Assembly: GCA_000955795.1 (NCBI GenBank)
Contig: JYOB01000009.1
Coordinates: forward strand, 124,001 to 188,000
Origin: Burkholderiaceae bacterium 26
GTDB taxonomy: Bacteria; Pseudomonadota; Gammaproteobacteria; Burkholderiales; Burkholderiaceae
Direction: 5' to 3'
DNA: 64,000 nt
A program made the position numbers and the translations under genes. The notes beneath the pieces are model-generated. The model was not told the origin of the DNA. It searched no databases and saw only the letters and a list, made by a program, of their open reading frames with translations. How positions within the stretch are numbered: position 1 is the first letter of the stretch; each line of letters starts with the position of its first letter. Shown piece by piece: positions 1 to 64,000 of this stretch.

Positions 1-1
1 C

Positions 2-460
2 CGCTTCCAGGATGCCCTTCACGCCACCCGCGCGGCCGTTGAGGAAGGCATCGTTCCCGGCGGTGGTGTTGCACTGCTACGCGCGCGCTCCGCGATCGAT
101 GCATGGAACGCGCCAAACGCTGAACAGCACGCCGGCGCCCGCATCGTGGATACCGCCTTGGCCGCGCCGATGCTGCAGATCGCAGCCAACGCAGGCGCAG
201 ACGCACAGGCAGTCGTCCACCAGGTCCTCGCCGGTGAAGGATCGCACGGCTACGATGCGGCGTCCGATCGCTATGGCGACATGCTGGAGCTAGGCGTGGT
301 CGACCCGGTCAAAGTGGTGCGCACCGCATTGCAGAACGCCGTCTCCATTGCCGCCCTGTTGTTGACCACGGATTGCATGATCGCCGACGTGCGAGAAGGC
401 TATGTTGACCGGTCGGATGAGGCCTCAAGCTCGGCCATGTTCAATACCGGATACGCGTAG
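2..460 (+). CDS. groEL: GroEL-like chaperonin, C-terminal part only (5' end outside window)
   Basis: The reading frame is open from base 2 and runs to TAG at 458-460. It encodes the last ~152 residues of a 60-kDa chaperonin. Visible landmarks are the [19 protein letters not shown] segment and the [28 protein letters not shown] stretch, both GroEL hallmarks of the apical-to-equatorial return and the C-terminal equatorial domain that binds ATP. The tail ends in MFNTGYA instead of the GGM-repeat tail of housekeeping GroEL. With its relaxed sequence (for example [11 protein letters not shown]) this suggests a secondary, specialised paralog. It sits at the left edge of a stress-gene island, so a role in protein rescue under stress is inferred. 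Whether groES precedes it cannot be seen. Confidence 0.93.
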
Positions 461-513
461 CAAAGCTCCGGCGCTCTCGGGCCTTCATGAGCCCACTGGC
501 GGCCGGTCAAGCT

Positions 514-554
514 TTGTTCACGATCAAGGGAGCTTCCGAACCGTCCTCTACAGT
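514..554 (+). promoter_or_regulatory. FNR-like box and -10 upstream of the first BON gene
   Basis: TTGTTCACGATCAA at 514-527 (reverse complement TTGATCGTGAACAA) is followed after 21 nt by TACAGT at 549-554. The start codon is at 588. The spacing equals that of the other boxes listed in this window. Confidence 0.5.
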
Positions 555-587
555 GATGACAAGACACCTCGACACGCCGGACTTGCC

Positions 588-965
588 ATGATCGCTACCG
601 CCTTCGTCCACCATCAGCGCTCCAGAGCGACGCCCGCTCGGCACATCAACGAAGACGCGTTGGCGACGGCCTTTCTTCCGGATGCCAGTGCGTGTCAGCT
701 CCCTGATCCGGCGCTTGCCGTTCTGGCAAGAACGGCCGCTTCCTGGTTTGCCCCAGCGTTGGCCACCGCAATCCATCTCAGCGCGGAGCATGGGCGCATT
801 CGCGTTGCCGGCCACGTCAGCAATGCCCGCCCGCTGGCCTACCTGAAGATTGCACTGCTGCGCTTGCCCGGCGTCGTCGGGCTGGACATGACGGTTACGG
901 TGGAAGCCACCACCGATCCGCTGCAAGCGGACTACGTGGCCCTGCAACGTCACCACGTCGGATAA
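588..965 (+). CDS. small BON-domain-like protein
   Basis: A 125-residue protein starting at ATG 588, chosen because it lies just downstream of a well-formed promoter (549-554) and because residues before it look like non-coding read-through. Residues ~68-115 (AIHLSAEHGRIRVAGHVSNARPLAYLKIALLRLPGVVGLDMTVTVE) have the alternating pattern of a BON domain: a short strand with a central V.G.V turn, a helix, then a hydrophobic strand. BON domains bind lipid or other ligands in envelope and osmotic-stress proteins. There is no signal peptide, so the protein is probably cytosolic. Two much clearer three-BON proteins occur at 27126 and 28789, which supports the family call. Exact function is unknown. 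Confidence 0.6.
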   Translation: MIATAFVHHQRSRATPARHINEDALATAFLPDASACQLPDPALAVLARTAASWFAPALATAIHLSAEHGRIRVAGHVSNARPLAYLKIALLRLPGVVGLDMTVTVEATTDPLQADYVALQRHHVG

Positions 966-981
966 CCGGGGGCTCGCAAGC

Positions 982-1365
982 ATGCATACGACATATTTCT
1001 GCGCGACCAGTTGTCCGTGCCCCCATGCCGCCTTCGATCCGACATGTCCGCAGTCGGTGGAGGAGATTCTCCGCGCGTATGCCGCGCTTTTCTGGTTCAA
1101 CCTCTACCTCAGGTGCCCCGACTTCTCTGCCACCGATGGCATGTTTCCACGAGAGCCGGAGGCTCGCCGCAGATATCTGGCGGTGCATTCGAAAGTCTTC
1201 ACACACTGGGCCACGGCGGCCAATCGTATGGGCATCACCACCGCGCGTTTTCGTGATGTCTGCGCGAACGTGCGCGCAGCTTGGATTGGACCGGACGACC
1301 CTTTGCGCGCGTGCCGCTCCCGGGCCGATGTCCTGTCGGACCATCCAGAATTGGATTTGGATTAA
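982..1365 (+). CDS. hypothetical protein with Cys-rich N-terminus
   Basis: A 127-residue protein, 16 bp after the BON-like gene and probably in the same transcript. The N-terminus carries five cysteines in a short stretch (CATSCPCP and DPTCPQS) and an aromatic segment AYAALFWFNLYLRCPD that might be a short amphipathic helix. The rest is charged and helical (EPEARRRYLAVHSKVFTHWATAANRMGI). I do not recognise a family. The cysteine cluster could bind metal or sense redox, but no standard CXXC pair spacing is present, so this is speculation. Codon use matches the neighbours, so I believe it is a real gene. Confidence 0.55.
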   Translation: MHTTYFCATSCPCPHAAFDPTCPQSVEEILRAYAALFWFNLYLRCPDFSATDGMFPREPEARRRYLAVHSKVFTHWATAANRMGITTARFRDVCANVRAAWIGPDDPLRACRSRADVLSDHPELDLD

Positions 1366-1496
1366 GCACCGGGCCGCCTTCTCACCAAGTGCAATGAGGG
1401 GCGCATCGCCATCTGACGGACGTCTTTTGGCCCAGGCAGCTAACAGCCTCACGATAGCCGCCCAATCAGGGGCGTACGGCAAGCCGATCTGGCGGC

Positions 1497-1537
1497 TTGC
1501 GTCAGGTCAAGTCTGGCAATGGCGAACTGCCTACCCT
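1497..1537 (+). promoter_or_regulatory. FNR-like box and -10 upstream of phasin 1
   Basis: TTGCGTCAGGTCAA at 1497-1510 (reverse complement TTGACCTGACGCAA), 21 nt, then TACCCT at 1532-1537. The start codon is at 1563, giving a short leader. Confidence 0.6.
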
Positions 1538-1562
1538 GCAGTCATATCAACCGGAGATCGTG

Positions 1563-2015
1563 ATGCCACAGCCTACTGATGCAGTCTGCAATCTCGCCTG
1601 CGCCACCATGCGCGATGCCAGCCGCGCAGCCGAGTTCTTCGTCGATAGTCAGCTTCAGCTCGCGCGCCTTCGCGTCAAGATGGCGGAAACGGCGCTGCAG
1701 AATCTGTCCCAGTTGGAGGGCCAGTTGGACGCAGTCAAAGATTGGAGCACGCTGGCCTCGGCACAAAGCGCCTATATGAAGCTCCAAGCCAGCCAAAGCG
1801 CAAACGCAGCTCGCCAGTGGGCCGATCTCCTCAATGACGCTCAGCGCTCTTATCTGCGCCAGGCGACAGCGTGGAACGATCAGTTCCAACATCGGCCGGG
1901 CACTGCTGCATCTCCTGCACAACTGTTGATGGCGTCCTTGGACTCTTGGCAAACATTGGTCAACACGTTCAAGGTGATAGCCGCATCGGCCACGCAAGGC
2001 CGGGCGCCGTCATAA
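1563..2015 (+). CDS. phasin-family protein
   Basis: A 150-residue protein. The ATG at 1563 follows GGAG with normal spacing. It is almost entirely helical and amphipathic (NLACATMRDASRAAEFFVDSQLQLARLRVKMAETALQ; ASAQSAYMKLQASQSANAARQWADLL), typical of the Phasin_2 family. Phasins coat polyhydroxyalkanoate granules and control their size and number; several also act as chaperones. A clear paralog lies at 14364-14852, sharing the NLACA.MR start and the W(S/T).LA.AQS..MK.Q.S..ANA core. Its upstream FNR-like box suggests induction at low oxygen, when PHB serves as an electron and carbon sink. A PhaB-like reductase at 10204 fits this. Confidence 0.85.
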   Translation: MPQPTDAVCNLACATMRDASRAAEFFVDSQLQLARLRVKMAETALQNLSQLEGQLDAVKDWSTLASAQSAYMKLQASQSANAARQWADLLNDAQRSYLRQATAWNDQFQHRPGTAASPAQLLMASLDSWQTLVNTFKVIAASATQGRAPS

Positions 2016-2249
2016 CCGCACACGAGGCCCAAGAGCGCGCAAGGCGCGTGACGGCTCTCAGGCGGAATGGCTAGCGATTGCCGAACAGCATGTGCAATGC
2101 ATGGCCTCGACGAAAGAGAAGAGCTTGATTCCTGTCAACGAGGATGTTTGGCAGCTACCTATTCTTAAAGTAGCCATCGGACAACACACAGTGGATGGAA
2201 ACGATTGTTGATTCAGCGGTTGAACTTGATTTGTTTGCAGGAGCAAAAA

Positions 2250-2681
2250 ATGCGCGGAAAACTCATGATGGCTCTGCTCGTTGTTGCAGCAGCCTCCACG
2301 TCGGCATACGCACAAGGCAAGCCCGACACAGCACCGAACAGCGACGGACAACGGGCCGGCAAGGTGGATCCCTACACGGATGGCGCCAAACAGGCCAAGC
2401 CCGATCCGTACACAGAAGGATCGAGGAGCGGCAAGTTTGATCCATACACGGAAGGCGCAAAGGGCAAACGCGACGCATATACGGAAGGCGCCAAACAAGC
2501 CAAGCGCGACCCTTACACGGAAGGATCAAGACGCGGCAAGTTTGACCCTTACACGGAAGGCGCAAAGGGCAAACGGGATCCCTACACGGAAGGATCGAGG
2601 AGCGGCAAGTTCGACCCGTACACGGAAGGCGCAAAAGCCAAACGTGACCCACATACGGATGGCGGTAATCAGACGAAGTAG
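2250..2681 (+). CDS. secreted tandem-repeat protein (DPYTEG repeats)
   Basis: A 143-residue protein with ATG at 2250 after GCAGGAGC. Residues 1-22 form a signal peptide (MRGKLMMALLVVAAASTSAYA-QG). From residue 40 to the end the protein is nine tandem units of 11-13 residues with the core D-P-Y-T-E-G. Two alternating types occur: DPYTEGSRSGKF and DPYTEGAKGKR. The repeats are rich in Lys/Arg with regularly spaced Asp/Glu and Tyr, so the mature protein should be basic, unfolded and probably periplasmic. Function unknown; polyanion or cell-wall association is only a guess. It stands alone and converges on the leftward gene ending at 2734. Confidence 0.8.
   Translation: MRGKLMMALLVVAAASTSAYAQGKPDTAPNSDGQRAGKVDPYTDGAKQAKPDPYTEGSRSGKFDPYTEGAKGKRDAYTEGAKQAKRDPYTEGSRRGKFDPYTEGAKGKRDPYTEGSRSGKFDPYTEGAKAKRDPHTDGGNQTK
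2367..2678 (+). repeat. in-frame tandem repeats encoding DPYTEG units
   Basis: About nine near-identical 33-39 bp units read through in one frame. The two unit types alternate, so the DNA has a higher-order period of roughly 69 bp. It is coding, with no spacer structure. Confidence 0.85.
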
Positions 2682-2733
2682 AAGCAACTGGTATTGCCTT
2701 GTCGCATTCCATCTGTCGGCGTAGCTGCCACCT

Positions 2734-5136
2734 TCAGTACAGCAGATACGCCGCCCGCTGGGAAAGGAAGGCATCGGTCTGTGCGATGTAGGCGTGCTCG
2801 ATCGCGTCCAGCGAAACGCCATCTCGCAGCATCGCCCAGACCGTCTCGGACCCCACGGATACGCGGATCGCCTCCAGCTTGAAATGCTCCGGATAGTCCT
2901 GCGACAGCACTCGCGCCAGTGCTAATCCGATGCGACCGGGGTGCGTGAGCGCAGACGTCCGGTGGATCGCCACACCCGAGCACGAGCGGCCATGGTATGG
3001 CCCTTCCGCAGGAACGAAATGGACGGGCGCATAGGTGGCACCCGTATCCAGCGCATTGAGTTCTCTCGCTACTGCAGCGCCGTCCATCCACGGTGCCCCC
3101 ACCATGCCGAAGGGCGCCGACGTGCCTCTGCCCACGCTGACACTTGCGCCCTCGATCAACCCCACATCCGGATATCGCTCCAAGGCAGCGAAATCCCGCA
3201 GGTTAGGCGATGGCGGAACCCAACCCAGCCCCGTGTTGGCAAAGCGCATGGCGCGGTCGTAATGCTCCATCGCCACGGTATGCAGCGCTGCGCCAATGTG
3301 CAGCTGGTCGTTCAGCAGCCGGGCAAGCTCGCCGATTGTCATGCCGTGCACAAGCGGCAGAGGCACGTAGTTCGTCAATGAGCGGTCTGCCGTATCGGAT
3401 ACCGGCCCACCAACGAGATCACCGCCTATCGGATTGGGACGGTCCAGAACCAGCACTGGAATGTGGGCCTTCGTTGCGGCCTCCAGCGTCGCCCCCAAGG
3501 TGGCAAGGTAGGTAAAGAAACGTACGCCGGCGTCCTGCAGGTCAAACACCAGGACGTCGATTTCGCCCAGCGCGCTGCGTGGTATGTCCTTGCTGTTGCC
3601 ATAGAGGCTATGGACGACCACGTTAGAGCGTGTGTCGATCGTGTCACCAAAGCGCGCGTCGAGATCGGTGCCAAGGCCATGCTCCGGCGCAAAGATGGCG
3701 CCCAACCGCACACCGGGCGCCTCATTCAGTACATCGATGGTCCGCCGCCCCTGCGCATCGAAGCCGCTGTGGTTCGTGACCAAGCCGACCCGCTTTCCGA
3801 TAAGCGGTTCGAAGCCGTTGGCCTCCAGTACGTCGATACCGGATCGCACGGGACCGACCGCCATGGGCAAGCGGCCTCCGGCACTGATTACCGCATCAGC
3901 CATGGTCGGGGCGCGCACCGAGATCTGTTCGCCCGAGAGCAGCGGCGCAGTGCTCGATACCAGATTCAACACGGCTTCACGCAACGGCATGGCGTTACCC
4001 CGCTCGTCCGGATACAGCCGGCTTGTGAGCACAATCACGAATCGGCGCGTGACCAGGTCGATCCATAAGCCGGTTCCGGTATAGCCAAGGTGCTGGAGGA
4101 GTCCGACACGCGGCGCGCGATAGCGGTTGGGGATCAGCGGCGCCTGGACTTCCCATCCCAGCGTGCGCGTCGCCTCCACGGCAGTCGAGCCGTCCGGCGT
4201 CAACAGCAGGGCAACGCTGTCCGGCTGCAAGATACGGCGATTCCCAACGCGGCCCCCGTTGAGCAGCATCCTGGCGAACAGCGCGAGGTCATCTGCCGTG
4301 GAGAACAGGCCCGCATTGCCGGCGACACCGCCCAGTGCCGCGGCCGTCGGATCATGCACTTTGCCGCGAAGCCATCGCCCGTTGCGAATGATGGTCGGCG
4401 CGACGCGCGTGATCGCCTTGCGGCTCGGACGGAACGCGGTGTCGCGCACGCCAAGCGGTCGAAAAATGTTCTGCGCACACCATGCGTCAAGCCCGATCCC
4501 ACTGACACGCTGGACGATCTCGCCCAAGGCGACATAGTTGAGATCGCTGTAGATGACACGCTGCCCTGCCTCTGCAGTCGGCGGCATGATCCCGATCGCG
4601 TGAAGCACCGTGGCGGGGCCCCGGAATTCCGAACGGGCTGCCAGGCCAGGAGGCAGGCCGGAAGTGTGAGTGAGCAACTGCCGAATTGTGATGCGGGCCT
4701 TCCCTCCGTCCGCGAAGGCAGGCCAGTAACGGCTGGCAGGCGCATCCAGGTCCAAACGTCCGCGCTCGGCCAACTGCAACACTGCCGTGGAAGTGGCCAC
4801 TGCCTTGGTAAGGGAAGCCAGATCGAAGATGGTGTCTTCCGTCATCGGCTCAGCGTCGCGTCCGACGGTCCGCTGACCCAGCGCGACACGTTCGCGCACC
4901 CCGCTGGCATCACCGATGGCTACCACCGCCCCGGCCACATTGGCATCGGTGATCTGCGCGGCTACCACGGCTTCCAGCTCGTGCATGGGCACAGGCTTGC
5001 CCAGCGGCCCTGGCGCGTTGATGGTTGGCTCGGCGCGCCCGCTCTGCATGCAGGCCAACAGCACCGCAGCCAGCACGACAGCTATCGCGGCAAATTGGCA
5101 GGATCGTAACGATTGCGCGCGTTCCATAGCATCCAC
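2734..5136 (-). CDS. AmiE-like serine amidase fused to NamZ-type exo-N-acetylmuramidase (DUF1343)
   Basis: An 800-residue two-domain lipoprotein. Residues 1-29 form a signal ending in the lipobox LLAC (Cys29). Residues ~50-420 are a class C beta-lactamase-like domain with the catalytic SxxK (S108-LT-K111) and the YSD element at 196-198. This is the family of Bacillus subtilis AmiE/YbbE, an N-acetylmuramyl-L-alanine amidase. Residues ~430-800 are DUF1343, the NamZ/YbbC exo-beta-N-acetylmuramidase family, with the conserved APEHG, FDLQDAGVRFFTY and RPNPIGG motifs. In Bacillus the two activities are separate neighbouring genes of the muropeptide-recovery cluster, so the fusion should strip peptide and then terminal MurNAc from wall fragments. 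The start overlaps the upstream DUF4015 gene by 55 bp (an ATG at 5127 is an alternative). Last gene of a rhomboid-led operon. Confidence 0.9.
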   Translation of the reverse strand: MDAMERAQSLRSCQFAAIAVVLAAVLLACMQSGRAEPTINAPGPLGKPVPMHELEAVVAAQITDANVAGAVVAIGDASGVRERVALGQRTVGRDAEPMTEDTIFDLASLTKAVATSTAVLQLAERGRLDLDAPASRYWPAFADGGKARITIRQLLTHTSGLPPGLAARSEFRGPATVLHAIGIMPPTAEAGQRVIYSDLNYVALGEIVQRVSGIGLDAWCAQNIFRPLGVRDTAFRPSRKAITRVAPTIIRNGRWLRGKVHDPTAAALGGVAGNAGLFSTADDLALFARMLLNGGRVGNRRILQPDSVALLLTPDGSTAVEATRTLGWEVQAPLIPNRYRAPRVGLLQHLGYTGTGLWIDLVTRRFVIVLTSRLYPDERGNAMPLREAVLNLVSSTAPLLSGEQISVRAPTMADAVISAGGRLPMAVGPVRSGIDVLEANGFEPLIGKRVGLVTNHSGFDAQGRRTIDVLNEAPGVRLGAIFAPEHGLGTDLDARFGDTIDTRSNVVVHSLYGNSKDIPRSALGEIDVLVFDLQDAGVRFFTYLATLGATLEAATKAHIPVLVLDRPNPIGGDLVGGPVSDTADRSLTNYVPLPLVHGMTIGELARLLNDQLHIGAALHTVAMEHYDRAMRFANTGLGWVPPSPNLRDFAALERYPDVGLIEGASVSVGRGTSAPFGMVGAPWMDGAAVARELNALDTGATYAPVHFVPAEGPYHGRSCSGVAIHRTSALTHPGRIGLALARVLSQDYPEHFKLEAIRVSVGSETVWAMLRDGVSLDAIEHAYIAQTDAFLSQRAAYLLY

Positions 5137-6344
5137 CCGTTGGTACCTTCCGCATCTGCAGCGTCGACCTGGGCGCGAATCATCTCGGCATTGAACTCAC
5201 GACGATCAAAAGCATAGTCCCGGAATGCCTGCAGCCATGGCCGAAATCTCACCCCCGGCAAACCTGTGCGCCGCTTCGCTTCAGCCAGGGAGTGCGAAAC
5301 GATCTCGCCGGGCTTCTCGGTCGGTTTTCTGACGCCCGGCAAGCCCCATGTGAAGCCGGACGGATAGAGCATGGGCGAGATGTAGTCGACCACAGCCCCC
5401 AGTGTGTTGATCTGCTGACCGATCGCCGTGTCGTCGGTGTTCCAGCAGACGTAGCCGAAAATATCCGCTGCCAGGAAAATGTTGTACGGCCGCAGCCGCT
5501 CTCTCGCCTGCGCAAGAAAACCTGTCACGGCCGCAACCCGATGTGCTTGCGTGTTGGCCTGATGGAACTGCAAGCCATTGGCATCCGGAAAACGCAGGTA
5601 GTCAAATTGGATTTCGTCGAACCCGAGTCGTGCAGCCTCTTCCGCCACGTCAAGCGAGCTGGCCCAGGCGGCTTCGAAACCGGGGTCGATCCATTGTTGA
5701 TCTTCACGATCGTGCCAGACCGCCCCATCACGATCTCGCACGGCCCATTCGGGGTGCGCCCGGGCCAACGGGTCGTCCTTGAAGACAACGATGCGCGCAA
5801 TCAGATACAGGCCACGTAGACGAAGTTGCCGAATCACGGCGGCGAACTGGTTGATGCGCGCTGCAGCGTTTTTTTGTTCGCGGGCCGCGCCTAATGCCAC
5901 ACGGGCCGCGCTCGGGTACGGTGTATCGCCCCGGTCGCCCTTGATGTCGATCACCAGCGCATTGATCGCTGTCTCACTCTGGAGGGCGACGGCAGCATCG
6001 CGCAAAGATCGGTTGGACACGCCCTGTACCGACAGATAGACCGCCCGGGGCTTGATCTGCTTGAGCGCGATCTCGGCTGCGGGCTGCGGGCCGCCAAGCA
6101 CCAGCTCGGCGCGCGCATAGCCAGGGGCGCGGACGCTGACCACTGCGCGTGCATCCACTGCCGCGGCTGGAATGTCGACCAGGCCAGCCGCATCAGTATT
6201 TCCACTCTTGCCCTGAACGAATGTGATTGCGCCTTCCACAGGAAGGTGGGTCTGTGCGTCTACCACCCTGACCTCGGCTGCGCCGGCAAGCTGCGCGCAG
6301 GAAAGCCACGCAACTGCAAGCCAGAGGCACAGACGGCTACTCAT
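5082..6344 (-). CDS. secreted putative glycoside hydrolase (DUF4015 family)
   Basis: A 420-residue protein. ATG 6344 is chosen because it follows a strong GGGAGG; an earlier in-frame codon at 6362 lacks one. The signal peptide is MSSRLCLWLAVAWLSCAQLAGA. Residues ~30-100 look like a small beta-sandwich (carboxypeptidase-regulatory-like) module. The rest is the DUF4015 (beta/alpha)8 barrel, with motifs ALVIDIKGDRGD, EWAVRDRDGAVWHD, GFDEIQFDYLRFPD and DYISPMLYPSGF; the acidic residues in FDEIQFDY and IFGY are candidate active-site positions. Substrate unknown. Wedged between a deacetylase and an amidase-muramidase, it most likely acts on peptidoglycan or a cell-surface glycan. It overlaps the upstream gene by 8 bp, implying translational coupling. 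Confidence 0.82.
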   Translation of the reverse strand: MSSRLCLWLAVAWLSCAQLAGAAEVRVVDAQTHLPVEGAITFVQGKSGNTDAAGLVDIPAAAVDARAVVSVRAPGYARAELVLGGPQPAAEIALKQIKPRAVYLSVQGVSNRSLRDAAVALQSETAINALVIDIKGDRGDTPYPSAARVALGAAREQKNAAARINQFAAVIRQLRLRGLYLIARIVVFKDDPLARAHPEWAVRDRDGAVWHDREDQQWIDPGFEAAWASSLDVAEEAARLGFDEIQFDYLRFPDANGLQFHQANTQAHRVAAVTGFLAQARERLRPYNIFLAADIFGYVCWNTDDTAIGQQINTLGAVVDYISPMLYPSGFTWGLPGVRKPTEKPGEIVSHSLAEAKRRTGLPGVRFRPWLQAFRDYAFDRREFNAEMIRAQVDAADAEGTNGWMLWNARNRYDPANLPR

Positions 6345-7125
6345 GATTGCCTCCCGCTGCATTGAGAATGTTCGTCATGCACCGCCCTCCACAGCCATCG
6401 GTGATCAGGTATCGGGGCAATGCCATGGCGGGTTGGCTCGCCTGCAACGGTTGCGCGTCCAGCGTGAAGGCTGCGGTATAGCCTTCCTGTTGTGCAATGC
6501 GCTCCAGCTCAGCATCGTGAATGCCGAAAGGCCATGCCAGCAGATGCACTGGGCCGCCGATTTCTGTCTCGATGCGCATCTTTGCGCGGCGCAACTGATC
6601 GCGGGCGAACTTGACGAAATCATCGGTGCTTCGGTGCATCCGTTCCACGCGGAAGTTCGGATGCCAGTAGGTATGGGACTGCACGTCAAACTGGCCAGTG
6701 CGGGCCAGCTCTCGCAACTGCGGCCAGGTCATTGCGTAGGCGGCATTTGAAATGGCAGACGGGTACACAAACAGCGTTACGGGAATGTGCCGGCCGCGCA
6801 GCGCAGGCCACAACGTCTCGTACACAGACCGATGACCGTCATCCACCGTAATGGCCACCGCCTTCACCGGCAGTGCATCTTGCTCGCCTTGGTGCCAGCG
6901 CAGGATGTCCGCGAGCGGCACGATGCGATAACCAGCCGCCTCGATCGCCTGTAGATGTGCTTCGAACGTCTGCGTCCGAACCGTCATGGTGCTATCCACC
7001 GTCGATGCAAAGCGGTGGTAGACGAGTACCACCACATGCGGCTGCACGGCCGGCATATCTGCGTGGGCAGCCGGGTACGCAAGCATCAGAAGTGCACAAC
7101 ACAACGAGAGGACCCAGCTGTTCAT
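6337..7125 (-). CDS. secreted polysaccharide deacetylase (NodB homology)
   Basis: A 262-residue protein starting at ATG 7125 with a signal peptide (MNSWVLSLCCALLMLAYPAAHA). NodB-fold motifs are visible: TVDDGH (motif 1, catalytic Asp plus metal-binding Asp) and SHTYWHP (motif 2, H-x3-H metal ligands), with LAWPFG as motif 3. The family removes N- or O-acetyl groups from GlcNAc/MurNAc polymers such as peptidoglycan, PNAG or chitin. It is second in a leftward operon: rhomboid, this gene, DUF4015 hydrolase, AmiE-NamZ fusion. Its 3' end overlaps the hydrolase start by 8 bp. The frame stays open upstream into the rhomboid gene region, but that extension lacks a signal peptide and is read from the wrong frame of rhomboid. 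Confidence 0.9.
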   Translation of the reverse strand: MNSWVLSLCCALLMLAYPAAHADMPAVQPHVVVLVYHRFASTVDSTMTVRTQTFEAHLQAIEAAGYRIVPLADILRWHQGEQDALPVKAVAITVDDGHRSVYETLWPALRGRHIPVTLFVYPSAISNAAYAMTWPQLRELARTGQFDVQSHTYWHPNFRVERMHRSTDDFVKFARDQLRRAKMRIETEIGGPVHLLAWPFGIHDAELERIAQQEGYTAAFTLDAQPLQASQPAMALPRYLITDGCGGRCMTNILNAAGGNHE

Positions 7126-7178
7126 CAGCCGCACCTGCGAAGAAGGATGGATGGTGCGCATCGCCCGGGCCGCCCCGC

Positions 7179-7772
7179 TTATGACTCTTTTGGTGTGCCG
7201 TGCAGCCAGTGCCAAAGCAGCACCCCGCTGCCTGCCATGCCGCCCAGATGGGCAAAGTGCGCGACATCGACTTCGGTTCCGCTCATGCCCAGCGTCAGCT
7301 CCACGATCGCATAGAGCGTTGCAAACACCCACGCAGGCATCGGGATGGGCGGGATCAACGGAACGATCATGCGATTGGGAAACAGGACGGCATAAGCGAG
7401 AATCAATCCGAATACGCCCCCGGAAGCGCCAATGACAGGCCCCGCCGTCTGAATACTCAAGACCGTAAAGGCGATTTGCGCGAACGCCGCACTCAAGATG
7501 CTGGATACGTAGAGCAGCCAGGCCCGCGGTGTACCCACGGTGCGTTCCACGTCGCGGCCAAACATGTAGAGCCCGAACATGTTGAGCACCAGATGCGCGC
7601 CGTTTGCGTGCAGGAAGGCGTATGTCAGCGGTTGCCACGGCATGAATCCGCTCCGCAGGCCAGCCCCTGATATGCCGAGCGGCCAGAGCGCAAAGGTACG
7701 CAGCAGCTCGTCTCCCGCAAAGAGCTCTGCGCAGAACACCGCCACGTTGGTGAGAATGAGCAGCTTGATCAT
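7179..7772 (-). CDS. rhomboid-family intramembrane serine protease
   Basis: A 197-residue multi-pass membrane protein. ATG 7772 follows GAGGTG; the open frame upstream to 7937 is polar and unlike a rhomboid. The catalytic pair is visible: Ser in GASGGVFG (GxSG motif, TM4) and His in HFAHLGGM (TM6). The WQPLTYAFLHANGAHLVLNMFGLYMFG segment is the usual L1/TM2 region with its HxxxN. Rhomboids cleave transmembrane helices of client proteins within the bilayer. First gene of the peptidoglycan-salvage operon (gap 53 bp to the deacetylase). An FNR-like box with a TATCGT -10 lies directly upstream on this strand. The client protein is unknown. Confidence 0.9.
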   Translation of the reverse strand: MIKLLILTNVAVFCAELFAGDELLRTFALWPLGISGAGLRSGFMPWQPLTYAFLHANGAHLVLNMFGLYMFGRDVERTVGTPRAWLLYVSSILSAAFAQIAFTVLSIQTAGPVIGASGGVFGLILAYAVLFPNRMIVPLIPPIPMPAWVFATLYAIVELTLGMSGTEVDVAHFAHLGGMAGSGVLLWHWLHGTPKES

Positions 7773-7795
7773 GAAGGCACCTCTGATCTCTGCCC

Positions 7796-7836
7796 ACGAT
7801 ACGGCCGCGCGCGTTGGCCGGGTTGATCTCGCGCAA
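7796..7836 (-). promoter_or_regulatory. FNR-like box and -10 for the rhomboid operon
   Basis: TTGATCTCGCGCAA at 7823-7836 (read leftward TTGCGCGAGATCAA), 21 nt, then TATCGT at 7801-7796 on the minus strand; start codon at 7772. The same hexamer occurs at the same spacing in front of the ABC exporter operon at 23884. Confidence 0.65.
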
Positions 7837-7882
7837 GACGGTTCGACAGTGTGTCGTGATCCTGCAAAGCCACGCATTCCGT

Positions 7883-7896
7883 TTGATGTGCCGCAA
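7883..7896. promoter_or_regulatory. second FNR-like box in the rhomboid/polX divergent region
   Basis: TTGATGTGCCGCAA. Rightward, the hexamer at +21 is AACCAT (7918-7923), a weak -10, with polX starting at 7953. It could serve polX or be an upstream site for the leftward operon. Confidence 0.45.
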
Positions 7897-7952
7897 GGCC
7901 CCGGTATGGCCAGATGGAACCATGGAGCTACGTGCACGCGAGAGGATGACCC

Positions 7953-9701
7953 ATGCCATTGGCCGCTTCTTATCAGTACCCCGCGAACCAGGCCATCGCT
8001 GCGATCTTCAACGAAATCGCTGATTTATTAGAGGTTGAGGAGGCCAACCCTTTTCGGGTACGTGCTTACCGCAATGCTGCCCGCATGGTCGAAGGCATGA
8101 CGGAAGGCGTTGACGCCATGCTGGCACGCGGCGCCGACTTGACCGTCTTGCCGGGTGTTGGGGTGGACCTCGCGGCCAAGATGCGCGAGATCGTCGAAAC
8201 GGGAACCTGCGCCATGCTCACACGTGTGCGTACGGAGGTGCCATCGTACGTGCTTCAACTGCTTCAATTGCCTGGGCTGGGCCCAAAGCGGGCCCGTGCT
8301 CTGCAGCACGAGCTGGGCATCACATCGTTGGATGAGTTGGCTCGGGCAGCAGTGGCGCACCGCATTCGCGAGCTGCATGGCTTCGGCCCCCGAAGCGAAG
8401 AGCGATTGATCGAGGCACTCAACGCACGCCTGGCGCGCGATCGCCGTTATGGTTTGGCAATTGCCAAGCCGTGCGCCGACGCATTGACGCATTACCTGCT
8501 GGCAAGCGGCCTAGTCGACCAACTCGTCGTTGCCGGCAGCTACCGGCGGGGGCGAGACACCGTGGGGGATCTGGATCTGCTCATCACGGGAAGAAAACGC
8601 GCCCAGATCGTGGAGCATTTCGTGCACTACAACGAGGTCGCTACCCGAATCTCAGCGGGGCCCACCCGCGCAAGCGTCGTCCTGAAAAACGGCATGCAGG
8701 TGGACTTGCGCGTGGTGCGTTCCGACGCTTTCGGCGCGGCGCTGGTGTATTTCACCGGATCGAAGCCGCATAACATCGCACTGCGCAAGCTTGCGCAGGC
8801 CCAGGGTCTGAAGATCAACGAATACGGTGTTTTCCGAGGAAAGGCGCGCATCGCCGGCCAGACGGAAGCATCGGTCTACCGTGCAGTGGGCTTGCCTTGG
8901 ATCTGTCCGGAGCTGCGTGAAGACCAAGCAGAGATCGCGGCCGCGCAGTCCGGCTCACTACCATCCCTCGTTGAACAGAGCGACATCAAGGGGGATCTCC
9001 ATACCCACACATCCGCCAGCGATGGCACCGCCAGCCTCGAAGCCATGGCGGCGCAGGCGCGCCTGCTGGGCTATCAATACCTGGCGGTGACCGACCATTC
9101 GCCACGCATTGGCGTAACACATGGGCTTACGGCGGACCGCCTGGCAGCACAAGCCGATGCCATTGACCGTTTCAACGCTGAACACGAGGGTTGGCCGATG
9201 CTGCTCAAAGGTGTTGAAGTCGACATCCTGGAGGATGGATCACTGGACCTGCAGGATTCGGTGCTCGGGCGCCTGGATCTTGTCGTGGGCGCAATTCATA
9301 GCCACTTCAGCCTGCCGGCCGACCAACAGACGTCGCGCATTCTTCGTGCGCTCGATCATCCGCACTTCACCATCCTCGCCCACCCGCTGGGCCGCCTGAT
9401 CGGCGAGCGCAACGCCTGCAACGTTGACCTCAAGCGGATCCTGACCGCCATTGCACAGCGCGGCTGCTACGTTGAGGCCAATGCCCAGCCCTCCCGCCTG
9501 GACCTGTCCGACAGTGGATGTCGCCTGGCCAAGGCCGAAGGTGTGCTTGTGAGCATTGCGTCCGACGCGCACAGCCCGGCCGATCTGACGAACATGCCCC
9601 TGGGTGTCACGCAAGCCCGCCGCGCTTGGCTGGAGCAAGCAGACGTACTCAATGCACACTCGCTCGACACGCTGCTTCCGTTGTTGAAGCGGACCATGTG
9701 A
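7953..9701 (+). CDS. polX: DNA polymerase/3'-5' exonuclease PolX
   Basis: A 582-residue family X polymerase with a fused PHP domain, the usual bacterial PolX size (~570-580). The N-terminal 8-kDa-like domain and helix-hairpin-helix segments (VLPGVGVDLAAKM; LPGLGPKRARAL; LHGFGPRSEERL) bind DNA. The palm carries GSYRRGRDTVGDLDLLIT with the catalytic DxD aspartates. The C-terminal PHP domain (GDLHTHTSASDGT, VTDHSP, HSHFS, SDAHSP) holds the metal ligands for 3'-5' exonuclease and AP-site processing. PolX fills short gaps in base-excision repair. It stands alone rightward; an FNR-like box 57 bp upstream may place it in the island's regulon, consistent with DNA maintenance in non-growing cells. Confidence 0.95.
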   Translation: MPLAASYQYPANQAIAAIFNEIADLLEVEEANPFRVRAYRNAARMVEGMTEGVDAMLARGADLTVLPGVGVDLAAKMREIVETGTCAMLTRVRTEVPSYVLQLLQLPGLGPKRARALQHELGITSLDELARAAVAHRIRELHGFGPRSEERLIEALNARLARDRRYGLAIAKPCADALTHYLLASGLVDQLVVAGSYRRGRDTVGDLDLLITGRKRAQIVEHFVHYNEVATRISAGPTRASVVLKNGMQVDLRVVRSDAFGAALVYFTGSKPHNIALRKLAQAQGLKINEYGVFRGKARIAGQTEASVYRAVGLPWICPELREDQAEIAAAQSGSLPSLVEQSDIKGDLHTHTSASDGTASLEAMAAQARLLGYQYLAVTDHSPRIGVTHGLTADRLAAQADAIDRFNAEHEGWPMLLKGVEVDILEDGSLDLQDSVLGRLDLVVGAIHSHFSLPADQQTSRILRALDHPHFTILAHPLGRLIGERNACNVDLKRILTAIAQRGCYVEANAQPSRLDLSDSGCRLAKAEGVLVSIASDAHSPADLTNMPLGVTQARRAWLEQADVLNAHSLDTLLPLLKRTM

Positions 9702-9773
9702 CGAGCGCACGCGCACACCACCTCGGACAGTCTGTATCTGCACCGCAACATGTCGTACGCCGTGCCCATCGGG

Positions 9774-9814
9774 TTGATCCGAGTCAAGGTGCCGGAAATC
9801 GAGCGATCAAGAAT
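9774..9814 (+). promoter_or_regulatory. FNR-like box and -10 upstream of the hibernation factor
   Basis: TTGATCCGAGTCAA at 9774-9787 (one mismatch to TTGATN4ATCAA), 21 nt, then AAGAAT at 9809-9814. The implied transcript start (~9821) falls on an upstream in-frame ATG, which argues for translation from ATG 9863. Confidence 0.6.
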
Positions 9815-9862
9815 GGACACATGAGTTTCCACATCAGTAACCAGACCAACCGGAGCCAAACC

Positions 9863-10180
9863 ATGAGCGTCCCAGTCGATATTTCTTTCCAGGGCATTCC
9901 GCATTCCAAGGCCGTCGAAGAAGCGGTGATCAACCATGCAGACCGCTTGGAGCGTATTCGCGCCGATCTGATGCGCTGCCGCGTCAGCCTTGCCGTGGGC
10001 GCCAAGCACCAGCACCAGGGCAAGCCGTTCGACGTCAACGTCCAGGTGTTCACACCGCATCAGACGCATGTTTCGAGCAATACGTCCAACGAGGATCCAT
10101 ACGTCGCGCTTCACGAGGCCTTCTCGCACGTGGAACGCATGCTCGTGGAAGCCAATGGCAAACGAGAATCACACTCTTGA
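9863..10180 (+). CDS. ribosome hibernation factor of the HPF/RaiA family
   Basis: A 105-residue protein. ATG 9863 has GGAG nearby, while ATG 9821 would coincide with the predicted transcript start. It shows the beta-alpha-beta-beta-beta-alpha pattern of the S30AE/HPF family: VDISFQGIPHSKAVEEAVINHADRLERI, CRVSLAVGAKHQHQGKPFDVNVQVF, then DPYVALHEAFSHVERMLVE. The family binds the decoding channel of the 30S subunit, stabilising inactive 70S or 100S ribosomes during starvation or anoxia. Length is that of short HPF/RaiA; there is no long-HPF C-terminal domain. A second, housekeeping hpf near rpoN is expected elsewhere. Its box suggests FNR-driven induction at low oxygen. Confidence 0.85.
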   Translation: MSVPVDISFQGIPHSKAVEEAVINHADRLERIRADLMRCRVSLAVGAKHQHQGKPFDVNVQVFTPHQTHVSSNTSNEDPYVALHEAFSHVERMLVEANGKRESHS

Positions 10181-10203
10181 GGCTTCGTGCTGGTGCACGG
10201 GCG

Positions 10204-10950
10204 CTACTGCATGTGCAAGCCACCATTCACGGCCAGGTTTGCACCGGTAATGTAGGCAGCGTCCTCGCCGCAGAGAAAAGCCACCAGGGCTGCCACCTCT
10301 TCGGGCCGACCAAGACGGCCTAGCGGGATCTGCGGAAGAATCCGTTCTCGCATGATCTCGCCGGGAATATCGCGTGTCATTCGCGTGGCGAGATAACCGG
10401 GCGAGATCGTGTTGACGGTCACGCCCTTTGCGGCGCACTCGAGGGCCAGCGCCTTGGTGAATCCATGTATGCCGGCCTTGGCCGCCGCGTAGTTCGTTTG
10501 CCCGAACGCACCCCGCGATCCGTTGACCGACGAGATATTGATGATGCGGCCCCAACCGCGGTCGATCATGGCTTCGTACAGCGGCTTGGTCATGTTGAAG
10601 ACGGAGTCCAGATCGGTGGCAAGCACGTTCCGCCAGGCCTCCAGGGTCATGCGCTTGAAGGTCACGTCCTGCGTAATACCGGCGTTGTTCACCAGAATGT
10701 CGACCGGGCCTACGATCGAAAGCACCTCAGCTGCACATCGTTGGCAAGCGTTGTAGTCGGCCACATCCACCGCGAACGTCTGGAACAGGCGCCCGTAGGC
10801 ATGCTGCTCTGCCACCCATGAAGTCACATGCGCATTGCCCAGCGAATGGGTAACCACAACGCGATGCCCTTGCGCGTGCAGACGAATGGCAATGGCCTCA
10901 CCCAGCCCGCCCATACCACCGGTGATGAGCGCAATGCGCTGTATTGTCAT
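10204..10950 (-). CDS. phaB: acetoacetyl-CoA reductase-like SDR (PhaB type)
   Basis: A 248-residue classical short-chain dehydrogenase; ATG 10950 follows GAGG. The cofactor motif GGMGGLG (residues ~11-17), NNAG, the Ser of NISSVNGSRGAFGQ, the YAAAK catalytic Tyr/Lys, and SPGYLATRM are all present. The GGMGGLGEAI, NVLATDLDSVFNMTKP and GFTKALALE segments are typical of PhaB/FabG-like NADPH-dependent acetoacetyl-CoA reductases, which make (R)-3-hydroxybutyryl-CoA for PHB synthesis. Other SDR substrates cannot be excluded. Last gene of a leftward operon with a secreted unknown, a SagB-type nitroreductase and a remnant dehydrogenase, driven by an FNR-like promoter. Two phasin genes nearby support a PHB role, re-oxidising NADPH when oxygen is low. 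Confidence 0.85.
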   Translation of the reverse strand: MTIQRIALITGGMGGLGEAIAIRLHAQGHRVVVTHSLGNAHVTSWVAEQHAYGRLFQTFAVDVADYNACQRCAAEVLSIVGPVDILVNNAGITQDVTFKRMTLEAWRNVLATDLDSVFNMTKPLYEAMIDRGWGRIINISSVNGSRGAFGQTNYAAAKAGIHGFTKALALECAAKGVTVNTISPGYLATRMTRDIPGEIMRERILPQIPLGRLGRPEEVAALVAFLCGEDAAYITGANLAVNGGLHMQ

Positions 10951-10957
10951 GACGGCC

Positions 10958-11464
10958 TCATCGCGTCGTCGGACGTACGCCAGCGCGGGGGCAATCGCGC
11001 TTGCACAGTAGCCACCGGTCTGTTTCCGGTTCGGTACGTAACCGCACAACGGCATCGATCGGCTTCGTACCAGCCCGAACGCTCAGGGTCTGCATTACGC
11101 CCCGGTACGCAGCGGTTATCTGATAGTGCCCGCGGGGCAAGCGCATATACAACAGCGGTCCCTCCGTGCGCACGCGTAAACGGAGTTTGCCGTGATCATC
11201 GGCAACCGAGACATCCACGTCCGACAACGCCTCGCCGGTTCTGGCCGACACCACGTTCAGCCGCACGTTGAAACGGCTTGCCATTGCATGCATGGTGTCG
11301 CGCTCGTCGCTCCCCACGCCACCTGAAACATAGGCGATCTCGTTCTGGACGCGGAGCTCAGGCGCCGCCGCCGCATCCGGTCCGACCGCACCAGCGTGCG
11401 CGCTGGCGGCCAAAACCAACGCGGCGAGAATGCCGCGTGGCAAAAAACGACCTGCTTGGTTCAT
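10958..11464 (-). CDS. secreted hypothetical protein with a carboxypeptidase-regulatory-like fold
   Basis: A 168-residue protein with a signal peptide (MNQAGRFLPRGILAALVLAASAHA). ATG 11464 has GAGGT at good spacing; an ATG at 11476 overlaps the upstream stop as ATGA and is the alternative. The mature part has NVVSARTGEALSDVDVSVADDHGKLRLRVRTEGPLLYMRLPRGHYQITAAYRGVMQTLSV, the pattern of a small beta-sandwich of the carboxypeptidase-regulatory type (turn G-x-Y after a hydrophobic strand). It is probably periplasmic. No enzyme motif is seen. It is 7 bp upstream of phaB and follows the nitroreductase closely, so it is co-transcribed. Function unknown. Confidence 0.65.
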   Translation of the reverse strand: MNQAGRFLPRGILAALVLAASAHAGAVGPDAAAAPELRVQNEIAYVSGGVGSDERDTMHAMASRFNVRLNVVSARTGEALSDVDVSVADDHGKLRLRVRTEGPLLYMRLPRGHYQITAAYRGVMQTLSVRAGTKPIDAVVRLRTEPETDRWLLCKRDCPRAGVRPTTR

Positions 11465-11472
11465 CTCATACC

Positions 11473-12129
11473 TCATTGCTCAGCGGCTGGGTGGCCGACC
11501 GTCTGTGCCAGCACCGGAACTTCGTCCTCATTGAGTGACAAGGCTTCTGCCAGAAGACGCTGATTGAGCCAGCCACGCACCACACAACCCAGCCCGGCCA
11601 CGGCACAGTAAAGCGACACGTTCTGTGAGATCGCTCCTGCCGCTACGCCGGCAAATGTTTCGCGCACGGCTTCTGGCATCTGGTCTGCGCGACCATGGTT
11701 GACCACGTACACCAGATCCAGCGGCGCCTTGCCGACAAAATCCTGGTATCCAGTCAGGTTGCGCGCGTCCACGGCGTGCTTGAGCCGCAAACGGTGCGCC
11801 ACAGGCTCGTATTCGTAGACGCCCTCTGGCAGCGCGACGTAGATGTCGATCTCGTTCAGGCCATGCGCTGAGGGTGCCGTGCGCCCGCCTGTTTCCGGCC
11901 GGTTGATGCCGTTCGCCGCCCATAGCAATTCGCTCAGTTGCTGCGGCGACAGCGGCGTGGCCGCGAACTCCCGCACGCTCTTCCGCTTGGCAAGCGCTGC
12001 AGTCAACGTGTTGCCGCCTTCCAGTAGCGGCGGTGCCAGCGCAATGGTTGCCGGTGGCGCCGCGTGAGACGTTGGCTGCGGCAGTAGATGTTGCACAGGG
12101 TCATAAGACAGGAGCATCGCCTTGCTCAT
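11473..12129 (-). CDS. SagB/ThcOx-type nitroreductase-family flavoprotein
   Basis: A 218-residue protein; ATG 12129 is preceded by GAGG. The nitroreductase fold is recognisable by KRKSVREFAATPLSPQQLSELLWAANGIN (FMN-phosphate-binding Arg/Ser loop), GGRTAPSAHGLNEIDIYVALPEGVYEY (typical of the SagB subgroup), and the C-terminal GAISQNVSLYCAVAGLGCVVRG. SagB members are FMN oxidases or dehydrogenases; stand-alone ones are often called nitroreductase-family proteins with unknown substrate. No YcaO or precursor-peptide gene is nearby, so peptide azole formation is unlikely. The operon context (remnant dehydrogenase, PhaB) points to redox balance at low oxygen. The first ~30 residues are Pro/Ala-rich and not part of the fold. 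Confidence 0.85.
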   Translation of the reverse strand: MSKAMLLSYDPVQHLLPQPTSHAAPPATIALAPPLLEGGNTLTAALAKRKSVREFAATPLSPQQLSELLWAANGINRPETGGRTAPSAHGLNEIDIYVALPEGVYEYEPVAHRLRLKHAVDARNLTGYQDFVGKAPLDLVYVVNHGRADQMPEAVRETFAGVAAGAISQNVSLYCAVAGLGCVVRGWLNQRLLAEALSLNEDEVPVLAQTVGHPAAEQ

Positions 12130-12176
12130 GGCATCCACCTCACAAAACTGAAAATCCATCGGACATGTGTTGCCGC

Positions 12177-12500
12177 CTAGGCGGCGATGATCACCTTGAG
12201 TGCCTGCGTCTTTGCGGCGTTGCGGAGGGTGTCGTAGGCGGCGAGGATGTCATCGAGCCTGAACCGGAGCGTAAGTGAGGTTACGGCCGCGCCGACGGAC
12301 TCCACCACGCCCACACCTTGCTGTCCCAGCGTGCGCCCCGGCTCGCAGGTCGGCACGTCGCCCTTGATGATGTGCAGGTCGGTACCGCAAATGGTCGTCA
12401 ACGTGACGCGCACTACCGCGTCGCCGGGTGCCTGCAATTCCGGTTTCGGCTTGTCGGCCAGGGTGACCTTGCCAGGCCCTTCGTAGACGAGTGCTTTCAT
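12177..12500 (-). pseudogene. internally deleted zinc alcohol dehydrogenase
   Basis: A 107-codon open frame starting at ATG 12500. Residues 1-~76 match the N-terminus of a Zn-dependent alcohol dehydrogenase (MKALVYEGPGKVTLADKPKPEL, CGTDLHIIKGDVPTCEPGR, GVGVVESVGAAVTSL). It then jumps directly to the last ~30 residues of the same family (FRLDDILAAYDTLRNAAKTQALKVIIAA). About 240 residues, comprising the structural zinc site and the whole NAD-binding domain, are missing, yet the frame is kept. It cannot be an active dehydrogenase. It still has an FNR-like promoter and leads the operon into the nitroreductase gene, so it may survive as a leader. A full-length relative is at 33039-34049. Confidence 0.85.
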
Positions 12501-12528
12501 GGGAATCACCAACGAGGACGATGACTCC

Positions 12529-12596
12529 ATGCTAGGCAACCGCCCTGCGCGGACGTTGATCTACGTCAGGGCGCACGGCAGCAACCGCGCGATATT
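12529..12596. promoter_or_regulatory. divergent FNR-like operator with -10 elements on both sides
   Basis: TTGATCTACGTCAG at 12556-12569. Rightward, 21 nt later, GATATT (12591-12596) precedes the kinase gene at 12628. Leftward, 21 nt later, TAGCAT (12534-12529 on the minus strand) precedes the operon starting at 12500. One box appears to serve two promoters symmetrically. Confidence 0.6.
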
Positions 12597-12627
12597 GACC
12601 TTCTCTATCCGGAGGCGGAGCCCGCGT

Positions 12628-14178
12628 ATGGCCGAACAAGCGCCCACCATTCCATGCACGCAGCCAGCAGAGGCCTTGGTCACTCGCATGCTTGAGCCGG
12701 CAGCGTATCCGCACCCCGCTGCGGATCTGCAGATGATCGAAACCCATCTGTCGTGGGTCTTCCTGGCCGGAGAATTTGCGTACAAGGTGCGCAAGCCGAT
12801 CAAGCTGGACTTCGTCGATTTTTCGACGCTACGCGCGCGGCAAACCGATTGCGATGAGGAATGGCGCCTCAACCGCCGCCTCGCCCCTGCGCTATACCTT
12901 GGCGTGGTGCCCATTTCGCACGACCCTGCGACGGACGCCATCCGCGTCAACGGGCAAGGTACGCCTTGTGAGTACGCGGTCTGCATGCGCCGGTTTGCCC
13001 AGCAGGACGTACTGAGCGCATTGGCTCGTGATGGGCGACTCCGCGCGGGGGAGATCGACGCACTGGCCAACCTGATCGCAGACTTCCATGCAACCGCGCC
13101 TGTCTGCGCCTCAGGCTCAGACGATGGAACACCCGCAAGCATTCGGCGCACGCTTGAGGATTGCGCAGCGGGGGTGATTGCCCTCGGTACGGAACCCCAG
13201 ATTGCAGCGGCCACGGTGGCGCTGCTTCGTCAGCACGCAGGTCGCCTGGAAGCGACATTCGCGTCACGCCGGCGCAGCCGCCACATCCGCGAATGCCATG
13301 GCGACCTTCACCTGGGCAACATCGTGTTGATCAATGGCCAGCCGACGCCGTTCGACTGCCTGGAATTCTCTCCGTCGCTCCGATGGATCGACACCATGTA
13401 CGACACGGCCTTTCTGTTCATGGACTTGCTCGCAGCGGGCATGCATGCGATGGCGTATCGCATGATCAACCGTTATCTCGAACGATGTGGCGACTATGCG
13501 GGGTTGGCGGTACTGCCTTTCTACGCATCGATGCGCGCACTCGTGCGTGCTCGTGTGCTGCTGGAGCGCGTCCATCAGTTGGACGCGACCCCCGATCTGG
13601 CTGCCAGGCCACGCGCCGAGGCACGCCGCATGCTCGACCTGTCTCGGGAGCTGCTCTGTCGAAACGACGCCTGCATCCTTCTCATGCATGGCCTTTCGGG
13701 CAGTGGAAAATCCACCCGCGCCGCACAGCTTGCCGAAGCAGAAGGGATGATTCGCGTGCGCTCCGACGTCGAACGCCAGCGCGTCGGGCATCTCGGCGCC
13801 GTCGATCGATACCTGCCGCGCGCAATCGAACGTACCTATCGGCGTCTGGCCGCTGTCTGCAAGCTGGGGGCAGGCGCCGGTTTTCCGATGATTGCGGATG
13901 CCACGTTCCTGGCCGAGCGGCAGCGCCGACGTTTCTTCTCGCTGGCACGCCGATTGGGTGTGGCCCTGGCCATCGCGGACTGCGTTGCCGACGTCGACAC
14001 GCTGCGCATGCGTATCCGCAATCGCATGCGCAGCGGGGCCGACGCATCGGAGGCGGACCTGCACGTGCTGGACGCCCAGATCGCCACACAGCAGCCGCTC
14101 AACGTGGAAGAGCGGGCGCATGTGATCCCTGGCGAGATATCCAACGTGGTGCCCTACATCAGAGGCACAGAGCGGTGA
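12628..14178 (+). CDS. aminoglycoside-phosphotransferase-like domain fused to a P-loop kinase
   Basis: A 516-residue protein; ATG 12628 follows GGAGGCGGAG, and in-frame codons before it belong to the leader. Residues ~30-330 are an APH/choline-kinase-like domain with the catalytic loop ECHGDLHLGNIV (H-G-D-x4-N) and downstream FDCLEFSP as the metal-binding Asp region. Residues ~345-510 are a P-loop kinase of the zeta-toxin/gluconate-kinase type, with GLSGSGKST (Walker A) and IRVRSDVERQR after it. The APH-plus-AAA fusion is widespread but its substrate is unknown; antibiotic resistance is not implied. Divergent from the remnant-dehydrogenase operon, with a shared FNR-like operator. Confidence 0.85.
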   Translation: MAEQAPTIPCTQPAEALVTRMLEPAAYPHPAADLQMIETHLSWVFLAGEFAYKVRKPIKLDFVDFSTLRARQTDCDEEWRLNRRLAPALYLGVVPISHDPATDAIRVNGQGTPCEYAVCMRRFAQQDVLSALARDGRLRAGEIDALANLIADFHATAPVCASGSDDGTPASIRRTLEDCAAGVIALGTEPQIAAATVALLRQHAGRLEATFASRRRSRHIRECHGDLHLGNIVLINGQPTPFDCLEFSPSLRWIDTMYDTAFLFMDLLAAGMHAMAYRMINRYLERCGDYAGLAVLPFYASMRALVRARVLLERVHQLDATPDLAARPRAEARRMLDLSRELLCRNDACILLMHGLSGSGKSTRAAQLAEAEGMIRVRSDVERQRVGHLGAVDRYLPRAIERTYRRLAAVCKLGAGAGFPMIADATFLAERQRRRFFSLARRLGVALAIADCVADVDTLRMRIRNRMRSGADASEADLHVLDAQIATQQPLNVEERAHVIPGEISNVVPYIRGTER

Positions 14179-14258
14179 TTCCGTTTCGGCAAGCTCAGGC
14201 AACCAAGTACCTTGAGATCAAGCACCGTAGGGATGGTGCTTCGCGGGCGGCCGCCAAT

Positions 14259-14299
14259 TTGCGCCATATCAACGCACACAACCGCAAAGTGCCTACGCT
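14259..14299 (+). promoter_or_regulatory. FNR-like box and -10 upstream of the phasin 2 operon
   Basis: TTGCGCCATATCAA at 14259-14272 (reverse complement TTGATATGGCGCAA), 21 nt, then TACGCT at 14294-14299. The same hexamer at the same distance precedes the stress protein gene at 34131. Confidence 0.65.
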
Positions 14300-14363
14300 G
14301 CATATGGATACCTCATTAGGCGGCCCCCCTCACCTGCCCGCCACGACCCCACCGGAGATCACA

Positions 14364-14852
14364 ATGCAACAACCTGCTGATATGGCATGCAACCTGGCAT
14401 GCGCCGCCATGCGCGAGATGAGCCGCACCGCCAGCTTCATGCTCGAGGCGCAGATCGACCTGGCCCATTTCCGCCTCAAGCTGGCTGAGGCTGCGCTGGA
14501 AGACGTGCGTGAGCTGGAACATGAACTGAGCGGCACGCATGACTGGACATCGCTGGCCACTGCGCAAAGCATCTTCATGAAGATGCAATCAAGCCACGGC
14601 GCCAACGCTCTGAAGACGTGGGCCGAGTTCACGAACAAGCTGCAGGCCGCCTATTTTCGTCGGTTGACGGAATGGACCCAGCAGGTGCAGCAACCCGAAG
14701 GTCAAACCTCTTCTTCACAGTTGTTTGCCGCGTCCTCCGATTCGCTGAAGGCCTTCTTTGACAGCTTCAACCTCATGGCCCCGCCAGACTCCGAGGTGAA
14801 GAAGAACGGACTGGCACGCTCCACATCGGCAAGAGCTGAAAAGGCCGCCTGA
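14364..14852 (+). CDS. phasin-family protein (second copy)
   Basis: A 162-residue protein; ATG 14364 follows GGAG. Nearly all helix, with MACNLACAAMREMSRTASFMLEAQIDLAHFRLKLAEAALEDV and SLATAQSIFMKMQSSHGANALKTWAEF matching the paralog at 1563 along its whole length. The tail is longer and basic (KKNGLARSTSARAEKAA), as in phasins with an Ala/Lys-rich end that may contact DNA or granules. It should coat PHB granules. First of a rightward operon: phasin, CBS-pair protein, alpha/beta hydrolase, phosphoribosyltransferase, with gaps of 23, 35 and 4 bp. An FNR-like promoter with a 21-nt gap precedes it. Confidence 0.87.
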   Translation: MQQPADMACNLACAAMREMSRTASFMLEAQIDLAHFRLKLAEAALEDVRELEHELSGTHDWTSLATAQSIFMKMQSSHGANALKTWAEFTNKLQAAYFRRLTEWTQQVQQPEGQTSSSQLFAASSDSLKAFFDSFNLMAPPDSEVKKNGLARSTSARAEKAA

Positions 14853-14875
14853 TCGACAACGCCGAGGAGGCCATC

Positions 14876-15340
14876 ATGCGAGTTCAGGACGTCTATTCAC
14901 ACAATGCAGTACACATTCCGCTTTCCTGCACGCTTCAGGAAGCGGCACAGCAGATGCGCCAGAAGCATGTCGGTGCGCTGGTCGTGACGGAGAACACCCC
15001 TTCCGGACCCCGTGCGATCGGCATTGTCACGGATCGCGACATCGTGCTTGATGCGGTTGCGGTTGGGGTGAGCCCCTCGCAGACCTGTGTAGCCGATGTC
15101 ATGAGCCGGGGCATCTCCAACGTACCGCTCGAGGCAAGCCTGAGCGACGCGTTGCAGGAAATGCTCTCATGCGGCGTGCGGCGTGTCGGTGTGACGTCCG
15201 ATGGTGCGCTGGTCGGCGTGTTGTCTTTGGACGATGTGCTCGGCGCGATGGCCACCGAATGGAGCCTCATCGCCCGGCTCGTGCATAACGAGCGTGAGCG
15301 CGAGACGACCGGCAGCGTCCAGCCGCCGCTGAGCGTGTAA
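14876..15340 (+). CDS. CBS-pair domain protein
   Basis: A 154-residue protein; ATG 14876 follows GAGGAGG. It consists of two CBS motifs. The first is VYSHNAVHIPLSCTLQEAAQQMRQKHVGALVVTE...GIVTDRDIV; the second is VMSRGISNVPLEASLSDALQEMLSCGVRRVGVTSDGALVGVLSLDDVL. Paired CBS domains (Bateman module) bind adenosyl nucleotides such as AMP/ATP or S-adenosylmethionine and act as energy sensors. No catalytic domain is attached, so it probably regulates a partner. A close paralog is at 31141-31608, sharing the TDRD and LVG(V/M)LSLDD motifs and the following A-x-(A/G)-x-EW. Both lie next to FNR-like promoters. Confidence 0.92.
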   Translation: MRVQDVYSHNAVHIPLSCTLQEAAQQMRQKHVGALVVTENTPSGPRAIGIVTDRDIVLDAVAVGVSPSQTCVADVMSRGISNVPLEASLSDALQEMLSCGVRRVGVTSDGALVGVLSLDDVLGAMATEWSLIARLVHNERERETTGSVQPPLSV

Positions 15341-15375
15341 TCCGCCTGCCACTTCACTTCAGGAAGACCTCTCCC

Positions 15376-16059
15376 ATGAATCCCGAGCCGCTCTCTCTCA
15401 GCATGGATATCGTGGCGGACGACGCAGTGCTGGAAGGCACGTTGGACTGCCCTGGCAACGCAACCGGCCTGGTGATCTTTGCGCATGGCAGCGGCAGCTC
15501 GCGGCTCAGTCCGCGCAATCGATACGTTGCGGATCAGCTCCACGCCGCCGGCCTGGGCACGCTGCTGTTTGATCTGTTGAGCGCCGAAGAGGCGTCACAC
15601 GCGTCGTACCGGTTCGATATCGACCTTCTGGCACGGCGCCTGCAGACAGCCACACGCGCGGTCGGCAGCATCGCCCGCGAACGCAAATTGCGCCTCGGCT
15701 ACTTCGGCGCAAGTACAGGCGCCGCAGCCGCGATCCTGGCGGCGGCCGAACAGGACGACGCCTGCCCGATCGAAGCGGTCGTCAGCCGTGGCGGCCGTCC
15801 GGATCTTGCCGGCCAACGTGCGCTGAGCAAACTCGCCTGCCCGACCCTGCTGATCGTTGGCGCGGCCGATTTGGACGTGCTCGATCTCAACCGGCAGGCC
15901 CTGAGCCAAATGCACTGCGAAAAAGCTCTGGAGACGGTACCCCACGCAACGCACCTTTTTGAAGAGGAAGGCACGCTCGAACAGGTGGCCGAGCTGGCGC
16001 GGGCGTGGTTTGCCCGCCACCTGAGTGCAACCTCCCAACCTCACCGACACGCGAGGTAG
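15376..16059 (+). CDS. alpha/beta hydrolase (dienelactone-hydrolase-like)
   Basis: A 227-residue single-domain hydrolase. The oxyanion region VIFAHGSGSSRLSPRNRYVADQL, nucleophile elbow GYFGASTGAAAA (G-A-S-T-G), a candidate acid in LLIVGAADLDVLDLN, and His in VPHATHLFEEEG make up the expected Ser-Asp-His triad. No signal peptide is visible, so it acts in the cytosol. Proteins of this type are commonly encoded next to phosphoribosyltransferases like the one 4 bp downstream, sometimes as one fused polypeptide, which suggests a shared but unknown pathway. It is third in the phasin-led operon. Confidence 0.85.
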   Translation: MNPEPLSLSMDIVADDAVLEGTLDCPGNATGLVIFAHGSGSSRLSPRNRYVADQLHAAGLGTLLFDLLSAEEASHASYRFDIDLLARRLQTATRAVGSIARERKLRLGYFGASTGAAAAILAAAEQDDACPIEAVVSRGGRPDLAGQRALSKLACPTLLIVGAADLDVLDLNRQALSQMHCEKALETVPHATHLFEEEGTLEQVAELARAWFARHLSATSQPHRHAR

Positions 16060-16063
16060 CCCC

Positions 16064-16714
16064 ATGCGATTCAAAGATCGATTGGATGCAGCGCGCATGC
16101 TCGCGCAGGCACTCGAGAAGTACAGGGACATGCACCCGCTGGTGTTGGCCATCCCAAGGGGCGCGGTTCCAATGGGCGCACTCATCGCGCACGCACTCGG
16201 CGGTCAGCTTGATGTGGTGCTGGTTCGCAAGCTCGGCGCGCCGTTCAACCCTGAACTGGCTGTCGGCTCTATAGAAGAAGGCGGCTGGACTTACTTCGCA
16301 CCCTATGCGAGCCGCATTGGCGCGGACACCACATACCTCGAACAGGAAAGCGCCGAACAGATGGACGTCATCCGCCGGCGACGTGCGCTCTATACCCCGA
16401 ACCGCGGTCCGTATGACGTAGAAGGACGCGTCGTGATCGTGGTCGACGATGGGTTGGCAACCGGAGCTTCCATGAAGGCAGCACTCCACGCCATACGACA
16501 GCGCCATCCGCAACGCCTCATCTGCGCCGTTCCCGTGGCGGCACCGGATAGCCTGGACGAAATCCGACCGCTGGCCGATGAGGTCGTCTGCCTCTACGCG
16601 CCGCAGGGCTTCCGCGCGGTCGGCTTGTATTACGCCGATTTTCCTCAGGTGGAAGACGCCGAAGTGCGTGCTGCGTTGGGCGTGGCCCCGCAAACCGAGC
16701 GCCAGACTGGCTGA
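16064..16714 (+). CDS. phosphoribosyltransferase-family protein
   Basis: A 216-residue protein; ATG 16064 has GAGG and lies 4 bp after the hydrolase stop. The type I PRTase signature VVIVVDDGLATGASMKAAL (PRPP-binding loop) is clear. AIPRGAVPMGALIAHALGGQLDVVLVRKLGAPFNPELAVGSIEEGG forms the N-terminal half with the PPi loop. The long KLGAPFNPELAVG segment is characteristic of a subgroup often fused or adjacent to an alpha/beta hydrolase. Substrate base is unknown; it is not a recognisable Apt, Hpt or PyrE. It ends 10 bp from the convergent mgtA-type gene. Confidence 0.88.
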   Translation: MRFKDRLDAARMLAQALEKYRDMHPLVLAIPRGAVPMGALIAHALGGQLDVVLVRKLGAPFNPELAVGSIEEGGWTYFAPYASRIGADTTYLEQESAEQMDVIRRRRALYTPNRGPYDVEGRVVIVVDDGLATGASMKAALHAIRQRHPQRLICAVPVAAPDSLDEIRPLADEVVCLYAPQGFRAVGLYYADFPQVEDAEVRAALGVAPQTERQTG

Positions 16715-16724
16715 CCCGCCTGGC

Positions 16725-19331
16725 TCAATCCAAGCCGTATCTGCGCACGTACCAGGCTTTCATCACGTAGGCGCACAAGCCGTAGGCAAGGATGATCGCT
16801 GCCAGGCAGGGCCAGTAGGCTGCCGGCAGCGGCGCAAAGCCGAACAGCGCCCCGACCGATGTCAACGGCATGGCGATACCCACGCAGGCAATGGCAATGC
16901 TGGTCAGCACCAGCGCGGTGCTCGCCCGGCTTTGCACGAACGGCACCTTGGCCGTGCGGATGATATGGATGATGAGCGTCTGCGTGAGCAGCGATTCAAC
17001 GAACCACCCGGACTGGAACAGCGCCGGATTCGCCCACGCGTGAAAGACGCCGAGCAGCAGCGCATAGGTCGCGAAATCAAACAGCGAGCTGACAGGCCCC
17101 ATGTACAGCATGAACTTCAAGATGCTGCCGATCTCCCACCGTCGTGGTTTGACGAGGTAGTCCTCATCCACGTTGTCGGTCGGGATGGCGGTTTGCGAAA
17201 AGTCGTAGAGCAGGTTGTTGAGCAGCACCTGCACCGGTGCCATTGGCAGGAAGGGCAGAAACAGGCTGGCGCCCAGCACGCTGAACATGTTTCCGAAGTT
17301 CGAGCTGGCGCCCATCTTGATGTACTTGACGATGTTGCCGAACACCTTGCGCCCTTCCGTCACGCCCTCCCCCAGCACGGCCAGGCTTTTCTCCAGCAGG
17401 ATGATGTCGGCGGACTCCTTGGCAATATCGACAGCGCTATCCACGGAGATGCCGACATCCGCAGCCTTGAGCGCCGGCCCGTCGTTAATGCCGTCGCCCA
17501 TGAAGCCCACAACGTGGCCCCTGCGGTGCAGTGCCTCGACAATGGCTGCCTTTTGCGCCGGCGAAACCTTGGCGAACACCGACGCGCGCTCGGCTACCTC
17601 GGCCATCTGCTCAGGTGACATGGCTGCCAGCTCGGCGCCAAGCACCACCGGTTCCACGGCCAGCCCGACCTCGCGACAGATCTTGCGCGCAACAATCCCG
17701 TTGTCCCCAGTCAGGATCTTGACCGCCACGCCGCGGGCCTTCAATGCGGCAATGGCAGGCGCGGCCGTATCACGCGGTGGGTCGAGAAAGGCGATGTACC
17801 CCAGCAACGTCAACCCTGACTCGTCCGCCACGGCGTACTGACTTTGCTCGGGCGGCATCTCCTTGTACGCAACCGCCACGACACGGAAGCCGTCGGCGTT
17901 GAGGTTCTCCGCCAGTTGCTGCGTATCTTGGAGGTGGCTTGCCTCCAGCGGGCCAGCCTCGTCACCGCTTACGTAGCGCGCACTGACGGCCAGCACTTCT
18001 TCCACTGCCCCCTTGCAGATCAGCACGTGCGTGCCGTCGTCTTGCGCCAGCACCACCGACATGCGCCGGCGCTCGAAGTCAAACGGCAGCTCATCGATTT
18101 TCTGGAAACGCGCATGCACATCCAGGCGCTGCTCCAGCTCCACGTGCTTGAGCACGGCCACGTCCAGAAGGTTCTTCAGGCCCGACTGATAGAAGCTGTT
18201 CAGAAATGCGTACTCCAGCACCTGGTCGGATTCTTCGCCGCGCAAATCCAGGTGATGCTTGAGGATGATGCGGTCTTGCGTAAGCGTTCCGGTCTTGTCG
18301 GTGCACAGCACGTCCATCGCACCGAAGTTCTGGATGGCGTTGAGCCGTTTGACGATGACCTTCTTGCGCGACATGGCAATGGCGCCCTTGGCCAGATTGA
18401 CCGTGACGATCATCGGCAGCATCTCGGGCGTCAGGCCCACGGCCACGGCCACCGCAAACAACAGCGCCTCGAACCAGTTGCCCTTGGTCAGTCCATTGAT
18501 GAGAAAAACCGTGGGCGCCATCACCAGAATCAGCGTCAGCATCAGCCAGGTGAATCGGGTAATGCCGCGATCAAAGCTGGTCTGCACGCGTTGCGCGGCA
18601 ATCAGGTTGGCCACATGGCCAAAGGCGGTCCGGTGGCCCGTGGTCAGCACAACGGCAGTTGCGTAGCCGCTCACCACGGCGCTGCCCATGAAGCACAGGT
18701 TGGGCCGGTCGAAATCTGCCGCGGGATGGTTGTCGGAAGGCTCCGCGTGCTTTTCCTGTGGCATGGCTTCGCCAGTCAGGGCCGACTGGTTGACGAACAC
18801 ATCCTTCGCACTGAGCAGCCGCAAGTCGGCCGGGACCATATCACCGGCGGAAAGCTGAACGATATCGCCCGGCACCAGCTGCTCGATCGGGATTTCCTGG
18901 CACGCTTCGGCGCCATCGGAACCGATGCGCCGTACCGTTGCCGTGGTATGCACCATGCGCCGCAGTGCCTCCGCCGCGCGGTTCGAGCGATGCTCCTGCA
19001 GAAAGCCCAGCACAACGCTCAGCACCACCATGAACGCAATCAGCACAGCCGCCCGTACATCGCCCAACACCGCCGAGACGCCCGCCAGCGAGATCAGCAG
19101 CAGATTCAGCGGATTGACCGAGCGGCGCGCCAACTCAATCAGCACAGCTTCGTGATGGCCGTTGGCCACGCGGTTGAACCCGTATTCGCGCAGGCGCTGT
19201 GCAGCGGCTTCCTGCGTCAGGCCGTGCGTCCGGGTCTGGAGGCGCTCCAGCACGTCCTGTGAGGCAAGCGCCGACCACATTGAGAGATCGTCGGCGGGCG
19301 AATGCGGAAACGGCGCGGACGTGATGTGCAT
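16725..19331 (-). CDS. mgtA: magnesium-translocating P-type ATPase (MgtA/MgtB family)
   Basis: An 868-residue P-type ATPase; ATG 19331 gives the usual MgtA length (~850-900). The open frame extends far upstream into the outer-membrane-factor gene, but in the wrong frame. Motifs are the actuator LTGEAMP, phosphorylation CTDKTGTLT, nucleotide-binding KGAVEEVL, and hinge GDGINDGPALKAADVGI. Type IIIB features include VGLTPEMLPMIVTVNLAKGA and NNLLYDFSQTAIPTDNVDEDYL. It imports Mg2+ through the inner membrane. No PhoP box or long riboswitch-like leader is apparent. Instead a box with a TCTAAT hexamer at the usual spacing lies 64 bp upstream, suggesting FNR-type control. The Shine-Dalgarno sequence is weak. 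Confidence 0.93.
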   Translation of the reverse strand: MHITSAPFPHSPADDLSMWSALASQDVLERLQTRTHGLTQEAAAQRLREYGFNRVANGHHEAVLIELARRSVNPLNLLLISLAGVSAVLGDVRAAVLIAFMVVLSVVLGFLQEHRSNRAAEALRRMVHTTATVRRIGSDGAEACQEIPIEQLVPGDIVQLSAGDMVPADLRLLSAKDVFVNQSALTGEAMPQEKHAEPSDNHPAADFDRPNLCFMGSAVVSGYATAVVLTTGHRTAFGHVANLIAAQRVQTSFDRGITRFTWLMLTLILVMAPTVFLINGLTKGNWFEALLFAVAVAVGLTPEMLPMIVTVNLAKGAIAMSRKKVIVKRLNAIQNFGAMDVLCTDKTGTLTQDRIILKHHLDLRGEESDQVLEYAFLNSFYQSGLKNLLDVAVLKHVELEQRLDVHARFQKIDELPFDFERRRMSVVLAQDDGTHVLICKGAVEEVLAVSARYVSGDEAGPLEASHLQDTQQLAENLNADGFRVVAVAYKEMPPEQSQYAVADESGLTLLGYIAFLDPPRDTAAPAIAALKARGVAVKILTGDNGIVARKICREVGLAVEPVVLGAELAAMSPEQMAEVAERASVFAKVSPAQKAAIVEALHRRGHVVGFMGDGINDGPALKAADVGISVDSAVDIAKESADIILLEKSLAVLGEGVTEGRKVFGNIVKYIKMGASSNFGNMFSVLGASLFLPFLPMAPVQVLLNNLLYDFSQTAIPTDNVDEDYLVKPRRWEIGSILKFMLYMGPVSSLFDFATYALLLGVFHAWANPALFQSGWFVESLLTQTLIIHIIRTAKVPFVQSRASTALVLTSIAIACVGIAMPLTSVGALFGFAPLPAAYWPCLAAIILAYGLCAYVMKAWYVRRYGLD

Positions 19332-19367
19332 AGGAAATTGCGAGCAAACCGCATGGATGTGCAAACC

Positions 19368-19408
19368 ATTAGAGCGCAGGACGCGCGTGGGGCCTTGACG
19401 CAACTCAA
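19368..19408 (-). promoter_or_regulatory. FNR-like box and -10 for mgtA
   Basis: TTGACGCAACTCAA at 19395-19408 (leftward TTGAGTTGCGTCAA), 21 nt, then TCTAAT at 19373-19368 on the minus strand, a 5/6 match to TATAAT. The box overlaps the stop codon of the upstream outer-membrane-factor gene. Confidence 0.55.
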
Positions 19409-20892
19409 CGGCCATCGTTGCCTGGGCGGCTGTCGTGCGTGCCCGCCACTGGCGCTTCAATGCCGGTGCCACGCCAGCCGCCGCCCAGCGCAAGGAACAG
19501 CGCCACGGTGTCTTGCAGCCGCTGTGCACGCACCTGCAGCGTGCCGAGCACGGCTTGCTGATACTGCAGGTCGGCACTGAGCACCTGCAGATAGCCGCTA
19601 ACACCTGCACGGTAGTCTGCGTTGATCTCTTCCAGGGCGGCACTTGCCGCCGCCTGCGCGCGCAACTGTGCGTCAAGCTGCGCTGCATCGTGTTCAAGCG
19701 CACGCAGCACATCTGCCACCTGCTCAAATGAAGAGAGCACCACCTGCCGATAGCCGGCGTCGGCAGCCTGCAATGCCTGCCGGGATGCGGAGCGGCGGAA
19801 ATACAGGGTGCCGCCTTCAAACAGCGGGGCCACAAGGCTTGCCCCCACGCTCCAGGCGCCGGCTTTTGCGCCAAACAGATCGGCGCTACGGCCGCTCATC
19901 CGGGCGTAGTCTGCGCTCAGGGTCAGGCTTGGCAGCATCGCCGCCGTTGCAACACCCACCTCAGCGCTGGCTTGGTGCAGGCGCGCCTGTGCGGCCAGAA
20001 CGTCGGGCCGCTGGCGCACCAGTTCAGAGGGCACCAGCCTGGGCAGGTCCGCCGGCAGTTGCAGCCCGTTGAGCGCAACGTCTACGGCGTCTGCCTCGGA
20101 AGGAAATCGGCCGGCCAACACCGCTTGCAGATGCGCAGCCTGGTCACGCTTCTGCTCCAGCGGCGGCAGCGATGCCTCCAACGACGCCAATTGCGCAGCA
20201 AGGCTCAACTCGCTGGCATGCGCCATGACGCCGGCTTCGACCTGCGCGTGTGCAATCTCCACCTGCTCGCGCACCACGGCAATCAGGCTGCGCGTGGTGT
20301 CGATCTGCGCCTGATAGGCGGCATGCGCGATCACGGCGTTCACCAGATTGCCGGTCAGCGCGAGGTATGCCGCGGCCACCGCGTACCTTTGCCCCTCCGC
20401 TTGCGCCGCCAGCGACTCCACCGCACGCCGATTGCCACCAAAGATATCGACCGCGTAACTGATGGATGCGCCCAGCGTCCACAGCGTAAAAAGGCTTGGC
20501 GCCCCGGTCTGCCCGAGCCTGGCGGGCAACGCTGACTGACGTGACACATCGGCTGATCCAGCCACCTGCGGGTAGAACACTCCTGCGCCAGCTCGCAACA
20601 GGTCTTGCGCGGCGCGCAGGTTGGCTTCTGCCTGCTGCAGGCTCTGGTTGGCCGTAATGGCCGCCTCCATGGCCTGATCAAGCGCGGGACTGCCGAGGGC
20701 GCGCCACCAGTCTGCCGGCACTGTTGCCGCCGTAAAGCGTTGTGCAACGCCGTCTGCGGAGGCCGCCTGCGCAGGATCGCCGTCACGAAGATAGCGATCG
20801 ACGCCCGGTGCCGGAGGTGTGTGGAAATCCGGCCCGACGGCGCAGCCCCAGGCCACCGCCGCTGCAGCAATTGCCCCCGCCCCCGCTTTCAC
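19405..20892 (-). CDS. outer-membrane efflux lipoprotein (NodT/OprM family)
   Basis: A 495-residue outer-membrane factor. The signal ends in a lipobox-like AWGC (Cys17), followed by VGPDF, the classic start of NodT-type RND/MFS partners. Two repeated helical hairpin halves are visible (AAITANQSLQQAEANLRAAQDLLRAGAGVFYPQV and RPDVLAAQARLHQASAEVGVATAAMLPSLTLSA). It forms the trimeric TolC-like channel. The start overlaps the membrane-fusion gene by 4 bp (ATGA), so it is translationally coupled in the operon permease, ATPase, HlyD, outer-membrane factor. This makes a complete tripartite ABC exporter. The cargo is unknown. Confidence 0.92.
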   Translation of the reverse strand: MKAGAGAIAAAAVAWGCAVGPDFHTPPAPGVDRYLRDGDPAQAASADGVAQRFTAATVPADWWRALGSPALDQAMEAAITANQSLQQAEANLRAAQDLLRAGAGVFYPQVAGSADVSRQSALPARLGQTGAPSLFTLWTLGASISYAVDIFGGNRRAVESLAAQAEGQRYAVAAAYLALTGNLVNAVIAHAAYQAQIDTTRSLIAVVREQVEIAHAQVEAGVMAHASELSLAAQLASLEASLPPLEQKRDQAAHLQAVLAGRFPSEADAVDVALNGLQLPADLPRLVPSELVRQRPDVLAAQARLHQASAEVGVATAAMLPSLTLSADYARMSGRSADLFGAKAGAWSVGASLVAPLFEGGTLYFRRSASRQALQAADAGYRQVVLSSFEQVADVLRALEHDAAQLDAQLRAQAAASAALEEINADYRAGVSGYLQVLSADLQYQQAVLGTLQVRAQRLQDTVALFLALGGGWRGTGIEAPVAGTHDSRPGNDGR

Positions 20893-21974
20893 GAGGCCCC
20901 CTGCAGATAGACGTCGACCAGTTGGCCGGGATAGACGGCGAGCTTGTCAGGCTGCTTGAAGCGGAAAAGCAACGGCAGCACGCGCACATCCACGCGTTCG
21001 GAGCGCTGGTCGGACAACTGCACCTTGGGCGACACATACGGCTGCACGCGCACGAATTCCAGCGGCACGCTGACATCGGTGCCGCGCACAAACATGCGTG
21101 CCTGCACCGGGCCGGGCGGAAGGCGGTGCACCAGGATCTCGTCCACATACACACGCACAGCCAGCTTGTTCTGGCCGGCGCTCATCGTGACCAGTGGCAC
21201 GTTGGCCCGTGTGTAGGCGTCATAGGTGCCCTGCGGCGATACATAGCTGCCCATTGCCGTGTTCACGGACATGACAACGCCATCCATCGGCGCCCGCACG
21301 GCATATTTTTCGAGCAGCGCCGCTGCCGCTGCCGCGCCCTTCTGCAAGGCATCGCGCTGTTTTTGCAGCGTGCGGATGTCATAGCTCCAGGCGCCGGCGC
21401 GCGTCAGGTCGTACTGTCGCTGGGCAACTGCAAGATTGCCGTGCGCCACCCGTACCGCATTGGCGGCGTTGTCCATGGCATCGCGGCTGACTGCCTTGGG
21501 ATTGAGCCGGGCGGCCACCTCAAGCTTGTCCAACTGATCCTGCACGGTGCGCAAGCCGGCATCTGCGGCGCTCACCTGTGCGCGGGTGACCTCCAGCGCT
21601 TCCTTGCGCGGTTGGGCCAGCAGCGCGTTCAACTGGGCGTCGACGGCATCCGCTTGCGACTGCTGTTGCGCCGTCAGGGCGCGTTGCACGGAATCCTCGA
21701 TCTGGATCAGCACATCGCCACGCTTAACTACCTGCCCTTCCTGCACGGCGATACGCGCGACGGTGCCCGACACCTCGGCATACAGGTTCAGGTTGGCGCC
21801 GCTGGGCTGATCGCTTTCGACAATGCCGTTGGCGTAGATGCCCGTCGCGTACGGATTTGCCGCCGGTTGGAAGACTGGCGGCAGCGGCGGCCTCTGCCGT
21901 GCGTAGTAGATGGCCGCTCCAATCCCCGCCAGCGCGCCGATCACAGAGAGCACAAACAACCATCGGATCTTCAT
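20889..21974 (-). CDS. HlyD-family membrane-fusion protein (DevB-like)
   Basis: A 361-residue periplasmic adaptor anchored by one N-terminal helix (residues ~5-25, WLFVLSVIGALAGIGAAIYYA). The biotinyl-lipoyl half-motifs flank a long helical hairpin: AEVSGTVARIAVQEGQVVKRGDVLIQIED and later YAVRAPMDGVVMSVNTAMGSYV. Between them lie ~120 residues of coiled coil rich in Gln/Ala. It links the inner-membrane ABC unit to the outer-membrane channel. It overlaps both neighbours by 4 bp (ATGA), so the order ATPase-HlyD-outer-membrane factor is translationally coupled. The set resembles cyanobacterial DevBCA, which exports glycolipids. Confidence 0.92.
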   Translation of the reverse strand: MKIRWLFVLSVIGALAGIGAAIYYARQRPPLPPVFQPAANPYATGIYANGIVESDQPSGANLNLYAEVSGTVARIAVQEGQVVKRGDVLIQIEDSVQRALTAQQQSQADAVDAQLNALLAQPRKEALEVTRAQVSAADAGLRTVQDQLDKLEVAARLNPKAVSRDAMDNAANAVRVAHGNLAVAQRQYDLTRAGAWSYDIRTLQKQRDALQKGAAAAAALLEKYAVRAPMDGVVMSVNTAMGSYVSPQGTYDAYTRANVPLVTMSAGQNKLAVRVYVDEILVHRLPPGPVQARMFVRGTDVSVPLEFVRVQPYVSPKVQLSDQRSERVDVRVLPLLFRFKQPDKLAVYPGQLVDVYLQGAS

Positions 21975-22669
21975 CGCATCTCTCCGTGTTCAATGCGGCT
22001 CAGCTTGCCATCTTCCATATCGAGGATGCGGCTTGCCATGTCGAGGATGCGCGCGTCGTGCGTCACGATCACGATGCAGCGGTGCGCGTTCAGGATCTCC
22101 GTCTTCACGAACTGCATGATGGAGCGGCCGGTGTCGCCATCCAGCGATGCGGTGGGTTCATCCAGGATCAGGATGTCGGGCTGCGTGACGATGGCGCGTG
22201 CAATGGCCACGCGCTGCTGTTCACCGCCGCTGAGCTTGACCGGCGGCAACTGCGCACGGTTCTTTAGCCCCACCACATCGAGGTAGTGCATGGCCTGCTC
22301 GAGCGCTGCGTCCCACGGCACATGTCGCAGGATCAGCGGAATGGCGACGTTCTCGACCGTGGTGAGGCGCGGGAACAGGTGGTAGTCCTGGAACACGAAG
22401 CCGATCCTGCTCAGACGGAAATCGGCCAGTGCGTCGGTGCCCAGGCCCCAGATATCGACCCCGTCCACCACGGCCCGCCCGCCATCTGGGCGCAGGATGC
22501 CCGAGATCACGCTCAGCAGCGTCGTCTTGCCGCTGCCCGAAGGCCCGACGATGAACAGCATCTCGTTGAATTGGGCCTCGAAACTGACCTGCTTGAGCGC
22601 GCAGGTACGCGCCTCGCCTTCGCCAAACCATTTATCGAGGGCCTGAGCGGCAATGGCAACGTTGGCCAC
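21971..22669 (-). CDS. ABC exporter ATP-binding subunit (DevA/LolD-like)
   Basis: A 232-residue ATPase with Walker A GPSGSGKTT, Q-loop FQDYHLFP, signature LSGGEQQRVAIARAI, Walker B ILILDEPTASLD and the H-loop VTHD. No ATG fits: GTG 22669 is taken as start (VANVAIAAQALDKWFGEGEART), with TTG 22675 overlapping the permease stop as the alternative. MacB/LolD/DevA-type ATPases drive FtsX-like permeases that extrude lipids, peptides or antibiotics from the inner-membrane leaflet rather than moving them through a channel. It lies between the permease and the HlyD adaptor in a coupled operon. Confidence 0.92.
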   Translation of the reverse strand: MANVAIAAQALDKWFGEGEARTCALKQVSFEAQFNEMLFIVGPSGSGKTTLLSVISGILRPDGGRAVVDGVDIWGLGTDALADFRLSRIGFVFQDYHLFPRLTTVENVAIPLILRHVPWDAALEQAMHYLDVVGLKNRAQLPPVKLSGGEQQRVAIARAIVTQPDILILDEPTASLDGDTGRSIMQFVKTEILNAHRCIVIVTHDARILDMASRILDMEDGKLSRIEHGEMR

Positions 22670-22671
22670 GA

Positions 22672-23808
22672 TCAACCCCGGAAGATGTCGAAGGGTTCGA
22701 TGCGAAGTACCTTGCGTACCCCGATGTAGCCCGATATGCCGGCAATCACAACCACCATGGCCAGCGCCAGCATCAGATTGGTGAACGTGATCATGGCCGC
22801 ATAGTCCGGAATGCGAAGACGCACCAGCGCGATCGACGCGGCACATAGGCCGATGCCCAGCCCGTAGCCAACCAGCGCCACGAACGTAGCCTGGAAGACA
22901 ATCATCGTGACCAGCTCGCGCCCCTTGGCCCCAATGGCCTTGAGTGCGCCAAAGCGTTCCAGGTTTTCCAGGATGAAGGTGTAGAACGTCTGCCCCGATA
23001 TCGACAACCCCACCACGAAGCTGATCACCGTCATCAGCAGGATGTTGGTTCCAAGCCCTGTCTGGTAGGTATAGAAGTGCGAGATGCGGCCGATGAACTC
23101 TTCCTTGGTCAGGGCGCGATAGCCGAGCCGGTCTACCGCGCGTTCAATTGCAGCAATGTCGGCGTCGGACTTGGGCTCGATCAGGATGTACGACATCGTG
23201 TAGCGCGTGCCGGGCAGATACTGCACAGCGCGGCGGTACGTTGTGTACAGGGTGGGTACGCCAAACAATCCGCTGGTCGCCACCTCGCCAATGCCGACGA
23301 TCACCCCTCGATGGTCATTGACTTCGAACTCCGTGCCGATATGTGGGTTTTCCAGCTTCCCGAACTCGGCGTCCTGGATGACGATGAAGGCGTTGTCGCC
23401 GTACAGATCCTGGATGCGGCCGCTGAGCATGTGCGGGCGGCCGAACAGGCTGGTGTCGTCAATGCCGACGACGGTGACCGGCTGATAGGTTCCGCTCTTC
23501 AGGCGCACAAGTGCGCCGCCTGAATACAGTGGAACGGCAAATTTCACTCCGTGAATGCTGCGTACCGCATCAAGAACGTAATCCGGCATGCCGATCGAAT
23601 TGGCCACGGTGTTGACGGCCGGGTCCATCACCCACATTCGCGCGCCGATGTTGTACACGGCAGACGAAGACCGATTGAGCACGCCCGCAAACAGCGACGT
23701 CATCTCGATCATCAGAAACACCGCAAACGTAATACCCACCAGCAAGCCGCTCAGCTTGGCCTTGTCATTGACCAGCAGCTTGTAGGCGAGTTTGAGAATG
23801 GCTTGCAC
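22672..23808 (-). CDS. ABC exporter permease (FtsX/MacB fold, DevC-like)
   Basis: A 378-residue permease. GTG 23808 is chosen because AGGGGG precedes it; an in-frame codon at 23829 is the alternative. There is one N-terminal membrane helix (LSGLLVGITFAVFLMIEMTSLF), a large periplasmic domain of ~220 residues, and three C-terminal helices (ILLMTVISFVVGLSISGQTFYTFILEN, FVALVGYGLGIGLCAASIALV, LMLALAMVVVIAGISGYIGV), the MacB topology. RFGALKAIGAKGRELV is the coupling helix to the ATPase. First gene of the exporter operon. The promoter 76-116 bp upstream has an FNR-like box, so export may be induced at low oxygen. Confidence 0.9.
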   Translation of the reverse strand: MQAILKLAYKLLVNDKAKLSGLLVGITFAVFLMIEMTSLFAGVLNRSSSAVYNIGARMWVMDPAVNTVANSIGMPDYVLDAVRSIHGVKFAVPLYSGGALVRLKSGTYQPVTVVGIDDTSLFGRPHMLSGRIQDLYGDNAFIVIQDAEFGKLENPHIGTEFEVNDHRGVIVGIGEVATSGLFGVPTLYTTYRRAVQYLPGTRYTMSYILIEPKSDADIAAIERAVDRLGYRALTKEEFIGRISHFYTYQTGLGTNILLMTVISFVVGLSISGQTFYTFILENLERFGALKAIGAKGRELVTMIVFQATFVALVGYGLGIGLCAASIALVRLRIPDYAAMITFTNLMLALAMVVVIAGISGYIGVRKVLRIEPFDIFRG

Positions 23809-23883
23809 ATGGCCCCCTTGGCCATGCACGGCAGACAGGGGTGCGCCCCGGGGTGATATCGACCGGCCGATGCATGTGCATCA

Positions 23884-23924
23884 ACGATAGCGATTCGGGG
23901 GCCGCGGCCTTTGATGTGTCGCAA
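23884..23924 (-). promoter_or_regulatory. FNR-like box and -10 for the ABC exporter operon
   Basis: TTGATGTGTCGCAA at 23911-23924 (leftward TTGCGACACATCAA), 21 nt, then TATCGT at 23889-23884 on the minus strand. The box is one base different from the one at 7883. Confidence 0.65.
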
Positions 23925-23953
23925 GGCCGTGGCGAGTCCTGCGGCTGAGTGCG

Positions 23954-24601
23954 CTACAGCGTATCGTCGTCGGAGAACAAGCGATGACGTATCGCGTACC
24001 GCACAAGGGCGGCTTCGCTTGAGAGCTGCAGCTTGTCCATCAACCGCATCTTGTAGGTGCTGATGGTCTTGGCGCTCACGCACAGGCTGGTGGCGATCTC
24101 GGTCAAGGGCTCACCCCGCACCAGCCGGCGATAGACCTCCATCTCACGGTCGGACAGGCGTGTGTGGGCCGCCTCCTCACTGGGCTCGCCAAGGCTGTGG
24201 GCAAGCTTCTCCGCCATGGGCGGGCTGACATACGTGCCGCCGGTCGCCACCTTCTGCAGCGCGGTGACCAGTTCGGTCGCAGCGCTCTCCTTCGTCAGGT
24301 AGCCGGCCGCCCCCGCACGAAAGGCGCGCGCCACGTACTGCTCTTCAGCGTGCATGGTCAGCACCAGCACGCGCACCCTGGGGTGGTCGTCGTGCAACTG
24401 GCGGAGCAGCTCCAGCCCGCTGCGCCCCGGCATTGAAAGATCCAGCACGATTACCTGCGGTTGATGGTCGCGCACCAGTTGCAGGACCTGCGTACCATCG
24501 GAAGCTTCGCATGCGACCTCAAAATCCCCTGCGCGCTCCAGGATATGACGCACACCATCGCGCATCACGGCATGATCGTCGGCGATCATCACGCGAATCA
24601 T
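23954..24601 (-). CDS. NarL/FixJ-family response regulator
   Basis: A 215-residue regulator. The receiver domain (residues 1-~120) has the acidic pair in IADDH, the phospho-acceptor Asp in VIVLDLSMPG, Thr in VLVLTMH and Lys in YLTKESA. The LuxR-type helix-turn-helix (residues ~148-205) reads LSDREMEVYRRLVRGEPLTEIATSLCVSAKTISTYKMRLMDKL. The start overlaps the histidine-kinase stop by 4 bp (ATGA), so the pair is coupled. It is an orthodox transcription activator that dimerises on phosphorylation. Targets are unknown; position between the exporter operon and fnr suggests it tunes this island. Confidence 0.93.
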   Translation of the reverse strand: MIRVMIADDHAVMRDGVRHILERAGDFEVACEASDGTQVLQLVRDHQPQVIVLDLSMPGRSGLELLRQLHDDHPRVRVLVLTMHAEEQYVARAFRAGAAGYLTKESAATELVTALQKVATGGTYVSPPMAEKLAHSLGEPSEEAAHTRLSDREMEVYRRLVRGEPLTEIATSLCVSAKTISTYKMRLMDKLQLSSEAALVRYAIRHRLFSDDDTL

Positions 24602-25986
24602 GTCCGTGCCTCCTCGGTGACTTTGTGAACGGTGGGAAAGCTTACGCTCAAGCGAAAGCCGCCGCCCGGCGCGTGTGTGATCGTTGCCTGCCCGCCCAAT
24701 AACCGGGCCCGCTCACGAATGCCAAGCAACCCCAGCGGCTTGCGTTCACCCACCGCCGGAGGTGCCCCGCTCCAGCCATGCCCATTGTCTTGAATGGACA
24801 ACTCCAGCACGTCTTCCTGCTGCGAAAACTCGATCTCAACACGCGTGGCATCGGCATGGCGCACGACATTGTTGAGCGCCTCCTGCACGATCCGAAAGAC
24901 CGAGATGGCAGCGCGCTCGTTCATTGCCAGCTCTTGAGCATGCACAGTCACGACCAGGCCAAAGCGTTGGCGAAAATTCTTGGCCATCCATTCGATGGAA
25001 GGCACCAGCCCCAGCTCGTCGAGCAACGGCGGCCGAAGATCCGCAGAAATCTGCCGCACGGCAACAATTGTCTCGTCGATCACGTGTTGCATCGCCTGGG
25101 TCTGGTCGATCAGCGTCGTGTCGCTCCGTGCTGCCTGCAGATCCGCCGCCAGCAGCGAAATGTCCATCTTGAGCGCGCTCAGACGTTGACCCAGATCGTC
25201 GTGCAGCTCACGGGCGATGCGGTGCCGCTCCTCCTCCCGCGTAGCCAGGATGCTGTCCGACAAATGCTGCAGTTCTTCCTGGGAGCGCCGCAGTGCCGCT
25301 TCCGCGCGGACGCGCTCCGTGGTGTCGCGCAGCATCACCGTGAACAGCTTGCCGCCGTTCACCTCGATTTGTGAAATCGACGCTTCGATCGGGAATTCCC
25401 GCCCGTCGGTGTGCAGGGCAAACAGCGGGCGCTGCTTACCCATCTGACGCTCCGATACGCCCGTTACCCCGAAGCGCCGCACATGGGTCTCGTGGGCACC
25501 GCGAAACCGCTCGGGAATAAAGTCTGACAGGGGGCGACCGATAGCCTGGCGAGCCGAGCAACCGAACAGTGTCTCGGCCATGGGATTGAACAACACGATG
25601 CGCTGGGCGTCATCGACGGAAATGATGGCTTCCATGGACGAGCGGATGATGCCGGCCAGCCGGGCTTCGCTCTTTTCAAGGTACGACAGGTCCCGGGCGA
25701 CGGCGGCTCGCAACTTCCGCAGCCGCAGCCAGTAGAACACCAGCGCGATGATGGCAAAAATACTTGCCGAGGCTAGCAAAATAAACGGTGCGTCCCCGGC
25801 CTGGAGTGCAAACGCCAGCCGGGCAACCGACGCGGCCAGCAGCAAAATGGCCAGTACCCCCACCACAAGTTCGGCCGAAGTGGATTGCAGCTGCAGCAGC
25901 CGCCTGTGCATTGCCTTCGAGGATTGAGTGTCTTGCTCCGCCACCAAACACCACCAAAAGGTCGGGATGCAATCAACATAGCCCAT
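24598..25986 (-). CDS. PAS-containing sensor histidine kinase (HisKA_3 type)
   Basis: A 462-residue kinase starting at ATG 25986; no good Shine-Dalgarno supports it, and GTG 25944 is an alternative. Two membrane helices lie near residues 40-85 (LVVGVLAILLLAASVARLAFAL and FILLASASIFAIIALVFYWL) with almost no periplasmic loop. A PAS domain follows (~105-215; ISVDDAQRIVLFNPMAETLFGCSARQAIG), with a Cys (FGC) but no haem or flavin motif I can assign. The dimerisation/phosphotransfer helix has EEERHRIARELHDDLGQRLSALKMDI (phospho-His in ELHDD). The ATPase has EALNNVVRHADAT, DNGHGW and LGLLGIRERARLLGG. Its partner is the overlapping NarL-type regulator. Signal unknown; a redox or membrane cue is inferred. 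Confidence 0.9.
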   Translation of the reverse strand: MGYVDCIPTFWWCLVAEQDTQSSKAMHRRLLQLQSTSAELVVGVLAILLLAASVARLAFALQAGDAPFILLASASIFAIIALVFYWLRLRKLRAAVARDLSYLEKSEARLAGIIRSSMEAIISVDDAQRIVLFNPMAETLFGCSARQAIGRPLSDFIPERFRGAHETHVRRFGVTGVSERQMGKQRPLFALHTDGREFPIEASISQIEVNGGKLFTVMLRDTTERVRAEAALRRSQEELQHLSDSILATREEERHRIARELHDDLGQRLSALKMDISLLAADLQAARSDTTLIDQTQAMQHVIDETIVAVRQISADLRPPLLDELGLVPSIEWMAKNFRQRFGLVVTVHAQELAMNERAAISVFRIVQEALNNVVRHADATRVEIEFSQQEDVLELSIQDNGHGWSGAPPAVGERKPLGLLGIRERARLLGGQATITHAPGGGFRLSVSFPTVHKVTEEART

Positions 25987-26043
25987 TCCCAAGGCTGGAG
26001 ATACTAGCCGAGTGAAGGAGAAGCCCCCCGGAAAACCCTGCCG

Positions 26044-26069
26044 CCGGTGTCAGGGAATCCTGACACCGG
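26044..26069. promoter_or_regulatory. perfect 11-bp inverted repeat between the kinase gene and fnr
   Basis: Arms 26044-26054 and 26059-26069 (CCGGTGTCAGG / CCTGACACCGG) are exact complements around a GAAT loop. There is no T-run after either arm. It lies ~60 bp upstream of the kinase start and ~170 bp upstream of fnr, so an operator is more likely than a terminator. Confidence 0.55.
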
Positions 26070-26102
26070 TATGGCGCATTCCGACGGTCAACTCAGCGCT
26101 GC

Positions 26103-26116
26103 CTGATTTCGCGCAA
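26103..26116. promoter_or_regulatory. possible FNR-like box upstream of fnr
   Basis: CTGATTTCGCGCAA differs from the TTGATN4CGCAA type only at base 1. No good -10 lies at the 21-nt spacing in either direction, so autoregulation is possible but poorly supported. Confidence 0.3.
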
Positions 26117-26239
26117 ACGCGGCGCCTCCGATACTGAGCGTACGGACACCGGACCTTGATGGAACGCAGTGACCGGATACCCACCGCCTCGCCGAGGATG
26201 TGTGGCTCAAAGACCACAAACGCCTCCCGGAGCCGCCCC

Positions 26240-27040
26240 ATGATTCCGCGCACCATAGAGTCCCCTGCCCCCATTGAAACCCGCCATCCTGCTGCGCTTC
26301 CCCAACTCAGGCTCGTGCGCGACGCCACCCAGGCCCGGCAGACTACGCCACTGATCCCGGGCAGCCAATGTGCCAATTGCATGATGCACTGGGCCTGCAT
26401 TGCGAGCGCTGTACCATCCGCGCAACGCGAACAACTGGACCAGATGGTGCACACGTGGCGCAAGATCGCCAAGGGCGAAGCACTCTTCCGTGCGGGTGAC
26501 AACTTCCACGCGCTGTATTCCATCCGGTCTGGATCGTTCAAAACCGTGGTCTCGCACCCCAACGGCGCAAGTCACGTCACCGGATTCCAGCTGTCGGGCG
26601 AAACGCTTGGGCTCGACGGCATTGCCGCCGATCGCCACACCTGTGATGCGATTGCCCTGGAAGACAGCACGGTCTGCTCCATGCCTTTCCATTGCGTTGA
26701 GGACCTCTGCCAGGACATCCGCCCACTGCAACATCGCCTTCACCAACTGATGGCCGAAGAGATCGTGCGCGAGTCGGGCCTCATGCTGCTGCTCGCCGGG
26801 CTCAGTGCGGAAGCACGCGTTGCCACCTTCCTGCTGAACCTCTCCACACGCATGCAAGACCGCGGGTACTCCGCTTTGAGCTTCACGCTGCGCATGACGC
26901 GCGAAGAAATCGGCAGCTACCTCGGCATGCAGCTTGAGACTGTCAGCCGGGCGCTGTCGAGGTTCCAACGCGAAGGCTGGATCGTCGTGAGCGGCAAGAA
27001 CATCGAGCTGACTGACAAGGCAGCACTGACGGAGCTTTGA
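26240..27040 (+). CDS. fnr: FNR-type oxygen-sensing transcription regulator (CRP/FNR family)
   Basis: A 266-residue regulator. ATG 26240 has GGAG and gives near-normal FNR length; upstream in-frame starts add unconserved residues. The N-terminal segment QCANCMMHWAC has the CX2CX5C spacing of FNR, and a fourth Cys is available in RHTCDAIALEDSTVC, matching the ligand near FNR Cys122. Together these could hold an oxygen-labile [4Fe-4S] cluster. The cyclic-nucleotide-like barrel follows (GEALFRAGDNFHALYSIRSGSFKTVV). The helix-turn-helix TREEIGSYLGMQLETVSRALSRFQREG contains ExxSR, the FNR contact set for TTGAT half-sites. It is the obvious candidate to bind the FNR-like boxes across this island. 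A strong terminator follows. Confidence 0.92.
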   Translation: MIPRTIESPAPIETRHPAALPQLRLVRDATQARQTTPLIPGSQCANCMMHWACIASAVPSAQREQLDQMVHTWRKIAKGEALFRAGDNFHALYSIRSGSFKTVVSHPNGASHVTGFQLSGETLGLDGIAADRHTCDAIALEDSTVCSMPFHCVEDLCQDIRPLQHRLHQLMAEEIVRESGLMLLLAGLSAEARVATFLLNLSTRMQDRGYSALSFTLRMTREEIGSYLGMQLETVSRALSRFQREGWIVVSGKNIELTDKAALTEL

Positions 27041-27061
27041 TCGGTCTGCCTGTTATCCCCT

Positions 27062-27104
27062 AAAAAAACGCTGCTCCGGTTTTGCTTCCGGGCAGCGTTT
27101 TTTT
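27062..27104. terminator. bidirectional rho-independent terminator after fnr
   Basis: AAAAAAACGCTGCTCCGG and CCGGGCAGCGTTTTTTT pair around a short T-rich loop. The A-run on one side and T-run on the other let it stop both the rightward fnr transcript and the leftward BON/Usp operon. Confidence 0.9.
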
Positions 27105-27125
27105 GCTCTTGCATGACTTCCGACC

Positions 27126-27773
27126 TTACGGCGCGATCTGGAGATGATCGATGACTTCCGTCACGCCAGGTGCGGACCATGCCGCGCCCTTGGCAGCGCG
27201 CCGCTCCGCAGCGGAACCGATGTGGCCGCTGAGCGTCACCGTCCCGCCCTGAACGGAGACGCGAATGTGATCGGCCTCGCGTGCGGCATGCCGCTTGAGC
27301 GCCGCGCCGATCTGCTCGGCAACATTGGCCGGCACCACGCGCGCTTTGATCCGCAGCCGGTTGATCAGCCCCGCGACACCGCGCAACGACCCCACCGCAT
27401 GCGCCGCCTGTTCGCTCTGGTATGGCCAGTCGACCTCTCCCGAGAGCGTTACCCAGCCGTTTTCGACCAGCACCTCGATGCGATTGGACGGCAGGCTGAC
27501 CTGCCATTCAAGCGCGTCACGGGCTGCTTGAGCAACGTCCGCGTCTGTGTGTGCACCGGGCAGGCGAACTTCGATTTTCTGCACGACACCACGCACGCCA
27601 CCCACGCGCTCGGCTGCATGCTCGGCAGCGAGCTTCTCCATGTAGCTGCGCACGTGGCCGGTCAGTGTCACCACGCCGTTCTCCACTTCGACACCAATCG
27701 CGGCGGCATCCACCGCAGGTTCCCAAAGCAGTTCGTCGTTGACGTCCTGCTTGATGCCCAGATCGCTTTTCAT
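27126..27773 (-). CDS. triple BON-domain protein
   Basis: A 215-residue protein with no signal peptide, made of three BON domains: residues ~5-72 (VEVENGVVTLTGHVRSYMEKLAAEHAAERVGGVRGVVQKIEV), ~78-145 (VLVENGWVTLSGEVDWPYQSEQAAHAVGSLRGVAGLINRLRI) and ~148-215 (VSVQGGTVTLSGHIGSAAERRAAKGAAWSAPGVTEVIDHLQI). Each has the G-x-V-T-L-x-G turn and a following helix. BON proteins are linked to membrane or osmotic stress; OsmY is the periplasmic model, but this one should be cytosolic. It is the last gene of a six-gene leftward operon from the stress protein at 30856 to the terminator at 27062. The paralog at 28789 shares the layout. Confidence 0.9.
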   Translation of the reverse strand: MKSDLGIKQDVNDELLWEPAVDAAAIGVEVENGVVTLTGHVRSYMEKLAAEHAAERVGGVRGVVQKIEVRLPGAHTDADVAQAARDALEWQVSLPSNRIEVLVENGWVTLSGEVDWPYQSEQAAHAVGSLRGVAGLINRLRIKARVVPANVAEQIGAALKRHAAREADHIRVSVQGGTVTLSGHIGSAAERRAAKGAAWSAPGVTEVIDHLQIAP

Positions 27774-27803
27774 ACCTCGCTCCTGCTAGATAGAGTCGCC
27801 TGG

Positions 27804-28166
27804 CTATGCCCAGTGGCGTTCACGCGCCGTTTGGCAAGACAGACAGCGCATGGCTGTCGGCTGGGCTTGCAGGCGTAAAAACGGAATCGTTTCGCCACAA
27901 TCGACGCAGATGCCGTAGCTGTGCTGCTGCATACGCTCGCGCGCAGCATTCAGTTGCTCCAACTCGCTTCGGTAACGGGCGAGCATGACGTCGTTCGTTT
28001 GGTCACCCGCCTCTTCATCGGCAAGGTCCGCGTTTTCGAACGGCGCCTCACGCTGGATCGGCATAACGGAATCGCCCAGCGCCAATAGTTGGCGTTGCAC
28101 GCGGGCTTCCTGCTCGTCGAGCAAGCTCCTCAGCCGTTTCCATTGCGCCTCGGTAAAGGGGGTCAT
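27804..28166 (-). CDS. DksA/TraR-type zinc-finger protein
   Basis: A 120-residue protein: coiled-coil N-terminal half (TEAQWKRLRSLLDEQEARVQRQLLALGD ... MLARYRSELEQLNAARERMQ), then a C4 zinc finger CVDC-x17-CLSC in the DksA/TraR position. DksA-like proteins insert a coiled coil into the RNA polymerase secondary channel and alter stringent-response promoters with ppGpp. The acidic ADLADEEAGDQ lies where DksA has its tip aspartates, but the canonical DxxDxA is not exactly kept, so activity is uncertain. Operon neighbours are BON, flavodoxin-like and universal stress proteins, which suits a growth-arrest regulator. Confidence 0.88.
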   Translation of the reverse strand: MTPFTEAQWKRLRSLLDEQEARVQRQLLALGDSVMPIQREAPFENADLADEEAGDQTNDVMLARYRSELEQLNAARERMQQHSYGICVDCGETIPFLRLQAQPTAMRCLSCQTARERHWA

Positions 28167-28212
28167 GCCCAGTCTCCTTCTGTTGATTCAGCGTCGCGCT
28201 GTGTGTTCGGCT

Positions 28213-28743
28213 TCAGGCTTCCGTTGGCGACAGCCAGGCTGGGCGCTGCCTCGATTGTTCCCACCGGCCGGCCGTCTTCACCTGATCGATAAAGCCCGCG
28301 ATCTCCTCCTGCGACAACCCGCTGAGCACGTCGCGCTGGAACAACGCCAGCACCGGCGCCGGAATGGTGGCCGTGATCCGCATGATTTCTTCCACAGCGC
28401 GGAATGCCCCGCGCGCCGCCATGACACAAATCACAGACAAGTGCGTGGACGCCGGCAATTGGTCAGCCAGGAAGTCCCGCATGGGCGAAGCCAGATGGCC
28501 CATCCAGATGGGCGCGATCACGACGACGTGTTCGACTTCACCAAGCGGCGGACCTTCGTAGCGATACTTGGCGCGTGCATGGAATACCGTTTCGATGACG
28601 CAGCGCGCATCGCCCAGGAAGCCGGCACGCGGGTGCTCGTCGGTCACCTCGGCAAGCTGCCATCCGCTCTGCGCAGCCATCTGCTCGGCAACCTGACGTG
28701 CCGTACCGGTGCGCGAGTAGTACACGATCAGCTTCTTTTCCAT
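28213..28743 (-). CDS. flavodoxin-domain protein (HemG/menaquinone-linked type)
   Basis: A 176-residue flavodoxin-fold protein; ATG 28743 has GGAG, whereas codons before it lack one. The FMN-phosphate loop YYSRTGTARQVAEQMA near residue 10 is clear, as is VVVIAPIWMGHLASPMRDFL around the isoalloxazine site. Size and layout fit single-domain flavodoxins such as protoporphyrinogen oxidase HemG. HemG-like enzymes use the quinone pool instead of oxygen, fitting anaerobic haem synthesis, but no HemG-specific long-loop evidence is visible, so only the fold is firm. Fourth gene of the stress operon, 45 bp downstream of the BON protein at 28789. Confidence 0.8.
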   Translation of the reverse strand: MEKKLIVYYSRTGTARQVAEQMAAQSGWQLAEVTDEHPRAGFLGDARCVIETVFHARAKYRYEGPPLGEVEHVVVIAPIWMGHLASPMRDFLADQLPASTHLSVICVMAARGAFRAVEEIMRITATIPAPVLALFQRDVLSGLSQEEIAGFIDQVKTAGRWEQSRQRPAWLSPTEA

Positions 28744-28788
28744 CTCGGACTCCAGGGTTTTCGAAAGCAGTGGAACGGGCAATTGCCT

Positions 28789-29442
28789 CTAGGAAACAAC
28801 CCACATTTGATCGACAACGGCACGCACGCCGGGCGCGTCCCATGCGGCTTCACGGGCCGCACGGCACTCGTTGAGGTTGCGCAGCGGCCCATACAACGTC
28901 ACCGTCCCGTCCGCCACGGAGACACTGAGGCGAGAGGCGTCGACCACAGCCAGGCGTTGCAGCGCCTTCGCAATGCGATCACTCAGATCTGCCGGGCCAG
29001 CGGCAGGGCGCAATGTCAGCGCATTGGCCACGGACTTCACGCCGTGGACTCTGCGCACCGTGTCCAGTGCAGCACGGCGCTGGAAGTCCTGATCGACTTC
29101 ACCGCGCAGCGTCACGGCCCCGTTTTCAACAGTGATCTGGACAACGTTCGGCGGGACCGATGCATTCCAATGCAATGCATTGCTGATCGCCTGGGCAATC
29201 TCGTCATCCGGGCGTTCCATATCTGGCGGCATCCGTACATCCACATGGATGACAAGCGCGGTCACGCCGGCAACGCGGCGGATCGCCTCCTCCGCGGCAT
29301 GCTTGTCGGCAAACGTGTCGACGCCGCCGGAGAGCGTGACGACGCCGTCCTTGGCCTGCACCGCAAAGCGGCTGGCGTCCACCGCCGGATCCCATTGCAG
29401 CTCCTCTTCGACATCGGCCTTGAGCTGGATATCGTTCTTCAT
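28789..29442 (-). CDS. triple BON-domain protein (second copy)
   Basis: A 217-residue cytosolic protein with three BON domains: VQAKDGVVTLSGGVDTFADKHAAEEAIRRVAGVTALVIHV, ITVENGAVTLRGEVDQDFQRRAALDTVRRVHGVKSVANALTL and VSVADGTVTLYGPLRNLNECRAAREAAWDAPGVRAVVDQM. Its N-terminus (MKNDIQLKADVEEELQWDPAVDASRFAV) aligns with that of the copy at 27126 (MKSDLGIKQDVNDELLWEPAVDAAAIGV), so the pair arose by gene duplication. The function of tandem BON cytosolic proteins is unknown. It lies third in the operon after two universal stress proteins. Confidence 0.9.
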   Translation of the reverse strand: MKNDIQLKADVEEELQWDPAVDASRFAVQAKDGVVTLSGGVDTFADKHAAEEAIRRVAGVTALVIHVDVRMPPDMERPDDEIAQAISNALHWNASVPPNVVQITVENGAVTLRGEVDQDFQRRAALDTVRRVHGVKSVANALTLRPAAGPADLSDRIAKALQRLAVVDASRLSVSVADGTVTLYGPLRNLNECRAAREAAWDAPGVRAVVDQMWVVS

Positions 29443-29475
29443 GGTGATCTTCTCAGGTGCAATTGAGGTCGAGGC

Positions 29476-30315
29476 TCAGTGCGACATCAGCACCGGTACG
29501 GTCATCGTCTTGAGCAGGGTGCGTGTCACGCCGCCCAGCACGAGTTCACGCAGGCGGCTGTGCCCATAGGCGCCCATCACGATGAGATCGGCATTGAAGT
29601 CGGCCGCTCGCGAGAGCAGCAACTCGCCCACGGCGGTGTCGGAATCTGCGCAGTCGGCCTCTTCCACCGTGGTGTGGATGCCGCGCGCGTTGAGCGCACG
29701 CGCGACCTGACCGACCGTGGTTTCTTCAGCCCAATGCTTGGGCTGCGTGCTCGTGATCTGCAGCACGTGCACCGTTGCGCCCGTCATCATTGGCATGGCA
29801 TCGTGCAGCGCGCGAGCCGATTCGCGGCCGCCGCTCCAGGCTAGGAGCACACGCTTGGGCAATGCCGTGAAGTTGCCCGCATACGGCACAACCAGCACCG
29901 GGCGGCCCGACTCCAGGATCAGGGTTTCCACAAAGTCGCCGGCGATAAATTCATCCGGGTCGTCATGGTTGCGTTGTCCGACGACCAGAAGATCGGTCTC
30001 CCGCGCTTCACGCAGCACCAGTGCCACGGGGTCGCCTTCCACATCACGCCATTCCGTCTCGACCGGAAGCTTCTCGGTCGCCTGGCGAAAGCGCGCATGC
30101 ACGGCATCCCGCACGCTGTCGCGCCGGATCCGGTCTTCCTCCAGATAGCGTGCAGCGTTTTCCATCATGTAGAACCAGCTAAGGCTTGGCGCAAAGCTCG
30201 CATAGATGCCGACGAGTTTGGCGCCGTGCGCCTGTGCGTACTGGGCCGCAAGGTTGAGGCGGTGCATGGCGCGTTCGCTGCGGTCCAGATGCACCATCAG
30301 ACTGGCGTAGCTCAT
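29476..30315 (-). CDS. tandem-domain universal stress protein
   Basis: A 279-residue protein with two UspA domains; ATG 30315 begins MSYASLMVHLDRSERAMHRL, a typical Usp start. The second domain keeps a G-x2-G-x9-G-type nucleotide loop (MGAYGHSRLRELVLGGVTRTLLKTM), while the first domain is degenerate at this point (VVGQRNHDDPDEFIAGDFVETLI), so only one ATP site is expected. Tandem Usps act in stress and hypoxia survival; molecular targets are mostly unknown. Second in the leftward stress operon, 40 bp after the single-domain Usp. Confidence 0.9.
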   Translation of the reverse strand: MSYASLMVHLDRSERAMHRLNLAAQYAQAHGAKLVGIYASFAPSLSWFYMMENAARYLEEDRIRRDSVRDAVHARFRQATEKLPVETEWRDVEGDPVALVLREARETDLLVVGQRNHDDPDEFIAGDFVETLILESGRPVLVVPYAGNFTALPKRVLLAWSGGRESARALHDAMPMMTGATVHVLQITSTQPKHWAEETTVGQVARALNARGIHTTVEEADCADSDTAVGELLLSRAADFNADLIVMGAYGHSRLRELVLGGVTRTLLKTMTVPVLMSH

Positions 30316-30355
30316 GGTCAGATCCCGATGTCGTGTCAGAGGATGCGATACCCGA

Positions 30356-30856
30356 CTAGGCAATGACGGCATTGCTCAGCGGTTCCGTAGCGGCGTGCGG
30401 TGCTTGCGCCTCCACCGCGCGGACGAGCAGCACCGGCAGCGTGCTCCGGCGTACAACGCTCTCGGCCACGCTGCCCAGGAACAAGCGCTGGAAGCCGCGA
30501 CGCCCGTGCGTGCCCAGGACCAGGGCTTGAGCGCCGACGTTGTGGGCCGCCTGTTCAATGGCAGTGCCGATATCAAAGGTACCGATCGGGTCGTCAACCA
30601 CGACGCTGTGGACGTGCACGCCCGCCTTTTCGGCCTTGTCCCGCGCGTCGGCGACGATTTGATTGCCTTGTTTGACCAAGGCTTCGGTAAAGGCGCCGAC
30701 ATCGATGTAGCCAACGTCGTACATCAGATACGAGTTGTCGATCACGTGCGCGATGACCAGCTCAGAGCCGAGCTTTTGCGCAAGCTGGATGGCCTCGTCC
30801 AGCGCGCGATCTGCCGTCGGGCTGCCATCCACCGCTACCAGAATCCTGTCGTACAT
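30356..30856 (-). CDS. universal stress protein (ATP-binding UspA type)
   Basis: A 166-residue single UspA domain beginning MYDRILVAVDGSPTADRALDEAI. The ATP-binding motif GTHGRRGFQRLFLGSVAESVVRRSTLPVLLVR is complete (G-x2-G-x9-G-S). The family binds ATP or cAMP and supports survival under starvation and anoxia. First gene of a six-gene leftward operon: Usp, tandem Usp, BON, flavodoxin-like, DksA-like, BON. The divergent spacer to the CBS gene holds two FNR-like boxes; the nearer one is suitably placed for this promoter. The paralog at 34131 shares the same loop. Confidence 0.95.
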   Translation of the reverse strand: MYDRILVAVDGSPTADRALDEAIQLAQKLGSELVIAHVIDNSYLMYDVGYIDVGAFTEALVKQGNQIVADARDKAEKAGVHVHSVVVDDPIGTFDIGTAIEQAAHNVGAQALVLGTHGRRGFQRLFLGSVAESVVRRSTLPVLLVRAVEAQAPHAATEPLSNAVIA

Positions 30857-30908
30857 GATCTGCCTCCATCGAATCCGTCGTCCGCCCCAAACGGGGTTGC
30901 TGGATTCA

Positions 30909-30949
30909 ATGTTGGACCACCAAGCGGATCACCCCTTGATTTACATCAG
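30909..30949 (-). promoter_or_regulatory. FNR-like box and weak -10 for the stress-protein operon
   Basis: TTGATTTACATCAG at 30936-30949, one mismatch from the FNR consensus TTGATN4ATCAA. Leftward, 21 nt later, CAACAT (30914-30909) is a 3/6 -10 match. Confidence 0.6.
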
Positions 30950-30981
30950 CGTTTGGCTCAGCGCCCCCCCAGCCACGCCAC

Positions 30982-31022
30982 TTGATCTGCCTCAAGGGCA
31001 AGCGTCCAACGCTCAATAGACT
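30982..31022 (+). promoter_or_regulatory. FNR-like box and -10 for the CBS gene
   Basis: TTGATCTGCCTCAA at 30982-30995 (one mismatch from consensus), 21 nt, then TAGACT at 31017-31022. The leader to ATG 31141 would be ~110 nt. A TATAGT at 31108-31113 may be a second, nearer promoter. Confidence 0.6.
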
Positions 31023-31140
31023 CCTTCGCTATCGGCTGCCGCCTTGTGCAGTCATGGAAAGCTCGCGGCACCTTGTGCGGGATCAACTTCTGACACCGGC
31101 CCGTTCTTATAGTGAAAACGTACGCGCATCGGAGTTCAGC

Positions 31141-31608
31141 ATGAGGGTCGACGAGATTTGCTCCCGCCGCATCGTCCACGTCCAGTCAACGGCGACGCTG
31201 CAGCAGGCCGCCCGATTGATGCGGGACGAAGGCGCTCGTGCGCTACTTGTCACGGAACGCACCGGCTGCGGAGCGCGGGTGGTCGGCATCGTGACAGACC
31301 GGGACATGGTGGTGCACGGGATAGCCAACCGCGGCGACTGCACCGAGACCGCTGTATCGGAAGTCATGACGCGCGGTCTTCTCACCATTCACGATGACGC
31401 CATGATCAGTGAAGCCTTGCGCTCGATGCTGAGCCACGGCCTGCACCGTCTGGCGGTGGTCGATCGTCAGCAACGACTGGTGGGCATGCTAAGCCTGGAC
31501 GACACCATCCGCGCAATGGGTGGCGAATGGACCTTGCTGGCCGGCATTCTCGGTCGCGACAACGCTAGCGGGTCCCGCCAGCATGCGCCGTCCGATTTGA
31601 TTCTCTAA
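31141..31608 (+). CDS. CBS-pair domain protein (second copy)
   Basis: A 155-residue protein; ATG 31141 follows GGAG at good spacing, and in-frame upstream codons lie inside the promoter region. Two CBS motifs: ICSRRIVHVQSTATLQQAARLMRDEGARALLVTE...GIVTDRDMV and VMTRGLLTIHDDAMISEALRSMLSHGLHRLAVVDRQQRLVGMLSLDDTI. It aligns end to end with the protein at 14876. The GIVTDRD and LSLDD Asp residues are where adenosyl ligands usually bind. A stand-alone energy or redox sensor is inferred. Monocistronic, divergent from the stress-protein operon, and convergent with the DUF4010 gene. Confidence 0.92.
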   Translation: MRVDEICSRRIVHVQSTATLQQAARLMRDEGARALLVTERTGCGARVVGIVTDRDMVVHGIANRGDCTETAVSEVMTRGLLTIHDDAMISEALRSMLSHGLHRLAVVDRQQRLVGMLSLDDTIRAMGGEWTLLAGILGRDNASGSRQHAPSDLIL

Positions 31609-31660
31609 GTCTTTTCCTCTGGTGACGGGTCTGATCCGCGTGTGCATTGGCCGGAATTGA

Positions 31661-32887
31661 CTAGGCGACCAACCAGAACACCGCCCAGCAGGACAAAAGC
31701 ATGGTCAGCAGACCTGCGGTGACCCTGCTGGCAAAGGCACGCCCCCCGCTGATGGCCACGACAACCTTCGAGAACGTGTTGGCCGTCAGCGCGAGCATCA
31801 CCAGCGTGCCTGCCGTAGATACCTGCAGCGTATGACCAGCAACCTGCGTTGCAATGGATGCAGTCGCGGCGTGCACATCGGCAAATGAGCCAAACACGGT
31901 GACAGCCACCACCGCTGCTGTCCCGAACCATGTGCGCGCGGCGGCGGCGGCAAGCAGCAAGGCAGCCGTCCACAGGGCAAAACCAATTGCGACACGCCAG
32001 TTGATGGATGACGCTGAACTCTCCGGCGCCTCCTGAAGTGGCTCGCTGCCACGCCACACCCACAGAGCGGACCATGCCACGGTCGCAATCATGCCGACCG
32101 CCAGCGGAGCCCCCAGCACGCGCAGAAAGTCGATGTTGATGGCGGCAATCAGCAGCAGCATCTGCACCAGCGTAGCGACGTTGGACAGCAGCGCCGCGGC
32201 AACCGCACCGTCAATGGGACGATGGTCCTTGCGGACGCGCGCTGCCATCGCTGTGATCGTCGCCACACTCGATGCAAACCCGCTGAACAGGCCTGCCAGT
32301 GGCAATCCGATGCGCTCTCCAAACCATCGCGCCGCAAAATGGCCCGTGTTGCCGGTCAGCATGACAAGCAGCACAACCAGCCACAGCGTATGCGGGTTCC
32401 AGGCGTTCAGCGGCCCTATGTTCCGGTCGGGAACCGCGGGCCAGACCAGCAATGCCGCGACGGCAAGGATCAGCAGATCGGCGAGCTCGCGCTGGGTGAT
32501 GACCGTGCGGGCGAACCGATGCAAACCCGCTTTGGCATAGAGCAGGGCGAGAAGTGCCGTACCGAGGCCAGCCGTCATTTCGGGCTCGCTCACGGCATAG
32601 GCGCCTAACAGCGTGGTGGCCAGCAATGCGAGTTCCGTCGTCACGCCGGGATCGACATTGGCCGAATGGTGATAACCCAGCGCCGCCAACACCGCGACCG
32701 CCAGCAACACGGTAGGCACGGCAAGCGGTATCGGCAGGCTTGCCGCAATGGCACCAGCCAGCGCCCCGATCGCAAACGTTCGCATGCCAGCCGGCAGTTC
32801 TGCGCTGCCGGTGTGACTACGCTCGCGCTCAAGGCCGATCGCCAGGCCCACGCCCAGGGCAACCGAAAAGGACAGCAGTGAAGTCAT
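31661..32887 (-). CDS. MgtC-like / DUF4010 multi-pass membrane protein
   Basis: A 408-residue integral membrane protein with about 12 hydrophobic segments. The N-terminal third is MgtC/SapB-like (LGVGLAIGLERERSHTGSAELPAGMRTFAIGALAGAIAA; the GLERER and R-T-x-A motifs are conserved). The C-terminal two-thirds is DUF4010 (GLPLAGLFSGFASSVATITAMAARVR and LALTANTFSKVVVAISGG). Transported substrate is unknown; MgtC relatives affect Mg2+ homeostasis and F-ATPase, which would tie in with the MgtA-type pump at 16725. An FNR-like box with AATACT at the usual spacing lies 77 bp upstream. Confidence 0.85.
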   Translation of the reverse strand: MTSLLSFSVALGVGLAIGLERERSHTGSAELPAGMRTFAIGALAGAIAASLPIPLAVPTVLLAVAVLAALGYHHSANVDPGVTTELALLATTLLGAYAVSEPEMTAGLGTALLALLYAKAGLHRFARTVITQRELADLLILAVAALLVWPAVPDRNIGPLNAWNPHTLWLVVLLVMLTGNTGHFAARWFGERIGLPLAGLFSGFASSVATITAMAARVRKDHRPIDGAVAAALLSNVATLVQMLLLIAAINIDFLRVLGAPLAVGMIATVAWSALWVWRGSEPLQEAPESSASSINWRVAIGFALWTAALLLAAAAARTWFGTAAVVAVTVFGSFADVHAATASIATQVAGHTLQVSTAGTLVMLALTANTFSKVVVAISGGRAFASRVTAGLLTMLLSCWAVFWLVA

Positions 32888-32923
32888 TCAGTGGAGCCGG
32901 ATGGCCGTTGCATTCACCCATTC

Positions 32924-32964
32924 AGTATTGTGCGCGGCAACGGCTTCCGATTGATCTGGCGCAG
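32924..32964 (-). promoter_or_regulatory. FNR-like box and -10 between the DUF4010 and alcohol dehydrogenase genes
   Basis: TTGATCTGGCGCAG at 32951-32964. Leftward, 21 nt later, AATACT (32929-32924). Rightward the best hexamer near the expected place is CATCGT (32985-32990, 20-nt gap), so it may also serve the dehydrogenase starting at 33039. Confidence 0.5.
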
Positions 32965-33038
32965 TCGATGGTCGACTGCCGGGACATCGTTTTTCAGGGC
33001 TGATCCATACTGACCAGACACGCCATACGGAGACAGCG

Positions 33039-34049
33039 ATGTCTGAATCGATGCGGGCCATGGTGATGGAAGGCGCCGGTAAGCCATTGATTTGGCGTGA
33101 AGTGCCCACGCCCAAGCCTGGGCCGGGCGAGGTCCGGATCGCGGTGTCCGCTTGTGGTGTCTGCCGTACCGACCTCCATATCGTGGACGGCGAACTGACC
33201 GCGCCGAAACCCGCCCTCATTCCTGGGCACGAAATCGTCGGCATCGTCGAGTCGTGCGGTGAAGGCGTGACGACGCCCGCCCCGGGCGAGCGCGTGGGCG
33301 TGCCATGGCTTGGCTGGACATGCGGCGTCTGCCCGTACTGCCTGCACGGCCGCGAAAACCTGTGCGACCACCCTGCCTTTACCGGATACACGCGCGACGG
33401 CGGGTATGCGCAATATGTCGTCTGCGACGCGCGATACTGCCTGCCGATTCCGGCGCGGTACGACGATGCCCACGCGGCGCCCCTGCTCTGTGCCGGCCTG
33501 ATCGGCTACCGCACGCTGCGCATGGCCGGCGACGCGCGCCGGATCGGCATCTACGGCTTTGGTGCTGCGGCCCACCTCATCACGCAAATTGCCGTGGCAG
33601 AGCAGCGCGAAGTCTTTGCCTTCACCCGGGCCGGCGACACTGCGGCTCAGCAACTTGCGCTGGACACCGGCGCCAAGTGGGCAGGCGCCAGCGACGCCGC
33701 CGCCCCCCTGCCACTCGACGCCGCGCTGATCTTCGCGCCCATCGGCGCGCTCGTGCCGCAGGCGCTGCAGGCCGTGGTCAAGGGCGGCTCGGTGGTCTGC
33801 GGTGGCATTCACATGAGCGACATCCCCACGTTTCCGTACCGGTTGCTATGGGAAGAACGCAAGCTGGTCTCGGTGGCGAACCTGACGCGGGCGGATGGGC
33901 TCGCGCTCATGCGCATCGCAGCGGAAGTCCCCTTGCAGGTTCACGTCACGCCCTACCGCCTGCAAGACGCCAACACCGCCTTGGAAGACCTCCGCGCCGG
34001 GCGGGTGGCCGGCGCAGCCGTCCTGCAGGTGTCTTCGGAAAACATTTGA
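33039..34049 (+). CDS. zinc-dependent alcohol dehydrogenase
   Basis: A 336-residue medium-chain dehydrogenase. Catalytic-zinc residues are in SACGVCRTDLH and GHEIVG. The structural-zinc lobe is CGVCPYCLHGRENLC (C-x2-C-x2-C-x7-C). The nucleotide domain has IGIYGFGAAAHLITQIA in place of the usual GxGxxG (GFGAAA), followed by VFAFTR, so cofactor preference is unclear. It is close to a family often annotated as AdhP-like or alcohol-dehydrogenase in low-oxygen clusters. It could re-oxidise NADH by reducing aldehydes when respiration is limited. Followed 81 bp later by a universal stress protein with its own FNR-like promoter. Compare the deleted relative at 12177. Confidence 0.92.
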   Translation: MSESMRAMVMEGAGKPLIWREVPTPKPGPGEVRIAVSACGVCRTDLHIVDGELTAPKPALIPGHEIVGIVESCGEGVTTPAPGERVGVPWLGWTCGVCPYCLHGRENLCDHPAFTGYTRDGGYAQYVVCDARYCLPIPARYDDAHAAPLLCAGLIGYRTLRMAGDARRIGIYGFGAAAHLITQIAVAEQREVFAFTRAGDTAAQQLALDTGAKWAGASDAAAPLPLDAALIFAPIGALVPQALQAVVKGGSVVCGGIHMSDIPTFPYRLLWEERKLVSVANLTRADGLALMRIAAEVPLQVHVTPYRLQDANTALEDLRAGRVAGAAVLQVSSENI

Positions 34050-34086
34050 CGCGTATCAACAGCCCAGGCGCCACGCTGTCTACGCT
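34046..34086 (+). promoter_or_regulatory. FNR-like box and -10 upstream of the third stress protein
   Basis: TTGACGCGTATCAA at 34046-34059 (one mismatch from consensus), 21 nt, then TACGCT at 34081-34086; start codon at 34131. The box overlaps the TGA of the dehydrogenase. Confidence 0.65.
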
Positions 34087-34130
34087 GGATGACATGCGGT
34101 GCCCTACTGCGCAACGCCTTGGAGACCACC

Positions 34131-34586
34131 ATGTATCAGCGAATCCTGCTCGCCATCGACGGCAGCCACGCGTCCTATCTCGCGCTGCACCAGGCTATTG
34201 TGGTCAGCAAGGCGACGGGCGCAGAAGTCGAAGCCCTATTCGTTGCCGATAGCAGCGACATCACCTTCGACATGGTTGGAGTTGACTCGATTGCCTACTC
34301 CAACCAAGTGGTCGGCTACGGCCGTGACACCCTTGCCGAGGTATCGAAGAAGCTGGACGCTGCGGGCGTCAAGCATTCGACCAAATTGCTCGAAAACTCC
34401 ATTGCGCCGGGGCAAATTTCCGCAACGATTGTCGGGGAAGCCAACGAGACCGGAGCCGATCTGATCGTGCTCGGCACGCATGGCCGGCGCGGGCTCAAGC
34501 ATCTGGTGCTCGGCAGCGTGGCCGAGGGCGTGGTGCGCAAGACCAACAAGCCGGTATTGATGGTGCGTAGCGAGGTCGACGAATAA
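34131..34586 (+). CDS. universal stress protein (ATP-binding UspA type)
   Basis: A 151-residue single UspA domain; ATG 34131 follows GGAG. It begins MYQRILLAIDGSHASYLALHQAI and has a complete ATP loop GTHGRRGLKHLVLGSVAEGVVRKTNKPVLMVR. It is the second ATP-binding Usp in the island; with the protein at 30356 it shares the GTHGRRG..(R/H)L.LGSVAE.VVR core. Likely role is survival during oxygen or energy limitation. Monocistronic; a GC-rich hairpin lies 26 bp after the stop. Confidence 0.95.
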   Translation: MYQRILLAIDGSHASYLALHQAIVVSKATGAEVEALFVADSSDITFDMVGVDSIAYSNQVVGYGRDTLAEVSKKLDAAGVKHSTKLLENSIAPGQISATIVGEANETGADLIVLGTHGRRGLKHLVLGSVAEGVVRKTNKPVLMVRSEVDE

Positions 34587-34910
34587 GAGGTCGGGGGTAG
34601 GCGCAGCCTGACGCCGCCCGCCCGAAGCCTGGGCGGGCGGCGAAGTCTGCCTGAAAGCCATATGGCATTGCCGAGCGACCAGATTTCTGAGGCCACCGCG
34701 CCATGCGTGTGAGCCTGCCGCGCAGCGGATTGTGTATTCGAGCGCACTCGACTCCTCCCGCAATGCAGCTGCCCAAACCTGCCCTGCGTCAATTTGACCA
34801 AGGCGCGAATGTCACTTTCGGTTTCAAGCCGGAGCCAAATCTCCATCCCAATGGTCGATGCATCGGCTTGGGGCAATTGCCCCGAGCCTGCCTACCCATA
34901 CTGCTCGACC
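34587..34910. other. gene-free stretch between usp and mscS
   Basis: 324 bp with no convincing gene. It contains the hairpin at 34613-34641; I see no FNR-like box and no clear promoter for the mscS-type gene at 34911. Open frames crossing it have no ribosome binding site or family likeness. Confidence 0.6.
34613..34641 (+). terminator. GC-rich hairpin after usp
   Basis: GCCGCCCGCCC (34613-34623) pairs exactly with GGGCGGGCGGC (34631-34641) around a 7-nt loop. No T-run follows, so termination would be inefficient or Rho-assisted. Confidence 0.5.
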
Positions 34911-35816
34911 ATGGAAAACTTTCTCTCGCACCTTCATCCCGAACGCCTGAACTTCCTCTGGGACGCCTTCAGCCGCCTGGCCGTCAGCCTGTGCGCGGCG
35001 ATGCTCATCCTGTTTCTCGGCTGGTGGATCTCCAAACGCATCGGCCGGTGGCTCAACCGGCTGACGAGCGGCCAGACGCGCATTGACGCCACACTCACGC
35101 CGATCCTGTGCGACATCGCCGTCTGGGGCATCCGCATTCTTGCCATCGTTGGGGCACTGTCCCGGCTGGGCATTGAAACGGCCAGCATCATTGCCGTATT
35201 GGGAGCGGCCGGCCTAGCCATCGGGCTCGCGCTGCAGGGCACGCTGCAGAACATTGCGGCGGGCATCATGCTGCTCGCGCTACGGCCGTTCCGGGTGGGC
35301 GACTACATCGATGGGGGCGGCGGCGAAGTTGCCGGCACCGTGGAAGAAGTCAGCCTGTTCATGACCCGCCTGACCAAGCCTGACGGTATTTGCGAATATG
35401 TACCGAACAGCGCGTTGTGGAGCCATTCCGTGCGCAACTACACGCGCAATCCGACCCGCCGGCTGGACCTGGAGATCGAGGTCTCGCTGCAAGACGACAT
35501 CCCGCGTGCCCTTGAGGCGCTCAAAACGCTGGCCGCCAACCAGCCGATGGTGCTGTCCGACCCGGCACCGTTGGCCATGGTGATGCGTTTTGACGACAGT
35601 ATTGCGGTGCTGAATCTGCGCGTCTGGGCCAGGACCGAGCACTTCTGGGACATGCGTTGGACGCTCGCCCAGCAAGTCCGCGCCACCCTCGCAGAGGCCC
35701 GATGCGCCGTGCCCATGCGGATTCGCGAGCTGCATATCGTGCGAGACGCCGCCCCAAAAACAGAGGACGAACGTGCCCGCCAAGGCCGTAAAACCGCGCA
35801 GACCCTGGCCGGATGA
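34911..35816 (+). CDS. small-conductance mechanosensitive channel (MscS family)
   Basis: A 301-residue protein; ATG 34911 gives the standard MscS size, whereas earlier in-frame codons encode polar unconserved sequence. Three membrane helices: LAVSLCAAMLILFLGWWI, ILCDIAVWGIRILAIVGAL, and pore helix TASIIAVLGAAGLAIGLALQGTLQNIAAGIMLLALRPFRVGDYI, where the Ala/Gly packing and LQGTLQNIAAG are the MscS signature. The beta and alpha/beta vestibule domains follow (GTVEEVSLFMTRL, VPNSALWSHSVRNYTRNPTRR). It opens on membrane tension to release solutes during osmotic downshock. Monocistronic; 77 bp before the amidotransferase gene. Confidence 0.93.
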   Translation: MENFLSHLHPERLNFLWDAFSRLAVSLCAAMLILFLGWWISKRIGRWLNRLTSGQTRIDATLTPILCDIAVWGIRILAIVGALSRLGIETASIIAVLGAAGLAIGLALQGTLQNIAAGIMLLALRPFRVGDYIDGGGGEVAGTVEEVSLFMTRLTKPDGICEYVPNSALWSHSVRNYTRNPTRRLDLEIEVSLQDDIPRALEALKTLAANQPMVLSDPAPLAMVMRFDDSIAVLNLRVWARTEHFWDMRWTLAQQVRATLAEARCAVPMRIRELHIVRDAAPKTEDERARQGRKTAQTLAG

Positions 35817-35893
35817 GGGTCGGGATTTTCTTGTGCATTCGCAAACGCATTGCATAGACTCACCTTTCAAGGCATCTCTATAGGCAATGCATC

Positions 35894-36787
35894 ATGTGTC
35901 GCTGGCTGGCGTATTCAGGCAATCCCATTCAGATGGAGACAGTGCTGTTCCGGCCGCGGCACTCGTTGATCGACCAGAGTCTGCGCTCCCGCCTCGGCGG
36001 CGAGACGACCACCAACGGCGACGGTTTCGGCATCGGGTGGTACGGCCGCTACTCTGAAGTGCCCTTCCGATATCGTTGCCTGCACCCCGCGTGGAACGAC
36101 ACCAACCTGCGTGAAGCCGCCCGCGCCATCCGCTCGTCCATGTTCATCGCCCACGTGCGTGCGGCCACGGACACCCCCGCCCAGGAGACGAACTGCCATC
36201 CGTTCCGCTACGGCCGGTGGCTTTTTGCGCACAACGGGCTGATCCGCGAATACCCGCTGCTCCGCCGCGCCCTGATGATGGAAGTGGCGCCCGAGCTGTT
36301 TCGCTGGATCGAGGGTTCGACCGATTCCGAGATCATGTTTTTCCTGGCGCTCTCGTTCGGTCTGGACCGAGACCCACGCGGCGCCCTGGAACAGATGGTC
36401 GGGCTGATTGAAGACATCGGTCGCCGCCACGGCGTCGAATACCCATTGAACATGACGGTCTGTGCAACGGACGGCGTCCAGATCGTGGCCGCGCGCTACT
36501 CCAGCGAGGGCGAATCACGCTCCCTTTTTCACAGCACATCTTTCAAGCACCTGCACCAGCTTTATCCTGACAGCGCCGCAATTGAAGACGCAGGGGACGG
36601 CGCGTTTCTTGTGCTGTCCGAGCCGCTTGTCGACCTGCCTGGCGCTTGGGCGGAGATCCCCGAAGAGACCGTCGTCATCGTCAAGGGCGGTGTGGTCGAG
36701 CACCACCGTTTTGTGCCGCGCAAACCCGGCCCCACGGGTTTTGACCTCCCCGCCAACCAAGCCACTTACGGACGCGAGGCAGGCTGA
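35894..36787 (+). CDS. class II glutamine amidotransferase domain protein (YafJ-like)
   Basis: A 297-residue Ntn-hydrolase. Met-Cys start (MCRWLAYSGNP): Cys2 becomes the N-terminal nucleophile. Glutamine-site motifs: NGDGFGIGWY, FIAHVRAATDTPAQETNCHPF and WLFAHNGLI, then SEIMF. It is the length of E. coli YafJ, with no synthase domain, so the amidated acceptor is unknown. It may act as a glutaminase for a partner, or as a gamma-glutamyl hydrolase. A good terminator follows at 36800. Confidence 0.9.
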   Translation: MCRWLAYSGNPIQMETVLFRPRHSLIDQSLRSRLGGETTTNGDGFGIGWYGRYSEVPFRYRCLHPAWNDTNLREAARAIRSSMFIAHVRAATDTPAQETNCHPFRYGRWLFAHNGLIREYPLLRRALMMEVAPELFRWIEGSTDSEIMFFLALSFGLDRDPRGALEQMVGLIEDIGRRHGVEYPLNMTVCATDGVQIVAARYSSEGESRSLFHSTSFKHLHQLYPDSAAIEDAGDGAFLVLSEPLVDLPGAWAEIPEETVVIVKGGVVEHHRFVPRKPGPTGFDLPANQATYGREAG

Positions 36788-36799
36788 TCGCGCTCCCGC

Positions 36800-36833
36800 C
36801 GGGGTGGTACCAGCATCACCCCGTTCTTTTTTT
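36800..36833 (+). terminator. rho-independent terminator after the amidotransferase gene
   Basis: CGGGGTG (36800-36806) pairs with CACCCCG (36817-36823) and is followed by TTCTTTTTTT. Confidence 0.8.
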
Positions 36834-36848
36834 CCCCTCCGCTGAAAC

Positions 36849-36872
36849 CTCCTGACAAAACGCTGTCAGGAG
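36849..36872. repeat. perfect 9-bp inverted repeat upstream of uvrA
   Basis: CTCCTGACA / TGTCAGGAG around AAACGC, between the terminator and the uvrA-like gene. It contains the CCTGACA/TGTCAGG words also found in the 26044 palindrome, in the opposite order. It could be a second hairpin or an operator; it does not match the SOS box. Confidence 0.45.
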
Positions 36873-37030
36873 CCCTGCGTTACGCTCGCGCTCGCGACAT
36901 GTTTCGTAGGCGAACCGGATCTTCATAATCCGCTACAGTTTACGGCTCGAATTCTGATTGCTGGCGCGGCTGCCAATGGTTCACCCGCGCCGGTATTCCC
37001 CTTACCTCCAAGCTCCAAGGAACGCCCTCC

Positions 37031-40000
37031 ATGTCCTCCGGTGTCATTCGCCTGCGCGGAGCCCGTCAGCACAATCTCAAAAACCTCGATCTGGACCTGC
37101 GCACGGGCGAAATGACCGTCGTGACCGGCCCGTCGGGGTCCGGCAAGTCCAGCCTCGTTTTCGACACGCTCTACGCCGAAGGCCAGCGCCGCTACGTCGA
37201 GACCTTCAGCGCCTACGCGCGCCAGTTCCTGGACCGCATGGACCGGCCGCAGGTCGAGCACGTTGAAGGCGTGCCGCCCGCCATCGCCATCGACCAGACC
37301 AACCCGGTGCGCAGCTCGCGCTCGACGGTCGGCACGATGACGGAGCTGAACGATCACCTGAAGCTGCTGTTTGCGCGCGCCGCGCAACTGTTCGACCGCG
37401 ACACGGCGCTGCCGGTGCGGCACGACACGCCTGAAACCATCTACGACGAGCTGCTCTCGCGCACGCGTGAGGGCGATCCGCGCCTCGTGGTGACGTTTCC
37501 AGTGGAGCTGCCGGCCAATACGAGCCCCGAAGAGGTGACGCAATGGCTGTCGGTCAGCGGCTATACACGCGTGCAGGCCGAGCGCGTGGTCGAATCTTCC
37601 ACGGGCAAGCGCAAGCTGCTTGATGTGGTGGCCGACCGCTTCCGCCTGCAGGGCACCGAGCGCGCCCGCGCGCTTGAGGCCATCGAGTCGTCGCTCAAGC
37701 GCGGCGGCGGGCGCGTGAACGTGTACGTCTTGCCGGCCGATGAAGCTGCGCAGCCCACCATCTGGCGCTTTTCCACCGGCCTGCACTGCCCGGAAAGCGA
37801 CCTGCGCTACGCAGATCCGCAGCCCGCGCTCTTCTCGTTCAACTCAGCTTACGGCGCGTGCGATGCCTGCCGTGGTTTCGGCCGCGTAATCGGCGTCGAT
37901 CTGGGACTGGTGATTCCCGACGAGCGCAAGACCCTGCGCGACGGCGCCATCAAACCAATGCAGACCCCGGCCTGGAAGGAGTGCCAGGACGATCTGATGC
38001 GCTACGCCGCCGCAGCCGACATCCCGCGCGGCACGCCGTGGGCGGAGATGACCGAAGCCCAACGCAACTGGGTGATCAATGGCGACCCGGCCTTCAAACG
38101 TGGCGGCTGGAACAAGCAGTGGTACGGCGTGCGTCGCTTCTTCGACTACCTGGAGTCGAAGGCGTACAAGATGCACATCCGCGTGCTGCTCTCCAAGTAC
38201 CGCAGCTACACAACGTGCGAAACCTGCGGCGGTGCCCGCCTGAAAACCGAGTCGATGCAGTGGCGCCTGGGCACCAAGGAAAACGCCGACGCCGTGCTGG
38301 CGCCCGAACACCGCTTCATGCCGCGCGGCGTGGCCTGGAGCCGCGCCCAGCTCGAAGCCCTGCCTGGCCTGACCGTGCACGACCTGATGCTGCTGCCTAT
38401 CGAGCGCATCCGCCGCTTCTTTGACGAACTGACGCTGCCCTCCACGCTGCTCGACGACGCGCTCAAGCTGCTGCTGGACGAGGTGCGCACGCGCCTGGCG
38501 TATCTGTGCGACGTCGGCATCGGCTATCTGACGCTCGACCGCCAGAGCCGCACGCTCTCGGGCGGCGAAGTGCAGCGGATCAACCTGACGACGGCGCTCG
38601 GCACATCGCTCGTCAACACGCTGTTCGTGCTGGACGAACCGAGCATCGGCCTGCACCCGCGCGATCTGGATCGCATTGTCCAAGCCATGCAACGCCTGCG
38701 CGACGCGGGCAACACGCTGGTGGTGGTTGAGCACGATCCATCCGTGATGCTGGCAGCCGACCGCCTGATCGACATGGGGCCCGGCCCCGGCGAGCGCGGC
38801 GGCAACATCGTCTTTGACGGAACGCCGGCGGCCATCCGCCAGGCCGATACGCTCACCGGCGCCTATCTGTCCGGACAGCGGCGCGTGGCTGATGCAACGG
38901 ATTGGCAAGCGCGCCCCGTCAACAACGCCACGCCGCGGCTGGTGCTGGAAGGTGCGGCTGAACACAACCTGCGCGATGTCACGGTCGAGATTCCGCTGCA
39001 GCGCCTGGTGTGTGTGACCGGCGTGTCCGGCTCGGGCAAATCGACGTTGATTCAGGACGTCCTGCACCCCGCGCTGGCACGGCATTTTGGCAAGGCCACC
39101 GAATCGCCCGGTGCATTCCGTGCCCTTCGCGGTGCCGACCAGATCAGCGACGTGGTGTTCGTTGACCAATCCCCGATCGGCAAGACCGCGCGTTCCAACC
39201 CCGCCAGCTACGTTGGCGCGTTCGATGAAATCCGCAAGCTGTTCGCCAAGGCGCCGATGGCACTGCAGCGCGGCTACACGGCCGGCACCTTCAGCTTCAA
39301 CTCGGGCGACGGCCGTTGCCCGACCTGCGGCGGCTCGGGCTTCGAGCACGTCGAGATGCAGTTCCTCTCCGACATCTACCTGCGCTGCCCGGATTGCGAC
39401 GGCACGCGTTATCGCGCCGAAATCCTGGAAGTGAAGATCCCGCGCGCTGGCCGGTCGCTGTCGGTGGCCGATGTGCTGGAGCTGACGGTGAGCGAAGCCG
39501 CCACCGTGTTCGCCGATGACGCCGACGTGCTGCGCGTGCTGCAACCGATCGTCGACGTGGGCCTGGAGTACGTGAAGCTCGGCCAGCCGGTGCCGACGCT
39601 CTCCGGCGGCGAGGCGCAACGCCTGAAGCTGGCCGGTTTCCTGGCCGAAGCCGCACAGGCCGCCCAGGCCGCGGCGCGCAAGCGCGTCAAGCAGGACGTG
39701 CCCGCCAACGCCGGCCGGCTATTCATGTTCGACGAGCCGACCACGGGCCTGCACTTTGACGACATCGCCAAGCTGATGCGCGCCTTCGGCAAGCTGCTCG
39801 ACGCCGGGCATTCGCTGATCGTGATCGAACACAACCTGGACGTGGTGCGTGCGGCGGATTGGATCATCGACCTCGGCCCCGAAGGCGGCGACGCCGGCGG
39901 CCTGCTGGTCTGCGCCGGCACGCCCGCGCAGGTCAAAGACTGCGCTGTATCGCACACGGGCGCCGCGCTCAAGCAATACGAAGCCAGCGTCGGCCAGCCG

Positions 40001-42880
40001 GAAGCCATCGAAGGCGTGCCGCTGCAGACGGCACTGGCCGACCGCCGCGCCAAGCGTGCGGCGCTGGCCGAAGTCCAGGGCGAAAATGTCGTGCGCATCG
40101 TCCACGCGCACGAGCACAACCTGAAAGGCCTGAACGTCGACATTCCGCACGGCAAGTTCAACGTGGTGACGGGCGTATCGGGTTCAGGCAAGTCGACGCT
40201 GGCGTTCGACATCCTGTTCCACGAGGGGCAACGCCGCTATCTTGAATCGCTCAACGCGTATGCGCGTTCCATCGTGCAGCCTGCAGGGCGGCCGGAAGTC
40301 GATGCCGTGTATGGCATTCCGCCCACGGTGGCCATTGAGCAGCGCCTGTCGCGCGGCGGCCGCAAGAGCACGGTGGCGACAACGTCCGAGGTCTGGCACT
40401 TCCTGCGGCTGCTGTATGTGAAGCTGGGCGTGCAGCACTGCATCCACGACGGCACGCCGGTGTCCGCGCAAAGCCCGGAGGCGATCTTTGCCCAGCTCAT
40501 GCGCGACCATCGCGGCCAGCACATCGGCCTGCTCGCGCCGCTGGTCGTGAACCGCAAGGGCGTCTATACCGACCTTGCCAAATGGGCCAAGGCGCGCGGC
40601 TATACGCATCTGCGCGTCGATGGCGAATTCCTGAGCGTCGACCCATGGCCGCGCCTGGATCGCTTCCGCGAGCACACGCTGGAACTGCCGGTGGGGGACA
40701 TCGTTGTCTCGCCGGAAAACGAAGCCGCGCTGCGTACGCTGCTGGAACAGGCGCTGGAATACGGCAAGGGCATCATGCACGTGCTCGCGCCGCTCGATGG
40801 CCTGCAACACGCCATGCACAACGGCGGTACGGCGCATGTCGGCAATGTGAAGGTGTTTTCGACCAAGCGCGCGTGCGCCACCTGCGGCACCAGCTACCCC
40901 GAGCTGGACCCGCGCATGTTCTCGTACAACAGCAAACATGGCTGGTGCGCGAGCTGCGTCGGTACCGGATTGGCGCTCACGCGCGAACAGCGTGCCGCGT
41001 TTGACGACACCGTGCTCGGTGGTGACGACCGCGGCCGCGAACAGACGCTGCCGTCGGAGGAAGTCGATCCGGACGGCATGACCGACCTGCCCTGCCCGGA
41101 TTGTCACGGCACGCGCCTGAACCCGACTGCGCGCGCTGTCACCTTTGCCGCCAAACCCATCGTCGACATTGCGCAGTGGACGGTCAGCCAGACCCGCCGC
41201 TGGGTCGAAGGCCTGGACCTGACCGGCCGCGACGCCGACATCGCCCGCGACGTGGTGGCCGAGATTCACAGCCGCCTGTCGTTCCTGGAGGAAGTCGGCC
41301 TGGGCTACCTGAGCCTGGATCGCGCCGCGCCGAGCCTGTCGGGCGGTGAAGCGCAGCGTATTCGGCTGGCTGCGCAACTCGGGAGCAACCTGCAGGGCGT
41401 CTGCTACGTGCTGGATGAGCCGACCATCGGCCTGCATCCGCGCGACAACCGGATCCTGCTCGACGCGCTGCGCAAGCTGGGCGACAAAGGCAACACGCTG
41501 GTGGTGGTTGAGCACGATGAAGACACCATCCGCCGGGCCGACCACATCATCGATATCGGCCCGGGCGCCGGCAAGCGCGGCGGCACGCTGGTTGCACAAG
41601 GCGGCGTGGCGGACCTGGCAGCCCAGCCGGATTCGCTCACTGGCCGGTTTCTGTCGCAGCCGATCGAGCATCCGCTTCAGCCGCGCCGTCAGGTGGTTGC
41701 GCCGCGTGCCGGCGCTCAGGCGGTCCCCGAGCAATGGCTGACGGTGCACGGTGCCAAGCTGCACAACCTGCGCAACGTGACGGCAACGATGCCGCTGTCG
41801 CGCCTGGTGGCCATTACAGGCGTATCGGGCTCCGGCAAATCGACGCTGGCCCGCGATGTGTTGATGACGAACCTGCTCGATGCGGTTGGCCGTTCGGTGC
41901 TGTCTTCGCCGGCCACGCGCCGCGCGCGCAAGGCTGCGCAGGCTGAGGTGCCTGACGCCAAGATGCCGCGCAAGCTTGACGTCAAACACGACTGGCACGG
42001 CTGCGACAGCGTCACCGGCTGGGAAACCATCGACCGTGTGCTCGAAGTCGACCAAACTCCGATCGGCAAGACGCCGCGCTCCTGCCCGGCTACGTACATC
42101 GGCGTGTGGGACACCATCCGCAAGCTCTTTGCCGACACGCTGGAAGCCCGCGCGCGCGGCTATACCGCTTCGCGCTTCTCGTTCAACACCGGCGACGGCC
42201 GCTGCCCCGCCTGCGAAGGCCAGGGCGTACGCACCATCGCCATGAGCTTCCTGCCCGACGTGAAGGTCGGCTGCGACGTCTGCCACGGGCAGCGCTTCAA
42301 TGCCGAGACGCTTGCCGTCACCTGGCGCGGCAAGAACATCGGCGATGTGCTCACCATGGAAATCGACGAAGCGGTCGAGTTCTTTGGCGCGATGAACAGC
42401 ATCGCCCACCCGCTGCAGTTGATGAAGGACGTCGGCCTTGGCTACCTGACGCTCGGCCAGCCTTCGCCCACGCTGTCCGGCGGCGAGGCGCAGCGCATCA
42501 AGCTCGTCACCGAGTTGTCCAAGGTGCGCGATGACCTGACCCGACGTGGGCAGAAGGCGCCCCACACGCTATACGTGCTGGACGAGCCAACGGTCGGCCT
42601 GCACATGGCCGACGTGGCCAAGCTGATCCGGGTGCTGCATCGCCTGGCAGACGGCGGGCACAGCGTGATCGTGATCGAGCACGACCTCGACGTGATTGCC
42701 GAGGCGGACTGGATCCTCGATCTCGGCCCCGAAGGCGGCGATGAAGGCGGCACGATCGTCGCGGCTTGCGGGCCGGAGGCGTTGACGCGCGTGGCGGCCA
42801 GCCATACCGGCGCGGCGTTGGTGCCGGTGCTGGCACGCGGCAAGCAAGTCGACCCAAGCAAGGAAGGCGAAACGGTCTAG
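37031..42880 (+). CDS. uvrA: double-length UvrA (two fused UvrA-like halves)
   Basis: A 1949-residue protein, twice the size of UvrA. It carries four ABC ATPase units. Walker A motifs lie at about residues 33, 663, 1046 and 1596 (GPSGSGKS or GVSGSGKS); signatures LSGGE(V/A)QR lie at about 508, 856, 1435 and 1815. The second half begins near residue 1020 (VRIVHAHEHNLKGLNVDIP), echoing the N-terminus (IRLRGARQHNLKNLDLDL). Zinc modules are intact in the second ATPase region of both halves (CPTCGG...CPDC and CPACEG...CDVC) and in the insertion region of half 2 (CATC...CASC), but half 1 has lost one cysteine pair there (CPES...CDAC). It resembles head-to-tail fused UvrA paralogs, so one chain would act like the normal UvrA dimer in damage recognition. 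It is unlikely to replace housekeeping uvrA. Monocistronic. Confidence 0.95.
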   Translation: MSSGVIRLRGARQHNLKNLDLDLRTGEMTVVTGPSGSGKSSLVFDTLYAEGQRRYVETFSAYARQFLDRMDRPQVEHVEGVPPAIAIDQTNPVRSSRSTVGTMTELNDHLKLLFARAAQLFDRDTALPVRHDTPETIYDELLSRTREGDPRLVVTFPVELPANTSPEEVTQWLSVSGYTRVQAERVVESSTGKRKLLDVVADRFRLQGTERARALEAIESSLKRGGGRVNVYVLPADEAAQPTIWRFSTGLHCPESDLRYADPQPALFSFNSAYGACDACRGFGRVIGVDLGLVIPDERKTLRDGAIKPMQTPAWKECQDDLMRYAAAADIPRGTPWAEMTEAQRNWVINGDPAFKRGGWNKQWYGVRRFFDYLESKAYKMHIRVLLSKYRSYTTCETCGGARLKTESMQWRLGTKENADAVLAPEHRFMPRGVAWSRAQLEALPGLTVHDLMLLPIERIRRFFDELTLPSTLLDDALKLLLDEVRTRLAYLCDVGIGYLTLDRQSRTLSGGEVQRINLTTALGTSLVNTLFVLDEPSIGLHPRDLDRIVQAMQRLRDAGNTLVVVEHDPSVMLAADRLIDMGPGPGERGGNIVFDGTPAAIRQADTLTGAYLSGQRRVADATDWQARPVNNATPRLVLEGAAEHNLRDVTVEIPLQRLVCVTGVSGSGKSTLIQDVLHPALARHFGKATESPGAFRALRGADQISDVVFVDQSPIGKTARSNPASYVGAFDEIRKLFAKAPMALQRGYTAGTFSFNSGDGRCPTCGGSGFEHVEMQFLSDIYLRCPDCDGTRYRAEILEVKIPRAGRSLSVADVLELTVSEAATVFADDADVLRVLQPIVDVGLEYVKLGQPVPTLSGGEAQRLKLAGFLAEAAQAAQAAARKRVKQDVPANAGRLFMFDEPTTGLHFDDIAKLMRAFGKLLDAGHSLIVIEHNLDVVRAADWIIDLGPEGGDAGGLLVCAGTPAQVKDCAVSHTGAALKQYEASVGQPEAIEGVPLQTALADRRAKRAALAEVQGENVVRIVHAHEHNLKGLNVDIPHGKFNVVTGVSGSGKSTLAFDILFHEGQRRYLESLNAYARSIVQPAGRPEVDAVYGIPPTVAIEQRLSRGGRKSTVATTSEVWHFLRLLYVKLGVQHCIHDGTPVSAQSPEAIFAQLMRDHRGQHIGLLAPLVVNRKGVYTDLAKWAKARGYTHLRVDGEFLSVDPWPRLDRFREHTLELPVGDIVVSPENEAALRTLLEQALEYGKGIMHVLAPLDGLQHAMHNGGTAHVGNVKVFSTKRACATCGTSYPELDPRMFSYNSKHGWCASCVGTGLALTREQRAAFDDTVLGGDDRGREQTLPSEEVDPDGMTDLPCPDCHGTRLNPTARAVTFAAKPIVDIAQWTVSQTRRWVEGLDLTGRDADIARDVVAEIHSRLSFLEEVGLGYLSLDRAAPSLSGGEAQRIRLAAQLGSNLQGVCYVLDEPTIGLHPRDNRILLDALRKLGDKGNTLVVVEHDEDTIRRADHIIDIGPGAGKRGGTLVAQGGVADLAAQPDSLTGRFLSQPIEHPLQPRRQVVAPRAGAQAVPEQWLTVHGAKLHNLRNVTATMPLSRLVAITGVSGSGKSTLARDVLMTNLLDAVGRSVLSSPATRRARKAAQAEVPDAKMPRKLDVKHDWHGCDSVTGWETIDRVLEVDQTPIGKTPRSCPATYIGVWDTIRKLFADTLEARARGYTASRFSFNTGDGRCPACEGQGVRTIAMSFLPDVKVGCDVCHGQRFNAETLAVTWRGKNIGDVLTMEIDEAVEFFGAMNSIAHPLQLMKDVGLGYLTLGQPSPTLSGGEAQRIKLVTELSKVRDDLTRRGQKAPHTLYVLDEPTVGLHMADVAKLIRVLHRLADGGHSVIVIEHDLDVIAEADWILDLGPEGGDEGGTIVAACGPEALTRVAASHTGAALVPVLARGKQVDPSKEGETV

Positions 42881-42890
42881 CGTGGCGTGC

Positions 42891-42918
42891 GACGGTCTCC
42901 GCCCTGGTGGAGACCGTC
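42891..42918 (+). terminator. perfect 10-bp hairpin just after uvrA
   Basis: GACGGTCTCC / GGAGACCGTC around an 8-nt loop, 10 bp after the stop codon. No T-run, so it is probably a weak or Rho-assisted terminator. Confidence 0.55.
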
Positions 42919-43008
42919 AGCGCGGTGCGCCGCTTGGTGTGGCGCCGGCAATTCTTTCGCTTTCCTGAGCAAACCGGCAGAAAATGCCTGCCCGAGCAGG
43001 GTTTGCCC

Positions 43009-43035
43009 TAAAGAACCGGGCAGCGCTGCCGTCAC
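43009..43035 (+). promoter_or_regulatory. sigma-28 (FliA) promoter of fliD
   Basis: TAAAGAAC (43009-43016), 11 nt, then GCCGTCAC (43028-43035), compared with consensus TAAAGTTT-N11-GCCGATAA. TAAAG and GCCG are exact and the spacing is exact. It ends 40 bp before the start codon at 43076. Confidence 0.7.
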
Positions 43036-43075
43036 ATTGTGGAGATTGTGAAGAAAGCGTTTGCGCGCATCCGAC

Positions 43076-45112
43076 ATGGCCACTTCGTCCACGAGCAACA
43101 ACTACATTCCGCCGATCTCGGTTCCGGGCATCGGTACGAACATCGACGTCAACAGCCTTGTGACGAAGCTGATCCAGGCGGAAAGCAAGGGCATGACGCT
43201 GCGGCAGACGCAGCAGAAAGCTTTTCAGACGCAGTTGTCGGCGGTCGGCTCGCTCAAAAGCGCGCTGGCGACCTTCCAGACGGCGATGGCGGCCCTGAAC
43301 AATCCGGACACGTTCACCGGCAACAAGGCCAGCGGGCACGACACGTCAATCCTCACGGCTTCGCTGTCCAACACGGCGCCGGCGGGCACGTATCAAGTCA
43401 ACGTGACGCAGCTTGCGCAGGCGCAGGTGCTGTCGGCCAACGGGCAGGCCTCCAGCAAGACGCCCATTGGTGGCGGCACGCCCACCACCCTCACGTTTTC
43501 ATTCGGTAGCGTCTCGGGCGGCAGCTTTGCCGACGGCAAATACACCGGCGCCACCTTCACGCAAAACGGCAACCAGGCTGGCGGCTCGATCACCATCGAT
43601 CCGTCGAACAACACGCTCGCGGGCATCCGCGACGCTATCAACAGCGCCAACGTGGGCGTCTCGGCCAGCATCGTCAACGACGGCAGCAATTCGCCCTATC
43701 GGCTGGTGCTGACGTCCACCGCTGGCGGCGCCAACTCGGAGATGAAGATTTCCGTGTCGGGCGACCCCGCGCTGCAATCCCTGCTGAGCCACGACCCGGC
43801 CGGCACGCAGAACATGACCGAGGTGGCCACGGGCCGCAACGCCATGGCCACCGTCAACGGCATCAGCGTGCAGAGCGCCACCAACACGCTGACGGACGTG
43901 GTGGACGGAACGTCGTTCACGCTGGCCAAGACGGGCAGCACGACCGTCACGGTCGGCAGCGACGCCGGCCAGGCCAGCCAGTCAGTGCTCAATTTTGTGA
44001 AGGCGTACAACGCGTTGCGCATCCAGCTCAACGCGCTGACCAAGTTCGACACGGCCAACGCCGCCAACAACGGCGCGCTGGCCGGCGACGTCAGCACCAA
44101 GATGATGATCAACCAGCTGACCGACGTGCTGGGCCAGGGCATCGGCAACGGTGCGTTCCAGTCGCTGGGCAGCATCGGCGTGACGATGGACAAGGAAGGC
44201 ACGCTGTCGATTGACGACCCCAAGCTGACCGCCGCGCTGAAGAAATCGCCCGGCCAGGTGGCGGCGCTGTTTGCCGGCACGGGCACAGCGACGGATTCAC
44301 TGCTGAAGGTTTCAGCGTTTTCGACGACCACGCAGGCCGGCAGCTATGGCATCAACGTCACGCAACTGGCCACGCAGGGCTCACTGAAGGGCTCGGCGGC
44401 CGCCAACACGACCATCCAGAGCGGCGTGAACGACAGCCTGTCGGTCACGCTCAGCGGCATTACGACCAACATCAAGGTGCCGGCGGGCAGCTATACCCCG
44501 TCGAGCCTCGCCGCGCAGCTCCAGAGCCAGATCAACGCATCGCCCGACCTGCAGAAAGCCAAGGTGGAAGTCGCCATCGGCGCCGATGCCAACGGCGTGT
44601 TGACGTTCACCGACAAGCAATACGGATCGGTATCGACGGTGTCTGTGTCGGGCAACGGCGCAGCATCGCTGCTCGGCGGCAGCCCGACGGCCACCGGCGG
44701 GCGCGATGTGCAAGGCACCATCAACGGCGCTGCCGCCACGGGTTCGGGCCAGAACCTGTACGGCGCCAGCGGCTCGGCTGTGGATGGCCTGACGGTGCAA
44801 GTCACTGGCGGTGCGCTGGGCGACCGCGGCACCGTCACCGTGCAGCGCGGCTACGCGGCGCAACTGCACACCGTGTCGGGCAACTTGCTGTCGAGCAACG
44901 GCATGGTGCAGAACGCCACGGATGCCATCAACAATTCGATCACTTCGCTCGGCACCCAGATCGACCGGATGCAGAAGCAGCTCGATGCCAAGCAGGCGCT
45001 GTATTACGCGCAGTTCAATGCGCTGTCGAAGGTGGTGGCCAGCATGACGAACACCAGCAACTACCTGACGACGCAGCTGGCGCTATTGCAGAAGCAGCGG
45101 ACGGCGGGCTGA
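43076..45112 (+). CDS. fliD: flagellar filament cap protein FliD (hook-associated protein 2)
   Basis: A 678-residue protein; ATG 43076 is used because the in-frame TTG at 43061 adds only basic residues; the Shine-Dalgarno is weak for both. The N-terminal heptad region has ISVPGIGTNIDVNSLVTKLIQAESKG, the FliD_N signature. FliD_C is at the end, with NATDAINNSITSLGTQIDRMQKQLDAKQALYYAQFNALSKVVASMTNTSNYLTTQLALLQKQ forming the coiled leg that sits on the filament. The middle has flagellin-hook repeats (TYQVNVTQLAQAQ; GSYGINVTQLATQG). The cap folds flagellin monomers at the tip. It is separated from fliS, fliT and fliC, none of which is in the window, but the sigma-28 promoter suggests it is still in the flagellar regulon. 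Confidence 0.92.
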   Translation: MATSSTSNNYIPPISVPGIGTNIDVNSLVTKLIQAESKGMTLRQTQQKAFQTQLSAVGSLKSALATFQTAMAALNNPDTFTGNKASGHDTSILTASLSNTAPAGTYQVNVTQLAQAQVLSANGQASSKTPIGGGTPTTLTFSFGSVSGGSFADGKYTGATFTQNGNQAGGSITIDPSNNTLAGIRDAINSANVGVSASIVNDGSNSPYRLVLTSTAGGANSEMKISVSGDPALQSLLSHDPAGTQNMTEVATGRNAMATVNGISVQSATNTLTDVVDGTSFTLAKTGSTTVTVGSDAGQASQSVLNFVKAYNALRIQLNALTKFDTANAANNGALAGDVSTKMMINQLTDVLGQGIGNGAFQSLGSIGVTMDKEGTLSIDDPKLTAALKKSPGQVAALFAGTGTATDSLLKVSAFSTTTQAGSYGINVTQLATQGSLKGSAAANTTIQSGVNDSLSVTLSGITTNIKVPAGSYTPSSLAAQLQSQINASPDLQKAKVEVAIGADANGVLTFTDKQYGSVSTVSVSGNGAASLLGGSPTATGGRDVQGTINGAAATGSGQNLYGASGSAVDGLTVQVTGGALGDRGTVTVQRGYAAQLHTVSGNLLSSNGMVQNATDAINNSITSLGTQIDRMQKQLDAKQALYYAQFNALSKVVASMTNTSNYLTTQLALLQKQRTAG

Positions 45113-45161
45113 CCGCGCTGACCGCACCTTGAGTGCGCATCCGCTGCTGCCATTTGCCTGG

Positions 45162-45431
45162 TTATTGCTGCGGCTTTCCCCACAGCGGATTTTTGTTGTC
45201 TGAACCCAGCACCTGGGCGAGCACTTCTGCATCGCCGTCGCGCGCGACTGGGCCAGTCTTGCGCGCGCGGGCGACCTTGGCTCGCTTACCGTGCTTCTTG
45301 GCGTGCACGGCTTTCTTGATTGCGCTGTGCGGGGCATTGCCCGAGGCCGGCACGGTGGAGGTGTGCTGGGCGCAGATGCCTGCGGTCATCCAGGCGGTGG
45401 TTAGGAGGGCTACGGCCAGTTTTCTGTACAT
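45162..45431 (-). CDS. small basic secreted protein (copy 1)
   Basis: An 89-residue protein with a signal peptide (MYRKLAVALLTTAWMTAGICA-QHTST), a very basic middle (KKAVHAKKHGKRAKVARARK) and a conserved acidic-to-neutral end (DGDAEVLAQVLGSDNKNPLWGKPQQ). It is nearly identical to the protein at 49094-49369; the DNA is also highly similar, so this is a recent duplication. The two copies bracket the effector-immunity genes of the vgrG island. I know no function; the tight conservation of the C-terminal 25 residues suggests a binding motif there. An accessory of the lipase effector is one guess. Confidence 0.7.
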   Translation of the reverse strand: MYRKLAVALLTTAWMTAGICAQHTSTVPASGNAPHSAIKKAVHAKKHGKRAKVARARKTGPVARDGDAEVLAQVLGSDNKNPLWGKPQQ

Positions 45432-45482
45432 CGTTGATCCGAGAGAGATTCTGATTTGGGTTTCGTGACACCGCCGAGCGCA

Positions 45483-46901
45483 CTACTGCTTCACCACCTG
45501 CTCTAACTCGGGCATCGGCGGTGACGTGGGACGCAGGCGAATGCTCTTGAGCAGCGCATCAAACCTCGGCCGCGCTTCGGCATAGGGAGGCGCATCGGCA
45601 TTCAGCCTGGGATGGGCATTGCGGCTGGCAGACTCCATCACGACCTCGATCGTCGGCAGAATTTGTGAGCCCGACCACCCGGCATTGCCAGCATAGGCGT
45701 GGTACCCCTCGCGCGCCGGTTGGCCCGGGCGCTGAGCTTCAACAACGATGCCGCCTTGCACGGAAGTCAGCGCACCGATCTTCACTGGGCGTGGGCCAAG
45801 CCGCTGGGTCACCTTCATTCCGGCAGGTGCACGATCGCCCAAGGCGTCCATAGAGCGGCCTGCTCCGTTGATCAACGATGTGGGCGACGGCGTTCCTGCA
45901 GGAATTGCCGCGAAGTTAAGCTGGTAGGTCACGGCCGGGCTGTCAGCAAATCGGAAGGACGAGGAAATCTCGTTCCCATACGTACCGTCGTCACGCAGGA
46001 AGGCGTATGGCAAACAGAAGCCGCGTTCCTTGGGGATTTCGTAGAGATCTCGAGCCTTAAGCTGGCCGATCAGCTTGCGCAGGGCGCTTTCGGCCGTCGT
46101 CCATTGCGCTTCGGTAGGGTATTCATACGTTGGGATGTCGGCGAGCAGCATCGACTCGAATGCAACGAGATACTTGCCAAGAACAATCGAACCCCGCAGA
46201 TATGAAGCACCTTGCTTGCGCGCGTCAGAACGGAAGGCGGCGCTATCTGGCCTCCCAAGGTCAACGGCCTTCCGGTAGCGATCCGCTTTCAGATCAGCAA
46301 TGTCTTGTTCAATCTTCCGTCGACTGTCAGCCAAGTTCTGCTTGGTGTTCGGGCCAAGAAGCTCAGGGCTTTTTCTATAAAGGTCCTCATCTTCTTCCTG
46401 ACGTTTCAAGGAACGTTGCCTTCCGCGAAGTTTTGCCGCATTCATCTCTGCGCGATAGTTCAGAAATTCTTCGCGCAACGCGGGTGTAACCGGGCCGTAC
46501 ACAGCAAAGGTCGTCCGCAACTCCGGTGTTTCGATCTCTATCTGACCACGTCCGGTACCGTTGTCGAAATACTGAAACAACTGCTCGTAAGGCCCTTGCT
46601 TTGAGGAAGCCGACGCGATTGCCCACTCAAAACCGAGGTTGCGCGGGACATCGAACATCAATCGACCGAGACATTCGGAGCGACTTTCTGCTGGCGTGGC
46701 ATAGCCGGGAGCTGTGGCCTCAAGCCGCTCGGCGTTGCTCGGATTGGGTATTCGTACTCGCTCACCGAAGCGGTTCGTGACCTCTACCTCCTTTGGCGCG
46801 GGCTCCTCGGCATACATACCCCGACCGCATGCGGCCAGGAGCACGGTCACGGTGCAGATCGTTAGTCGCCGCAGGCCGTATAGAGAGGATTGATACTGCA
46901 T
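45483..46901 (-). CDS. lipoprotein resembling Tli4-type T6SS immunity proteins
   Basis: A 472-residue protein with signal and lipobox (TVTVLLAAC, Cys25), so anchored to a membrane facing the periplasm. After a Pro/charged linker it has SRSECLGRLMFDVPRNLGFEWA, the kind of 'C-x-G-R-x-x-x-D-(V/I)-P' opening I associate with Tli4-family immunity proteins. A long charged helical segment (~150-230) and a C-terminal beta-rich part (TYQLNFAAIPAGTPSPTSLINGAGRSMDALG ... IEVVMES) follow. Tli4 proteins block periplasmic Tle4 phospholipases, yet the visible lipase is Tle1-like, so either the match is loose or it is an orphan immunity gene. Last but one of the leftward vgrG island. Confidence 0.6.
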   Translation of the reverse strand: MQYQSSLYGLRRLTICTVTVLLAACGRGMYAEEPAPKEVEVTNRFGERVRIPNPSNAERLEATAPGYATPAESRSECLGRLMFDVPRNLGFEWAIASASSKQGPYEQLFQYFDNGTGRGQIEIETPELRTTFAVYGPVTPALREEFLNYRAEMNAAKLRGRQRSLKRQEEDEDLYRKSPELLGPNTKQNLADSRRKIEQDIADLKADRYRKAVDLGRPDSAAFRSDARKQGASYLRGSIVLGKYLVAFESMLLADIPTYEYPTEAQWTTAESALRKLIGQLKARDLYEIPKERGFCLPYAFLRDDGTYGNEISSSFRFADSPAVTYQLNFAAIPAGTPSPTSLINGAGRSMDALGDRAPAGMKVTQRLGPRPVKIGALTSVQGGIVVEAQRPGQPAREGYHAYAGNAGWSGSQILPTIEVVMESASRNAHPRLNADAPPYAEARPRFDALLKSIRLRPTSPPMPELEQVVKQ

Positions 46902-47012
46902 CGATATGCTTCCTACTCGCGTTCATTTTTTTGGGTCGGACTGCTCAGGAACTGTGCAGCGGTTTTCCGGGACATATCAGGACCGCTCGTCCGATGTGCC
47001 CAAGTTGAGGGG

Positions 47013-47960
47013 CTACCGGCAAACCACCCGTGTGACTTGCCCACCTTGCGCGATCGCCAAATCATTGCCGTTGCCGTCTGTGCCAACGCCCATCGCGGTG
47101 TAGGCATACACAGATTGGTACTGCGTGCCGTCATAGCGGTAATAGGTCACGTAATGCTCGCCCATGCTGACGCGCGCACTCGTCATGAGATCCGGCATGC
47201 CATTGCACGTAGTTTTCAACACGCCCGACGGCCCATCATCGATGTCAAGTAGCGATTCGAGTTTGGCGCCTCTGATGCGGAAGAGCCATTCCGGCGCGTT
47301 CACCTGATTGCCACTCATCGTGCATCCCGCAAAAAAAAGCGTGCCTTGCAAACCCCGGCAGGTTTGCACAGAAAACGACTCTGGGGCACACGTGTCGACG
47401 ATGTTTTTCTGAACACTGCCGCCCAGCAACGCACGCACCTTTGACACCGCCACGTCGACGGTTTTCGAGGTGCATAGACCAGATCCATTAGGCCATTCCG
47501 GATGGGAGTTCAGGTACACAGGCGACAAGGCGGCAATCGCTGCATCCAACTCGCGGTCGAGGCATTCTGTGTTCTTGCATCGGCCCATGGCTTCATTCTG
47601 CGCGCGGATCGTTGCATCAAGATTCCATGGATCGCTTACCACCGCAATCGAGGCGTACTGCAGGAATCTCGCTTTGAACAACTTCTCCACCAGCGCGGGG
47701 GAATCGCACGTTTCCGGAGGCAGCCCCTTTCGCGCATCTGCGACCTGCTTCAGAAGATCGTCGTTCGGCTCGGACGACCATTCACGAATATCCAGGCATG
47801 GCTTGAGCAGCAACGCCGTGCTCAAGTAGCCGTCACTGGCTTGTTCGCTGCGGGGGATCGTCAACGGGCCGTCTGCCAAGGCGGGAAGCACCGTAGCAAA
47901 TACATACGCCAGCACAGCGAAGCGAAGCATCTTCAATCCGGACGTAACCGTGTTACGCAT
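47013..47960 (-). CDS. secreted hypothetical protein in the immunity array
   Basis: A 315-residue protein; ATG 47960 starts a signal peptide (MRNTVTSGLKMLRFAVLAYVFATVLPALA-DG). The mature part has nine cysteines (for example KPCLDI, PETCDS, GRCKNTECLD, GLCTSK, DTCAPES, VQTCRG), so several disulphides are likely. A C-terminal section of short strands follows (HYVTYYRYDGTQYQSVYAYTAMGVGTDGNGNDLAI). No family recognised. It overlaps the upstream DUF3304 lipoprotein gene by 28 bp, so the two are coupled. Position suggests a periplasmic immunity or accessory protein for the island's effector. Confidence 0.6.
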   Translation of the reverse strand: MRNTVTSGLKMLRFAVLAYVFATVLPALADGPLTIPRSEQASDGYLSTALLLKPCLDIREWSSEPNDDLLKQVADARKGLPPETCDSPALVEKLFKARFLQYASIAVVSDPWNLDATIRAQNEAMGRCKNTECLDRELDAAIAALSPVYLNSHPEWPNGSGLCTSKTVDVAVSKVRALLGGSVQKNIVDTCAPESFSVQTCRGLQGTLFFAGCTMSGNQVNAPEWLFRIRGAKLESLLDIDDGPSGVLKTTCNGMPDLMTSARVSMGEHYVTYYRYDGTQYQSVYAYTAMGVGTDGNGNDLAIAQGGQVTRVVCR

Positions 47961-49015
47961 GATTTGGGAACGTTGTTCTCGAAGAATGTACTGATCAGTT
48001 GTTTGCGTTGCGCGTCTACTCGAAGGTTGAGGAACGCGTCGCCACAATGGGGATGGCGCTCAACAAAATCGTTCCGCTTTCGAGAGAAAGTGAAAACGCG
48101 GTAGAGCTTATGAACGCCCTGCCCCTCGTCAATCGACCAGAACGCGAAGCCCTGTCGTCCACTGAAATCGTAGTCGCCAGCTTCCAGGTGGATTGCGCTT
48201 TCAGTTTGCGTGGCAATTGTCGCGCTGCGAATGCCGGCCGTCGTCTGCAGTTCATAGTAGACGTCTCCGCCCCGCGCCTGGACCGTAGCGCTGGAGGCCC
48301 GAGCAAACCGAATTTTGAGAGTGTTGTTGTCTGCGGGTGCCCTACGCTCATCCTCGGGCAAAACCGGTGGAGGAGGTAATTTAACTTCGGAGGGTTGGTC
48401 GGACGAGGGTACCTTTTGAACCGACGCACCACTCTCCAGCGCACGCATCTCCGCCTGGAGTCGGGCCCCGCCTGCAGCCTGAGCTCGGACACGCTCTTCC
48501 TGCAAGCGCACTGCATGCCGGCTTGGTTCAAAATGAAAATCGGCCGGCTTGACCGGATAGGATGGTCCGGGATAGTCAGGATGCCCTGCCGCCTTGCTTG
48601 ACACAATGAGCCTTACATCTCCGCCCGGCAGGAAATGCACGTGCAATGTGCCCGCCTCTACGTACCTCTCTATGGGAACGACGGCTTCGTGCCAGTGCGG
48701 CTGTACTGCGTCACCCGTTGCATTTGGGTCAGAACTGGACGTTGTCCACTTCACCGTGGCAGTTAGTCCGGGATGCCATGTTCTTGGGTACGCAATGCAA
48801 CAGACGAACTTGCCTCCACCGCCGTATGCAAACGAGTTGCCACCCCAAGTGCCATCCACGTAGAACCGATGGATGTAATCGGGCGTGTGGTTGTACGAAG
48901 TGATCCTGGCCGCTACCTCGTCATCCGTTGGTGCAACCTTCGTGGTGCAGGCAGTCAATATGCAAACCGCCGTTGAGGCAATCGCCGCTGCGCCCAGGCA
49001 TCTCCAAGTTTTCAT
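47933..49015 (-). CDS. DUF3304-domain lipoprotein, candidate Tle1 immunity protein
   Basis: A 360-residue protein with lipobox ILTAC (Cys23). Residues ~35-150 are a DUF3304 domain: ITSYNHTPDYIHRFYVDGTWGGNSFAYGGGGKFVCCIAYPRTWHPGLTATVKWT. A Pro/Glu-rich hinge (~195-230) leads to a second, unrecognised C-terminal domain of ~120 residues ending in a cysteine-containing tail. DUF3304 lipoproteins are typically encoded next to Tle1 phospholipase effectors and are presumed to neutralise them in the periplasm. A second, shorter DUF3304 protein (51388) lies on the other side of the tle1 gene. Confidence 0.8.
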   Translation of the reverse strand: MKTWRCLGAAAIASTAVCILTACTTKVAPTDDEVAARITSYNHTPDYIHRFYVDGTWGGNSFAYGGGGKFVCCIAYPRTWHPGLTATVKWTTSSSDPNATGDAVQPHWHEAVVPIERYVEAGTLHVHFLPGGDVRLIVSSKAAGHPDYPGPSYPVKPADFHFEPSRHAVRLQEERVRAQAAGGARLQAEMRALESGASVQKVPSSDQPSEVKLPPPPVLPEDERRAPADNNTLKIRFARASSATVQARGGDVYYELQTTAGIRSATIATQTESAIHLEAGDYDFSGRQGFAFWSIDEGQGVHKLYRVFTFSRKRNDFVERHPHCGDAFLNLRVDAQRKQLISTFFENNVPKSCVTRLRPD

Positions 49016-49093
49016 TGTGTTTCTTTGCGGACAAGTGGGATCAAGATCCTGCCTCAGGCGGCACCGCCTCGCTCATCCGAATACAAACCGCTA

Positions 49094-49369
49094 TTACTGC
49101 TGCGGCTTTCCCCACAAAGGATTCCTATTATCCGAACCCAGCACCTGGGCGAGCACTTCTGCATCGCCGTCGCGTGCTGCCGGAGCGCTCTTACGCGCGC
49201 GGGCGACCTTGGCTCGCTTAGCGTGCTTCTTTACGTGCACGGCTCTCTTGATTCCGCTTCGCGGGGCATCGCCTGAGGCCGGCACGGTGGAGGTGTGCTG
49301 GGCGCAGATGCCTGCGCTCATCCAGGCGGTGGTTAGGAGGGCTATGGCGAGTTTGTATTGCGCTTGCAT
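49094..49369 (-). CDS. small basic secreted protein (copy 2)
   Basis: A 91-residue protein, ATG 49369, with a signal peptide (MQAQYKLAIALLTTAWMSAGICA-QHTST), a basic middle (KRAVHVKKHAKRAKVARARK) and the conserved end DGDAEVLAQVLGSDNRNPLWGKPQQ. About 80 percent of residues match copy 1 at 45162. It lies 43 bp downstream of the lipase effector gene and upstream of the longer DUF3304 lipoprotein, inside the leftward effector operon. Function unknown. Confidence 0.7.
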   Translation of the reverse strand: MQAQYKLAIALLTTAWMSAGICAQHTSTVPASGDAPRSGIKRAVHVKKHAKRAKVARARKSAPAARDGDAEVLAQVLGSDNRNPLWGKPQQ

Positions 49370-49412
49370 TTGACAGAGTCGATTTAAGGCGTGACGAGGG
49401 ATATATTTCGGT

Positions 49413-51395
49413 TTAAGCAACTTCAAGTTGCTTGTCTGTCTGTACCGCAGCGTACTTCTCTTTGTGATCTCCGCCGATGTACAGAACACGAGGATCAGTG
49501 GTTCGCGTGTTATCCGTTGCGAACCCCACTAATGAGTCATGTACATAGGTCGAAAAAAATTTGTAGAGATCCGAGGTTTCAGCCAATACCTTACCGTTCA
49601 CGACAACTTCCTCATAAGCCGCGACAATCGCAGCATAGTGCGGACGCATTCGCTTATTTGGGTCTTCTTTGTGCCACTTGTAGATAAGCTCCGCGTCTTC
49701 AAGCAGCCACTTGTCATACGTTTGCATGTTTGTCAGCAAATCACTGTCGTCCGCGGCAGTGTCGAGTCGCGCCTGTGTACGCCTCCACGTGTCATAGGCT
49801 TCATCTCTTCTGCTGCTTGCCTCTTGTGCTTTGGCACGCCAAAACGGCTCTTGATTGCTAAAACCAGGGCTCTGTTTTGCTGCCTCTGCGGCCTGCTCAG
49901 CTGCGTCGACTTCGGCTGCGGCTAGCCGATAGCTCTGCTCTTGCTTTTCCGCTTCCGATTTAAGTCGTGCTCTATCTTTCTTGAACATGCCATTTTCGTT
50001 GCTCTGAATGGAGTTCTGCTCAGTTGTCTTCTTCCCTCGTGTTCGCAATACTGCCGCCGATACACGGTAACGCCAATATTGCCGCATATGCGCAAGAACA
50101 GCTTTTCCAAGTGGTAGTCCACCCGGAATCGTCCCCATGTAAGTTCGCCATAGCGGGAGCATCTCTTCATATCGCTTTGCCGCTGGGCCTACCAAAGCAA
50201 AGTCTTCACGCTGACTTGAAGTCGGCAGCTGACTCAAGCTGTACATCGGTACCCCCGCAGCAATAGCACGGTTTAGCATGTCTCTCAAAGGCACAATCGG
50301 CAAGACAGACGCCTTCCCTTGCTCTCCCTGTCGATAGCCGCCGCCTACATCGGAGTGAACCCCAGGTAGCACAGCTTCAATTGTTCCCTGTGGATAGGTT
50401 GATCCATCCAGGGCGCTATCGAGCGGAAACGAATTACGCATTTCGTGACCAGATACCAGATGCGCACATTTAGAAACAATTTTCGGAATCTTAAGACCAT
50501 CCGCCCATGCACCGTGACCGTCAGCCGGACCGGGAGATGGATCTGCCCCTGGCTCACCAAATGCAAGCGCGCGCAGATTTCGCTCCGCCTCTGCATACGA
50601 AGCACCCGGCGGCCCAATAAGATCACGCCAGCCCACGCCATTGCGGCGTTTCGTCAGCGTGTTGTTCGCACTCATGGGAAGCCCCACCGACGCAACGGTG
50701 TCGAAAATACCGAGAAAAAAAACCTCGATTTGGTAACCACCCTTAACCACGCCATTCGAGCTGAAAAGCCTTCCGGGCTTCAGCTTGAAAAGCTTGCCCT
50801 CGCTACTGCAACGAGCCTGGAGGTCACGGCAAAAAGCGCGAGCAGATGCGGCTCCACGTGAAAAGCCAAAGACCGAGATTCCCACCTTGAGGATTTTGTT
50901 GCTCGGATTGTTAGCCCGACTTTCCGCCTTACCTAAGATGATCCCGAGTTCTGAAAACGCCCAGTCCAGTCGCTTTTGCCCAAGCGCCCCCATGCCGCGA
51001 CCGGTCTTGGTGCCACCTGGGTCGCCAATGGCATTGAAATAAGTCCCTAGCCCAGGAATGTAGCGGCGATGAACCTGCTTTTCCTCGTCGTCCATGACAT
51101 GCGCTCGGAACAAGCGGGCAACATTGCTGTGCTCTCCCGTAGGAGTATCGGCATCAAGATTGTTGCCCGTGCCATCAAAGAAAAACGAGATGGTGATGCT
51201 TTGTTGGCAAGGTAGCTTTGGCTCCACAGACCGATGCGCCAAGCCCGAGGCGGCGTCCAGCGTGGAAGGCGTGGCTGGTGGCACGACCTGAATCGTTGCC
51301 GCTGAGTTCAGAGTTGCCGCGTCCGCTCCGCTCGCTCGATTCTCAATGGGCTGCTCCAGCGGCATGCAGACCTGTGACATCTTCGCGTTACTCAT
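49413..51395 (-). CDS. type VI secretion phospholipase effector, Tle1 family (DUF2235)
   Basis: A 660-residue protein with no signal peptide, as expected for T6SS delivery. The DUF2235 alpha/beta-hydrolase core spans ~65-400: ISFFFDGTGNNLDADT (oxyanion strand), nucleophile elbow VFGFSRGAASARAF (G-F-S-R-G), FLGIFDTVASVGLP, and VLPGVHSDVGGGYRQG containing Asp and His. This is the Tle1 pattern; characterised members hydrolyse phospholipids (PLA1/PLA2) of rival cells. A charged helical C-terminal region (~440-600, many E/K/R) follows. It overlaps the short DUF3304 gene by 8 bp and lies three genes after vgrG with a DUF4123 adaptor, the standard layout for a VgrG-delivered cargo effector. Confidence 0.92.
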   Translation of the reverse strand: MSNAKMSQVCMPLEQPIENRASGADAATLNSAATIQVVPPATPSTLDAASGLAHRSVEPKLPCQQSITISFFFDGTGNNLDADTPTGEHSNVARLFRAHVMDDEEKQVHRRYIPGLGTYFNAIGDPGGTKTGRGMGALGQKRLDWAFSELGIILGKAESRANNPSNKILKVGISVFGFSRGAASARAFCRDLQARCSSEGKLFKLKPGRLFSSNGVVKGGYQIEVFFLGIFDTVASVGLPMSANNTLTKRRNGVGWRDLIGPPGASYAEAERNLRALAFGEPGADPSPGPADGHGAWADGLKIPKIVSKCAHLVSGHEMRNSFPLDSALDGSTYPQGTIEAVLPGVHSDVGGGYRQGEQGKASVLPIVPLRDMLNRAIAAGVPMYSLSQLPTSSQREDFALVGPAAKRYEEMLPLWRTYMGTIPGGLPLGKAVLAHMRQYWRYRVSAAVLRTRGKKTTEQNSIQSNENGMFKKDRARLKSEAEKQEQSYRLAAAEVDAAEQAAEAAKQSPGFSNQEPFWRAKAQEASSRRDEAYDTWRRTQARLDTAADDSDLLTNMQTYDKWLLEDAELIYKWHKEDPNKRMRPHYAAIVAAYEEVVVNGKVLAETSDLYKFFSTYVHDSLVGFATDNTRTTDPRVLYIGGDHKEKYAAVQTDKQLEVA

Positions 51396-52044
51396 TGCCG
51401 CACCTCGCGTGTTGAGTATCGTTGTTCACATTTCCGCTTGCCTTTCGCAATGCAGGACTATATCGATCCATCAACACGCGAGGTCGCGATGGATAGTCAG
51501 TGATTGCCACCTGAATGGTGCCATCCTGATAAAAGTGCACCTCGAAATAGTTTGCTTCCTTTGGCATAGGACCGGTCAGCAAAACGGTCTGTTTACACCA
51601 TGGCCGCTCCCCAATTCCATCGCGCTGCCACTTGATTTCCACCGGAATCGGCAATGGCTTTTCTTGGGGAATCGGTGCGCAACAGGCGCCGCCACCATAG
51701 CTATAGCTGCGTGAAGACACTTCGATGTTGCCGCCCCCGGCACCGCCGACGGAGAAGTTGGTGATTGCAGTGTCCGTGTAGTTGTAGCCAACGATCGTCA
51801 GTCCTTTCGTGGTCGTAGGGGTCCGTTCAGGCCCCGTGTAGAGCTGAACGCCGTTAAGTGTCGGCGGTGCCGTTTGCTCCATCCGACGAATCATTTCGCG
51901 CTGCGCTTCCGTGGCATTTGGCATGGACTCGGCAATGGAAGCCGCATCACTGCTCTTCTCACAAGCCATCAGCAAACAACCGGCCAATATCGCGATCGCA
52001 AAGCGAGCAATCCAGAACTTACTCAACGCAGCCTTACTCATCAT
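51388..52044 (-). CDS. short DUF3304 lipoprotein, candidate Tle1 immunity protein
   Basis: A 218-residue protein; ATG 52044 has GGAAGGA. Signal and lipobox CLLMAC (Cys28). The DUF3304 domain is VGYNYTDTAITNFSVGGAGGGNIEVSSRSYSYGGGACCAPIPQEKPLPIPVEIKWQRDG, with the GGG-x-CC core shared with the longer lipoprotein at 47933. It is encoded immediately before tle1 (8-bp overlap) and after the DUF4123 gene (4-bp overlap), so it is made together with the effector. Predicted to sit in the periplasm and block the lipase. Two DUF3304 paralogs around one effector is noteworthy. Confidence 0.85.
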   Translation of the reverse strand: MMSKAALSKFWIARFAIAILAGCLLMACEKSSDAASIAESMPNATEAQREMIRRMEQTAPPTLNGVQLYTGPERTPTTTKGLTIVGYNYTDTAITNFSVGGAGGGNIEVSSRSYSYGGGACCAPIPQEKPLPIPVEIKWQRDGIGERPWCKQTVLLTGPMPKEANYFEVHFYQDGTIQVAITDYPSRPRVLMDRYSPALRKASGNVNNDTQHARCGNE

Positions 52045-52913
52045 GTTCCTTCCAAATTCCGGACTTGGCCCAACGCAGCACCGAAAGTCAGCTCCCCTGC
52101 TTGCACCTGAGGTAAGAGTCGATTCCAAGGCGGTAATGCATCAAAGTCGTTGCTCGTAGAGAGCGCAATTGTGACGAATGCCGCGAAGTCAGGTATCTGC
52201 TCCAAACCCCACTGGCGTGCACGATATACGAGGTCAACCACGATCGGATAGCGCTGCGGATAGGGAATGTCAAAAAGCGGATGCCGCCCCCTCGAAGCAA
52301 TTAGATCGATGACCGCATCCGGCTCGGAGGCTTCGATCATCGCGTGCTCCTGGGTTACGGAAAGCACAAGAGGCGGAGAAAAAGCATCGCCGGCCGTTCG
52401 AACCGTGCCCATTGCCGGCACCATTGCCCCTTCTCGGTCGGAGTACCACCAGTCGCTGGCGCAAGATAGAAACGAATCAACCTGCTCGGGAGTGAGTACA
52501 TCAAGAAGCGACATGAAGACGCGTGTATCGAAATAGCGCAACAACATTGCCACACCATCGGGCAGCAATACCTCGCAGCGTCGCGTCAATGCCTCAGTCA
52601 GCGTCTGTATATCCGACTGCGTATCGATCTGTGTCAAGGCGCAGGCATAGCACGCTGCATCCGCGAGTTCATGGATGATCGGCCGAATGCGAGTTGTAGG
52701 GTCAAGGCGCAGAACGAATGGTGTTGCGCCATCTCGGCAAGCTGCGTCACTCTGCCCGAACAATGGTAGGCACTCGAACTTCGACAAACTGCTGAGCAGT
52801 GCCCGCTGCTCTTTCAAAGCAGCCTGGTTAATCAAAAGATATCGATGTACGCCAGCAGCCGGAGCCGGCAGGGCGTCAAAAGAAGACCAAAGCGGTGACA
52901 GGGGTTGCTGCAC
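52041..52913 (-). CDS. DUF4123 effector adaptor/chaperone
   Basis: A 290-residue protein. Start GTG 52913 is chosen: it lies 5 bp after the vgrG stop with GAGG inside the vgrG end. A GTG at 52967 would overlap vgrG by 49 bp. DUF4123 features: HRYLLINQAALKEQ near the N-terminus, PLFGQ, a central PFVLRLDP, and ALTRRCEVLLPDGVAMLLRYFDTRVFMSLLDVLTPEQ, where 'LRYFDPRV' is the family's most conserved element. The family (Tap/TEC) loads cargo effectors onto VgrG. The tail (DFAAFVTIALSTSNDFDALP) resembles VasI-like helices. Its cargo is inferred to be the Tle1 lipase two genes on. Confidence 0.9.
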   Translation of the reverse strand: MQQPLSPLWSSFDALPAPAAGVHRYLLINQAALKEQRALLSSLSKFECLPLFGQSDAACRDGATPFVLRLDPTTRIRPIIHELADAACYACALTQIDTQSDIQTLTEALTRRCEVLLPDGVAMLLRYFDTRVFMSLLDVLTPEQVDSFLSCASDWWYSDREGAMVPAMGTVRTAGDAFSPPLVLSVTQEHAMIEASEPDAVIDLIASRGRHPLFDIPYPQRYPIVVDLVYRARQWGLEQIPDFAAFVTIALSTSNDFDALPPWNRLLPQVQAGELTFGAALGQVRNLEGT

Positions 52914-52918
52914 GCCAA

Positions 52919-55792
52919 CTACCTCACGGCAAAGGGGGCGCCAGATGCTTGAGCAGCCAGCAAACACTCAACGCAAATGCTCTTTGGCATAAGGGGCAAC
53001 GGGTAACTCGCACTCACCGGCCCCTCAAACACCCGCTGCGCCGCCTTATACGTAATCGGCCCCGCACACTCCACGGTGATATTCCCGCCTTCGAGCGTGA
53101 TCGACGCCCCGCCGGCAGTGGCGATGCGAATGCGCTTGGCCGCCGCAAAATCCACATTCATATTGGCCGACACCAGCTTCAGGTCCTGCTTGGCCATCAG
53201 CTTGAGCACGTCGTGCTGGGCTTGCACGTCGATGTTGTCTTGCCCGGCCGTCAGTTGCAGGCCGATGTTGTTGTCACCAGCTTTCGACAGACCTGCGGCC
53301 ACGCCGATCGCCTGCCCGGCATGCATGCGTGCCTGCTTGCCGATGGCAAGGTTGGTGTCCTGGCCGCTGCCCAGCGCGATGCTCTCTCCATTGGTGAGCT
53401 GCAGGTCTTGCCCGGCCACCATCACAAGGCCCGCGCGGCCCGCCAGGTGCGCGATGGCTTCGCTCTGATGCGGTACCTTGCCTTGCGTGGCGGTGTTACC
53501 GGCGCTGGCGTCCTGCTTGGCGGCGTCGAGCGCCTTGCCGTCGACCATCCCCGCGACCGCTTTGGCTTGCTTGGCCAGCGGGGCATCGTCGTTCTTGGCG
53601 GTGTCGAGTGCGGCCGTCTGGTGCGTAACCGCACCTTGGCCCAGCGATGACGTCAATTCCTTGGCTTGCTTGATCAGCGCAATACCGGCAGCGTTGTCGC
53701 CGGTGGGCACGGCTTTGCCGTTGCTGGCGTCGCGGTAGGTGGTCAGTAGCAGGCCAGCCTGGCCGCGCACGGCGGCGTGGCCATCGGTGCGCAACTCGAA
53801 GCCTTGGCCACGGAAGCTGCCGCGCCGGTTGTCTTGCTGATGGACGAGATGGCCGAGGTTGAGCTGGCTGGATTGCTGCGTGGTAGCGAGCTGCGTGCGC
53901 AACTGGCCGTCGCTGTCGTCAAAGACGAGGTGGTTGTAACCGCTGCCGCCGTGTTCCGCGCTCTTGAAGCCGGTGTGGGCGGCGGCGTTGCGGTGGCCTT
54001 CGGCCTCCGTGCCCATGCCGTGCCACGCCGGGCTGTGGCCGCCGGCCACGTTGCCTTGCGCGCTCGCGGCGCTGTCGCTGCCTTGCTTGTAGAGGGCTGT
54101 GCTGTCGCTTTGGTCAGATGCGCCCTGCCCGCCCGGCGTCGGCGCGATGCCGGCCTCGCCCTGCCCGTTGTACAACGAGCCGATCACGACAGGCTGGTCG
54201 ATGTCGTCTTCGCTGAACTTGACGAGCACTTCCTGCCCGATGCGCGGCAGCCATTGCCAGCCCATACCGGAACCTGCCTGCCGCTGCGCAACGCGCACCC
54301 AGCGGCTGCTGCGGTCATCCGCGCGCTCGCCTAGTTGCCAGGGAAAACGCACGCGGATTTCACCTGCGGGGGTGGCATGGTGTTCGCCGTCTCCGCCTGC
54401 CTGCGTCTGGCCGTCCGGGCCGACCACGATGGCGCTGTGCACGCCTTGCGCGGTGGGTGCGGCGTAGAGGCGGCCGCAATCGGGTTCTGTCACGGCCGGG
54501 CGCCACGGCCGACGTGCATCGCTGGCGCGGAACATTCCCGCGTAGCCATGCGTGCGTGCGGCTTTGAGCAGATCGCCAGTCGGGGCGTTGCGCTCGACGG
54601 AGCCTTCTGCTTCCTGGAAACCGAAGACGCCGGGGCCGGATTCCGGTGCGCTGGGCGGCGCATCGAATTCCAGCGCGGCGTCGAGCCCGCCCAAACGCTG
54701 GCTGAGCGCGTTGTGCGTATCGACGGTCAGGTTGTTGATGCCGCAGTGTTCGACCAGATCCATCAACAGCGGATAAGCGCCTTCCACGTCTTGCGGCAGG
54801 TGCGGGCAATCCACCACCTGCAGGCGCGTGCCGCTGCGCAGCGTGCGCACGGTGCCGCGCCCCGAAAACAGCAGTGCGCGCGCCTCGAGGCTTTCCATGA
54901 CCTGTTCGGCAATGCGCTGGGCGTTGGCGGAATCGGGTGCGAGCGACGGGCTGATCGACAGATACGCATCCGGGCTGCCCGCGCTGGTGGCGAAGCGTGC
55001 GGGCGCATGGGCGCGAGCGTTCTGCTTGCCTTCCGGGTCCCACGCGGCCACCGCCACGCCACTTACGGTGGTGCGGCTATGGCAAGCGAGTTGCTGGATC
55101 GCGTCGCGCTCTTCCAAGCTGTGCGCGCGGTGGAAGCGGATACCGCCCGCCGCTGCCGATTCCGCGTCTTCCTGCAGTTGTGTGCTGTCGGCAAAGATCA
55201 CGAGCGTGTGGCCGCCGTGCGCCTGGTCGTCTTCCACCGTGGTGAAACCGAGCCCCGCTTCGGCCAGCAGACGCGTAACGAAGTGATAGTCCGTCTCGCG
55301 AAACTGGGCGATGTGCTCGCGTGTACCGAAGTCGGCCATGCGTGCTTCGGCACCCGCCGCATAGCGCCACAAGGCATACGGCTCGTACGGCGACAACATC
55401 TGTTCAATGATGTCCGGCAGCGGCCGGTTCTGGAACACCTGGCTATGGCGCTGCTGCGTGGTCAGCCAGAACCAGGGCACCACGGTCAGGCGATAGCGTG
55501 TGAGGCTGCCATCCGCGCCGAGCTTCTCAGCCAGCCGGATCAGGCCTGTACGCTTGGTCTGCGTCCCGTCGGCCAGCGTCGTGACCAACGTGACGCGCTG
55601 GCCCAGCAACGATTTGAGCGCAATGCGCGCATTGGCGCTGACGGCCACCACGCGCCATTCAAACAGCTCGGACAGCGCCTCCCGACCGAGCCAGGCTTCC
55701 ACCGCAAGGTCTGCGAGCGCCCCGTCCCCCTCCAGCGTGTATAGGCGGCGTGTGGGTGCAAAGAGGTTCTGAAGAAGGGTCGTGGCGTCCAT
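52919..55792 (-). CDS. vgrG: VgrG spike protein with DUF2345 extension
   Basis: A 957-residue T6SS spike. Residues ~1-480 form the gp27-like part (RRLYTLEGDGALADLAVEAWLGREALSELFEWRV, IEQMLSPYEPYALWRYAAG). The gp5-like OB-fold follows (GQTQAGGDGEHHATPAGEIRVRFPWQLGERADDRSSRWVRVAQRQAGSGMGWQWLPRIGQEVLVKFSEDDIDQPVVIGSLYN). DUF2345 covers ~680-930 (ADGHAAVRGQAGLLLTTYRDAS ... GLVMVAGQDLQLTNGESIALGSGQD ... VDFAAAKRIRIATAGGASITLEGGNITVECAGPI). Beyond that is a short tail with CVEC. No catalytic extension is seen, so effector activity lies in the cargo. It heads a leftward operon: vgrG, DUF4123, DUF3304, tle1, and so on. Confidence 0.97.
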   Translation of the reverse strand: MDATTLLQNLFAPTRRLYTLEGDGALADLAVEAWLGREALSELFEWRVVAVSANARIALKSLLGQRVTLVTTLADGTQTKRTGLIRLAEKLGADGSLTRYRLTVVPWFWLTTQQRHSQVFQNRPLPDIIEQMLSPYEPYALWRYAAGAEARMADFGTREHIAQFRETDYHFVTRLLAEAGLGFTTVEDDQAHGGHTLVIFADSTQLQEDAESAAAGGIRFHRAHSLEERDAIQQLACHSRTTVSGVAVAAWDPEGKQNARAHAPARFATSAGSPDAYLSISPSLAPDSANAQRIAEQVMESLEARALLFSGRGTVRTLRSGTRLQVVDCPHLPQDVEGAYPLLMDLVEHCGINNLTVDTHNALSQRLGGLDAALEFDAPPSAPESGPGVFGFQEAEGSVERNAPTGDLLKAARTHGYAGMFRASDARRPWRPAVTEPDCGRLYAAPTAQGVHSAIVVGPDGQTQAGGDGEHHATPAGEIRVRFPWQLGERADDRSSRWVRVAQRQAGSGMGWQWLPRIGQEVLVKFSEDDIDQPVVIGSLYNGQGEAGIAPTPGGQGASDQSDSTALYKQGSDSAASAQGNVAGGHSPAWHGMGTEAEGHRNAAAHTGFKSAEHGGSGYNHLVFDDSDGQLRTQLATTQQSSQLNLGHLVHQQDNRRGSFRGQGFELRTDGHAAVRGQAGLLLTTYRDASNGKAVPTGDNAAGIALIKQAKELTSSLGQGAVTHQTAALDTAKNDDAPLAKQAKAVAGMVDGKALDAAKQDASAGNTATQGKVPHQSEAIAHLAGRAGLVMVAGQDLQLTNGESIALGSGQDTNLAIGKQARMHAGQAIGVAAGLSKAGDNNIGLQLTAGQDNIDVQAQHDVLKLMAKQDLKLVSANMNVDFAAAKRIRIATAGGASITLEGGNITVECAGPITYKAAQRVFEGPVSASYPLPLMPKSICVECLLAAQASGAPFAVR

Positions 55793-55904
55793 TCGCTGTC
55801 CGGTGCTGCAACGCGTGGCGTATCACGGGGCGATTTCGTGAAACCAGCGCGGGCATTTACGAGGCAGCGCAATGTCGAGCATCGCACCCGCCTCCGCTCA
55901 ATTA

Positions 55905-55930
55905 CCCGGTTGTAAAAAAAACCAACCGGG
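55905..55930. terminator. 8-bp hairpin between the membrane-protein gene and vgrG
   Basis: CCCGGTTG (55905-55912) pairs with CAACCGGG (55923-55930) around an A-rich loop. On the leftward strand the T-run is inside the loop, not after the stem, so termination is doubtful. Confidence 0.4.
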
Positions 55931-55941
55931 CAGTCGGGCGG

Positions 55942-56709
55942 CTATTGCCCTTTGTAAGTGGGTGAATTGGCGGGCTTATTGGCAGCATTCTGCGGCGCAA
56001 GCAAAGCGGCCAGCAGATCAGCGTCAGGATCATCAGGCGCCAATGTGCCCTTTCGGTTCTTGCCGGCTTTGGCAGTTGAGTGCGCCTTGGGCTTTGTTGG
56101 CTGCTGCAGCGCCTTAAATGGCGTATTGGTCGATTTGGCCACCAGCTTGGCGGTTGCCGTCTTGCCTTCGTCGGTATCCGCCATGGGGCTGGCGGACTTT
56201 GCCGCCACGGAATGCGCGGCCGGCGCCTCATCATGCGCCTCCTTGACGGGCGCGCTGGCAACCGACGCGTTATCGCCCTTCTCGCCCTTCTCGCTCGCGT
56301 GCTCTTCGCCCGGCGGAACGTTGACGATGGTGGCGGCCTGCACTTCCGCCACGGGCTCGCTTGCGGAAGCGACAGGCGCCGCAGCGGCCGTGTGAGCGGC
56401 TTCCGGGGCCGCTGCCTGCGTGGCTGCCGGCGATTGAGCGGCCGCGGGTGCGGGTTGTTCCGCCACCTGGGTGGGCGCGGATTCGCCGCTCGGATTCAGC
56501 ATGATCCATGCGCCAATACCGGCGGCGAGCACGACAACCGCCGCTGCAACGCCATAGCGCTGCCCCGACTTTTTTGGTCCCTTGCCGCTGGCCGCGACGC
56601 GGCCTTCCAGGCTCGCCAGAATGCGCGTATGCCCGGCCTCATCGGTCTCGGATTCAGAATTGAAGAGCGTTGGGGGCCCTTCTTGTTTCAAATCGCCGTT
56701 ATTACTCAT
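55942..56709 (-). CDS. Ala/Pro-rich single-pass membrane protein, T6SS-adjacent
   Basis: A 255-residue protein; ATG 56709 is used rather than the GTG at 56712. A polar N-terminus of ~50 residues (EDE/GK-rich) precedes one membrane helix (YGVAAAVVVLAAGIGAWIML, ~53-72). Then comes a long Ala/Pro/Glu-rich, low-complexity periplasmic segment (~75-200) and a basic end with DPDADLLAALLAPQNAANKP. The topology (short cytosolic head, single helix, long flexible periplasmic arm) resembles TonB- or FtsN-like spanning proteins, but no known domain is seen. It lies between vgrG and the divergent T6SS operon; a T6SS accessory role is only positional inference. Confidence 0.65.
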   Translation of the reverse strand: MSNNGDLKQEGPPTLFNSESETDEAGHTRILASLEGRVAASGKGPKKSGQRYGVAAAVVVLAAGIGAWIMLNPSGESAPTQVAEQPAPAAAQSPAATQAAAPEAAHTAAAAPVASASEPVAEVQAATIVNVPPGEEHASEKGEKGDNASVASAPVKEAHDEAPAAHSVAAKSASPMADTDEGKTATAKLVAKSTNTPFKALQQPTKPKAHSTAKAGKNRKGTLAPDDPDADLLAALLAPQNAANKPANSPTYKGQ

Positions 56710-56970
56710 CACGGGTCCAGAATTGAAATAGAATGCGCGGCGAACGTATGGATTACAAACAACCGCCGATTCCGGTGGTGGCTGCTGATTCTAAGTCTGG
56801 CCTTGCTGAAAGACAAATGATTGACGTAGGTTGCGGTATTTTCTTTATCGTTTCTTAATATTTCTGCGTAGCGAGCGCCCGATTATTACCGTTTATTAAT
56901 AATTTAGAGTTCTAAATACAGATATAAATCTGGATGAATTGACGTAGGCGCCCACGCTCCGCAGGTCGGT
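56710..56970. promoter_or_regulatory. AT-rich divergent spacer in the T6SS locus
   Basis: The section 56815-56945 is strikingly AT-rich against the GC-rich background. It includes TTATTA...TAATAA-type near-palindromes around 56882-56905 and two copies of ATTGACGTAGG (56820-56830 and 56938-56948). It should hold the promoters of the leftward membrane-protein gene and the rightward T6SS operon, and could attract H-NS-like silencers. I cannot place a confident -35/-10 pair. Confidence 0.5.
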
Positions 56971-57828
56971 ATGGTTTTTCTAGCTCTTGTTCTCTACTTC
57001 GTTGCCATGGTGGTGGTGGCTGCCGTGCTGCTGCTGCCGTCGGTACGGCAACGCTGCGCGGCGTTACTGCGTGCCCAGTGGCGGCGCTTGAGCACGGGGG
57101 CTGCGGTGGTGGGTGCGCGCTCGGCAGGGTCGTTGCGCGAGTCGGTGGACAACGCAACCTCAGGGGTATCGGCGTTCAAGCAGTTCGTGGTGCGGCGGCG
57201 GATGTTGCTGCTCGGTGCACTGGGTGTGCTGTCGGTGCCGCCCATGCTGGCGCTGGCGCTGCGCGAGCAGCAGTCGTTCGAGTTCGATGACGACCAGGTG
57301 CGCGAACCGGATCCGCACATCTCGGCGCTGCTCAATGGCGAACGGCTCATCCCGCCGCCACCCTTGCCGCCCGAGGTGTTCACCACGCGTGAAGTCGAGC
57401 AGATCCGGCCGGCCATCCGCGATGCGAGCCGCGACTGGAACCTGCTCGACGCGGATTTCCGCCAGCGTTTGCTGCTTGTCTACAAGATCATGCGCGACGA
57501 ACACGGATACGAGATGGCGCTGCTCGAAGGCTACCGAAGCCCCGAGCGGCAAGTGAAGCTGGCGGCGATGGGCAGCAATGTCACGCAGGCCACGGCGTTC
57601 CAGAGCTATCACCAGTACGGTCTGGCGGCGGACAGCGCGTTCTTCCGCGACGGCAAGCTGGTCATCAGCGAAAAAGACCCGTGGGCAATGCGCGGCTACG
57701 AGCTGTACGGCCAGACGGCGGAATCGGTCGGCCTCGTGTGGGGCGGCCGCTGGAAGATGATGGATCTGGGCCACGTCGAGCTGCGCCGCAAGGGCGTGCT
57801 CGGCAAGCAGCCCGCACCAAGGCAATGA
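56971..57828 (+). CDS. membrane-anchored M15-family peptidoglycan peptidase (TagX-like)
   Basis: A 285-residue protein. Two hydrophobic segments lie near the N-terminus (MVFLALVLYFVAMVVVAAVLLL and MLLLGALGVLSVPPMLALAL), placing the catalytic domain outside the cytosol. The M15/VanY zinc site is visible: YHQYGLAADSAF (H-x6-D pair) and HVEL (third ligand), plus LEGYRSPERQVKL. M15 enzymes cleave peptide stems of peptidoglycan. T6SS-linked ones (TagX in Acinetobacter) help open the wall so the apparatus can assemble. First gene of a rightward operon leading to PAAR and tssM, 25 bp before PAAR. Confidence 0.88.
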   Translation: MVFLALVLYFVAMVVVAAVLLLPSVRQRCAALLRAQWRRLSTGAAVVGARSAGSLRESVDNATSGVSAFKQFVVRRRMLLLGALGVLSVPPMLALALREQQSFEFDDDQVREPDPHISALLNGERLIPPPPLPPEVFTTREVEQIRPAIRDASRDWNLLDADFRQRLLLVYKIMRDEHGYEMALLEGYRSPERQVKLAAMGSNVTQATAFQSYHQYGLAADSAFFRDGKLVISEKDPWAMRGYELYGQTAESVGLVWGGRWKMMDLGHVELRRKGVLGKQPAPRQ

Positions 57829-57853
57829 CGATAGGACACATGGGGAGCATGCA

Positions 57854-58123
57854 ATGACACGGCCCTTCATCCTGCTGGGTGACAAGACCGACCACGGCGG
57901 CGTGGTGATCACCGCATCGGGCAACACAAGCACCGGCGGCAAGGGCATCGCCTGCGTGGGCGACAAGGTGACCTGCCCGCGGAACGGCCACGGCGGCACG
58001 ACCGTCATCGTGACGGGCGACCCCAACGTCATCATCGACGGCAAGCAGGCGGCGCGCCATGGCGACAAGACCGCCTGCGGCGCCACGCTCCTGTCCAGCC
58101 AGGGCAACACCGGCAGCATCTGA
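57854..58123 (+). CDS. PAAR-repeat spike-tip protein
   Basis: An 89-residue protein made only of a PAAR domain: FILLGDKTDHGGVVITASGNTSTGGKGIACVGDKVTCPRNGHGGTTVIVTGDPNVIIDGKQAARHGDKTACGATLLSSQGN. Conserved His and Cys residues (DHGG, TCPRNGHG, ARHGDKTACGA) bind the zinc at the cone tip. It sharpens the VgrG trimer. No effector extension is present. It lies between the M15 peptidase and the membrane-anchored protein in the structural operon. Confidence 0.95.
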   Translation: MTRPFILLGDKTDHGGVVITASGNTSTGGKGIACVGDKVTCPRNGHGGTTVIVTGDPNVIIDGKQAARHGDKTACGATLLSSQGNTGSI

Positions 58124-58134
58124 ACGCGCACGAC

Positions 58135-59619
58135 ATGGTTGCAAGACTCTTCCGGTCCGGGCTGACGCTGCTCGCTGTCTTCGTGGTGGTGTGGATTGCC
58201 GTCATCGTGTGGTGGCAGTCCGCCAATCGCATGCCCACCACCGCCGACATCCTCACCTACCTGCTGTTGCTGCCGGTGGGCATGATCGTCGGCTATTGGG
58301 TCATCAAGCGCGCGCTGGATGGCATTCGCTCCAATGTGGTCGCGGGCCGCGAGCTGGCAGCCGCCTCGCCGGCCACTGCAGGCACCGACGCCAAAGCCGC
58401 CGACCCGCAAGACGCCACGCGCCAATGGCGCGCCGTGCTGCTGGCCAGCGCCCTGCGCGCACCTGCAGGCAGTGATGCGGCATCGGTGGTGGACGCAGTA
58501 CAAGCCAACACGCAACCGGGCCTAACCGATGTCCAAGGCTTCGGCCAGCCGATCTTTGCAGCGCAAGTGGAAGGCATCGACATCGAAGACCTGCGCGCCG
58601 AACTGGCCGAGCATCATCCCGACGTCGACTGGCTGGACGAACGCCTGCGCGCCCTCTCGCTCGCTGGCCAGGTGGCCGAAGAGCTGGCAGCACATGCCGT
58701 TGCGCAGGTTCCGGAAACGACTGCGCCGGAAACCACGCGACTGATCATCACCGCCCTGCTCCCGCGCGACTGGACACCGCAGCATCAAGCCGCCGCCGAT
58801 GGCTGGCTGCGCCAACGCATCGCGTTGATCTGGCCCGCCGACCGACTGACGCTGGAGCCCATCACCGCCAAGGGCGATGCCGATGCCCTGCTGCTGCTCG
58901 ATCGCGCCACGCAAGGCGTGAACCGCACCAGCGACGAACGCGTGCTGCGCATGGTGGTGGTGGCGGATTCGCTGGTCGGCCCAAGCGCTGTTGAGCAACT
59001 GATGCAGCACGAGCAATTGTTCGAAGCCAATCGCCAACACGGCCGCGTGCCGGGCGAAGCCGCTGCGGGCGTGCTGCTGTGCGGGCCGGCAATGGCGCAA
59101 AGCCTGCTGCCGCCTGCGCTGGAGGGCGATGCCGCTGCAACGGAGTCGTTCACGATCACGCGCGCAGGCGTGGCGCGGCTTGAATCGCCGACGCCGGATC
59201 GCGGCCAGCCGCAACTGCAGGCGCTGGGCGATGCCGTGGGCCACGTGCTCGATACCTTGGCAGCCACACCGGTCAAGGCCAAGCAGGACGCTGCGCCCGC
59301 TGAGAAGGCAGATACCGCCGAGGGCGAGTCGGCTGCCGACCCCATCACCATTGCCGGCGTTGTCTCAGACACCGGCATGCACCCCGTGCGCACAGTCGAA
59401 GTGGCACGCGTGTTTTCCGAACGTTTTCCAGCGTTGGACCTGGCGGCAGATCTGCTGCCGATTGGCACGCCCTGCGGCTATGTGGGCGCTGCGGGCCCGC
59501 TGCTCTCGGTGGTGGTGGCGCACCAGTTGAGCCAGCAGACCGGCAAGCCGGTGCTGGCCATTACCGCCAACGACATCCAGCAGCGCGGCGCCATCGCGGT
59601 GGTGCCCAGCCTGACGTGA
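58135..59619 (+). CDS. T6SS-associated membrane protein with degenerate ketoacyl-synthase-like motifs
   Basis: A 494-residue protein starting 11 bp after PAAR. Two membrane helices (~8-28 and ~38-58). The cytosolic remainder is not a standard Tss protein. Its sequence shows faint thiolase-fold features: QLFEANRQHGRVPGEAAAGVLLCG resembles the 'FD..RxGfvpGEGAg.lvLe' element of ketoacyl synthases. Also, PITIAGVVSDTG...LPIGTPCGYVGAAGPLLSVVVAHQLSQQTGKPVLAITAND resembles their C-terminal 'GhtxGAAG' region. The catalytic Cys-His-His set is not recognisable, so I expect a non-enzymatic scaffold. Co-transcribed with tssM; structural or assembly role inferred. Confidence 0.65.
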   Translation: MVARLFRSGLTLLAVFVVVWIAVIVWWQSANRMPTTADILTYLLLLPVGMIVGYWVIKRALDGIRSNVVAGRELAAASPATAGTDAKAADPQDATRQWRAVLLASALRAPAGSDAASVVDAVQANTQPGLTDVQGFGQPIFAAQVEGIDIEDLRAELAEHHPDVDWLDERLRALSLAGQVAEELAAHAVAQVPETTAPETTRLIITALLPRDWTPQHQAAADGWLRQRIALIWPADRLTLEPITAKGDADALLLLDRATQGVNRTSDERVLRMVVVADSLVGPSAVEQLMQHEQLFEANRQHGRVPGEAAAGVLLCGPAMAQSLLPPALEGDAAATESFTITRAGVARLESPTPDRGQPQLQALGDAVGHVLDTLAATPVKAKQDAAPAEKADTAEGESAADPITIAGVVSDTGMHPVRTVEVARVFSERFPALDLAADLLPIGTPCGYVGAAGPLLSVVVAHQLSQQTGKPVLAITANDIQQRGAIAVVPSLT

Positions 59620-59671
59620 CCTCATTCCTGATTTCGATTCCGATTCTGTCTGTTCCCGAGCCGAAGGCAAC

Positions 59672-62600
59672 ATGCAACGCTTCCTGAACTTCCTGACCAA
59701 CTCACGCACGCTGTCCATTCTTGGCGTGATCGTGCTGACCATCTTCCTGCTCCTCATGGCGCAGACCTTTGAGGTTGGCCTGGTCTGGGTCGGCGTCGCG
59801 TTAGGCGTGCTGCTCGCCCTTTGGCTGCTAACGTACCTGTGGAAGCGCTGGCGTGCGCGTCAGGCCAGCAACAAGCTGGAGGGCGTGCTCGAGCAAGCCG
59901 CCGCCGACAAGACGGCCACGCCCGACAAGCGGGAAGAAGTGGAAGCCCTGCGCGTGCGCCTGGCCGAAGCCGTCAAGACCATCAAGCGCTCCAAGCTCGG
60001 ACAGATGTCGGGCAGCGCAGCGCTTTACGAGCTGCCCTGGTACATCGTGATCGGCAACCCGGCTGCGGGCAAAAGCACGGCCGTGCTCAACTCCGGCCTG
60101 CAGTTCCCGTTTGCCGACAAGGGCGGCGCTGTCATCCAGGGCATCGGCGGCACGCGTAACTGCGACTGGTTCTTCACCACTGAAGGCATCCTGCTCGACA
60201 CGGCCGGCCGTTACTCGGTGCACGAAGAAGACCGCCGCGAATGGCTCGGCTTCCTGGACCTGCTCAAGCGCTATCGCCCCAAGGCGCCCATCAACGGCAT
60301 CGTCGTGACGGTGAGCGTGTCGGAACTCACGCAAAACCGTCCCGAATTCGCCATCAACCTGGCCAAGAACCTGCGCCAGCGCGTGCAGGAACTGACCGAA
60401 CGCCTGGAAGTGTTTGCCCCGGTGTATGTGATGTTCACCAAGGCCGACCTGATCACCGGCTTTACCGAATTCTTTGGCGACAGCGAGAAGCAGGAGCGCG
60501 ACCGCGTATGGGGCGCCACCCTGCCCTTCGAGCCGGACTCGAAGCCGGACGTGGCCGCCGTGTTCGACCAGCGCTTTGACGAGTTGTGCGACGGGCTGAA
60601 GGAGATCAGCGTGGCGCAGATCGCGCTGCACCGGAACAACAAGCTCTCGCCGGGGCTGCTGAGCTTCCCGCTGGAGTTTGCATCGATCAAGCCGACGCTG
60701 CGTGCGTTCCTGATGACGCTGTTCGATGAAAACCCGTTCCAGTACAAGCCGGTGTTCCGCGGCTTCTACTTCACCAGCGCGCTGCAGGAAGGTGCCACCA
60801 ACAGCGTGTCGGCCGAGCGCATTGCGCGCCGCTTTGGCCTGTCGACCGACGGCGCCGCGCGCACCCGCGAAGTGTTCTCCAAGAACGGCTTCTTCCTGCG
60901 CGACCTGTTCTCGAAGGTGATCTTTGCCGACAAGCAGACGGTGCGGCAGTTTGCCAGCCCCGCCAAGACGCGCCTGCGCATCGCCACGTTCTTTGCGCTC
61001 GTGCTGGCGCTGGGCGTGATGCTGGGCGGCTGGACGTGGTCGTACATGGGCAACCGCACGCTCACTGCCAACGTGCAGGCCGACCTCGACAAGATCGTCA
61101 AGATGCAGCAGAACCGGGTAGACCTGCAGGCCCGCCTGGAGGCGCTCGACATCTTGCAAGACCGTATCGAACAGCTCGACCGGTATCGCAATGACCACCC
61201 GCTGGCGCTATCGCTGGGTCTGTACCAGGGCGACACGCTGCAGCACAAGCTGCTCGACGAGTACTACAACGGCCTGCGCCAGGTCATGCTCAAGCCGGTG
61301 GGCGGCGCGATCGAAACCTTCCTGGCCGAAGTGAACGCGCATCCGGACCAGTTGGCCCCGATGGTGCGGCCGCCGGAAACCGGTGCAGTAATGACGACGT
61401 CCGTGACGACGGCCACCGCCACCGTGGGTGGTGCGTCGGGTGTCTCAGGTGCCTCAGGTGCGGCCGCCAATGCGCCTGCTGCACCGAACCAGGCCACGGC
61501 TGCAACCGGAGCAAAGCGCTACACCGACGCCTCCCCCACCAACGTGGAAGACGGCTACAACGCGCTCAAGACCTACCTGATGCTGTCGGACAAGCGCCAC
61601 GTGGAAGTCGCGCACCTGACCGATCAGATCACGCGTTTCTGGCGCGGCTGGCTGGAAGACAACCGGGGCAACATGCCTCGCGAGCAGATGATCCGCTCGG
61701 CGGAACGCAACCTGTCGTTCTTCCTCGCCCGCGTAAACGACGACAACTGGCCGCTGCTGGAAGGCAACCTCTCGCTGGTCGACCAGACGCGTGAGAACCT
61801 GCGCCGCGTGGTGCGCGGCATGCCGGCGCGCGAACGCGCCTATGCCGAGATCAAGGCACGCGCGTCCACGCGCTACGCCCCGATGACGGTCGCACGCATC
61901 GTTGGCGATACCGGCGCTGGCCTGGTGGCCGGCAGCTACGCCGTGCCCGGCACGTTCACCAAGGAAGCGTGGTTCGGTTACGTGCAACCCGCCATCAAGG
62001 AAGCCGCCAACAAGGAACTGCAGACCAAGGACTGGGTGTTGAACGTTGCAGCACGCGACGACCTCACGCTGGAAGGCAGCCCCGAGCAGATCCAGAAGGC
62101 GCTGGTCACGATGTACAAGACCGAATACGCGCGCGAATGGCAACGCTTCATGCAAGGCGTGGCGATCCAAGATTTCACTAGCTTCGATCAGGCCGTCACC
62201 GGCATGAACCTGCTGGGCGATCCGACCAACTCGCCGATCCGCAAGGTGCTCGACACCGCGTACGAGCAGACGTCGTGGGACAACCCGTCGATGTTCAATG
62301 CCGGCCTGAAGCAGGCCAAGACGGGCGTGCTGGGCTGGTTCAAGCAGCTATTCGCACGCCAGACGCCGTCGCAGGTGAACGTCAACGTGGACGTGGGCGG
62401 CAATGCTGAGGCTGGCGCCATCCCGATGGGCCCGGTGGGCAAGGAGTTCTCGGGGCTCGCCCGCGTGGTTGTCATGCGCGACGACAAATCGCTGCTGCGC
62501 GGCTATATGGATTCGCTCTCCAAGGTGCGTACGCGCTTCAACCAGATCAAGAATCAGGGTGACCCGGGGCCGGGTGCACGTCAGTTGATGCAGCAAACGC

Positions 62601-63631
62601 TGGACGGCAACGGCTCGGAACTGGCCGACACGCTCAAGTACGTGGATGAGCAGATGCTGACGGGCATGACCGACAGCGAGCGCGCAACGCTGCGTCCGCT
62701 GCTGGTGCGCCCCCTGCTGCAGTCGTATGCGGTGGCGATCCGCCCGGCCACGACCGAAGTCAACAAGGTGTGGAACGCGCAGGTGTATCAGCCGTTCGCC
62801 ACCACGCTGGCAGACAAGTATCCGTTTGCGCCCAACGCCAAGATCGAGGCCAGCGCGGCCGAGATTGGTCAGGTGTTTGGCCCGGACGGCGCGATTGCCA
62901 AGTTCGCCAGCACGACGATCGGTCCGCTGTCCGTGCGCCGTGGCGACATGATCGCCTCCCGCACCTGGGGCGATCTGGGCATAGCCTTTGTGCCCGAGTT
63001 CACCACGGGCTTCACGCGCTGGATCGCGCCGCTCACGGGTGGTGCGGCCGGAGGTGCAGGCGGTGCCGCATCCGCTGCACCGCAGACGGTGTTCCAGATC
63101 CTGCCGGTGCCGTCGCAAGGCGCGACCGAGTACACGATCGAGATCGATGGGCAGCAACTGCGCTATCGCAACACGCCACCGCAGTGGGCCAATTTCGTCT
63201 GGCCGAATCCGCAAGGCACGCCGGGCGCGCGCGTGACGGCCACCACGTTTGACGGCCGCACGGTAGAGATGCTCAACGAGCCCGGCCGCTTTGGTCTGGA
63301 GCGCCTGATTGCCACGGCGCAACGCAAGCGTCGTCCGGATGGCGCGTTCGATCTGTCCTGGACGAAGGACAACCTGACGGTATCGATCAGCCTGCGCATC
63401 ATCAGCAGCCCGCAGACTGGCGGCACGACGGCATCGGATTCGCCGCAAGGCCAGGGCCTGCGCGGCCTGCGCCTGCCGACGTCGATTGCCGATGCATCGG
63501 CACCGCAGAACACACTGACGCCGCCCGCCCCGGCAGCGCCCGCAGGCACGCCGCCTGCGGCGCAGGCAGCAGTGTCCACGCAGGCCGCACGCCGCAGCAT
63601 CACGGAAGAGCAAGGAGGGACGGCGCAATGA
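59672..63631 (+). CDS. tssM: type VI secretion membrane-complex subunit TssM (IcmF)
   Basis: A 1319-residue IcmF-family protein. Two N-terminal membrane helices (~13-57), a cytosolic GTPase-like domain with Walker A GNPAAGKST (128-136) and DTAGRYSVHEEDRREWLGFLDLLKRY, and a third membrane helix near 430-450 (IATFFALVLALGVMLGGWTWSY). Then comes the long periplasmic part ending in the beta-rich TssJ-binding domain (FQILPVPSQGATEYTIEIDGQQLRYRNTPPQWANFVWPNP). With TssJ and TssL it forms the trans-envelope channel; neither of those is in the window. The end is Pro/Ala-rich. It overlaps tagF by 4 bp (ATGA). Confidence 0.97.
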   Translation: MQRFLNFLTNSRTLSILGVIVLTIFLLLMAQTFEVGLVWVGVALGVLLALWLLTYLWKRWRARQASNKLEGVLEQAAADKTATPDKREEVEALRVRLAEAVKTIKRSKLGQMSGSAALYELPWYIVIGNPAAGKSTAVLNSGLQFPFADKGGAVIQGIGGTRNCDWFFTTEGILLDTAGRYSVHEEDRREWLGFLDLLKRYRPKAPINGIVVTVSVSELTQNRPEFAINLAKNLRQRVQELTERLEVFAPVYVMFTKADLITGFTEFFGDSEKQERDRVWGATLPFEPDSKPDVAAVFDQRFDELCDGLKEISVAQIALHRNNKLSPGLLSFPLEFASIKPTLRAFLMTLFDENPFQYKPVFRGFYFTSALQEGATNSVSAERIARRFGLSTDGAARTREVFSKNGFFLRDLFSKVIFADKQTVRQFASPAKTRLRIATFFALVLALGVMLGGWTWSYMGNRTLTANVQADLDKIVKMQQNRVDLQARLEALDILQDRIEQLDRYRNDHPLALSLGLYQGDTLQHKLLDEYYNGLRQVMLKPVGGAIETFLAEVNAHPDQLAPMVRPPETGAVMTTSVTTATATVGGASGVSGASGAAANAPAAPNQATAATGAKRYTDASPTNVEDGYNALKTYLMLSDKRHVEVAHLTDQITRFWRGWLEDNRGNMPREQMIRSAERNLSFFLARVNDDNWPLLEGNLSLVDQTRENLRRVVRGMPARERAYAEIKARASTRYAPMTVARIVGDTGAGLVAGSYAVPGTFTKEAWFGYVQPAIKEAANKELQTKDWVLNVAARDDLTLEGSPEQIQKALVTMYKTEYAREWQRFMQGVAIQDFTSFDQAVTGMNLLGDPTNSPIRKVLDTAYEQTSWDNPSMFNAGLKQAKTGVLGWFKQLFARQTPSQVNVNVDVGGNAEAGAIPMGPVGKEFSGLARVVVMRDDKSLLRGYMDSLSKVRTRFNQIKNQGDPGPGARQLMQQTLDGNGSELADTLKYVDEQMLTGMTDSERATLRPLLVRPLLQSYAVAIRPATTEVNKVWNAQVYQPFATTLADKYPFAPNAKIEASAAEIGQVFGPDGAIAKFASTTIGPLSVRRGDMIASRTWGDLGIAFVPEFTTGFTRWIAPLTGGAAGGAGGAASAAPQTVFQILPVPSQGATEYTIEIDGQQLRYRNTPPQWANFVWPNPQGTPGARVTATTFDGRTVEMLNEPGRFGLERLIATAQRKRRPDGAFDLSWTKDNLTVSISLRIISSPQTGGTTASDSPQGQGLRGLRLPTSIADASAPQNTLTPPAPAAPAGTPPAAQAAVSTQAARRSITEEQGGTAQ

Positions 63632-64000
63632 GCCAGACCCAGTTGCAGCTTTCGTACTTCGGGAAGCTTCCGTCGCGCGGCGATTTCGTCAAAAGCGCCA
63701 ACAACGTCCAACTGCTCGATACGCTGGACCGCTGGCTGGCGCAAGGCATGGAATTGCTGGCCGAAGCCCCGGACTGGAAGACGACCTACGACAATTGGAA
63801 GCCGGTGCAGTTTGCGTTTCTCGGCTCGCAGAGCAAGCTCGCCATCGCGGGCACGCTCATGGCGAGCAGCGATCTGTCATCGCGCCGCTTTCCGTTCCTG
63901 ACGGCGGCGGCCATGGAAGTCGATCGGCCGATCAACTTCATCGCGCGCAGCCCGATTGCGCTGGCGCGCCTTTGGACACGCGCCGGGCAGCAGATGATCT
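63628..64000 (+). CDS. tagF: T6SS accessory protein TagF, N-terminal part (runs off the window)
   Basis: 124 codons visible before the window ends. ATG 63628 follows AAGGAGGGA and overlaps the tssM stop as ATGA. The opening LSYFGKLPSRGDFVKSANNVQLLDTLDRWLAQGM is the TagF/DUF2094 (ImpM) signature, followed by FAFLGSQSKLAIAGTLMASSDLSSRRFPFLTAAAM. TagF represses T6SS activity post-translationally (via Fha1 in Pseudomonas). Whether it is fused to a PppA phosphatase, as in some species, cannot be seen. Confidence 0.93.
   Translation, partial: MSQTQLQLSYFGKLPSRGDFVKSANNVQLLDTLDRWLAQGMELLAEAPDWKTTYDNWKPVQFAFLGSQSKLAIAGTLMASSDLSSRRFPFLTAAAMEVDRPINFIARSPIALARLWTRAGQQMI

Follow-up and report, generated by a model that had tools for sequence, protein, structure and literature searches.

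Do the FNR-like boxes that recur at one fixed distance from a -10 hexamer in this 64,000-nt stretch (the window) form a common set of promoters, and which regulator would serve them? Our analyses indicate that the DNA includes part of an island of stress-survival genes of a Ralstonia bacterium, with about 15 similar promoters, each carrying a candidate FNR box at a gap of 21 nt. According to the best reading, which we regard as very probable from sequence comparisons, these promoters are of the class II FNR type and belong to an lxa-like island of Ralstonia. The boxes would then be candidate sites for oxygen-sensing FNR at class II sigma-70 promoters. When oxygen is absent, an FNR dimer retaining its [4Fe-4S] cluster would bind the 14-bp box, which would substitute for the -35 element, and the downstream subunit would contact RNA polymerase positioned at the -10 hexamer, which lies 21 nt beyond the box. 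Transcription would start 6-7 nt beyond the hexamer, which puts the centre of the box between -40.5 and -41.5, and about 15 promoters in the window, with several to its left, would be switched on together in an island of roughly 50 kb.

The sequence-only reading of the window had listed 12 boxes and 13 hexamers. All 12 boxes were found at their coordinates with every hexamer exactly 21 nt beyond; 13/13 hexamers end in T and 12/13 have A at position 2. Three promoters, at 2125, 7883 and 31073, had been overlooked. Each line below gives the FNR box, the hexamer 21 nt past it, and how many orthologs keep the 21-nt spacer, counting those that BLAST matched along all 41 nt.

514..554, + strand: box 514-527, TACAGT (549-554), 5′ of ORF 588-965 (125 aa, no Pfam family); both of only 2 orthologs found.
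1497..1537, + strand: box 1497-1510 (3 mismatches to the full consensus), TACCCT (1532-1537), 5′ of ORF 1563-2015 (150 aa, no Pfam family); 7/7.
2125..2165, + strand: box 2125-2138, TATTCT (2160-2165); 7/7.
7796..7836, - strand: box 7823-7836, TATCGT (7801-7796), 5′ of rhomboid-family gene 7772-7179; 9/9.
7883..7923, + strand: box 7883-7896, AACCAT (7918-7923), a poor -10, 5′ of PolX-like gene 7953-9701; score 18.9, leave-one-out 14.8; 6/6.
9774..9814, + strand: box 9774-9787, AAGAAT (9809-9814), 5′ of ribosome-hibernation type (S30AE) gene 9863-10180; 7/7.
12529..12569, - strand: box 12556-12569, TAGCAT (12534-12529), 5′ of truncated ADH_N ORF 12500-12177, followed by SagB-type nitroreductase-like 12159-11473 and acetoacetyl-CoA reductase 11055-10204; 13/13.
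12556..12596, + strand: the same box read on +, GATATT (12591-12596), 5′ of AAA_33-domain gene with start about 12628; doubtful promoter.
14259..14299, + strand: box 14259-14272, TACGCT (14294-14299), 5′ of 14364-14852 (no family), followed by CBS-like 14876-15340, hydrolase-like 15376-16059 and phosphoribosyltransferase 16025-16714; 13/13.
19368..19408, - strand: box 19395-19408, TCTAAT (19373-19368), 5′ of Mg2+ P-type ATPase gene 19331-16725; 8/8.
23884..23924, - strand: box 23911-23924, TATCGT (23889-23884), 5′ of DevC/DevA/HlyD/NodT-like export genes 23829-19405; 11/11.
30909..30949, - strand: box 30936-30949, CAACAT (30914-30909), a poor -10, 5′ of Usp genes 30856-30356 and 30372-29476; 13/13.
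30982..31022, + strand: box 30982-30995, TAGACT (31017-31022), first of a tandem pair 5′ of CBS-domain gene; 13/13.
31073..31113, + strand: box 31073-31086, TATAGT (31108-31113), second of the pair, the CBS gene start then being 31141; 14/14.
32924..32964, - strand: box 32951-32964 (3 mismatches to the full consensus), AATACT (32929-32924), 5′ of MgtC/DUF4010 gene 32887-31661; 10/10.
34046..34086, + strand: box 34046-34059, TACGCT (34081-34086), 5′ of Usp gene 34131-34586; 13/13.

The two-way promoter that had been proposed at 12556 stands in the minus direction. In the plus direction it is weak, because the gap differs from 21 nt in 3/13 orthologs. For 14/15 promoters, an ORF start conserved in at least four relatives is found 16-58 nt downstream of the predicted transcription start, the start codons having been selected by hand; promoter 30982 is 112 nt from the CBS gene if that gene starts at 31141. 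The poor quality of some -10 hexamers (CAACAT, AACCAT) counts against class II FNR promoters.

Could the fixed gap be a coincidence or a composition effect, with boxes and hexamers picked by eye? In its favour, boxes and orientations had been freely chosen in the sequence-only reading. Of the 12 listed boxes, 11 show xAxxxT at gap 21 on one strand or both, the highest count at any of 40 other gaps between 5 and 45 being 3. For the blind test, boxes with up to two mismatches to TTGATN4ATCAA were chosen without regard to the downstream sequence and followed over gaps 5-45. At window positions 1-36000, TANNNT was seen at gap 21 in 9 of 42 orientations, never at gap 20, 22 or 23, and once each at four other gaps within 5-45; at 36001-64000 (26 orientations) no TANNNT was found at any gap from 5 to 45. 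Among the core-intact boxes of positions 1-36000, 12/15 have xAxxxT at 21 in either orientation (other gaps, at most 4), and the three that lack it there count against the class II FNR reading.

The island reaches about 16 kb beyond the window's left edge, where xAxxxT stands at gap 21 in 8/10 core-intact boxes. When 20 kb to the left were added to the blind test, gap 21 was seen in 12/66 orientations, the remaining 40 gaps averaging 0.15 (Poisson P about 2e-19), and in ten congeners 76 of 408 orientations had gap 21, one had gap 20 and none gap 22. Gap 21 thus recurs in the blind tests, in the ten congeners, in orthologs and in a left flank that the earlier reader had not seen, and coincidence, whose probability we put at practically nil, is refuted. 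The pattern is real, and stronger than originally claimed. The own-genome control consisted of 18 stretches of 20 kb, two of 20 being left out as picked for earlier hits and one kept stretch, L045, having been picked for an FNR paralog. Its 47 core-intact boxes show xAxxxT at 21 in 4 cases (other gaps: mean 3.4, maximum 8) and TANNNT at gap 21 in none, so the pattern is not general in the genome. Nor is it restricted to the island: 24 strict palindromes outside the window (48 orientations) show TANNNT six times at gap 21, three times at 22 and once at 20.

The window promoters have the layout of class II FNR promoters: a 14-bp TTGAT-N4-ATCAA-like box with its core intact and a sigma-70 -10 hexamer at the distance of 21-22 nt past the box that sets the site centre near -41.5. 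Across Ralstonia the box and the -10 are conserved and the spacer is fixed in length, while its sequence drifts freely. In 139 gap-free ortholog rows, box positions 1-3 and 12-14 are kept in 100%, positions -12, -11 and -7 in 99.5% and the spacer in 82%; in rows with indels, apart from those of the plus-strand promoter at 12556, the net 21-nt spacer is kept in 7/7.

Regulatory genes lie within the island itself:

26156..27040, + strand: FNR-type regulator gene with four cluster cysteines and recognition-helix residues E261, S264 and R265; start provisional.
23954..25992, - strand: two genes oriented divergently to the FNR gene, for a response regulator (23954-24601) and a PAS histidine kinase (24598-25992).

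Cysteines C72, C75, C81 and C174 of the island FNR are the counterparts of the cluster cysteines (C-x2-C-x5-C plus a central C), and E261, S264 and R265 occupy the three DNA-contact positions, given for E. coli FNR as Glu-209, Ser-212 and Arg-213 (PMC4505428). Residues 71-294 align with the FNR structures PDB 5cvr and 5e44 (E about 1e-50), with the cysteines and E-xx-SR kept; about 70 residues of the called ORF precede the aligned part, and the start codon is provisional. The Pfam CRP-type HTH and cNMP domains exceed their cut-offs. The protein is not filed under the Fnr subfamily NCBIfam NF008365 because its score, 212.9 bits, is under the cut-off of 228, a shortfall that counts against the class II FNR reading.

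A drift of the 3′ half-site had earlier been taken to suggest relaxed or distinct DNA recognition by this FNR. That drift was read on the plus strand; in promoter orientation the TG of positions 2-3 and the CAA of positions 12-14 are the same in 15/15 promoters and do not change across the 139 ortholog rows. The upstream half-sites are indeed varied (TTGAT, TTGAC, TTGCG, TTGTT, TTGTG, TTGAG, CTGAT, CTGAC, CTGCG), but several of 14 E. coli promoters examined also have boxes with one or two mismatches. Since the DNA-contact residues match those of E. coli FNR, relaxed recognition is unsupported, and we hold it to be very unlikely.

The FNR encoded at 26240 is only one candidate activator, because at least three further FNR proteins in the genome (C2:198504, C33:2335, C42:59358) share the four cysteines and the E-xx-SR contact residues. 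It is plausible, at rather less than an even chance, that one of these, or a mixed dimer, would be the main activator, a reading compatible with class II FNR promoters. No box within two mismatches was found 5′ of the island FNR gene or either two-component gene, which counts against the class II FNR reading and, for the FNR gene, in favour of another activator. Herbaspirillum has promoters that are co-activated by two FNR proteins, those of two Usp genes among them; heterodimers may be involved, and the sites combine an upstream half resembling that of Fnr3 with a downstream half resembling that of Fnr1 (PMC5934665). The window half-sites lean the same way, with 19 mismatches to the consensus upstream vs. 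7 downstream (hand count, promoter orientation). However, when promoter groups are compared the lean is not significant (14 mismatches against 5 in 14 groups, p=0.09) and other genera do not show it (28 against 24 in 44 groups, p=0.56), and an ortholog of the island FNR with at least 74% identity is present in all 15 congeners searched. The H. seropedicae Fnr1/Fnr3 regulon likewise has a betaproteobacterial class II FNR promoter (fnr1, centre -42), Usp targets and several FNRs; there, ChIP-seq and RNA-seq identified the regulators (PMC5934665); those of the island are assigned by sequence only.

The genome also encodes several more distant CRP/FNR proteins, and the boxes might be targets of CRP or of an NO-sensing DNR/NNR-type regulator rather than of an oxygen sensor. 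DNR-type regulators share the FNR box; that other members of the family would recognise it counts against the class II FNR reading. Against an NO sensor, the island regulator and its three closest paralogs all carry the [4Fe-4S] cysteine set, and the families identified in the scanned proteins, a subset of the ORFs, include no denitrification enzyme. The CRP core is TGTGA/TCACA, whereas the boxes here have TTG/CAA. We judge such a regulator to be highly improbable.

For class II FNR promoters, the preferred reading, the 21-nt geometry itself is already known from E. coli; its uniformity here is unusual. E. coli class II FNR promoters (nirB, narK, narG, dmsA and others) also have the box 21-22 nt before the -10, and nirB and narK are listed with sites at -41.5 (PMC3688515). 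Both have a gap of exactly 21, like the island promoters, which upholds the class II geometry originally proposed. When gaps were read by hand for 14 E. coli genes, 21 was seen in three (narK, nirB, nikA), 22 in five (dmsA, focA, narG, fnrS and, ambiguously, ydhY) and neither in four (nrfA, ydfZ, grcA, pykA), and frdA and ynjE had no box within two mismatches. E. coli thus mixes gaps, whereas gap 22 is absent among 116 Ralstonia promoters; the rigidity claimed for the spacing holds in the genus, but class II FNR promoters generally use both 21 and 22. Ralstonia promoter groups number 14 at gap 21, none at 22 and two at 20, vs. 28 at 21, 16 at 22 and one at 19 in other Burkholderiaceae (Fisher p=0.006, post hoc), where related promoters switch between 21 and 22 in 4/8 groups with more than one member. 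This bias is a new, modest point. That the geometry is locked at 21 nt regulon-wide, the island FNR or a mixed dimer perhaps tolerating a single helical register and its targets being told apart from those of other FNRs by spacing instead of box sequence, seems unlikely.

The lxa locus of Burkholderia cenocepacia (BCAM0275-BCAM0323) is described as a 50-gene low-oxygen-activated cluster with Usp proteins, HSP20, metallo-beta-lactamase, phosphofructokinase, PhbB, nitroreductase-like protein, Zn-alcohol dehydrogenase and the FNR BCAM0287 (PMC6127331, PMC4505428), and an FNR box-like motif accompanied many micro-oxically induced genes (PMC4505428). The same families are clustered in the island, matched at the level of family names. 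By this cargo the island resembles lxa and would be its Ralstonia counterpart, for which low-oxygen induction is predicted, and an lxa-like survival locus is thereby indicated in another genus. From the sequence alone, some 20 promoters are predicted to be under oxygen control: 15 lie in the window and 7 strong ones to its left. Many promoters of one architecture with differing half-sites and spacers, in a cell with several FNR proteins, make a good natural set, which could address the division of targets among FNR proteins and the strictness of spacing. Beside the shared families, the island carries MgtA, a DevCAB-like exporter, PolX, rhomboid and a polysaccharide-deacetylase-like gene, which are additional to the lxa descriptions considered here from PMC6127331 and PMC4505428.

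The sequence-only reading had listed 12 FNR-like boxes, 14-bp sites resembling TTGAT-N4-ATCAA, and 13 -10 hexamers at a fixed distance of 21 nt. All of them are present in the window (C44:124001-188000 of the 5.68-Mb genome), and the spacing is exactly 21 nt throughout. In a blind test, boxes with at most two mismatches to TTGATN4ATCAA were picked without a view of the downstream sequence and the hexamer TANNNT was counted at each gap from 5 to 45 nt. For window 1-36000, which holds the window's share of the island, TANNNT was found at gap 21 in 9 of 42 orientations, at most once at any other gap and never at gaps 20, 22 or 23; window 36001-64000 gave no TANNNT in 26 orientations. The looser hexamer xAxxxT stood at 21 nt in 12 of the 15 boxes with an intact core in window 1-36000. 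Results were similar for the 20 kb to the left (L080), unseen in the sequence-only reading, where xAxxxT lay at gap 21 in one orientation or the other in 8/10 core-intact boxes, the next-best gap giving 4. With window and left flank pooled, TANNNT occurred at 21 nt in 12 of 66 orientations vs. 0.15 per other gap.

As a control, 18 stretches of 20 kb from the same genome were used. None of their 47 core-intact boxes had TANNNT at gap 21, and 4 had xAxxxT there, compared with 3.4 on average for the other gaps. Both the blind tests and this control speak against chance or base composition as the origin of the pattern, and that reading is rejected. Genome-wide, the strict pattern TTGATN4RTCAA-21-TANNNT had four matches, one of them inside the window (backward control, 0). 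Palindromes TTGAYN4RTCAA numbered 27, with three inside the window (backward control, 9); three of the 24 outside lie in the left flank, and TANNNT at gap 21 followed 0/3 of these. A matrix was built from 15 window promoters, and it presupposes gap 21 and is hence silent on other gaps. Each of the 15 scored at least 18.9 bits (13.4-23.5 on leave-one-out). Scanning revealed 7 sites of at least 18.5 bits in the 20-kb left flank and 2 in the 360 kb of the 18 control stretches, a count from which L039 and L048, two of 20 control stretches chosen for earlier strict-pattern matches, were set apart. The island itself reaches about 16 kb further left (within C44:104001-124000), and these 7 strong box-21-hexamer sites are additional to those of the window.

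The close relatives of the window belong to Ralstonia: a search with the island CBS-domain protein placed 10 of 11 named loci in that genus, R. pickettii included, and one in a Burkholderiaceae MAG. When the blind test was applied to the islands of ten congeners, TANNNT occurred at gap 21 in 76 of 408 orientations, at 20 in one, at 22 in none and at other gaps in at most 6, counts that are not independent because the islands are orthologs. In five further congeners, gap 21 occurred 7, 9, 8, 3 and 0 times, gap 20 once and gap 22 not at all, G001 being covered over 7.8 kb only and G007 over 26 kb.

Footprints were compared for 16 promoter readings, using BLAST orthologs from 20 relatives' stretches (2 to 14 per promoter); promoter losses are under-reported, since relatives without a match over the full 41 nt were left uncounted. 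Excluding the plus-strand promoter of the 12556 box (12556+), 139 gap-free rows showed 100% conservation of box positions 1-3 and 12-14, 99.5% of hexamer positions -12, -11 and -7, and 82% of the spacer. Indels were seen in 10 rows: three belong to 12556+ (spacers of 12, 22 and 22 nt), and the other seven all have a net spacer of 21 nt. The observation of a fixed 21-nt gap is confirmed. That the 12556 box drives two divergent promoters is a possible but weak reading, as the plus-strand spacing is not kept in 3/13 orthologs. Promoter 31073, absent from the first list, is kept in all 14 orthologs found, and it points to 31141 as the probable start of the CBS gene rather than 31054 or an earlier position.

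The island FNR (26156-27040) matches FNR structures 5cvr and 5e44 with E of about 1e-50 and retains the cysteines and the E-xx-SR residues. The drifting half-site had been taken to suggest relaxed or distinct recognition by this FNR. Footprint conservation and the FNR contact residues argue against this; relaxed recognition is not supported and is rejected as the main reading. Counted by hand, half-site mismatches in the window were 19 vs. 7, the promoter-proximal half being the stricter. We do not claim this asymmetry, because p was 0.09 over 14 promoter groups and the effect was absent in other genera (p=0.56, 44 groups). The same cysteines and E-xx-SR residues are common to three further proteins of the genome, and therefore the box sequence cannot tell which protein binds. 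Activation by FNR from class II sites close to -41.5 is already well known. Among 23 E. coli promoters that are activated and whose start is known, the site lies at -41.5 +/-4 in 19 (PMC3688515), and for the chlorate reducer Ideonella a reporter assay is described as having demonstrated a promoter of this class (PMC7349173). The class II reading of the island boxes is supported; sequence, spacing, conservation and cargo families are observed directly, and from them we infer the oxygen response, the start sites and the identity of the activator.

Two very similar FNR proteins are encoded at C33:2335 and C42:59358; on the first contig a box is followed at gap 21 by AACAAT (C33:970, 24.2 bits), and the second carries boxes facing both directions at C42:49358 and 49413. 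Two separate histidine kinase/LuxR-type response regulator pairs (window 23954-25992; L080 13782-16263) suggest a second layer of control in the island.

Across promoter groups, the window and 15 Ralstonia islands gave 14 at gap 21 and none at 22, with two singletons at 20, and stretches of 12 other Burkholderiaceae genomes gave 28 at 21, 16 at 22 and one at 19. The difference (Fisher p=0.006) is post hoc, compares gaps 21 and 22 only, leaving out the groups at 20 and 19, and rests on groups that are not fully independent; tandem promoters 30982 and 31073 were lumped, and one Ralstonia group combines 12 at 21 with 2 at 23. Two stretches belonging to other families within the order were kept outside this test; one had gap 22 in three cases and 21 in none (G028), the other neither (G026). 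Since the 21/22 split differs between Ralstonia and other Burkholderiaceae, we regard strict 21 as a mild peculiarity of the genus and no new mechanism. That spacing tells the targets of FNR paralogs apart is kept only as an unlikely, more novel reading, since related promoters of other genera switch between 21 and 22. Among 14 E. coli K-12 class II FNR genes read by hand, the gap was 21 in three and 22 in five (one ambiguous); four had neither gap and two no box within two mismatches.

The window promoters precede three Usp genes, two genes of CBS type, and genes for a phosphoribosyltransferase, a protein of the ribosome-hibernation type, a rhomboid, PolX, MgtA, an MgtC/DUF4010 protein and an exporter resembling DevCAB together with a NodT-type outer-membrane protein. 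They also precede a truncated alcohol dehydrogenase gene, after which come nitroreductase-like and acetoacetyl-CoA reductase genes. Several of these names rest on matches that score under the curated NCBIfam cut-off, and operon membership is deduced from the order of the genes. In the left flank there are also two HSP20 proteins, FtsH, a beta-CASP metallo-hydrolase, PfkB and the second histidine kinase and response regulator. By family name only, this predicted cargo resembles the low-oxygen-activated (lxa) locus of B. cenocepacia, which according to PMC6127331 and PMC4505428 includes an FNR, and in this sense the island is lxa-like. The lxa locus is itself described as missing from B. cenocepacia H111 (PMC3759415). 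No title among the literature matches listed described an lxa-like FNR island in Ralstonia, and we claim no absence beyond them.

Downstream of the 12556 promoter, the alcohol-dehydrogenase-like gene (12177-12500, minus strand) is shortened to an N-terminal ADH_N piece, with a junction near 12274-12279, and its promoter is conserved despite the truncation. At this junction 9 of 12 listed relatives have an extra 706-720 bp or so and G010 has none, only one side being aligned for G006 and G014. Adjoining the right side of the island, a 1949-aa ORF (37031-42880) with two UvrA-interaction domain and several P-loop ATPase matches probably encodes a long UvrA-like protein. Further right, window 46001-52000 has a G+C content of about 0.56 vs. 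0.61-0.67 around it and is possibly acquired DNA.
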